64,000 nt of DNA from Halichondria panicea (Eukaryota; Porifera; Demospongiae; Suberitida; Halichondriidae), in the NCBI RefSeq assembly GCF_963675165.1, contig NC_087381.1, positions 682,001 through 746,000 of the forward strand, in the 5' to 3' direction. Below, in pieces: positions 1 through 64,000 of the stretch. A program made the position numbers and the translations under genes. Position 1 is the stretch's first letter, and every line of letters starts with the position of its first letter. Under the pieces are notes generated by a model. It saw only the letters and a list, made by a program, of their open reading frames with translations. It had not been told where the DNA came from and made no database searches.

Positions 1-681
1 ATAGCTATAACATCATGATTTTCTTATTTGGGAATAAAACAGTATATACCTCTAGCCAATTAGATGGCAGGATTTAAAGCTGACATGTATTGATATGATT
101 ATGCATGTATGAACATAATACCATGGACAACTATATGTAGCTGCATGCCCCTTATTAGTACAACCAGTAGGTTGTACATAGGGTTGACAGTGCAGTTGTG
201 TGTGTTTTCAATTATTGCACAAATTTTGATATATACAGAGTATATATATATACAAACTAGAAATGCATGTGCACGAGAATAGTCTCTATATATAATTTGT
301 GTTGAGTTCGACCTTCATAAAGTTGTCATAACTTTGTCATACTTCACTGAAATTTCTGATTCCCTGTTAAAAAGCCCTTCTATATCTATATGCTGTAGAG
401 CTGGTAAGCCGGGGCCGAACTAGACTTTAGTAAAATTAGCGTATGTGGATGTCTCATAATTATTGGTTTGAACTCTCATGCACTGCATGCAGTTATATAC
501 AGAGCTATAGTGCACTGCATGAATGGCTACAGATGATATTGAATGATAATGAATAACAAATTTAGTGCAATTATTGCACACTTAATTGTGCAATAATTAT
601 AACTAAAGTACATGCAGTCACTGCATTTGATGAATTTCATTGGCTGTAGGCCACATGATCAGTATTAAATTTTCAACGCAC
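1..681. other. intron of SRCR gene A, left edge
   Basis: I see no coding exon here. The stretch aligns by eye with the intron of gene B that lies between its second and third SRCR domains (about 5,330-5,770 and 8,470-8,950). The best shared stretches are around 49-75 and 425-480. If spacing is conserved, the next SRCR half-exon of gene A begins within a few bases left of position 1. A short inverted repeat containing TGCAATTATTGCACA lies near 567-605. Confidence 0.55.
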
Positions 682-2514
682 TTGTAGTACAGACCAAGGC
701 CACATCTTGTGTGTGGGTACAATCTTCAACTCCGATAGTGTTAGCAGGACACTCAATGAGTGCTCTCTCAGTTCCTGAGCAACGAAGCTCATCCAGCCAT
801 GTCCGACTGGAATTTGAAGACTGGGGGAAACTATTAAATGTAGGAAGTGATTATCCTAATCTTAGATCCCACTTGTGTGTGTTTAACAGGGAATTATGAG
901 CCATAATCTCATTCGGTATCTATGGTTATAGTGTCCCTCATCCCTCGGGCAAAGCCCTCGTGATATGGGACACTAGATACCTCATGCCCATGTACTATCT
1001 ATAACATAATAAAATTGGAAGAATACTATATAAATATGGATTCATGCATGCACCGGGCTAGAGTATAATTATCATAAAAGTGTACACTCACCCTAATGTT
1101 CCTACTCTTCCAAACTTAGTATAGTCTTCGTACCCCAGCTGACGACAAGCCACTCTTGCATCGTTTGGACTGAAGCTGTCATCACACACTGTTCCCCATT
1201 GATCATCATGAAACAAATCCAGTCTACCAGCGGATGGTATCCCACTGGTAGTAGCATTCACTAGTCTCAAAACTCCATCTAAATTAAGATATGAATTATA
1301 TATACACCTACTGAAAGTGTATAACATCACTCACTTATTGCACACACTAATCCCACATCGTCAGAACGGTCACAGTTATGATCTCCAATAGGATTTCGTG
1401 GGCAGTTTTCAAGTCTACTTTCGGAACCATTGCAGCGAAGGCCGTCCAACCATATCGGAGTGGATGCTGACACTATTAGGGCACTGTATACATGTGAAGA
1501 GTGGAATAATTTGGATTAATAATAGCATATACGCAAGCAAATCTATTGGTATATACTTACTTTCGTACAACCCCATAGGCTACGTAACCTTGGAAAACCA
1601 ACTGACGACAAGCCACAAGTGCACCGGTTGAACCAAATCCGTCCTGACACACTGTCCCCCATTGTCCATTGTAATATATCTCCAATCTACCACTTCTGCC
1701 TCCTGTTGAACCAGACGAATCTACCAGCCTCACATCTCCACTCAATTGCCCTGCATGCATGCATGCACGAAATGAACAACAACACTATCTTCAGATAAAA
1801 TTCAATATTAGTAAGCAAGCCGTCACTCACATAATCCTGGCTACTATATACTCCCTGATGAAATCTTGTTTGTACTAACTTCTTTATACTTTCAGTGTTG
1901 GCTCAATATAATCTTCATTATCACAGCTATTATAATAATAGTAGTCCTTGTGTATAATTATATCAACAATAATTATATTAGGTCAACGTCAATTCATTCA
2001 ATATACATGCAGTAGATCTGGCTCTCTGAAGTATTAATTGCCACTTCGATACCGGCCATTTGGTTTAGTATGAAATGCTAGTGTTTACTGCACAAATCTC
2101 TCCGAAATGCAGCCATGCAATATTGAAGCACCATGGCAGAGTGTTCGCTGTATTAGAACAACGAAAATTTCCCAGAAAAGTAAAAGTGCCCGATAAATTA
2201 GAAGATATACAGTACTATAATACTTAAATGTGCTTGTTTTATTGATACTGTCTTGTAGTAAGTACACAGCAAAAACACTTATGAGATGCATTGCATGTTG
2301 AGGACAGAGATATATACTATAATTTATATACTTCGAAGGAAACTTAATTCTTCAAAACTGTATGGTGCATTGTGTTGTTGTAGGCAGAAGAATTAACTGT
2401 AATATCGACCTGAAGTATATCTAGATCTATAAAATTAACATGCATGAGCTCACCTCCAGCAGCCCAAACCAGGCTCAGGACAGTGACTGACTTCCACAGC
2501 AAAAAATTCATCAT
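682..2514 (-). CDS. SRCR receptor gene A (5' part; runs off left edge)
   Basis: The signal exon is 2454-2514. It begins [18 protein letters not shown] and ends in phase 1 at a GTGAG donor. SRCR1 is split over 1561-1750 (carrying GQWGTVC and VACRQL) and 1335-1483 (W-L-D-G-L-R-C and further Cys). SRCR2 is split over 1092-1278 and 682-830. Phases are 1 / 2 / 1 throughout. Both domains most resemble the first two domains of gene B, so A is probably a B-like gene. SRCR1 has VCQDGFGSTGALVACRQLVF in place of the usual VCDD...[11 protein letters not shown], so it is somewhat diverged. The remaining ectodomain, the membrane helix and the tail lie left of the window. An in-frame ATG six codons upstream (MQEALP) could be an alternative start. 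The paired MM at 2509-2514 matches the other genes. A secreted or membrane role in extracellular recognition is inferred from the family. Confidence 0.8.
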
Positions 2515-3351
2515 TGGTAATGCTTCTTGCAATTCAGTATGGAGGTCACAGTTATGGATCTAATTGTGGAATTTATTTGTTTATAGTGCACGTGACTGAC
2601 TGTGCATATTTTAATCTTACAGGATTGACAGATCAAGTTGTTATTAATAACACATCCAATCCAATATGCCAGGTTTCTCTAAACCAAAAATCGACATTGA
2701 TGGCCTATTACACAATTTATCAGGGCCTACAACCACTCCAATATGTGAAAATAATGCGGGGAAAGACAATCATGCAGTATAGATCTATATCCATAATAAT
2801 TATTATGTCATACATTATTATATTGTTATTGTTGAATGCAAAGCGCTGAGCTATATAGAGGGCTTCTCAAATTATTATTATGCTGTACCATTATAGCGTG
2901 TAATTTTCGTGGGTTAAAACATTTACGTGGGAAAGCTGACCTCGATGAACATTTTCCCACAAAAATCTAGGCGTGGTTCACCAGAACACATGCAGTACAG
3001 TTCAACTGTTACTCACAAAAACTATAATCACTATAATGTTCAACTTCAACACATTTTTTACCCCATGAAAATTACCCGCTATAACGGTATAGCCAGCCAT
3101 GCAAGCATTTATTAGCTGTACCAGCAGTACGTACATGTAGCAAACTGTCGTAGTAATGTGGTTAGCATTTTATAGGTGACAGAACATATTAATTCGAATT
3201 GAAAGGGGGAAAAATTACAAAAAATCAACTATAAATGCAGCAGAATTTGAAATACTAATTTGCTATCACTATAATTAATTAAAGTTCACTACACTTTCAG
3301 TTTTTTTTTAATACTACTTGCATAGTGGGCGGTATTGTTATACCCACATGC
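2515..3351. other. spacer between genes B and A
   Basis: This spacer is the 5' flank of A and the 3' flank of B. It holds the 200-bp palindromic element at about 2,888-3,090. The sequence just upstream of the A start (GAATTGCAAGAAGCATTACC read on the minus strand) recurs before the starts of B, C, D and E and is probably 5' leader. I see no other gene. Confidence 0.6.
2888..3090. mobile_element. MITE, TATAGCGGGTAATTTTCGTGGG family, copy 1
   Basis: A roughly 200-bp non-coding element has inverted ends: ATAGCGTGTAATTTTCGTGGG on the left and the reverse complement of a close match on the right (CCCATGAAAATTACCCGCTAT). Related copies lie at 11,408-11,618, 21,863-22,070 and 45,555-45,765. There is no ORF. 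This fits a short non-autonomous DNA transposon. Confidence 0.65.
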
Positions 3352-12276
<8,925 letters not shown>

Positions 12277-12350
12277 TGGATGTTCTTTGCAATTCAATGC
12301 TATTTAAAAGCTAATCTGGCGCAGCATGCAGAGGCGCTTAGAGACATTAA

Positions 12351-12395
12351 AACGTCATGGGTGTGGTTAATGTCATTAACCACGCCCATGACGTT
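12351..12395. repeat. 45-bp palindrome
   Basis: The left arm AACGTCATGGGTGTGGTTAA pairs with the right arm TTAACCACGCCCATGACGTT around a 5-base centre, with one mismatch. It lies about 75 bp upstream of the gene B start. Confidence 0.9.
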
Positions 12396-12498
12396 AGCCT
12401 ACCTGGTTGTTGTCACTGATAGACAAAAAGTCCCAAGTGCGCTTAAGCAGAAAGATGTACTTTCACACACATGTGCATTAAATTCTTGTAGCAATGGC

Positions 12499-12577
12499 AA
12501 AAAATGGCTACACTTGCATCCAACACAGTTTCTCATAGCCTATGAGAAACTGCGTTGGATGTGTAGCCATTTTTTTG
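12499..12577. repeat. 79-bp near-perfect palindrome
   Basis: The left arm AAAAAATGGCTACACTTGCA continues with TCCAACACAGTTTCTCATAG. The right arm is its reverse complement with two mismatches and essentially no loop. It is likely a foldback element or cruciform-forming sequence. Confidence 0.9.
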
Positions 12578-13202
12578 ACATAGAAATTCGAATTTCCACA
12601 TGTATTCTATTACAAATATCCATGCAGTCGATCTATATCTTGTGCATGGTAGAACTTGAAAAGTGTACACAATTCACTGAATTGCACAATCATAATTATA
12701 CATGTAGTAGATATCTAGAACGTGTAGCCCGAGTGGAGTTAATGATACTCTATACTCAACTATTTAAACCCTCCCCTCGATCCTTAATTACCCATGCACT
12801 ATATAATATAATATACACGACAACAATTATAATTATGTCATAAAATAATAATTGTCATGAATAATTGTCGAATGTATAAAGCAGAACTATAATAGGGCTT
12901 TTTCTCAAATTACTGGAGTAGCCATGCCAGCAATGCAAGCATTTATAGCGTCTATACCAGCAGTACGTACATGTAGCAATCTGTCGTAGTAATCTGGTTA
13001 GCATTTTGTGCCAGATCTATCAAGATAACATAATTCGAATTGAAAGGGGGAAAATTACAAGAAATCAACTATAGCTAAATGCAGCAGAATTTGAAATACT
13101 AATTTGCTATCACTATAATAGTATCAAACAAATTGTTTAATTAAAGTTCACTACACTTTCAGTTAATACTACTTGCATAGTGGGTGGTATATACCCACAT
13201 GC

Positions 13203-16200
13203 TTATTCCGGATATGCTGGAGGGGCTTCTCCGCCAGACAGTTGTCCAGTGGGGTACTGAGCAGGGGGTGGTTGTTCTCCAGGAGGATAAGCAGCTGGGG
13301 GTTGCTGAGTGTACGCAGCTGGGGGTTGTTGAGTGTACGCAGCTGGGGGTTGCTGAGGGTAGGATGTGGGATAGGCGGCTGGAGTTTGCTGAGGATAGTA
13401 CTGGGGGTTAGCATATTGTCCAGTAGGGTAGGGAGCTGCTGATTGAGGAGGCGCATACATATTTTGAGGGGGTGCCTGATTCGAATATTGGGATTTTTGG
13501 TCCATGGATTGCTGCATGGGATAGGCTGTAGCCGTTTGTGTATTTGACCCAGTGACAACTACAGATGTTGACGCAGCGTTATTGACTACGGGAGTTGTGA
13601 GTTGGATGCGAGCCAGACGACGCCTTCTCCCCAGTAAACCACAGACCACAACGACAACCACGAAGAAGATGACGATAGGAATAGTCACTCCAATACCGAT
13701 AGAGACGCTGGACACCGGATATGTGTAAGAAGTAAATGCTGCATAAAAATAATATTTTTAGTACACTAGTGTCGATAAGCATGTCCAGTTTGAGATACAT
13801 ATATATAGAGCATATAATTATGTGTCATAGATATGCCAATTGCATTCATAGCTAAAAGCTATAGGTCTCAGCCATGCACATGCACATTAATTGATACACT
13901 ATTGACTCTTACATCCAGTGCAGGACAAGGCAATATCTTCAAAATGGGTGCAATCTTCATTTCCGATAGAGTTAGCAGGACAACTAATGAGTCTACTCTC
14001 AAATCCTGAGCAACGAAGATTGTCCAGCCATGTCCGAGTGGATGATGAAGCTTGGGAGAAACTATATATATAGGGGGAAATAATGACCTAAACCATTGCA
14101 AGCTGTATATTTCATTGAAACCCTACACAATAAATTCAATGGAAAGTCAATATAAGACTAATAATTATAGTTAACTCAAATGAGTTTACACACTCACTCA
14201 CCCTAGCGCTCCAACTGTTCCGTATCGAGTGTAGGTTGAGAACCCTAGTTGACGACAAGCCACCCTTGCATCATTTGAACCGAAACTGTCATCACACACT
14301 GTCCCCCATCGACTACTATAATAGACCTCCAGTCTACCAGAGGAGCCTCCTGTTTGGCCTGAGTTGCCTACCAGCCTCAGGTCTCCACTTGAAGGACCTA
14401 AATAGCACAATTCATTGCATTATCGGAGTGTAGCAAGTAATATAATCAATGGCGTATAAAAAGAGAGAGAGCATGTAGCTTATTGACTACCAAGCCATAT
14501 TATTATATGTACTGTCAGTACAATTTATTTTTAGATATTACTGTACTTTTCCATTGCTCCCTTTAGTTTTGCTCGCAAGCTGTTGCATGCTATAACGTGA
14601 GATCGAGCGTTATGGGAAATATCAGGCACAATCCCGAGGACTAGCTGCCTGTATAATGCATACAACATGTGGATTCTCATGCATTAGTTTATACCACGAC
14701 GATCCCTTTACCAAATCATGTCTTGAGGCTACGTGACCGCGTAATTAAAAACAACAACGTACCCTCGCAAAAATACACGCATCTTGAATGAAGTGTTTGA
14801 GCATGCCCAGTTAAAATGTGACAAGTTCACTACTCATTTTAGTGAAGAAAGCAGTTTAGTACATAGCTAGTTAGACTCTACTTCTTGCAAGACCAAGATA
14901 TTTTTAGTACGTCAGCGTCGATAAAGCATGTATCCGGTTTTGAAGCTAAAATAATACATAGACATGTGTCATTGAGATCTCTTACTTCCAGTGCAGACCA
15001 AGGCAATATCTTCTGAATGACTGCAATCTTCAATTCCGATAGCGTTAGCAGGGCAATTAATGAGTCTGCTCTCAGTTCCAAAGCAACCAAGATTGTCCAG
15101 CCATGTCCGAGTGAATGATGAAGCTGGGGAGAATCTATATACATATAGGGAAATGATTATCTAAACTATTGCACAAGCTGTATATAATAGTCTAAATTAT
15201 TGTTCTATGAGAAACTCTTTACAATAATTAGGGATAATACAATGGCAATTATAGTCAGTTAGGCTAATATATAGTTAACACTCACGTACCCTAGCGTTCC
15301 AACAGTTCCGTATCGCGGAGTGGAGGAGGTTGAGTACCCTAGTTGACGACAAGCCACTCTTGCATCATTTGAACTGAAACTGTCATCACACACTGTCCCC
15401 CATTGTCCTCTGTAATAGACCTCCAGTCTGCCAGAGGAGCCTCCTGAGTTGCCTACCAGCCTCAAGTCTCCACTTAATTGTCCTGTATGTGTATATGTGC
15501 AAACACAGAAATTATGAAAAAAACAGATTTTATGTCTTCTCTTAGGCCACATCACTCCCAGACATAATTGAAATGTTTAAGTAATTTTCGATTTGGTCAG
15601 CCTTACTCAGAGGAGGTATATATGACATCCGCTAGCCGCAGGAAGCATTTTACCATATCCAGGTCAACGTTCAATTGCATGTTACCTACCATTAGGTTGT
15701 CAATGCATAAAGTATTTAGCTATTTATAGCTGCCAAGAGTCTGCATGATTATAGTATACATAGTTTGATCTAGTATTGTTGAGTTTTAGTCTGTCAACTT
15801 TTTCTCTTTTAAGTTTCAAAGAAGTCTGTTGTGCTTATTATTGTATGAATATTCATCAATGCTATTTGCCGTGAATTGAGACAAGAGGGCATCAAAACCG
15901 CAAGTATATATTTATAGGCTGTTTTTTTTTATTAATTTATAAGAGCGTGCAGTAAGTATAATGGTATACTAAGCAAGCTTTCTTGGCATCTATACAGAGG
16001 ATTTCAAGTTGGTTGGCAGATGTTTAAAGTGCACTCAACCACGACCACACACTTTATGTTTGTTCCTACTAATGCAATTAGTGGTCATGGTTGACTGCAC
16101 ATCAACTTTAATTTTTGCCAACTTACCTGAAAATTAAACCTCTGTATAATTATGGGTACAGAGGTTTTCAGGTAAGTTGAAGAAATGCTCTTGAGTTTAA

Positions 16201-17250
16201 AGTGGATATACAGCACAATATACAGCAGTAATTTAATGCATGAGTAACTTTATACCCCCTGAAGCATTACCTGAATACCTCTTCTCACTAAAATGTATTA
16301 TCAGTAGGCACATGATCCCTCCCGCACATAATTGAGGTTAAATTAACTGATAAAATCTTAGAAGCTTCTAGGGCATCAATTTTATAATCTTTAATTTCAG
16401 CATTAATTACTGTTATTTCTTTCTATAGCTACTCTTTCATTGTTTTGATTGTGTATATCTACAGTTATAATATTATAATAAACAATGAAACAAATACAAG
16501 ACCTGCAGTAGCTATAGCTACAGCATTCTTTCTTATTGTTAATTACAGAGTATAATACGTACGTCAGATCTTGCTTAAAATAATGATGAAAGCCGTAATA
16601 TTATAAAGTTCTTAATTATACGAGTATAGGCCAGTATACATGTAACAGTGGCTATTAATTACACTGGCAAAACAATTGATTTGTGGGAATTAATGAATGT
16701 GTCTGTGTTCCTGTATGTATCAACAAGGGGAGTATTTTGAAGCCTCTCTTAAATACTAATGACACAATCATAATAGTAAGAGACCGGTACAACATTCTTT
16801 AAGCATGCATGCATGCAGAGAACGTTGATTCTTGTTCACCGAATACATACCAGTCTAACCAACTTTATTAGCAGAATCGATCATGCATGCACATGATCAA
16901 TCATACTGAGTAGAAGAGTAATACAAAATGGTAGCAATTGTGAACTATATAGTTTGACAGTCACAATAATGCGGACAGCATTGAACCTTTATAATAGTTC
17001 TATACCAAAAGACAGAGCTGTATGCTCATACACGTATACCTGTCTACGATCGTTTAAATTAATCTCTTATGTTGGATAGGTGCTTATAAGGCAGAAGAGT
17101 ATTTTTTCACTATAGCTGCTAATATAATTATAAGATATACCATTCATAAAATTATAGCAAATTTATAATAATTATACTTGAGGAAAGCTCACCTCCAACA
17201 GCCCAAACCAGGCTCAGGAAAGTGACTGACTTCCACAGTAAACAACTCAT
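13203..17250 (-). CDS. SRCR receptor gene C, 2 SRCR domains, TM, Pro/Tyr-rich tail
   Basis: Predicted 426-residue type I membrane protein. Exons: signal 17193-17250 ([19 protein letters not shown]; a single ATG, since the usual first one has become ACG); S1 15290-15482 + 14986-15134; S2 14202-14397 + 13913-14061; TM/tail 13203-13738. The S1 first-half donor is GTACGT rather than GTGAG; using the GTGAG four bases further on would break the frame. The last exon gives [18 protein letters not shown], a helix rich in Val/Ile/Phe, [28 protein letters not shown], repeats of AAYTQQPP, and the terminus [11 protein letters not shown], an intact PPxY candidate for WW-domain binding. Intron 1 (15483-17192) contains a compound palindrome near 16.0-16.2 kb. 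Confidence 0.9.
15990..16178. repeat. compound palindrome in intron 1 of gene C
   Basis: Three related arms are present. ACAGAGGATTTCAAGTTGG near 15,995 pairs inverted with CCAACTTACCTGAAAATTAA near 16,120. That arm in turn pairs with ACAGAGGTTTTCAGGTAAGT near 16,158. A middle pair (CTCAACCACGACCAC and GTGGTCATGGTTGA) lies inside. It is a probable foldback element. The rest of the intron shows no exon. Confidence 0.65.
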
Positions 17251-17711
17251 CGTTAGTAATGTTTCTTGCAATTCAGTGAAGTGTTAATACCATATAGTGA
17301 AAGTGAGTCTCACAAGTTATTATATTAAGTAGCCAGTATAGTGAAAAGTGAAAGTGATTATGATGGCGGCACCAATTGTTATTGCGCATGCGCACTAACC
17401 GAGTGTGCAATTAATAAGTGTGTCAGTGTGTGTGTGCTGCAGCCTGTGACTGTTCCAGGTGGAGAGCCCCCCCCCCCTCCACCAAAATTAATACAAATTC
17501 GTATTATATCGTCTTTTGAATACCAAATTGTTCACAGGTTTTTGTGATAAAACAACGACAGTCACACTAAAATATAACAAATGAGGGAGAACAGTAATTA
17601 TTATGCTACGTATTCAGCAAAATCTGATACTAATTTTCTAGCTATTACTATCAGTCGTACATTTCACTACTTTTAGTTTAATACGTCAATTTGTCTGAAC
17701 TTCAATATAGT
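17251..17711. other. short spacer between genes D and C
   Basis: Only about 460 bp separate the stop of D from the start of C. A TTTCTTGCAATTCAGTG leader match lies just upstream of the C start. There is a homopolymer C run at 17467-17476. No gene is seen. Confidence 0.6.
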
Positions 17712-20700
17712 TCAAATATGCTGGAGGGGCTTCTCCGTCAGACAAATATACAGTGCAGGGGGAGGTTGTTCAGTGGGGCACTGTTGTTGTTCTCCACGAG
17801 GATAAGGGGCTGGAGGTTGCTGAGTGTATGCGGCTGGGGATTGCTGAGGATAGGACGTGTGATACTGGGGGGCAGCATATTGTGCAGTCGGGTAGGGAGC
17901 CACTGGTTGAGGTGCATGCATATTTTGAGGGGGTGCCTGATTCGAATATTGGGGTTTTTGGTCCATGGATTGCTGCATAGGATAGGCTGTAGCCGTTTGT
18001 GTATTTGACCCAGTGACGACTACAGATGTTGACACAGCGTTATTGACTAGGGGACTCATGTACATCTTGCGAGCCAGACGACGCCTTCTACTCATTAAAA
18101 CACAGACCACGACAAAAATCACAACTATGATGATGACGATAGGAATAGTAACTCCAATACCGATAGAGACGCTGGACACCGAATATGATGTGTAAGAAGT
18201 AAATGCTGCATAAAAATAATTTGGTGCATGAGGATCGATAGCATATTTTAAATATATAAAGCGTATAATAGCTAGCGGGTATATTTGAGGGCATACAGTT
18301 TTCGCTGACTAAGCATGTACTGCAAACATATATAATATTATACTCATGAATTTAATATAATAATGCATGCATGCTGCAATAAGGACCTGAGGGACCTATA
18401 AAACGCAAGTCATTGCATGGCTATAATTAATGAATAATGAGTATCTACTCACTTGATTAAAACAAAACTGAAATGCATGCAGTTGCCTACTCCCATTAAC
18501 ATATTGGCTAGAAATGCAAGACACCATGCTTCTATAGTTAAATGCTTGAATGATCCGAATGATACAATGAACATACGAAACAAGATATATCCTTATCAGC
18601 TACAACTATACACGTGATGGTTTGGATAATAAACTTATATAGAAGTACCAGCACACGTAATACTAGCAATATTCTAATCTCTTCTTATATCATACTTGTA
18701 GTACTAATTTCAGTACAGATCAAGGCCACATCTTGTGAATGGGAGCAATCTTCAACTCCGATAGGGTTAGCAGGACAATTAATGAGTCTGCTCTCAGTTC
18801 CTGAGCAACGAAGCTCGTCCAGCCATGTCCGAGTGGTTAATGATGCTTGGGAGAAACTATAGGATAATCGCACTTTAGTGTGAAAGTATATACAAACTGC
18901 ATGTACTAATATAACAGTAGCACATCATGCGATGATCTGATTGTAAGTCAGTATAAAAGTAGTTTAACTCAATGATGAGCCTATAATACTCACCCTAGCT
19001 TTCCAACTGTTCCGTATCGTGGAGTGGAGGAGGTTGAGTACCCTAGTTGACGACAAGCCACTCTTGCATTATTTGGACTGAAATTTTCCTGACACACTGT
19101 CCCCCATTGTCCACTGTAATAGACTTCCAGTCTGCCAGAGGAGCCTCCTGTTAGGCTTGAGAAACCTACCAGCCTCAGGTCTCCACTTGAAGGACCTGAG
19201 GGACCTATAAAACGCAAGTCATTGCATGGCTATAATTAATGAATAGTAACTACTCACTTAATTATAAAACAAAACTGCATGGAATGCACTCGCCTACTCC
19301 CATTAACGTATTGGCTAGAAATGCAAGACATCATGCTTCTATAGTTAAATGCTTGCAAGATCCAAATGATACAATGAACATACGAAGCAAGATATATCCT
19401 AGCCTCGATTCCAGGCCGCGAAGAGAAAGGCGGCCTGGTATACTTTGTATGCGCATGCGCGAAATAATTGACAACAATTTCATCATACAAATTGTAAAAA
19501 AACGGACAAAGTTACAAAAAGGAAGAATACGTATGACAATGTGACCACAATGGCAGCTTTCAGAGACACTAATCAAAGTAGAATAATTATGCTGCAGCAG
19601 TGTCAGTCTGCCCTAAGACCCCAAATGTTGTAAGACAGGAAGTGCTACAAGTTCCCTCATGAATATATTAATGAGAACAGTTTTTCTTTGTTTCTGATAA
19701 AAGTAAAGGTTTTTAGAGCTATCTAAGTTGAAATATGTAATAAGAAGACAGTTTAACATACGATAAACACTTTAAAATATGAATTTGGGTCAAACTGGCA
19801 TTAAGTTGTGAAAACGATTGCGGAAAGTTCGAGAGTTTGAGCAAGCTGTTCACCATCAACGTAGCAAGCTAAAAATTGGTTGATCAAATCAAAAGGATCT
19901 AAATTACAACATATTCAAGGTAAATGCCATACAAATGAATGGTGTTTGCAAAGCAGTTACACAAACTTTGAAATAAATACACAACTTGGCAATAGCATAG
20001 AACACTTCATGAATGACTTCAAGCCTTCTAGCTTGCTGCTAAGCATGCACATGCATCAGATGCACTAGTTGATCCTTTAGGCAGTCTCTGGTTCCATTCA
20101 CATCTGGAGATATGCAGCCATGAGTTCCACCAACCACAGAGATTATTCAGAATGAGCTAACTTTGAGAGTTTGCGCAAGCTGTTCACACTATCTCAATCC
20201 AGTCCAAACTTGCTGAGTCAATACATTCCATATTGAACTAATTTATCTCCTAGTAACAAGTTCTAGTTCAGTAAATGGTCTGTGTTATGAGCTTTGGAAA
20301 TTCAGAAAAAATCACCCTTCACTACAATCTGACAGAGTTGTAGGGTGCATCATTATGAATCTCATTATATAATTATGAATTTCATTAAAACAATGTTTTT
20401 GTGATGTCATCCTTATGAATACCATTAAAATACTTGTGGTATGTATTTCCTGTCTTGTCTTGCAAATACTGAAAACTTGGGGGTCTTAGGGCAGACTGTG
20501 TTGCTTCTTCTAGCTCTGTTTATCAAAGAGACAGTTCAAGAAGGCCTCCCAGACAGTAGAGCTGCCAGCTAGGAAGAGTGGTTAACTCTTTAATACATCA
20601 GTAGATCTTGAGTGAATATTAAACTTCCCGAGTGTCGAGTTAAAGCTTATTAAAAGCTTTCAGGAGTAATCATTAGCTTCTTTATCTTCAGCAATGACTT

Positions 20701-23700
20701 CCTGTCGAACATAAAGGCAAGATTTAGTAGCAGAAGACTTGCCTGGTCCATCATCAGGGGACCCACAGGAACACATCATGCCTTTCCTATATAACATATA
20801 TAGCCTTAAAGTGTAAGGTGTCATAGGTAGAGACTTGGCTTGATACAATAAAGGGCGTAAGAGCTCAGTCATCTTTGCACAATACTTCTATGTAACGGAC
20901 TGTAACTTCAGAATACAATTAGTATACGATTTATTTTACTGACAGTATCCACAAATACACAGATTACCCCCTTTTTGGGGTAATGTACACGCATGCGCAT
21001 ACAAAGTATACCAGACCGCCTTTCTCTTCGCGGCCTGGAATCGAGGCTAGATATATCCTTATCATACAACTACACGTGATGGTTTGGATAACAAACTCAT
21101 AGAAGTACCAGCACACGTAATACTATATATATATATACGCAATATTCGTATGTAACTACTTATCTTACTTGTAGTACTACTTTGAGTGCAGATTAAGGCC
21201 ACATCTTGTGAATGGGTGCAATCTTCAGCTCCGATAGAGTTAGCAGGGCAATTAATGAGTCTGCTCTCAGTTCCTGAGCAACGAAGCTCGTCCAACCATG
21301 TCCGAATAGTAGATGACGCTTGGAAGAAACTATAGGGGAACCCAATTTTACACCAGCATTAATAGAAATTACATGCATGCAGTGATACCATGCAGGAAGT
21401 TGAACCAATTTATAGTGTAAGAAATTATTCCTAAGTCTATTTGTGTTGAGCTAGTTTGGCCTTTTGTAATGTTGTCATAGAACGTTATAACTTCGTCATA
21501 CGTTAAAAATTGCATAGACTCATAACTATTATTTGCCTTTTATGACTTGCCATCAAATCATCCGTCTTAATTACTATAATTTTTATTGTACACAGTCACT
21601 CTGTACTCATTGACTATTGCTTACACACTCACCCTAGCGCTCCAACTGTTCCGTATTGAGTGTAGGTTGAGAACCCTAGTTGATAACAAGCCACTCTGGC
21701 ATCATTTGGAGTGAAGCTGTCGTCACACACTGTCCCCCATTGTCCACTGTAATAGACTTCCAGTCTGCCAGAGGAGCCTCCCGTTAGGCTTGGGAAACCT
21801 ACCAGCCTCAGATCTCCCCTTGAAGGACCTAAACAACACAATTCATTACATGGCTGAATAAGTACCGTATAGCGGGTAAGTTTCGTGGGGTAAAAAATTC
21901 GTTCAACTCGAGAAACGATAGTTTTCGTGAGTAAAAATTTCGTTTAGTCTCGTGGCTGCACGGCATTCTTACGTTCAGATAAGCCACGCCTACAATAAAA
22001 TTTCGTGGAGGTCAGCCTGCCCACGAAAATAACGAATATTTTACCCCACGAAAATTACCCGGTATACGGTATATGGTATATGCTAAGTATCTACTCACTT
22101 AATTATAAAACAAAACTGGAGTGCAGTCGCCTACTCCCATTAATGTATTGGCAGAAATGCAAGAAATCATGCTTCTATATAGTTAATACTTGCATGACAC
22201 GATGATTATACGAAGCAAGTTCTCATCTACATATACACGTAATATAATTATATACATTATACCAGCGGACGTTATTATGTACACAATATTTGTACTCATT
22301 TATTTTTACTTGTAGTACTATTTTCAGTACAGATCAAGGCAATATCTTGTGAATGGGAGCAATCTTCAACTCCGATAGTGTTAGCAGGGCAAGTAATGAG
22401 TCTGCTCTCAGTTCCTGAGCAGCGAAGCTCGTCCAGCCATGTCCGAGTGGTTGATAAAGGTTGGGAGAAACTATATAGGGGGAAATAAAAATTATTGCAA
22501 AAGCTGTATTTATTATATAAATTAGCTATTGACATTTCCTTCAAGATGGATGATTCGATGGCGAGTAATGAAAGGCTAATAAGATTATTATCTGGTGAGC
22601 TTACACACTCACCCTAGCGCTCCAACTGTTCCGTATCGAGTGTAGTTTGAGAACCCTAGTTGACGACAAGCCACTTTTGCATCATTCGGACTGAAGCTGT
22701 CGTCACACACTGTTCCCCATAGTCCACTGTAATCGACCTCCAGTCTGCCGGAGGAACCTCCTGTTAGGCCTGAGCTGCCTACCAGCCTCAGGTCTCCACT
22801 TGAAGGACCTAAACAACAAAATTTATTACATGCATGGCTATAATAATCGAATATGCTGTATGGTTAATTACTCAGTCCAGTGCAGATCAAGGCCACATCT
22901 TCAAAATGGGAGCAATCTTCAACTCCAATAGAGTTAGCAGGACAATCAATGAGTCTGCTCTCAGTTCCTAAGCAACGAAGATTGTCCAGCCATGTCGGAG
23001 TAGTTGATGAAGCTTGGGAGAAACTATAGGAGTAATGATCATGCTAACACAAATGCACCAGCTATAAATTACATGCATGCCATTGAATGATACCATCGGC
23101 AGACCAGAACAGTGTTTAGGATAATTAGGATTGATAAAGGAAATGTCTAATGACAAATATTGCACATATAGAAATTAGCTATAGAGTTCCATGAAACTGT
23201 ACACTCTGCAATACATTTCTTCAAGATGAATGTCGACAGTGAGTCATGAAAGGTAAAATAATTATCAGATGAGCTTACACACTCACCCTAGTGTTCCAAC
23301 TGTTCCATATTGAGTATAGGTTGAGAACCTTAATTGACGACAAGCTACTCTTGCACCATTTGGACTGAAATTGTCATGGCACACTGTCCCCCATTGTCCA
23401 CTGTAATAGACTTCCAGTCTGCCAGAGGAGCCTCCTGTTTGGCTTGAGTTGCCTACCAGCCTCAGGTCTCCACGTGAAGGACCTAAACAACACAATGCAT
23501 TGCATGGCTGAATAATTATATGCTAAGTATCTACTCACTTGATTATAAAACAAAACTAGAATGCATGCAGTCGCCTACTCCCATTAACGTATTGGCTAGA
23601 AATGCAAGACATCATACTTCTATTAATGCTTGCAAGATCCGAATGAAACAATGGATATACGAAGCAAGATAATATTCTTCTTATCTACATGCAACTACAC

Positions 23701-26700
23701 GTGATGGTTTGGATAACAAAGTTATTATTATGCCCAGGGGCGTAGCCAGGGGGGGCTTATGGTGCTCAAGCACCTCCTTTCTATCTGAGATTGTACACAA
23801 AGTGTACTATGATCTGATTGTCTAGCTGAGCACCCCCTTCTCTTCCAGATCTTGCTGCAGTTAGCTAGCTATAGTAGGCAAGCAAAACGAATTGGTCTAT
23901 GACTTTAAACTGTTATAGCTATTCTGGCTTAGATCATGTTTGCCATAAATACTACAATTTGATTGGCTAAAGGATGTGTTCTATCCAACTTAGAAAATCA
24001 TGTACTTCACTTAGAAAATCCTGTAGCAAAGATTAGATAAGAATATTCAAATCTGATTGGCTAAATACTCATGGTTGCTATGATCTAAAATGCTTAAACA
24101 CTATTTAGGAAGTTTCCACATGATTTAGAAGTCCTCAGGGCTAGTAGAATCCTCACTGCGTTCGGGATACTACAACCAGCCCTTTGGGCTTCTAAATCAT
24201 GTAGAAACTTCCTAAACAGTGTCTAACTATTATTTAGATCTATAGACTAGTTCTCTTTCGTAGCAAAATAGGCTTCTGTATGCAAATACATGTACGTAGA
24301 AGATTGGGCCACGCCCAACTATTAATTACTATGTCATTAATAAGAGGTGTGGCTTCCGGTCGTGGTAGCACCTCCTTCCTCAAAGTCCTGGCTACACCCC
24401 TGATACCAGCGCACGTAATACGTTCACAATAATTATTTGTAACTCATTATATATCTATTCTTACTTATAGTACTAATTCCAGCGCAGATCAAGGCCACAT
24501 CTAGAGCATGGAAGCAATTGTCATCTCTAATAGAGTCAGCATGACAATCAATGAGTCTGCTCTCAGTTCCTACGCAACGAAGTTCGTCCAGCCATATCGG
24601 AGTGGATAATGAAGCTTGGGAGAGGGAGAAACTATAGGAGTAATGATCATGCTAACACAAATGCACCAGCTATAATTATACATAAATTACATGCATGCCA
24701 TTGAATGATACCATCGGCAGACCAGAAAACAGTGTTTAGGATAATTATGATTGATAAAGGAAATGATTAATGACAATTATTGACATAAGAAATTAGCTAG
24801 AGTTCCATGAAACTGTATACTCTGTAATACATTTCTTCAAGATGAATGATTCGATGGTTGAGTCATGAAAGGTAATTAACAAGATAATTTTCAGATTAGT
24901 ATACACACTCACCCTAGTAAATCTCCAATATATCCGTATTGACTGTAGGTTGAGAACCCTAGTTGATGACAAGCCACTCTTGCCTCACGTGAGTCGAAGT
25001 TGTCCAAACACACTGTTCCCCATTGTCCACTGTTATAGAGCTCTAGTCTGCCAGATCTAGAGGAGCCTCCTGTTAGGCTTGAGCTGTCTACCAGCCTCAG
25101 ATCTCCATTTAAAGGACCTGAAGGACCTAAACAACACAATTCATTGCTTGACTGAATAATTATATGCTAAGTATCTACTCACTTGATTATAAAACAAAAC
25201 TGGAGTGCATTTTCCTACTCCCAAACGTATATTGGCAGAAATGCAAGAAATCATGCTTCTATATAGTTAATGCTTGCAAAATCCGAATGAAACAATGGAC
25301 ATACGAAGCAAGATATATTCTTCTCATCTACATGCAACTACACGTGATGGTTTGGATAACAAAGTATTATACCCAGGGGCGTAGCTAGGGGGGCTCATGG
25401 TGCTCAAGCATGCACCCCCTTTCTATCTGAGATTGTACACAAAGTGTATATACCTGATTGTCTAGCTGAGCATCCCCTTCTCTTCCAGCAGTTAGCTAGC
25501 TATAGTAGGCAAGCAAAACAAATTGGTCTTTAAACTGTTAGCTATTCTGGCTTAGATCTATAGACTAGTTCTTTTTCGTAGCAAAATAGGCTTCTCTATG
25601 GAAATAGAAGATTGGGCCACGCCCAACTATTAATTATTAGGTCATTAATAAGAGGTGTGGTTTCCGGTAAACCGTATTTCGGCGCTGCACAGTTCAAAAT
25701 CGGGCGCTTTGCGCCCTCTTTTGTCATGGTAGCACCCCCTTCCAGGGGCGTAGCTACCATTGTTTCCTGGTTGCCCAGAAACCCCCCGGGCCCCAGGAGC
25801 TGCTGAGAAAATTGGGCAGGGCTCCCCAATAATTGAAATCAAGCAGCCCTGCCCATCTTTTCATGCACGTGGCTGCAAATCATGTAGAGATAGCACCGTG
25901 AATCGTTTCACTTTGGCTAGCTTTGTCTCAGCATAGATACACGAAAGAAAGGGATAGGCAACGCCCCACGTGATGCTAGGTAAATGCAGTGTGTGACGTC
26001 ACACCCTCTGGTTGGAGGCGAGTTGCGCTCAAGAAAGTACACAATGATCCCTATATCTGCTTATTTTTCTCGTAGGGGGCCTAAAAGAGAAATTCAAAGC
26101 AATCAGGCATCATGCACACATACACCCAGCACTACTGATAGCTACAGCTGCTATGTTAGTGCCGAGCTTTCTTTTATTCAGCTTGATTTGTGTGAAAAAA
26201 CACCAATTTGTCAGTTTATGTACCTCTATCTCCAATATGAAATAATTTTATAACATGTAAGTTTCACAGAATTAAAGTGTGTTTATAACTGCATGGAACA
26301 AAGCATATTTTCCAGCTCTCAATGCAGTGAAGTAGTAGCAGCACCATGAAACGTTTGTCCAAAGTCCAGAAAGTTTGCGTACCTCTCCTGCTCTTACTGT
26401 ACATGGTAATCTAGTTTGAAGTGCTCTAAGATACAGTTTAGGTATTAGAAAGTGGAACACAAGTATCTTTATCTGCATTGTGTGATCGAAGAGATGGCAT
26501 TTGAAGGACTTGGGAACAGACCTGTTATGGTTTGTAGAGTGTACTGACACCCCCTTTGGAGCTCACTTTCTCATCACTTTGCATATAATAGCTCTAAAAG
26601 ATTAATAGCCTATGTCTAAGTGTATCTGGTGTCTCCTCAAGAGCACAGTTTGCTATAATACTACAAACTATTAATATCTTTACTGACATTTTGAGTGCAC

Positions 26701-29700
26701 ACACCGCTTTTTGCTCATTACACGCCCCTTTTTAGCAACTTGCCTCATCCAACGGAAGTGCTGGGCGTTGCCTATCCCTTTCTTTCGTGTATCTATGGTC
26801 TCAGCTAGCTAGCTAGCTAGCTACCTCAAACAAAAAAGACCAAGACTTAAGTTCTAGTATCAATCCTGCATGCTCCAGTATTCTCAGACTCAGCTCTAAG
26901 CACAACTTTATTCGATATTCAGGAAGGACAAGTTTAGAACAATCTCAGCCACATGAAACCTCTCAGGTAAATGTAATGGTGCTCAGCTAGACTAGCAATA
27001 CACAATTGACACCTGCCTTTTAGAATGTCTATAGCTAGCTAGACTAGCTAGTCTAGCTAGCTTCTCACAAACATGTAAAAAAAGTCATTACAAACAATGA
27101 GCAGTAGGTGTAACCAGTAGGTGTGCCCCAATCAAGAGGGTGTGGCACCGGAAGTGGGCGTGGCTAAATTTCCCGGCGCTACCGCGCCGCTGGTTTTTCA
27201 AAGGAAACCCCTATGTCAAAAGTCTGGCTACGCCCCTGCCTTCCTCAAAGTCCTGGCTACGCCCCTGATATCAGCACACGTAATACTATAATTATGTACA
27301 CAATATTTGTACTCATTATATCTATTCTTACTTGTAGTAATAATTCCAGTGCAGATCAAGGCAATATCTTCATTATGGCCACAATCTTCAACCCAAATAG
27401 GGTTAGCAGGGCAAGTAATGAGTCTGCTCTCAGTTCCTAAGCAACGAAGCTCGTCCAGCCATGTCGGAGTGGATGATGAAGCTTGGGAGAAACTATAGGA
27501 GTAATGATCATGCTAACACAAATGCACCAGCTATAATTATACATAAATTACATGCATGCCATTGAATGATACCATCGGCAGACCAGAACAGTGTTTAGGA
27601 TAATTATGATTGATAAAGGAAATGATTAATGACAATTATTGCACATAAGAAATTAGCTAGAAACTGTATACTCTGTAATACATTTATTCAAGATGAATGA
27701 TTCGATAGTGAGTCACATGAAAGGTAATTAAACAAGATAATTTTCAGATGAGTTTACACACTCACCCTAACTCTCCAACTTTTCCGTATCGAGTGTAGGT
27801 TGGTAACCCTAGTTGACGACAAGCCACCACTGCATCACTTGAGTCGAAGCTGTCATCACACACGGTCCCCCATTCTCCATTGTAATAGACCTCCAGTCTG
27901 CCAGAGGAGCCTCCTGTTTGGCCTGAGCTGCCTACCAGCCTCAGGTCTCCACTTGATTGTCCTGCATATATATGCAGACACGAAAATTAGAAAAGCCCTC
28001 AGCCACTTTAGTATCCTCGTTACGCTTGGGATACTAAATCTGTGCCTTTGGGCTTCTAAATCCCATAGACATCTCCAAAACAGTATCTAACTCATTTAGA
28101 TACTAGTGCGCATGTGCAAACCGCTTGACTACAATACAATTACTTGACAACGGAATACTATAGGTATATACTAAGTAAATTTGCAGGTATACTAATTATA
28201 AGTCCCCTAGTATACCTGCTCTTCGACACTTTTCCCATGTATTTCCCATGTACTTCCCATGTAGATATTTATCAAATAGTGTCTAATCTTAAAGAATGCT
28301 GTACGCCATCTTGTATAGTGTCATTATTATTTAGGCCGAAATGCTCCCTTGTTGATACAATTTCCTAAATCACTATTAACAAATTAAAATTAGTACCCTC
28401 GCTACGCTCGGGATACTAAATCAGTGCCTTTGGGCTTTTAAATCCCATAGACACCTCCAAAACAGTGTCTATAACTATTATTTATTAAACAGAGTGGAAA
28501 GTTGATTCTTGTTCACCGAATTCATACCAGTTTAACCAACTTTATTAGCAGAATTGATCATGCATGCACACGATCAATCATACTGAGGAGTAGCCTCGAT
28601 CCCAGGCCGATCCGTCTCTAATTGAACGCTAGGTCGCCTCCTCGGCCTGGTATTGATTGTATCTGGGCGTGACCGGAAACTGGTAAGTATCAGCTATGTA
28701 CTGTAACATTTTCAGTTCATCACAGTTGGCTAAAAATACAGCGATATAATGATATAATGACACTAGAAATTAATACTGTGCACAGCAGTACTGCGTCCAT
28801 AATAAATGCAGATGTTTAGAAGTGAAGATCTCAAACAAGAGCTTCCAGAAAGACTTAATAATTACTGCGCCTTCAGGTGGCATAACAAAGATTGTGTGTT
28901 CACAGTGCATCAAGAGACAGTAGAATCCTGACGTCACTGGTCAGGATAGCAACCACAAGTGTTGAAAGAGCCATTCCACGTCAGTAGTTTTAGTGCAGGT
29001 AGTTCTATAAGATCGGACCCTTGGGAAGGACACGAGTGGCACTGGGGCATCCTCTTTCAATGAGTTCACACCCATCAGCTAGGAGGAGTACGACGAGGGT
29101 TGGAGGGGAAGGTTCCATTTTGCTCCTGTATACAAATTAGTATGAACTTAAATTCACCATTCCACTACACATTTTGTAACTCACAGTGATGGTCCACACA
29201 AAACTAGCCACGATCCCAGGCCGCACTTCCTTGAAGGTCGGTGAAGGAGGCTAACACAACACCAGTGCCAGTGCCGTAATGTCATATCTTGATCCAGATA
29301 CCAAGGATTGGGCTATAGGCTATAGTGTACAATTTCCAATGATGAAAGGGTATTATTGATTTATATCGCTCACCTTGACAATACATCCCAGGCCCAGCCA
29401 CTTGTGGACACCCCTGAGCATAGTATACAAGAGATCGATGGCCAGAGTCTGAGGATAGACTCTACCAAGTGTATCTGGCAATCAATGGTCTAATCAAGCG
29501 CTTGTATTAAATTGTGTAGTCAATCAAAAGTAGCCACTGATAGCAGAAACTTGAGAACCTAGGTCTGTTCTTCTCCCTTCGCACAAGACAGCTCCTCACA
29601 CTCTAGCTAGCTAAGCCTATATCTACATATTATGTCTATGACAAACTAAACTTGCAAACTGCAAAGAATAGACCTATGACACGGAGTTCTTTGTGATTTA

Positions 29701-30145
29701 ACGGTGATTTTACGGAGTAAGTATGCTTACATACACTATTAGTGTTTCTATTCGCTCCACCTTGCTCAGGTATTCGCTCTTTTTTAGCGAATACCTGAGC
29801 AACCACAGCAACCACAGCACATGCCCAGATACACGCCCAGATACAATCAATACCAGGCCGAGGAGGCGACCTAGCGTTCAATTAGAGACGGATCGGCCTG
29901 GGATCGAGGCTAACTGAGGAGAAGAGTAATACAAAATGGTAGCAATTGTGAACTATAGTTTGACAGTCACAATAAATTATTATTGATTATAGTGACAGTA
30001 TTAAATTTCATAAAAGATGGAGCTGTATTCTCATATGCATGCATGGTTGTCTGTCTATATGAAGTATATTGAGTGAAAGCTCACCTCTAACAGCCCAAAC
30101 CAGGCTCAGGAAAGTGACTGACTTCCACAGCAAACAGCTCATCAT
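17712..30145 (-). CDS. SRCR receptor gene D, 6 SRCR domains, TM, frameshifted tail end
   Basis: Predicted 908-residue type I membrane protein. Exons: signal 30085-30145 ([19 protein letters not shown]); D1 27766-27961 + 27332-27492; D2 24913-25126 + 24465-24631; D3 23287-23482 + 22872-23023; D4 22613-22808 + 22310-22470; D5 21633-21828 + 21169-21329; D6 18994-19204 (or to 19195, a tandem acceptor) + 18696-18856; TM/tail 17712-18205. D6's second half uses a GTATGA donor. D2 is the most diverged ([38 protein letters not shown]). The tail keeps [11 protein letters not shown], a Val/Ile helix, [20 protein letters not shown] and PQYSNQAPP. It then shifts frame and ends LTEKPLQHI, losing the EAPPAYP end readable in another frame. 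Introns carry several transposons, some nested. D is the longest gene by span (12.4 kb). Confidence 0.87.
19400..21050. mobile_element. Mutator-like non-autonomous DNA transposon, 9-bp TSD
   Basis: It starts TAGCCTCGATTCCAGGCC and ends with the reverse complement. The terminal inverted repeats run about 65 bp into a CGCATGCGC motif. It is flanked by GATATATCC on both sides (19391-19399 and 21051-21059). The paralogous site at 18584-18592 has one GATATATCC and no insert. A second transposon is nested at 19604-20498. The element lies between D5 and D6 of gene D. The 37.3-kb element is a shorter relative. Confidence 0.88.
19604..20498. mobile_element. nested DNA transposon inside the 19.4-kb element
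   Basis: The ends are CAGTCTGCCCTAAGACCCC and its reverse complement (GGGGTCTTAGGGCAGACTG). They are flanked by TGT on both sides, a possible 3-bp target duplication. The shorter relative at 37.3 kb lacks this segment. I see no transposase ORF. Confidence 0.75.
21863..22070. mobile_element. MITE, TATAGCGGGTAATTTTCGTGGG family, copy 3
   Basis: The inverted ends are TACCGTATAGCGGGTAAG... and ...CGGGTATACGGT-like (about 33 bp). The interior repeats the motif CACGAAAAT. It lies in an intron of gene D. Confidence 0.75.
23735..24402. mobile_element. CAGGGGCG-type DNA transposon with a nested insert
   Basis: The left end is CAGGGGCGTAGCCAGG and the right end is CCTGGCTACACCCCTG. The flanks ATGCC and ATACC are consistent with a 5-bp target duplication with one change. 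A foldback segment (about 23,936-24,240) flanked by TTAGATC on both sides interrupts the sequence shared with the 25.4-kb copy, so it was inserted later. It lies in the D2/D3 intron of gene D. Confidence 0.82.
23936..24240. mobile_element. nested foldback element, TTAGATC target duplication
   Basis: TTAGATC stands at 23929-23935 and at 24234-24240. The sister element at 25.4 kb has a single TTAGATC followed directly by TATAGACTAG. Internal inverted arms (for example AGGAAGTTTCCACATGATTT and its partner) flank a short loop. Confidence 0.75.
25374..27267. mobile_element. CAGGGGCG-type DNA transposon, host of a nested relative
   Basis: The left end is CAGGGGCGTAGC and the right end is CTGGCTACGCCCCTG, with flanks ATACC and ATATC. 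It sits at the same paralogous place in the D1/D2 intron as the 23.7-kb copy in D2/D3 (after GTTTGGATAACAAAG). That suggests the module was duplicated after the insertion. It is interrupted by the element at 25743-27238. Confidence 0.82.
25743..27238. mobile_element. nested CAGGGGCG-type DNA transposon, 5-bp TSD
   Basis: The ends are CAGGGGCGTAGCTACC and GGCTACGCCCCTG. They are flanked by CCTTC on both sides (25738-25742 and 27239-27243). Removing it restores the right end of the host element as seen in the 23.7-kb copy. The interior is 1.5 kb with no convincing transposase ORF. It also contains its own inverted pair around CGAAAGAAAGGGATAGGCAA (about 25,942 and 26,775). Confidence 0.85.
28010..28480. 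repeat. direct pair of short palindromic repeats
   Basis: Two copies (about 28,010-28,090 and 28,390-28,480) share GGGATACTAAATC, TGCCTTTGGGCTT, TAAATCCCATAGACA and CTCCAAAACAGT. They are related to the foldback nested at 24.1 kb. They lie in intron 1 of gene D. Confidence 0.6.
28591..29912. mobile_element. Mutator-like non-autonomous DNA transposon, 9-bp TSD
   Basis: The terminal inverted repeats are about 85 bp. They start TAGCCTCGATCCCAGGCC and are nearly perfect. The element is flanked by ACTGAGGAG on both sides (28582-28590 and 29913-29921). The paralogous sequence in front of gene C (16904-16912, ACTGAGTAG) has a single copy and no insert, and its flanks align on both sides. Long inverted repeats and a 9-bp duplication are typical of Mutator-like elements. 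No transposase is visible. It lies in intron 1 of gene D. Confidence 0.9.
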
Positions 30146-30228
30146 TGGTAATGCTTGCAACTCAGTTCAGTGTTATTGATGGGTTAATATCGAAAGTAGC
30201 CACGTAGTCTAGTAATAATAATAATATT

Positions 30229-30627
30229 GTGACAGGCTCTGGGAAAACAGACCAATTGGCGCAAGCTATAATTTTTGCGATCTATTATACCAGATGATAG
30301 AGCAAAGAATTGCCTACACCTTGATATGCTTAGTTTGCACATACCTTGTTCCATGCCTGAGTTATGCGTGTTGGAAACTCGAAGTTGTAAAACAGCAGTA
30401 TTGAGAAACGCCCACTCAAAGATTGCGGTAATGGTGGCTGCTTAGACAAAGCGCTTTGGTGGAAAGAGTTGGATTCAGAGCATCAGATTTTACAGAGAGG
30501 TAGTAGAAAGACTGTAGATAACTATAAGCCAAGAAAAAAATTTATGAGATTATACACTGTAGTCTATAAATCTGGCTATTGCTCAATATATCTGCTCCAA
30601 TTGGTCTGTTTTCCCAGAGCCTGTCAC
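30229..30627. mobile_element. DNA transposon with ~32-bp inverted ends
   Basis: The left end GTGACAGGCTCTGGGAAAAC and the right end are perfect inverse copies. The pairing extends through CAGACCAATTGG. The interior is non-coding. The target duplication is unclear. Confidence 0.75.
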
Positions 30628-31477
30628 CTATGATGAATTAACAATTACTGCGCATGCGCACTACACCAAATGTAGAAATACTTGAGTGTGTGTGCGACTG
30701 TGCGCAGGCCCAGATCTAGGGGAGGGGGGGGGGTTTCAGGGGTTGCAACCCCCCCAAACACTCATAGCTCAACCTACACTTGTGTTGCTTGTGGCTAAAC
30801 GAGCAATGTGGTTAACTTACAAGCTGTGAACTACTACCGTATTACTAGAATATTTTGCAGGTGAAAAACCTTTGCGAATGAGCCAAATCAGCAGAATATT
30901 TGACCCTTTGCGATCTAACTACAGTAGACTCTCGCTATTCCGGCTCTCTGAAGTACGGCCACCTCGATATACCGGCCATTTGGCTTGGCACGGAATGCTA
31001 GCTATAGTTTACTGCACAAAACTCACCCTGAGGTACGGCCACTCGCTATTCCGTTTACCGGCCAGTGCTGGCTGTCCCAAACAAGGTAATTTTATATGTA
31101 TATTACGGCCGGATATGACGTTTTGGGTGTGGTTTTGCAAATAAAAATTAATTGTATTGCGTTCTGGCAAGGATTGTGTGTATTTACTAGTAAATAATTT
31201 TAGGTTTTGCTTTTGTGAATTGATCAACCATCAAGTTCGCAAATGTTTGATGCTCGCAAACATTCTAGTAATACAGTATGAAGTATTAGTATCTGTTGAC
31301 ATGAGTACAAGTCCAGGACACACTAAGTATATAATACACTTCATTCCACACATACCATTCGCATGTGTTAGTATGTATACATTAGCCTCGACTCCAGCCC
31401 ATTGCACAGGAGAAATGGCTGTGTTGCTGCTGCTCTGGGCGTGAAAGGGAGCGTGGCCAAACATTTTGCACACTCGC

Positions 31478-31930
31478 TTTTGTTCCAGAGGAGGTTGGAA
31501 GGAAGTTGAGATCACGTGCAAAAATATCAATTAAAGCTCTACGTGCTGAGTCAGCGCTATTTTTGTGTCTAGTCAGCAGTTTAGTTATACATAAGATATC
31601 AAGAGCTAGAGATGAGGAGTAGAAGATCTAGAGGAGCACCTACACGCCAGACTCCTGTTTAATCCAGGAAGATAAGTCTCATCTCCGTAGATCTAGTACT
31701 TTGGCTAGGAGAAACCTTAGTAGAGATTTTAAATCATAAGCAGGTGTAGTGATCAATGTAGTACAGCTTGGAGTGAGGAAGAAGTCAGACTACCCATTTT
31801 CTTGATGTCCAGTAGCTATCTATGAAACTGCTGACTAGACACAAAAATAGCGCCGACTCAGCACATTTAGAGCTTTAATTGATTTTTGCACGTGATCTCA
31901 ATTTCCTTCCAACCTCCTCTGCTTTTGTTC
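31478..31930. repeat. inverted-repeat segment (~100-bp arms)
   Basis: The left arm (about 31,478-31,585) and right arm (about 31,826-31,930) pair through CACGTGCAAAAAT, AATTAAAGCTCT, CTGAGTC and TTTTTGTGTCTAGTCAGCAG. The middle of about 240 bp is non-coding. It is a probable MITE. Confidence 0.65.
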
Positions 31931-32306
31931 TATAACCCCCCTATAAAAATATTTGGCTAGATCCGCCCCTAGTGCATGTGTGTGTGTGTGTGTGTTCCAG
32001 GTGTTCGAGTCCCACCTCCACCGAATAAAGTTTGTATTATCTATATAATTATGTCTATTCTTTGAATACCATTTTATTGTTCACAGCATGATGTTACCAT
32101 CAGATTTTGTGATAAAACAACCGACAGTCACACTAAAATATAACAAATGAGAGAGGACAAGAATTAATATGCTATGAAACTACGTATACAGCAGATCTGA
32201 CACTAATTTTCTAGCTATTACTATCAGTCGTACATTTCACTACTTTTAGTTATTACATCAATTTCAGTTAATACTTGGTGCATGGGTGGTGGTACCCATA
32301 CTTAGT

Positions 32307-34341
32307 TCAGATATGCTGGGGATTTTTTTCCGTGGGGTACTGAGCAGTGACATACGAGGCTGGGGGTTGCTGAGGGTAGGACGTGGGATACTGGGGGCCA
32401 GCATATTGTCCAGTCGGGTAGGCAGCTGCTGGTTGAGGCGCATGTATATTTGGAGGGGGGGCTTGATTCGAATATTGAGAATTTTGGTCGATGGGTGGCT
32501 GCAAGGGATATGTATCTTGTGTGTTTGATCCCGAGACTGTCGACGTAACGTTACTGATTACGGAAGCGTAGCGTGGGTAATTAGCCAGACGACGTCTTTT
32601 CCTTGCAAAACCAGAAAACAAGACGACGATCACAACTACGATGATGATGACCGGAATAGTCACTCCAATACTGATCGAAACAGTGGACACCGAACCTGCA
32701 TAAATAATAAGTACATTAAAAGTCATATAGTTATGTGTCATCGAATATAATTATACCAATTGAAATTCCGAGCTAAAAAGTTTCAACCATCAAGTGCACC
32801 ATTAATTGTGCAATACAACTTATTGACTCTTACCTGTAGTACAGATCAAGGCCACATCTTCTGAATGGGTGCAATCTTCTACTCCGATAGGGCTAGCAGG
32901 ACAATTAATGAGTCTGCTCTCAGATCCTGAGCAACGAAGCTCGTCCAGCCATGTCCGAGTGGTTGATGAAGCTGTGGAGAAACTAAAGGAAGAAATGAGT
33001 AAAAATATTGCACTATAGCTGTAGAAATTTGCTCATCAAAATTCCACTTTTTACTTAGTAATACTACAATGTATGATCCATGCAATGGCAAGTCATATAC
33101 AGAAAGATGAGTTTACACACGTACTGACTTACCCTAGCGTTTCAACTGTTCCGTATTGAATGGAGGTCGAGCTGTACCCTAGTTGACGACAAGCCACCCT
33201 TGCATCACTTGCACCGAAGCTGTCATTACACACTGTTCCCCATTGTCCATTGTAATAGAACTCCAGTCTACCAGAGGAGCCTCCTGTTCGACCTGAGTTG
33301 CCTACCAGCCTCAGGTCTCCACTTGAAGGGCCTATAAACAACACAACTCATTACATGGCTATACTGCATGTATATAGCTAACTGGAGTGCATGTAGCAAT
33401 GCTATATATATATATACACACTATTCGTACTTACTTGTAGTTCTTGCCGTACAGACCAAGGCCACGTCTTTTGAATGGGTGCAATCTTCATCTCCGATAG
33501 GGTTAGCAGGACAATTAATGAGTCTGCTCTCAGATCCACGACAACGAAGCTCGTCCAGCCATATCCGAGTAGATAGTGAAGCTTGGGAGAAACTATAAAT
33601 ATGAAGAAATAATTATTGCAAAGAAATTAGCTGTGGAGCTCAAAAAGATTAACAAATTGTGCAATTCAAGATGGATGATTCGATGGCAGGTCATAATTAT
33701 TACGGCTAATAATTATCGTTAACTTTCTGATAAGCTTACACACTCACCCTAGCCTTCCAACTGTTCCGTATCGGCTGTAGCTTGAGAACCCTAGTTGACG
33801 ACAAGCCACTCTTGCATCATTTATACCGAAGCTGTCGTCACACACTGTCCCCCATCGACCATTGTAATAGACCTCCAGTCTGCCAGAGGAGCCTCCTGTT
33901 CGACTAAAGCTGCCTACTAGCCTCAGGCTTCCAGTTGATTGTCCTGCAGACACGAAATTAAGATAAATACATGTGCATGCAACCAATAATTATAATAATC
34001 TTCTCGCTAAATTTAGTATCAGTAGGCCAACATCCCTCCCATGCAGCACAGTTGAGCTGAGGGAAATGTCTTCCGATAAGTTATGGAATATTGAGAAGAT
34101 GATCAAATTGCTTGCTCATGCATACATTCAGTTTTATTAGAGAACCACAATTGTAATAATTGTTTTAATTGTTTTACTTTACGAGAGCTTGTAAGCAGAA
34201 GATGAAGAGTAATAGATCTATATAGATCTATACACATGTCATATCAAAAAGTTTAAGCCAAAGGTATGTTATAGTCAGCTCACCTCCAACAGCCCAAATC
34301 AGGCTCAGGACAGTAACTGAGGTCCACAGTAGACAATTCAT
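32307..34341 (-). CDS. SRCR receptor gene E, 2 SRCR domains, TM, altered tail end
   Basis: Predicted 382-residue type I membrane protein and the most compact intact gene of the array. Exons: signal 34284-34341 ([19 protein letters not shown]); E1 33748-33943 + 33435-33592; E2 33133-33331 + 32834-32982; TM/tail 32307-32695. Both SRCR domains have all six cysteines. The tail gives [15 protein letters not shown], a Val/Ile helix, [32 protein letters not shown] and PTSYPQQPP. It ends PTEKNPQHI instead of EAPPAYPN because small indels moved the frame, as in gene D. A TATA-like box stands about 60 bp upstream of the start. Confidence 0.9.
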
Positions 34342-35147
34342 TATTGGTATAATGCTTCTTGCAATTCAGTATCATGCACAGAATGAAGGCACATGCACTT
34401 TTATACACCTCTCATGCAATTATTACATGTGCATAAATTCTTGTAGGAGGATGTGGGTGTATGAAAAGAATGCATGGGGGTGATTTTGAAGGATGTGAGT
34501 ATATGAACTGGTGAATGGCATCATCCTGTGGGCATTGAACTTAATAGAGTGTCTGTGGTATCTGGGAACCACCTTTAATATCTTATTCATCCTGTTGCAA
34601 TCCCTTCACCCTTTACTATAATTATTTAAGTCTTCACTGATACTATATACGAGTATTACGATGCATGTTCACAATATTTGATGTGATTGTTGTCAAGACT
34701 TTATTTTTCAGTCTCTGCAATAACAGTCAGTCATAACACAACTTATATAATAAACAGCCTTAGCATTCAATCTGATTATGACTGAGAGCCTGGCTTCACG
34801 TGCATGGATATAGCTCCACTATATACCGGGACTATATACACAGACGTATAGCTATAACATGAATATAGGGAGCCTATATTATTATCAATAAATATAGCCA
34901 CAATATACTACTATATAACTTGATCACAGAATGATAATATGCGCTAAAATTAATGTCAAAATCATCTTACAAAAATATTTGATCATACACAGAATGAAAT
35001 CTTGGAAGTAAAAAAGAGAGGACAATTAAACAATGAAACAGCAACTACAGCAGATATATACTAATATGCTATTTCATGCACTATCAGTCTTTGCATGTGC
35101 TGAAAAAGTTTTTTATTTTCTACTTGTGTGGTGGGCAGTCCCCATAC
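34342..35147. other. spacer between genes F and E
   Basis: This is the 5' flank of E and the 3' flank of F. Bases about 34,495-34,980 recur in direct orientation at about 39,720-40,250. Bases about 34,391-34,515 recur inverted at about 39,395-39,545. No gene is seen. Confidence 0.65.
34398..34405 (-). promoter_or_regulatory. candidate TATA box of gene E
   Basis: TATAAAAG on the minus strand lies 56 bp upstream of the gene E ATG. That leaves room for a start site near 34,370 and a short leader containing GAATTGCAAGAAGCATTATA. This rests on position and sequence only. Confidence 0.5.
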
Positions 35148-38100
35148 TTAGTTCGGATATGCTGGAGGGGCTTCTCCACCAGACAAGTATGGTGCAGGGG
35201 GAGGTTGTCCAGTGGGGTACTGAGCAGGAGGTGGTTGTTCAGTGGGATAGGGAGCTGGTGGTTGCTGAGGATAGGATGTGTGGTACTTGGGGTCAACATA
35301 TTGTCCAGTCGGGTAGGCAGCCACTGGTTGCATACTTTGAGGGGGGGCTTGTGGGGAATAGGGAGAAGTTTGATCCATGGGCTGCTGCTGCACGGGATAG
35401 GCCGTATCTTGTGTATTTGACGCAGTGACGCCGACTACAGCTGTCGACGCAGCATTATTGATTAGGGGAGTACTGCGTGGGTGGCGAGCCAGACGACGTC
35501 TTCTCCTCAGGCTTATTAAACCACCATAAACCAAGACGACACACACAACTATGATGAATATGACAGGAAAAGTCAGTCCAATAGTGATACCGGCGATGCT
35601 GGCTGATGAACTTGATCCTGTATGCAGTATACATATCAGCGTTGATAAATATGTATACCTGCTTTGTATTTTAGATAGCTGTATAACACTTTGTATTCCA
35701 AGCTAACAACTTAATATACTATATATACTATTGACTCTTACTTGGAGTACAGATCAAGGCCACATCTTCTGAATGGGAGCAAGTTCCGACGCTAGAATAA
35801 CAATCGATCAATCTGCTCTCAGTTCCAACGCAACCAAGTTCGTCCAGCCATATCGGAGTGGTTGATGAAGGTTGAGAGAAACTATAATGTTAATATATAG
35901 GGGGAAACCATTATCACAATTATTACACAAAGCTGAAGCTGTATATAGAAAATAGAGTTTGATGTGAAACTTGCATGGTATGATTCGATAGCAAGTCATG
36001 CACTTTATTAGCTAACAGTTAACAAGATTATTTTCTGATGAGCTCATATATACACACTCACCAGGGGCGGATCCAGGATTTAAGAAAGGGGGGTTCTTAT
36101 AGTACTTTCTCGCGGACAACCGGCACGCAGCGCCGAAATGTTTAAAGACCACGCCCCCTTTTGACGTGCCACGCCTACTAATTAATCACTTTCTACCTTC
36201 GAAAAATTTGTAACACAGGAGAGATGGTTTTGTGACTGGAGGAGAGATAGTACGTGGTGACCCCCAATGGAAAGACAGACGGTGATGGCTGGTGAAGAGG
36301 AGACTTGGCTGTAGATTTGTAGAACTTAACCATCAATTTATTAATGATTATAGCAATTATACATGTAAGTATGCAGTGTCATTCAATATGCAGTGCCATG
36401 CACTCACCCTTACCTGAAACTTTCCTCTTCTTAAACCAAGGATTCATGGCTATATATAATAATTTATCACTTGACCACGGTGCAAATCAATGTGGCTGCA
36501 GCTACTTGTTATGCAGAGAGAACCAGCCCCACCCTTTTATTGTACGCGGAGAGAACTTTGTACGACTTTGTTAGTACAGTTAGCTAGACTTAGTAATGTC
36601 AAGACTAGCTGGAAGGGTAGTTCGTACGAACCCAACGAACTACCTCTGGATCCGCCCCTGCTCACCCTAGCGTTCCAACTGTTCCGTATCGAGTGTAGGT
36701 TGAGAACCCTAGTTGTTGACAAGCCACCACTGCATCATTTGGACTGAAGCTGTCATCACACACTGTCCCCCATTGTCCATTGTAATAGACCTCCAGTCTG
36801 CCAGAGGAGCCTCCTGTTTGGCCTGAGCTGCCTACCAGCCTCAAGTCTCCAGTTAATTGTCCTGTAATAATAATAGCAATTTGAAGAATGCAACCAATTA
36901 ACACTGAATATCTTTGCACTATAGACATAATCAGGAGCGTATGAAGAGGAGTATCCAACTGTAGCATGCAGTTGTAGTGTAAACCATGTTTCGGTACAAG
37001 TATGTCATACCACGTCACTATCAAACCTCATCTTAAGTGGGTGCGTAGGTGTAGTGGTTAATTAGTTAAAAATGATATCAGCATACACACATGGTCTGCT
37101 GTGGTTTGTACCCTCCAGCCCACATTTAATTTTATTCATGGCTAACAGTTTACACAACTACAAGTGTTAGTGACGGATTCAGTCCGAGATATACACTCCT
37201 GACATAATGATAAGCAGGTAGAATACATCCCTCACATGTGATGTATTACCGTAAAATGATCACAGTGCATATCTTGTACCAACTTAGCCTCGATTCCAGG
37301 CCGCGAAGAGAAAGGCGGCCTGGTATACTTTGTATGTGCATGCGCGAAATAATTGACAACAATTTCGTCATACAAATTGTAAAAAAACGGACAAAGTTAC
37401 AAAAGGGAATAATAATAATTATGTACGACAATGTGACCACAATGGCAGCTTTCAGAGTGTTGCTTCTTCTAGCTCTGTTTATCAAAGAGACGGTTCAAGG
37501 AAGCCTCCCAGACAGCTAGAGCTGCCAGCTAGGAAGAGTGATGGACTCTTTAATACATCAGTAGATCTTGAGTGAATAACTTTCTGAGTGTCGAGTTAAA
37601 GCTTATTAAAAGCTTTCAGGAGTAATCATTAGCTTCTTTATCTTCAGCAATGACTTCTTGTCGAACATAAAGGCAAGATTTAGTAGCAGAAGACTTACCT
37701 GGTCCATATTACCACAGCCTCATCAGGGAACTCACAGGAACACATCATGCCTTTCCTAACATCTGTAGCCTTAGAGTGTAGGGTGTCGTTAAGTAGAGAC
37801 TTGGCTTGATACAATAAAGGGCGTAACAACTCAGTCATCTTTGCACAATACTTCTGTGTAACGGACTGTAACTTCAAAGTATGTTTATTTTACTGACAGT
37901 ATCCACAAATACACGGATTACCCCCTTTTTAGTAATGTATATACGCGCACGCGCATACAAGGCATACCAGGCTCTTCGCGGCCTGGAATCGAGGCTATAT
38001 AGTATACCAGCTTATATAATGGTAAATATGAAAGTTGCTATAGGATTAGCTGCATGCATGGGAGAATCACTGAAAAATGTAAGTGGAGAGTACATCAGAG

Positions 38101-39324
38101 CCTCCAAGTAGAGACTTTTCTTTTCAGTATTAATCAGCTCATTTTTCCGTATTTAATGATGATTTTCAGTACAAAACATGGAAATGAGATGAAATGCTGT
38201 TTAGTGGTTTTGTAATTGCCCCGCCCCTTCAATAAAGGGGCGTGGCAAGCGAGACTTAGCTTTACAAGATAAATTTGTAGCTGTTTTTCAGTATCAGACT
38301 CACTACTAGTATAGAGCATAGAGCTACTACAGCTGTAGGGATGCTACTAGATCCTTCACTGTCAACTATAGCCAGTTAACTTATTCTGTAAGCTGACAAA
38401 AGGTCACTTCTAGTCTTCTATGTATATCCGTATTTTTGCAGTTAATTCCGTATAACCGTATTAGAAGACAGAAATCCGTATAAATACGGAAAAAACCGTA
38501 TACTTGGAGGCTCTGGTACATGCATTACATTCAGTCCTCAGTCATAACACTATCCACATGCACATTGTGTAATACATGCAGGCCATTTACCTTATGCATG
38601 CAAATGATATTCATGACATACATGCAGAGTCAACTGTGTACCAATTGCAATTGACAAAGGAATAAATTGTCAAGTTTTGTCTCTCAGTGCAATATAATTA
38701 CTTAAAAGGAACATTTTTCACAGATTGACCTATAATTTTGTTCGTATAAAATTTGAAATCTTCTGATATTGTATTAAAGTCCTCTCTACTGTAGGGGTGT
38801 GGTCATTTGCGCAGCTAATTTTAGTAACTCTCACATTGCAAATGTTTTTACGGGCTACTAGCTACTCCCTTCCTTCTTTTTGAGCAGCAGTATATGGATA
38901 GATGCATGGGCGTGGCCCACCTCCAAAAGAAAGGAGGGCGGATTTCCAGGCTCTACTGCAAGATTTTTAGAGTTGAGTACAAATCTACATATAGGCCTAA
39001 AACCCATTCTCCTTTCTTTTGGAAGGTGGGCCATGCCCATCTAGTAAGTGGATAGAGCTTGGTGGAAATTCAAAAGAGAAGACACGCATTACTGAAAAAT
39101 GAGTTCCTTTATTAATAATTTGTGAGTTTATGAAATAACAAAGCTGTACCTCACAATCCAGTTTAAACACTGACAGTGAAAATGGGGTTGTATATAGCTT
39201 TTGTAAAGAAGCCAATAAATGGTAGCTGTTTTCAACAATAATATGTGATGCCAAAAGAGCTGAACTCACCTCTAACAGCCCAAACCAGGCTCAGGACTGT
39301 GACTACCTTCCACAGCAACTTCAT
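35148..39324 (-). CDS. SRCR receptor gene F, 1 SRCR domain, TM, Pro/Tyr-rich tail
   Basis: Predicted 286-residue type I membrane protein. Exons: signal 39270-39324 ([17 protein letters not shown], shorter than usual); SRCR 36666-36861 + 35742-35881; TM/tail 35148-35617. The second half is 140 bp, shorter than usual. It lacks the PANxIGVED part ([16 protein letters not shown]) but still has four cysteines. The tail shows [18 protein letters not shown], a helix, [30 protein letters not shown] (so no YSNQ) and the intact terminus [12 protein letters not shown]. The donor of the first SRCR exon is formed by the target duplication of a transposon (36062-36660). Intron 1 (36862-39269) contains three more transposon-like elements, which may affect splicing. 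Confidence 0.85.
36062..36660. mobile_element. CAGGGGCG-type transposon inserted at a splice donor
   Basis: The ends are CAGGGGCGGATCCAGG and CTGGATCCGCCCCTG. The 5-bp target duplication is CTCAC (36057-36061 and 36661-36665). CTCAC is the complement of the donor GTGAG of the SRCR exon at 36666, so each side of the element keeps one donor copy. It is 599 bp with no convincing ORF. Confidence 0.9.
37285..37997. mobile_element. Mutator-like element carrying exon-like fragments
   Basis: The ends are TAGCCTCGATTCCAGGCC and its complement. It is a shorter relative of the 19.4-kb element. No clean 9-bp duplication is seen (left GTACCAACT, right TATAGTATA). Inside, the plus strand encodes a signal-peptide-like [20 protein letters not shown] from 37442. 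The minus strand has an exon-like ORF ([14 protein letters not shown]...CSCEFPDEA) ending at a GTAAGT donor near 37,697. Both could be captured host sequence or remnants of the element's own gene. Confidence 0.75.
38096..38515. mobile_element. DNA transposon, CAGAGCCTCCAAGTA ends, GTACAT TSD
   Basis: The 15-bp perfect inverted ends CAGAGCCTCCAAGTA and TACTTGGAGGCTCTG are flanked by GTACAT on both sides (38090-38095 and 38516-38521). The interior repeats CCGTAT motifs. It is non-coding and lies in intron 1 of gene F. Confidence 0.82.
38906..39040. repeat. 135-bp foldback element
   Basis: The left arm ATGGGCGTGGCCCACCTCCA continues with AAAGAAAGGAG. The right arm is the inverse with a few mismatches. 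It lies in intron 1 of gene F. Confidence 0.75.
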
Positions 39325-40337
39325 TGGCATGTTTGTAGCACGGTAAGTTGTGAAACCGCACAGCTACACTGCTAGCAGTGCTAGATTTGGCAAATCTAAT
39401 TATGTGGTTTCACACATCCGTCCTCCAACCACTAAACTCACATCCTTTAAAAATCACCCCCATGCATTCTTCATATATACCCACATCCTCGAATTTATGC
39501 ACATGTGCACTGTAATACAGCATGAGAGGTGTATAAATAGTCTGGTGGACCAGCCGATATATTATCGTCTGGCAAATTACACATTAGCTACTTGTGCAGT
39601 AGCCTCGATCCCAGGCCGAGTTTTCGCTTTTATAACGGTTAGGCAAGCCGTTATAAAAGCAAAAACTCGGCCTGGGATCGAGACTACTTGTAATTGTGCA
39701 GCGGTCTAAGTGCATTGATAAGTGGTGAGTATATGACTGGTGAACGGCATCATCCTGTGGGCATTTAACTTAATAATTAATGTGTCTGTGGTATCTGGCT
39801 TTAATATCTTAATTCTATTCATCCTGTTGTGCAATCCCTTCTCGCACCCTTTACGATACTGATACGATAATATTATTTGTGTTATGCATTGCTATATTTC
39901 GTCCACAATGTTTGATGTGATTGTTGCCATGACAAGACTTTATTTTCAACCCCATGACGTATATAATTCAGTCTCGTTGCAATAACAAGTCAGTCATAAC
40001 ACAGCTTATATATAATAAACAGCCTTAGCATTCGATCTGATTATGACTGAGAGCCTGGCTTCACGTGCATGGATATAGCTCCACTATACCGGGACTACAC
40101 AGACGTATATATATAGCTATAGTGAGCCGGTATATATTTTAAGTTGCTGTCAATAATTATAGCTATGCAATACATGTACATGTACACAGAATGATAGTAT
40201 GCGCATAAATGTCAAAATCAACTTACAAAATAGTGTATTTAAAGGGAGAGGACAATTTGCTATCACTATATATATCAAGTCACAATTTGTGTTAATGCTT
40301 CAAGATTCTACTTGCACGATTGGCAGTCCCCATATAC
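39325..40337. other. spacer between genes G and F
   Basis: It holds the flipped copy of the gene E upstream region (39,395-39,545, with TATAAATAG on the plus strand at 39532-39540). The palindromic element 39600-39686 follows, then a direct copy of the 34.5-35.0 kb spacer. No gene is seen. The usual leader sequence before the start is not recognisable here. Confidence 0.6.
39600..39686. mobile_element. 87-bp miniature element, TAGCCTCGATCCCAGGCC ends
   Basis: It is a near-perfect palindrome. The arms start TAGCCTCGATCCCAGGCC and end in AACGG, with a TTAGGCAAG loop. It shares its ends with the larger elements at 28.6, 19.4 and 37.3 kb and looks like an extreme internal deletion. The flanks share CTTGT. 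Confidence 0.8.
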
Positions 40338-46010
<5,673 letters not shown>

Positions 46011-47027
46011 TGGTGATGATTCTTGTAATTCTGATTCAGTACAGTGGGTAGCTAGCTGTATGATTGTGTAGCTAGTTCAAGTGGGTAATGACCAAAATTC
46101 AGTCCGGAAATAAGAAGTGAAAGTATACCATCTCTGGTAGATCTTATGTAATAGTTCTCGCATCAATTAGAGATCTATTGTGCATGCGCACTAGTATAAA
46201 TCCTGTTAGAATGTACAAGCACTTTTGGCTGAGCTATTTTATTAACAACCAGCCAAGCAAGCAGAGCTTGTTAGTTGTTTGTGTTCCTTTAGCTAAGTTC
46301 CTTCAGCTAAGTTAGCAAAGTGCACAGTGATATCGATATGGTTAGCATTACTGAATTTTGTTGTACATCTATATACATGCATGGGTTTAGTACGTGGCAA
46401 TAATTCTATCATAATATCTACAAACATCATACCAAAAAGCTCTACCATGCAGGAAGCAATTGGTGAAACTGGTGTGAGGGTCTTCATGTAGAAAACCAAA
46501 GGCTATGCAGCATAATAATTATTATAACAGGTACTATAGTAAAAGTAATTAAAGCCGATTATTATTTTAAGTTACTGTCAATAATAATAATAGCCATGCA
46601 CATAACACTTGATCACAGAATGATATCTACAAAAATAACGTAATTGGAAATAAAAGAGAGAGGACAATTTGTGATGTCTTGAACATTCATGCCTTTGCAG
46701 GACATAACTTGAATAGACTATATCAGGTGTTAGTTGTAAACTGTGTCTACTGTACTTATGATGTAATGTCTGTCTTCTATATTCATATTCTAGTTAGTTC
46801 TCTTCTAGAATATTCCTTGAGTTATCGTTTTTGTATAAATACCTGTGTTGTTTATCATGAATCAGAGTTCTTTATTATTCAATTATTCAAGTCCATCTAC
46901 GATATTACAGTATACAATTAAACAATGAGACAGCAACTACAGCAGATATACTCATATGCTGTCACTATCAGACAATTGTTTTGTTAAAGTTTCAATATTC
47001 TACTTGTGCGGTGGGCAGTCCCCATAC
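46011..47027. other. spacer between genes H and G
   Basis: This is AT-rich spacer with no family exon. There are short ORFs only; the 80-codon plus-strand ORF at 46679 has no recognisable features. Confidence 0.5.
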
Positions 47028-48754
47028 TCAGTTCAGATATGCTGGAGGGGCTTCTCCGCCATACAAGTACGGTGCAGAGGGTGGTTGTTCTCCAGGAGAA
47101 TAAGGGGCTGGGAGTTTCTGAGGGTACGGGGCTGGGGGTTGTTGAGGGTAGGACGTGGGAGAGGGGGCTGATAGGGGTTGCTGAGGGTTGGACATGGGAT
47201 ACTGGGTAGGGGGTTGCTGAGGGTAGGATGTGTGGTACTGGGGGTCAGCATATTGGCCAGTCGGGTAGGCAGCTGCTGGTTGCATATTTTGAGAGGGGGC
47301 CTGGGGCGAGTATGGTGGTAGATTCCTGACGGGATAGGCTGTATCTTGTGTATTTGATGCAGTGACGACTACAGCTGTCGACGCAACATTATTGATTAGG
47401 GGAGTACTGCGTGGGTAGCGAGCCAGACGACGTCGTCTCCTTGCAAAAACAGAAAACAAGACGACACCCACAACTATGATGATGATGACAAGAACAGTCA
47501 CTCCAATACCAATCCCAGAGAAGTTGATTGATGAAGAAGTCGGTGAAGTGGATGCTGCATGAAATATATAATTATATATGTCAGCGTTGTTAACCTGCAT
47601 GCTCTTTATTTCAGATAGCTGTAACAGTTGTTATGATTAGATTGAATTCCAAGTTAATAAATCTCTCAGCCATGCACATTTAATATATCATTGACACTAG
47701 ACTCTTACGTGTAGTACTGTAACAGATCAAGGCCACATCTGAATTACTGTAGCAACTTTCGATGATGGTAGAAGGACAATCGATCAATGTGCTCTCAGTT
47801 CCAAGGCAACTAACTTCAAACGGCCATGTTACAGTATATGACGAAGCTTGGGAGAAACTAAGGAGGAGATCATTTATTGAATGCATAAAGTGCAACGTGT
47901 GCAATAAAGTATATACTTTCTTCAGGGTAGATGATTCGATGGTAAGTCACTTTATAGATAGTTAACAAAACTATTTTCAGATGAGTTTACACACTCACCC
48001 TAGCGCTCCAACTGTTCCGTATTGAATCGAGCTGTACCCTAGTTGACGACAAGCCACTCCTGCATCACTTGAGCCAAAGCTGTCCATTGTAATAGACCTC
48101 CAGTCTGCCAGAGGAGCCTCCTGTTTGGCCTGAGTTGCCTACCAGCCTTAAGCTTCCAGGTATAAACTGTCCTGTATAATAATTATGCAGATACGAAGGA
48201 AGTGGGAGAGGGCGGTACACATTACAATCTATCATAACATCATTCACATGCCCACACCTGACAAGTGAAATATGAATGGGCTAAAATTATTGGCACAAAC
48301 GCTCTGCCAAATTACTTAGCAAAAATGGCGTTGTAGTTTTGTAAAGAAGCCGGTGAATGTATACTAGCTATACTTGCACTGTATTATGACAAGAGTAGAT
48401 AAGAGTAAGAGTGTTAAACTGCTGTAGTAATCGTGGAACCGCATTTATGCGTCATCACTGTCATCACTATTCAATTAATGAGTGCTGTTATTACTGTATA
48501 GTCTGTTGTTTGTAGCACTGACAGAACTGCGCAATCACAGCATGTACGGTTTCTGGGAAATGTTGCTATTAAATAACAATGATTACTATCAAGTGATGAC
48601 GCAGGAGCAGGCAAATGCTGTTACTATGTACTAGCAGTTCAACACTCTTACTCTTGATTATGACCATGCAGAAGTAGCCTATATAGCACTCACCTCCAAC
48701 AGCCCAAACCAGGTTCAGGACAATAACTGTCTTCCACAGCAAGCAACTCATCAT
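47028..48754 (-). pseudogene. SRCR receptor gene H, 1 SRCR domain broken by a 23-bp deletion
   Basis: Exons by homology: signal 48694-48754 ([20 protein letters not shown], intact); SRCR first half 47999-48171; second half 47709-47857; TM/tail 47028-47554. The first half is 173 bp instead of 196. The stretch encoding WGTVCDD, with the first cysteine, is missing, and the frame is lost after YYNGQ. The second half is also diverged: WPFEVSC replaces WLDELRC. The summed length is not a multiple of three. The tail exon is intact and normal: SGIGIGVTV, helix, [37 protein letters not shown]. Because the signal exon ends and the tail exon begins in phase 1, skipping both SRCR exons would still give an open frame. 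A short SRCR-less membrane protein therefore cannot be excluded. Confidence 0.8.
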
Positions 48755-49371
48755 TGGTAATGTTTTATGCAGCTACAACTCAGGTACCAGATTGGCAACT
48801 GGATTTATCAAGGGCGTATCTCTGTGTCCCTTTGATTATGAGTATAAATAACACACCCTTTACCTCAGTTACTGCGCATGCGCAATATATAACTATGATT
48901 ATCATTGATCCAATTTCATAATTTCTGAAGAGATTTTGAAGAGACCTTTCGTTGTGTGTAATTTTTGGGGGCCCAGTATCACACCAAAAAGCACATCAGG
49001 AAGCCATCGGTGAAACACACTGAGAGCTTTCATGTATAGATAGCTGGTTTATTAAGAGACATAATAATGAAGTACCAAGAGAGCTGAACTCACCTCCAAC
49101 AGCCCACCCAAAGGACTGTGGCTGACTTCCACAGTATTCATTTTTTCATTGGCATCATGTCAAATCAGTACGGCTATAAAAGTAGTGAGCGTATAATTAT
49201 GAAACCTCAGTTAATGCGCATTAAATTTATATACCACGGTACCGTGTGTGTCTACAAAAATAACATAAGATGAGACATCAGCATAATTATACAGTCACGG
49301 TAATTAATTTTGTGTTAAAGTTCGATACTTTCAATTCACTATTCTATTTGCACAGTGGGCAGTCCCCATAC
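48755..49371. other. spacer between genes I and H, with an orphan signal exon
   Basis: It contains a degenerate signal exon (49094-49149) and otherwise no coding sequence. Confidence 0.6.
49094..49149 (-). pseudogene. orphan signal-peptide exon relic
   Basis: The donor side is perfect (GGGCTGTTGGAG then GTGAG), and the TGTGGAAGTCAGCCACAGTCC part matches family signal exons. The centre has lost about 10 bp (CCTTTGGGTGG) and the frame from its ATGs is wrong. No SRCR or tail exon follows before gene H. It is probably what remains of a deleted gene. Confidence 0.75.
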
Positions 49372-53002
<3,631 letters not shown>

Positions 53003-53645
53003 CACATTGGCTAATAGATGTTTATGCAGCTACAGCTCAGTACAGGTATACAATACTTCTAGTGAAGGTTCTAGCTATAAACGAGCTATAAAAGTAGTGA
53101 GTATAATTATAATACTGTATACGCCCTTGATAATACCATATATAGACAGAAGAGTATACAGTCATGAGATTACAGTTATTGTGCATGAGCATTCAATAAT
53201 AATATTATTGGTTCAACAGCATTAGCCTCGATTACAGGCCGCAAGGAAAAGGGAAGGGGGATAGAGTTGACTCGGGCTACTTGATAATTTTCTGAGAGCT
53301 TAGAAAGAGACCCTTCAAATTGTGTTGGGACATAATTTGTCATTTTTTGGCCTTGGACCATTCGACCAAAAATTAATATATAGGCAAACTTCTCTTTCCA
53401 TCCCCCAAATATGAACATTGATGAAAATTCTCTTTCAAAGCCACAGCTTTCAGAATTGGATTACACGGACTCGGATTTCAAGTTATGGCAGCTGAAAAGA
53501 GTCCCCGAGCCATTGATTAATTTATAAGTTTCAACTTTGTTTCAATTTTGTCTGCCTTGAAGGGCTATTTCACAATAAACAAAAAGATACACAATAATTA
53601 AGCTAAAAACAAAACAGTAAATAGGCCGGTTTTCTGGGTGTCTAG

Positions 53646-53774
53646 CTAGTACAACTCTTCGTAGCGATTCTTCTTAGAGCGACACTTATAGCAGCATCTC
53701 GTAATGGACACCATGAGAACTACAACACATCCCACCTTATATAAACACGGCAGCTAGGCCCAACATCACACTAG
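53646..53774 (-). pseudogene. relic of the last exon of a gene K copy
   Basis: It is nearly identical to 59074-59200, including the end encoding RCCYKCRSKKNRYEELY and the stop. A 4-bp insertion after the CCCACC stretch shifts the frame in the membrane helix, and the 5' part is missing. It shows that the I/J duplication unit reached into the end of a K-type gene. Confidence 0.88.
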
Positions 53775-53828
53775 TTTGTGTGTCGTATACCGTCTAAGAT
53801 AAGGACAAGGTGGGTATATTTATTAATC

Positions 53829-53919
53829 CCCATACTTATAGTCCAGATATGCTGGAGGGGCTTCTCCGCCGGCCATACAAGTATACTGAGCAGAGGGTTG
53901 TTCTCCAGTGGTAGGGGGT
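53829..53919 (-). pseudogene. relic of an A-J type tail exon end
   Basis: The GATATGCTGGAGGGGCTTCT block (encoding EAPPAY on the minus strand) and some 60 bp of P/Q-rich tail survive. The remainder, including the membrane helix, is absent. Confidence 0.85.
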
Positions 53920-53988
53920 TACAACCCTGCTGTCAACTACATGACAAAAAATTATAGTAAATTTAATACTGCCATAAGTAAGATGAGA

Positions 53989-54022
53989 GCTTACCTCCAA
54001 TAGCCCAAACGAGGCTCAGCGG
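53989..54022 (-). pseudogene. relic of a signal exon
   Basis: The piece encoding LSLVWAIGG with a GTAAGC donor remains. Its 5' part has been replaced by unrelated sequence. Together with the tail relic 100 bp away, it marks a gene reduced to its two ends. Confidence 0.75.
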
Positions 54023-54120
54023 TAAGCATTTAAAAGTAAGTGCATTTTGTGTGGAAAAAATTATTTCTACCATATTTACAAAATAACGAGACATCAATAT
54101 AATTATACAGCAGATACTTA

Positions 54121-54218
54121 ATTTGCTATCACTGTTATCAGTCAAAATTTGTGTTAAAGCTTAATTCAAATTTGCTATCACTGTTATCAGTCAAAATTTG
54201 TGTTAAAGCTTAATTCAC
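54121..54218. repeat. 49-bp tandem duplication
   Basis: Two copies (54121-54169 and 54170-54218), each starting ATTTGCTATCACTGTTATCA, lie just downstream of the gene J stop, probably in its 3' untranslated region. Confidence 0.85.
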
Positions 54219-54245
54219 CACTTGTGTGGTGGGCAGTCCCCATAC

Positions 54246-58528
<4,283 letters not shown>

Positions 58529-59073
58529 CACATTGGCTATGTTTATGCAGCTACCCTCAGTACAGGTATACAATACTTCTAGTAAAGGTTCTAGCTATAA
58601 ACGAGCTATAAAAGTAGTGAGTACAATTAAAGTCATAATAATACAGACAGCAGAGTACATATAAAAGCAAGTCATGGGATTTACAGTTATTGCGCATGCG
58701 CATTCAATAATTGGTAAACGAGGGGAGGGGTTCAACAGCATTAGCCTCGATTCCAGGCCGCAAGAAAAGGGAAGGGGCTGGAGTCTAGGATACTTTTCAA
58801 AATCTGTGTTGCCTTGGGGCCATAATTTGTCATATAATTTTTTCTGCCTTGGAATTCGACCGAAGTTGGCTTCCATCTGATCGAACATTGATGAAAGTTC
58901 GCTTTCAGAAATTAAATACACGGATTTCTAGCTATGTCAGCTGAAAAATAGTCCCCGAACTATTGATTAATTTATAAGTCTCAACTTTGCTTCAATTATA
59001 TTATCACAATAGACAAAAAGATATACACAATAAGCTAAAAACAAAACAGTAAATAATTTTTCTGGGTGTCTAG
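58529..59073. other. spacer between genes K and J
   Basis: This is the 5' flank of J. It has a single TAGCCTCGATTCCAGGCC end at 58742. It aligns with 53.03-53.6 kb in front of gene I. No gene is seen. Confidence 0.7.
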
Positions 59074-61398
59074 CTAGTACAACTCTTCGTAGCGATTCTT
59101 CTTAGAGCGACACTTGTAGCAGCATCTTGTAATGGACACCATGAGCACTACAACACATCCCACCATAAACACCGCAGCTAGGCCCAATATCACACCAAAC
59201 AGTACTATCAACAGCGGAAACTCTGCATGTATACGGAGAAAACACATGCATGTACAGCTCATTAACATGATACTGCATTGAGTGTACAATTAATTGTAAC
59301 GCTTACTGTTGATTGCACAGTTGCTCTTGTATCCAGCAGAATACTCTTCGGCTTCACTTAAGTCAAATTCTGTACATATGCACACACACACACACACAGA
59401 GAAATTAAACTACATACAAGACTAAGGCTGAGTAGCTGTCAGTGTGTATAGACTTACGGCATTGAATGGCCACATCCATCGTGTGGTTACAGTCATGGAT
59501 GAGGACGTGAGGTTGGAAGCAATCGGTGAAACATGACTGAGAGGAATCACAAGTGAGGTCCTTCACGTGAATAGCTCCACTACCAGGGCTATACAGTAAT
59601 TATAGTGAGCCGTTAGGAATTAAGGTATACTATCAATTAATTAATGGATACTATATATGCACACAGCATGATAGTAATAATTACTATGCCCAGAAATGTC
59701 TGTTTACTTGTTTTAAAAGACTAGCTATAAAGCATATACCACTTAAAACAAGAAAATGGTATGTGTATACTAGCTATTATGTACACTGAGTGAACTCACA
59801 ATGCACTTCCAGTGAACACAGCCCCTGTGTAGCCCAGTTGTCGACACACAGAGTCAGCCCCCTCCTGACTGAAACCTTTGTTACAGACTGTACCCCACTG
59901 GCCATTCTGGTAGACCTCTACACGCCCGTACGAATGTATGGTGGTGTTCGTTAAAGAGTTCATCAGGCGAACTTGCCCCTGATAAGGAGCCTCCCAAATA
60001 TTCTCAACACCTGCAGGAAAGTTAAATAGGATATCTGCACCCAATTCATTTAATTTCCATGCACGGATGGTGGTTGTACATATATATATATAGAATGGCT
60101 AATTGCAATCCCGACACATAATTATGTATGCATGCTGATTGCATGCATAGTAATGAGCTATAATTTATAAAAGCATATCTATATAAAGACGCTTGTGCAC
60201 AATATCTTACTGCAAAACACTGCCACATCTTGCCGATGACTGCAGTCCTCGTCTAAGTTTCCGTAATCGACATCACAACGCATAAAATGCCAGAAATAAG
60301 AAGCTGAACACGATATGTCACTCACAGCTATAGGCATACTGTCATTTGCAGAACCATACCTATTGCAACATGTGTGTGAAATTATAAATGGAGACATTCC
60401 TCATGGCAAAATTAATGGGCACTTTAAAATAGATCACATGCAGCACAATGTATACATGCAGTCAAGATCAACTACATGGTAAATAGATGTTACATTCTGT
60501 ATAGCACTATTTCAAAGTTGAATGCTACCTGATGGCAACTGCTGTATTTTACAATCTGCAAACAAGCCAAACAGTAAAGCACAAAACGTACGGTGTATAG
60601 ATCGTGTAATTCCAGCCGGTAGCATATTTGAACCCCATCTGTCGACAAGCCACGTTAGCAGCTGCGAGTGAGAACTCATCACCACACACTGTCCCCCATG
60701 AACCCTCGGACTCAACCTCACCACTGCCATCAGACATGTAATTACTGCCAAGGTACATCTGCATGTGTGTGCCGGTGTGATGGGGAGATGTTATATATTA
60801 TGAGTTTTGGCTGGTTGTAGATTTGCATCCGCTATATTAAATAGAGAGTTGAGACTCAGAGAGTCTACATGTACTGTGGTACTGCATTATCTTAATAAAA
60901 GCACAATGAAAATCTTGCTATGAAGTGTCGGAATTTTACAACGTGCAGAGTTTAGCTATACACAGAATAACTACTGTAGTATATAGATTTAATATATACA
61001 TGCAAGTTTATAATATAATACACATGTCTCACCTCCAATCGTCCTGCACCTGTACCAACCACTTCATCATTCACCATTAATCGGAGGTCTCCTTTGGACC
61101 ATAAAATGTGTGGCTCTATCAGTGATTGTGTCCAGTCATCCGCAAACAAGAACTCGTCATCCGTATTAAGTCCGTCCTCTGAACAAAACAAATATGTACG
61201 TATATGGAAGCTAACATGATATGATACTTTTTTTGCTACAAATGCTGTATAATAAACTCTTTATAGTGCTTATAGCAATTTACCTGATGTCTGCCCATCT
61301 TTGTATAGCTGATAGCCATCTTGTTGCGGGCTTGCATCAACTCTAGTCTGTAGCAACACATATACCAGTGTGGCAATAACTTTCCATTGACTTTGCAT
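59074..61398 (-). CDS. gene K: divergent two-SRCR type I membrane protein
   Basis: Predicted 376 residues over eight exons: 61284-61398 (signal MQSQWKVIATLVYVLLQTRV, likely cut near VDA), 61033-61178, 60592-60758, 60211-60359, 59800-60010, 59458-59588, 59307-59369 and 59074-59222. SRCR1 starts near GDLRLM. Its first half is divided by an extra phase-0 intron, and it has SWGTVCGD, VACRQMGF and EDCSHRQDVAVFC. SRCR2 has [19 protein letters not shown] and HDCNHTMDVAIQC, plus an additional Cys. A short acidic linker, a single hydrophobic helix (about residues 328-358) and a 16-residue tail with CCYKC and YEELY follow. The tail has no Pro-rich part and YEEL fits a YxxL sorting or signalling motif. 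K differs from A-J in signal, domains and tail, so it is a related but separate lineage. Confidence 0.88.
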
Positions 61399-62722
61399 AT
61401 TGATCTCTATCAGCTATAAAAAAAAGGATCAATCCAATGTAAAATGGATTTAAAGGAGGAGACATTATTTTTATAGCTGAGAAGTCTAACAGCATGTTCT
61501 GTAACTAGTGTTTTCTATTGTTAACAGCATCTGCACATCCTTCAGTGTATGTCACTACATCTCTTCTATTGTAATGAATACCCATTCGCTTGTATAGAGC
61601 ATCAGCTAATGCAAGCTAACTACATTAATTTTGTACCAGAAGCTGCACAAACAGCCCCACCCCCTCTCTTGTCCTTCGGGAAATCCACAAGTGCCACGGG
61701 GAAACCCCTCAAATAAACACACCCACATCTAATTGGATGCCCTGCCCATATCATCTTATCGTACTTGAACTCTGAAGTTGTCTTTCTATTGATATTGCAC
61801 AAGTTTCTGTGTCTGCCGACTCGTATTGACAGTTGAAGGCCACCTGAAGTTAATATAAGTGCTTGGTGAGTGTGTGTACTGTCATGCCTAGAGTGAAGTA
61901 GCTTGCTAGGTATACTCAGTAAATGGTTTGTCTTATCTTAGTAGTTTTGGTCTATGCATCTCCACTATATTAAAGTATAAAAGCTTTCCCTTCTAAGCTA
62001 TCTCACTCAGACTGTGTGTGTATGTGTGTGTGGTGGGTGGTGTGTGTGTGTGTTGTGTGTTGTGTGTGTCTCTTTGTAGTCTATAAAAGCCTCGAACGAA
62101 AGACTATTGTCTCTGTCAGAGTAATTAAATTGTTGGCTGTTGACACTCAAGTCGTTAGCAGTTCTTTCTGAGTGATTAACAGTTTTATAAACATATGAAT
62201 TCCGTTAACAGTGTACATGTACCTAGTACCAGGAGTGGAAATTCATTGGTCGATACAGATTCTAAACAGACGTAAATAATAAAGTCAAGCATGTATAATT
62301 ATGTCAGCTAAACTTCATTAAGAGATTTTTTTTATGTACTGTGTACATACATGTACATGTTCAATATAAAAGTGAAGTTTTCTGTATAATTATTACAGTT
62401 ATACGACTTCTTCCTGTTAGAATCCACAATACATTCCAGAAGCATTAAGTGTACTGATGCATCTGTCTAGTAGAACCTGTTAGTTGAAGTGAGGTGAAAC
62501 CTTTACCTGTTGAGGCAGTGTCCTCTTATTGTAAGGTGGTTCTCTATATTTGCAGATTTATGTAGGAAAGGGAAGTTTAGGGACGGAATAATATTAAAGC
62601 GTCTTTTTTTGTAGGGAGGTTCGTTTTATTCAGCGGGTTCTTTGTCAGGTTCACTGTAATTATTGTAGTTGTTCTTAATTGTCGGTTTAATTTTGTGGCT
62701 TTTGGGGTAGAAGCCACGGTAT

Positions 62723-62723
<1 letters not shown>

Positions 62724-62777
<54 letters not shown>

Positions 62778-62848
62778 AATGTGTGTGTGTGGGTGTGTAT
62801 GTGCAATGTGTGTGTGTGGGTGTGTGGGTATGTGTGTGTGTGGGGGGG
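62724..62848. repeat. (TG)n microsatellite
   Basis: An uninterrupted (GT) run of about 27 units is followed by variant GTGTGTGTGTGGG and GTATGTGCAATG units. It is about 180-300 bp upstream of the gene L start. Confidence 0.95.
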
Positions 62849-62955
62849 TGTATCAAAGCTATTGGTAATGGTAACTAATGGTGACGTAAATATTGGAACC
62901 CTATCAGTAATCCAATCAAATACCAGGAAGTTAAACTATGATGTCATTATCCCAT

Positions 62956-63007
62956 GCACACACACAAAGACACCCATCCACCCACCCACACACACACACA
63001 CACACAG
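62956..63007. repeat. (CA)n microsatellite
   Basis: CA repeats and CCCA variants end 18 bp before the gene L ATG. They form an inverted complement to the (TG)n tract about 110 bp upstream. Confidence 0.95.
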
Positions 63008-63024
63008 AGGCTAAACTAAAAAAA

Positions 63025-63555
63025 ATGGCAACGGATGGCAAATCTCGTATCCCAAAATTCTCTTTTGGGTTCAGAAGAACTACTAAAGTCCAAGACGAAC
63101 CGAGTGCCCCCCTGACACTGGAACCCCCAAGTATCGTCCGAAGTGCCACGCCCACTAATCCCCCCGCATCTCGTTCAGCCGAATCATCTCCGAAAGTGAG
63201 CCGTTCCAAATCTCTACGGCTGCCACGCCCAACGAAATACGGGCTAAAGTCTCATTCCCAATCGTCCATTCCGGAACCAAATCAAAACAGGTATAATGGT
63301 GATAACGATTTAGTGCCGGATGTGAAATCTGTAAAATTGAATATTTCGCGGAATTCGTTATCCCCACGTGGGCGGAGTCTCACAGTTAGTGGTCACATGA
63401 GCTCATCGTCCAATCAGAGCAGTCGATCTAACTCTCCGAGTGTGTCCACTGCGAGTGGTGGTTCTGAGAAGCGGAGGCTTGTGCCTAAGAGTGATGGAGT
63501 GCAAAGCTTGAGTCAGGCGGATGAGGTCAGTGTTGCAGTTGATTGGGTAAAATAG
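63025..63555 (+). CDS. gene L, first coding exon, Ser/Arg/Pro-rich protein, unrecognised
   Basis: The chosen start has a strong context (AAAAAATGG). An in-frame ATG at 62938 would translate the CA repeat and is less likely. The protein begins MATDGKSRIPKFSFGFRRTT and is basic and Ser/Pro-rich (SPKVSRSKSLRLPRP, SRNSLSPRGRSLTVSG, SSNQSSRSNSPSVS). Two SxIP sequences (SRIP near residue 7, SSIP near residue 78) sit in basic/Ser-rich context. This is the signature of EB1-binding microtubule plus-end proteins, but short motifs like these arise by chance. A donor may be GAG|GTCAGT at 63526 or TGG|GTAAAA near 63546; otherwise the frame stops at 63555. The composition, biased codon use and lack of family repeats mark a real gene continuing right. 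I do not recognise the family. Confidence 0.6.
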   Translation: MATDGKSRIPKFSFGFRRTTKVQDEPSAPLTLEPPSIVRSATPTNPPASRSAESSPKVSRSKSLRLPRPTKYGLKSHSQSSIPEPNQNRYNGDNDLVPDVKSVKLNISRNSLSPRGRSLTVSGHMSSSSNQSSRSNSPSVSTASGGSEKRRLVPKSDGVQSLSQADEVSVAVDWVK

Positions 63556-64000
63556 CATGTAGGTTAGTTTATGGCCGTTCAAACTGTTGAGATTTGGCTC
63601 TTAGTTATTTTCATCAGACTGTTGCTAGTGCATGCAGTATCTTTGAAAGGCCATAACTTGTGTTACAATATTATCCAATTTTCTGAAAGCATAAAAGGAG
63701 CCATTGTGAGAGGGTTCAATCTACTTCATTGCATGGCTAATTATAGGCATCTAGTATGGTCTCTTTTTTGTTGCTATTAGGACTTGAAGGCATTCTATCC
63801 AAATTGTTAATAGATTCCTAACCATACACAGTGTGTGTGTGTGTGTGTGTGTGTCATTATTAGTGTTGGTGTTCAGCCACTTAGCTAGTGTACACAGAGA
63901 GCTGGTAGCCTGGACAGTGTGTCCGGTAGTTAGTGAACTAACACTGAAAACTAACAGCTGGTTGGTTACTGTTAGTCTCTGTACTATTATACATCACTTT
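63556..64000. other. probable first intron of gene L
   Basis: I see no convincing exon. A (GT)n run occurs at about 63,830-63,854. The 69-codon ORF at 63571 looks random. Confidence 0.45.

Follow-up and report, generated by a model that had tools for sequence, protein, structure and literature searches.

Sponges possess hundreds to thousands of SRCR domains according to two reports (PMC4772301; PMC10855680), and another describes 56 sponge SRCR genes with a transient response to native bacteria (PMC13372038). In Amphimedon queenslandica, SRCR genes form tandem arrays, carry 2–6 domains and gain domains by duplication of units (Peng et al. 2024, PMC10855680); the cluster highlighted there comprises nine genes in two subclusters, and no tail motif is described for these clusters in the part of the paper that was available. 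Bovine WC1 is likewise a set of clustered multi-SRCR transmembrane receptors, found on one lymphocyte type. Its 13 genes at two loci encode group B domains in one exon each and a tail in 4–6 exons, one domain is followed by a block of five repeated once, and the tail variants include premature stops (PMC2681482).

The stretch of DNA analysed here (the window, 64,000 nucleotides from the sponge Halichondria panicea) carries on its minus strand ten genes, A–J (Table 1), modelled from exon-level HMM scans and splice models. Each has one common type of signal exon, SRCR domains and one transmembrane (TM)/tail exon, and in this respect the initial annotation, which had proposed ten same-strand SRCR receptor genes lying 0.5–2.2 kb apart with 1–8 SRCR domains each, is borne out: the distance from a start codon to the next stop ranges from 461 bp (C–D) to 2161 bp (D–E). 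The shared signal exon, also claimed there, is seen in a 32-gene alignment as a mean pairwise identity of 0.88–0.96 per 25-nt bin, and identity falls to 0.76 over the 25 nt preceding the signal-exon anchor and to at most 0.33 beyond 50 nt upstream of it. The interval 682..61398, assigned to the ten genes, does contain them, but it extends to 61398, where an eleventh SRCR gene of another kind, K, has its start codon. Similarly, a TM/tail exon is present in all of the genes B–J, for which a common last exon had been claimed, but in D and E the frame switches just ahead of the C-terminus, which costs them the common ending and any PPxY, and B has PSAY at the terminal site, its one other PPxY (PPQY) being located far from the end.

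Table 1. SRCR genes of the window (window coordinates).
Gene	Span	Strand	Start codon	Signal exon	SRCR domains	Tail exon	Tail exon end	Remarks
A	682..2514 (part in window)	minus	2514	2454-2514	4 (exons 1561-1750, 1335-1483, 1092-1278, 682-830)			open model; end GGGAPPAYPG
B	3352..12276	minus	12276	12216-12276	8	3352-3971	3352	open model, 1133 letters incl. stop sign
C	13203..17250	minus	17250	17193-17250	2	13203-13738	13203	
D	17712..30145	minus	30145	30085-30145	6	17712-18205	17712	frame change near end
E	32307..34341	minus	34341	34284-34341	2	32307-32695	32307	frame change near end
F	35148..39330	minus	39330	39270-39330	1	35148-35617	35148	
G	40338..46010	minus	46010	45950-46010	4	40338-40801	40338	
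H	47028..48754	minus	48754	48694-48754	1 (frameshifted)	47028-47554	47028	two-frame matches 47998-48105 and 48080-48157
I	49372..53002	minus	53002	52945-53002	3	49372-50030	49372	
J	54246..58528	minus	58528	58471-58528	3	54246-54814	54246	
K	about 59077-61398	minus			2 (split otherwise)			divergent SRCR neighbour

Nine of the ten models read openly throughout. The exception, H, has a frameshift in the first exon of its sole SRCR domain and is likely a pseudogene. Gene A continues beyond the window start with two further SRCR domains and a tail exon of the same design as the other array tails, at window coordinates -1699 to -1272.

The window is only the end of a larger array. It holds 10 of 32 signal exons, all on a single strand and spread across some 186 kb (C5:554.7-740.5 kb); two short fragments of the SRCR A exon within that region, at C5:622929 and C5:667844, are on the plus strand (SRCR A and B exons denote the two exon classes of a domain, not genes A and B). 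While 24 of the 32 gene models read through to one terminal stop, the other eight (H, u673, u657, u652, u611, u608, u601, and u565) are broken or lack parts; in u601, a weak tail match was missed by the gene model. A 3.4 kb segment has been duplicated recently (97.8% identity). The family also includes a signal–TM–tail member devoid of any SRCR domain, in which the terminal PPxY tag is present. Scoring of 150 out of 1364 candidates across the genome (131 Mb) gave at least 213 SRCR matches. No tRNA gene and no Rfam match at the gathering score were found in the sequence analysed.

The identity of the ectodomains is clear: two spliced domains match Pfam PF00530 (E 1.3e-25 and 7.5e-27), and 28 PDB sequences, including CD163, MARCO, SR-A, and DMBT1, are matched by the SRCR domains, placing them in the same fold family by sequence. 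Nothing other than SRCR lies between signal and helix in the gene models, and a Pfam search at E 0.01 with two spliced first domains returned SRCR models only, with no cysteine-rich ectodomain of the STMC6 kind. Each domain is encoded by a phase 1-2 exon followed by a phase 2-1 exon, with the donors GTGAG in 74 of 92 A exons and GTAAG in 66 of 87 B exons (the best-scoring in-phase donor being picked by script). In group A, an SRCR domain is split over at least two exons. The array domains follow this pattern, with two exons and, across 86 domains, six cysteine columns at 100% or close to it, and show neither the eight cysteines nor the single exon per domain of group B, to which WC1 and CD5/CD6 belong. 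They thereby differ from DMBT1, whose type B domains have four disulphides (PMC7043408), and from CD163, assigned to group B (PMC2681482). They also depart from the expanded sponge domains described for Amphimedon, which belong to the seven-cysteine group C, defined by the additional conserved cysteine C1, and of which the majority of the sponge-linked ones occupy three exons (PMC10855680): no seventh cysteine column is present in the 86 array domains, nor any further cysteine among the majority columns.

Phase 1 at both borders of the two-exon unit allows a gene to acquire or shed entire domains while the reading frame stays intact. Indeed, B and u666 consist of a 4-domain block present twice and u588 of a 3-domain block present twice, reminiscent of the internal repeat of WC1, and the notion of a modular cluster with varying ectodomain length stands. 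The equivalents of the DMBT1 aspartates D1020 and D1058, which have cation-site roles (PMC7043408), are retained by 80 of 83 domains and by 81 of 85, respectively, whereas the full D-D-E triad of cation site 2 is complete in just 30 of 82 (DDQ in 16, QDE in 10), unlike in DMBT1/SALSA and its relatives; the mapping of these residues is provisional, being based on the printed CD163 alignment, that paper's numbering and a DMBT1 sequence.

The tail exon encodes a hydrophobic helix and a basic stretch, followed by a tail rich in Pro, Gln and Tyr, which measures 103–182 residues where PPxY is at -6. Close to its end there is a nine-codon block, GG(E/G)APP(A/P)YP, which places PPxY six residues from the C-terminus. 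When the 30 array tails are sorted by their ends, PPxY stands at -6 in 20 and at -12 in one; B shows PSAY, two tails are short and tyrosine-free, and six end otherwise. With the internal motif of B, PPxY occurs in 22 of 30 tails. It is the position, not the number, that is unusual: the total of 22 is a modest excess over shuffles (14.2, s.d. 3.6, maximum 26), while PPxY at -6 is found in 20 of 31 frames against a shuffle mean of 0.34 and a maximum of 4 (PPxY 1–3 residues from the end), a significance overstated by the shared descent of the tails. Identity per 6-nt bin is 0.81–0.97 over the block, then 0.59 past the stop and at most 0.41 further on (in an ungapped alignment anchored at the stop, which favours the anchor), and the block is better conserved than the sequence on both of its sides.

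ITIM, ITAM, dileucine, and YxxM are absent from all 30 tails, YxxPhi is depleted (5 of 30 tails versus 17.8 in shuffles), P(T/S)AP occurs in 7 (2.3 in shuffles, maximum 7), and lysines are few (51 over the 30 tails). Tyrosines, up to 20 per tail, are abundant, which raises the question of whether they recruit SH2 proteins, leaving PPxY a secondary role. YxxQ is a STAT-type motif. It is present in 27 of 30 tails, 76 times in total, as compared with a shuffle mean of 18.0 tails and a maximum of 26; however, it is partly a by-product of YPQQ/YPTGQ repeats, the number of which varies, whereas the terminal motif holds its position in 20 of the 21 tails having it. Moreover, in the genes of the upstream group YSMN takes the place of the YPVQ/YPMQ seen in the window group. 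WC1 signals via tyrosine, and there is no counterpart ITAM or ITIM in the array tails. Phosphotyrosine signalling is hence regarded as quite improbable as the main output.

The tail is not confined to the array, being found on contigs C1, C12, and C17 besides C5. The J tail as a query gave 50 genome matches (J itself 2.8e-69, followed by I with 1.4e-62), most of the C1, C12, and C17 tails being about half to two thirds identical to it. The DNA pattern of the nine-codon block has 28 exact matches in 131 Mb and none in a reversed control, all of them on the same strand as a family tail match and at most 0.3 kb downstream of it. If one mismatch is allowed, the four C17 tails join among the matches listed; with up to two mismatches, there are 113 matches versus 41 in the reversed control, those with two being largely due to chance. 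Outside the array, the tail occurs at 18 places; the pattern is exact at 9 of them and has one mismatch at 5 more (at the DNA level, irrespective of frame), and the two places at C5:1.78-1.80 Mb show no pattern among the matches listed; genes at this site and on C1, C12, and C17 were judged from search matches only.

The array had been described as fast-evolving, a view that the substitution data do not bear out. In pairwise NG86 comparisons, dN/dS is 0.51 for SRCR A exons and 0.61 for B exons, with a range of 0.49–0.63 across four coding parts, and there is no bulk positive selection. Positive selection on the ectodomain is not shown by these values, nor by a crude site-wise test that ignores recombination, in which variable sites do not cluster at cation-ligand residues (Fisher p 0.63–0.79). 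The most diverged coding part is the TM/juxtamembrane exon, with a median pN of 0.33; the corresponding values are 0.17 in SRCR domain 1 and 0.09 in the signal exon. Consequently, the claim that the cytoplasmic output is kept applies to the sharply conserved PPxY block and not to the exon as a whole. The low median pS of the signal exon (0.16 versus 0.44 for TM/juxtamembrane) is what conversion would give, and this, together with the eight defective models and the recent duplicate, would suit passive tandem expansion with birth-and-death turnover, in which tails and signals resemble one another through recent duplication and conversion and no common output exists. This explanation seems very unlikely, given that three quarters of the models are open, that dN/dS stays below 1 in each part measured, and that the terminal block exceeds its flanks in conservation and recurs on C1, C12, and C17 (one mismatch).

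In the literature searched, no SRCR protein with a PPxY tail was found. Queries combining SRCR, PPxY, transmembrane, and WW domain gave no match, those on sponge SRCR proteins with a proline-rich cytoplasmic tail matched DMBT1 only, and those on sponge SRCR polymorphism or allorecognition yielded, by title, no such array. Tandem sponge SRCR expansions have already been published, and it is the tail that has no precedent there. For two tails, all Pfam matches fell short of the curated cut-offs, and a PDB sequence search with the J tail gave no match at E 0.1. The absence of a described family with this tail, as initially stated, is a fair statement for SRCR proteins within the literature searched, but PPxY tails as such are known in dystroglycan and in the STMC6 adaptors (CYYR1, WBP1, VOPP1, WBP1L, and TMEM92). 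CYYR1 is described as having a signal peptide, a cysteine-rich ectodomain, one TM segment, and C-terminal PPxY motifs that bind the WW domains of WWP1/WWP2, a layout much like that of the array genes. Unlike STMC6 proteins and dystroglycan, however, the array genes have an SRCR ectodomain, usually one near-terminal PPxY and not several, and belong to a large tandem family.

The array may tentatively be read, with somewhat less than an even chance, as a set of clustered scavenger or recognition receptors whose common output is WW docking, most likely of NEDD4-type ligases for uptake. They would be single-pass type I surface proteins whose ectodomains bind polyanionic or microbial/particulate ligands via the SRCR cation face and hand the cargo over to one shared partner. 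At the constant end of the tail would dock a WW-domain protein, most probably a NEDD4-family HECT ubiquitin ligase, which could ubiquitinate the receptor or its partners and so direct uptake and sorting, as would befit scavenger or phagocytic receptors of a filter-feeding animal. NEDD4-like partners are encoded in the genome, since WW and HECT exons adjoin at three loci (C7:173-177 kb, C7:5.497-5.502 Mb, and C17:5.298-5.302 Mb). Not every member requires PPxY, which D and E lack at their ends and B carries in altered form; these three and the two members with short tyrosine-free tails may bind ligand without such handling or be decaying.

NEDD4 proteins are one of several WW classes, and many of the 39 WW exons matched in the genome lie apart from any matched HECT exon. 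This leaves some room for adhesion or self/non-self receptors, whose SRCR domains would bind matrix or cells while PPxY, as in beta-dystroglycan, engages a WW protein of the cytoskeletal or Hippo type in place of a ubiquitin ligase. Aggregation is one process to which sponge SRCR proteins have been linked. In addition, the C-terminal PPxY motifs of dystroglycan, a transmembrane receptor, are reported to bind dystrophin WW domains and, with results that vary among studies, those of Kibra and Yap, under the control of tyrosine phosphorylation (PMC6971923). An adhesive role nevertheless appears unlikely, as only SRCR exons separate signal from helix in the gene models, and the large copy number and varying domain number would suit many ligands better than a structural link. 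If WW docking for uptake is indeed the output, ubiquitin-driven uptake, and not ITAM-like signalling, would operate in an early-branching animal within one large family of recognition receptors, and the conserved terminal PPxY offers a concrete and cheap handle on it.

A broader and more doubtful possibility is a superfamily on at least four contigs (C1, C5, C12, and C17), in which almost every part may vary (SRCR domain number and charge, helix, tail repeats) while the signal exon and the C-terminal PPxY tag stay constant, an open-ended recognition repertoire thus being tied to one WW/ubiquitin hub replacing tyrosine kinases; tag-less members (D and E and those with short tyrosine-free tails) might then serve as decoys and the SRCR-less tagged member as an adaptor. 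At C5:2.35 Mb, the stretch read covers a same-family start, two complete SRCR domains and the first half of the next, and stops short of any tail. Gene K, the neighbour of J, stands outside the array design: it has its own signal peptide, exon plan, and TM segment, and a short tail ending in KKNRYEELY.

The initial annotation proposed ten same-strand genes (A–J) with a common signal–SRCR–transmembrane (TM)/tail plan, and HMMs made from the window exons, followed by splice modelling, find all ten on the minus strand of contig C5 (genome of 131 Mb, 39 contigs; window at C5:682001–746000). In each gene, a signal exon is followed by one or more pairs of SRCR exons A and B, each pair coding one domain, and by a TM/tail exon. 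Nine of the ten splice models are open, and H has a frameshift in its sole SRCR domain. The domain counts (A4, B8, C2, D6, E2, F1, G4, H1, I3, J3) agree with the proposed range of 1 to 8. The interval assigned to the array (682..61398) does cover the ten genes as far as they lie in the window, but its last part, 59.1–61.4 kb, belongs to another SRCR gene, K, outside the series. Since exon boundaries were searched in phase and the top-scoring site was chosen, the method itself accounts for part of the regularity in phase and splice sites, and the evidence for the exon plan rests on exact repeated motifs (CTAGG|GTGAG ending A exons, TATAG|TTTC opening B exons) and on the donors, GTGAG in 74 of 92 A exons and GTAAG in 66 of 87 B exons.

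The array reaches beyond the window. With the flanks C5:432001–682000 and 746001–756000 included, it spans C5 554.7 to 740.5 kb and comprises 32 signal exons on a single strand, the plus-strand exceptions being two short A-exon fragments; the flanks at 432.0–554.9 and 746.0–756.0 kb gave zero HMM matches with E < 1e-3. Open models with one terminal stop were obtained for 24 of the 32 members (omitting a stray B fragment of u626), while H and, outside the window, u673, u657, u652, u611, u608, u601, and u565 do not read through; for u601, the splice model missed a weak tail match at C5:597931. As a query, the J tail gives at least 50 genome matches (this array, C5:1.78–1.80 Mb, C12:5.05–5.17 Mb, C17:3.89–3.97 Mb, and C1:1.19–2.40 Mb), and signal exon DNA gives at least 40 scored matches of at least 57 candidates at 90–100% identity, including sites on C1, C7, C12, and elsewhere on C5. 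Signal exons are alike between contigs and differ little at synonymous sites (median pS 0.16), which points to conversion, exon shuffling, or nucleotide-level constraint.

The array is a real, large example of an already known kind. Clusters of tandem SRCR genes that differ in domain number have been described for Amphimedon and sea urchin (PMC10855680) and resemble it in both respects, and 2166 SRCR-like domains are given for Stylissa carteri (PMC4772301). The best vertebrate parallel for gene organisation is bovine WC1, which, unlike the array, belongs to group B and has another exon and tail structure (PMC2681482). Domain number appears in the array as repeated blocks: B holds a four-domain block twice (matching members 95, 97, 94, and 92% identical), A holds it once, u666 has a four-domain block twice (96, 94, 92, and 90%), and u588 a three-domain block twice (88, 94, and 95%). 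For 34 of 86 domains, the closest relative lies within the same gene. Unequal exchange of whole exon pairs, aided by symmetric phase, would account for such changes.

By their cysteines, the domains belong to group A as defined in PMC10855680: six are invariant or nearly so in 86 paired domains, and no seventh appears among the majority columns. The sponge “group C” (seven cysteines) and vertebrate group B (eight) are thereby excluded. A cation face has been described for DMBT1 (PMC7043408). The equivalent of its D1020 is present in 80 of 83 domains and that of D1058 in 81 of 85; the D1019 position is D in 52 of 83 and Q in 16, and the E1086 position is E in 46 of 84 and Q in 26. These positions were mapped through the printed CD163 alignment, the PMC7043408 numbering, and what we take to be the DMBT1 sequence. 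Since two aspartates are kept and the D-D-E triad is complete in 30 of the 82 domains with all six positions, ligand binding via this face is plausible, not uniform across domains. High-replacement sites were not significantly closer to the cation ligands (10 of 40 within five residues vs. 14 of 71 elsewhere).

The dN/dS values (NG86, pairs with 0 < dS < 1) are 0.49 for the signal exon (454 of 496 pairs), 0.51 for A exons (3098 of 3655), 0.61 for B exons (3023 of 3655), and 0.63 for the TM and juxtamembrane part (349 of 406), where a gappy helix alignment may inflate the value. Over one common set of 378 gene pairs, median pS/pN is 0.16/0.09 for the signal, 0.22/0.17 for SRCR domain 1, and 0.45/0.33 for the TM and juxtamembrane part, with the same possible inflation. 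Thus, the genes are most uniform at their 5′ end, and the ectodomain is no faster than the tail, so that the initial reading of a fast-evolving cluster is not supported as stated. The supposed conservation of the cytoplasmic output fits the terminal PPxY block described below, but neither the TM/juxtamembrane part nor the tail repeats, whose number varies.

In 20 of 30 array tails (a 31st frame is a helix fragment from a broken gene), PPxY starts at −6, counted in residues from the end. One further tail has it at −12, B has PSAY at the −6 place, six tails (including D and E) end otherwise, and two members share a short tyrosine-free tail, possibly a decoy or an alternative output. Within the window, the terminal motif occurs in A, C, F, G, I, J, and the broken H. 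The PPxY total, 22, is modestly above that of shuffled tails (14.2, s.d. 3.6, maximum 26), and near the end there are 20 vs. 0.34 (maximum 4); it is the place, not the number, that is unusual. Identity per 6-nt bin among the 20 PPxY tails and B was taken without gaps and with the stop as anchor, a choice that biases the values towards the anchor. It is 0.81–0.97 over nine codons, 0.69–0.82 in the 18 nt before them, and 0.34–0.63 farther upstream; the bin of the last residue and stop has 0.73, and past the stop the values are 0.59, then 0.41 and less. Within the nine-codon block, the first and second positions of codons are mostly fixed, with variation at several third positions.

Searching the 131 Mb with a degenerate DNA pattern for G(E/G)APP(A/P)YP gave 28 exact matches (C5 19, C1 six, C12 three; control 0), each of which closely follows a tail match on its own strand; two of those on C5 are out of frame or past an early stop. 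Outside the array, counting DNA matches (reading frame was checked for the array only), the exact pattern occurs at 9 of 18 tail places; one mismatch adds four C17 tails and one on C1 (14 of 18), and two mismatches add a further C12 place. Among the matches listed, it is absent at C5:1.78–1.80 Mb (two tails) and C1:2.40 Mb (one), and three one-mismatch matches on C13, C14, and C16 are unconnected with tail matches. A one-mismatch copy also lies past the J stop, perhaps as a relic of a lost tail.

A motif scan found no ITAM, ITIM, YxxM, or dileucine in the 30 tails; YxxPhi occurs in 5 (17.8 in shuffles), P(T/S)AP in 7 (2.3 in shuffles), and YxxQ in 27, in part produced by tail repeats. As the tails are partly coded by minisatellites, repeat number could differ between alleles.

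WW domains bind PPxY (PMC11399591, PMC6971923), 39 WW exons were matched in the genome, and WW and HECT exons adjoin at three places, as in NEDD4-type ligases. For these reasons, we favour a reading in which the array proteins would be scavenger or recognition receptors with WW docking as a common output, most likely leading to ubiquitin-driven uptake. The sequence itself shows the gene anatomy, the conservation, and the existence of candidate partner genes, whereas ligands, WW partner, and uptake are inferred. The main rival is a dystroglycan-like link to the cytoskeleton or to Hippo proteins. The off-array motif counts cut both ways and do not shift these odds. In a literature search covering few subscription journals, there was no report of SRCR with PPxY, transmembrane, and WW domain, and sponge SRCR with a proline-rich cytoplasmic tail gave only DMBT1 work, in line with the earlier remark that no described family with such a tail was known to its author. 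What may be new here is this tail feature, not found described in the literature searched and open to testing.

Positions of individual features (window coordinates unless C5 is given)
Feature	Position	Strand	Remarks
Gene K	59077-61398	minus	a pair of divergent SRCR domains; signal, TM, and exon plan of its own
Long serine-rich open frame	62935-63552	plus	after CA repeat
Signal exon (example)	12216-12276		signal exons share 90–97% DNA identity with copies on C1, C7, C12, elsewhere on C5
Tail minisatellites	3391-3573, 13291-13361, 40384-40462, 47104-47242, 49427-49698, 54301-54485		units 24–60 nt
D/F intron repeat	20498-21053, 37457-38001		0.55 kb, 86%; extends at 19400-19565 and 37285-37457
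I/J start repeat	52350-53771, 57947-59195		1.4 kb, 74% alike
Members with short tail	C5:558390-560349, C5:589740-592106		stops at 558390, 589740; tail of 44 residues, ends QDACSPTSVN
u632	C5:630703-632339		signal exon joined straight to TM/tail exon; no SRCR match
Pair in u637 and u646 (part)	C5:634331-637720, C5:643536-646943		3.4 kb, 97.8% identity
One-mismatch pattern copy	C5:346620-346642		in other SRCR cluster, C5:339-371 kb
One-mismatch pattern copy	C5:735845-735867		0.4 kb past J stop
Repeated gene group	C5:433-472 kb		past array; copies about 83–93% identical

Among the array members, u632 is open (164 letters including the stop sign), ends in PPPYPG, and may code for an adaptor-like product or be what a deletion has left. 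The 3.4 kb pair was either duplicated very recently or doubled in the assembly. The repeat around the I and J starts is the longest mostly non-exonic repeat of the window, and the two genes may stem from a segmental duplication; the repeat common to D and F looks like a mobile element.

Gene K, placed at the array's upstream edge, has a short tail ending in KKNRYEELY. Beyond the array on the opposite strand, the serine-rich frame reads MATDGKSRIPKF... and has no Pfam match at E 0.01. In the proteins of the repeated group at the other side, a hydrophobic stretch at the N-terminus is followed by collagen repeats (PF01391, E 9.8e-20) and an unassigned C-terminal part.
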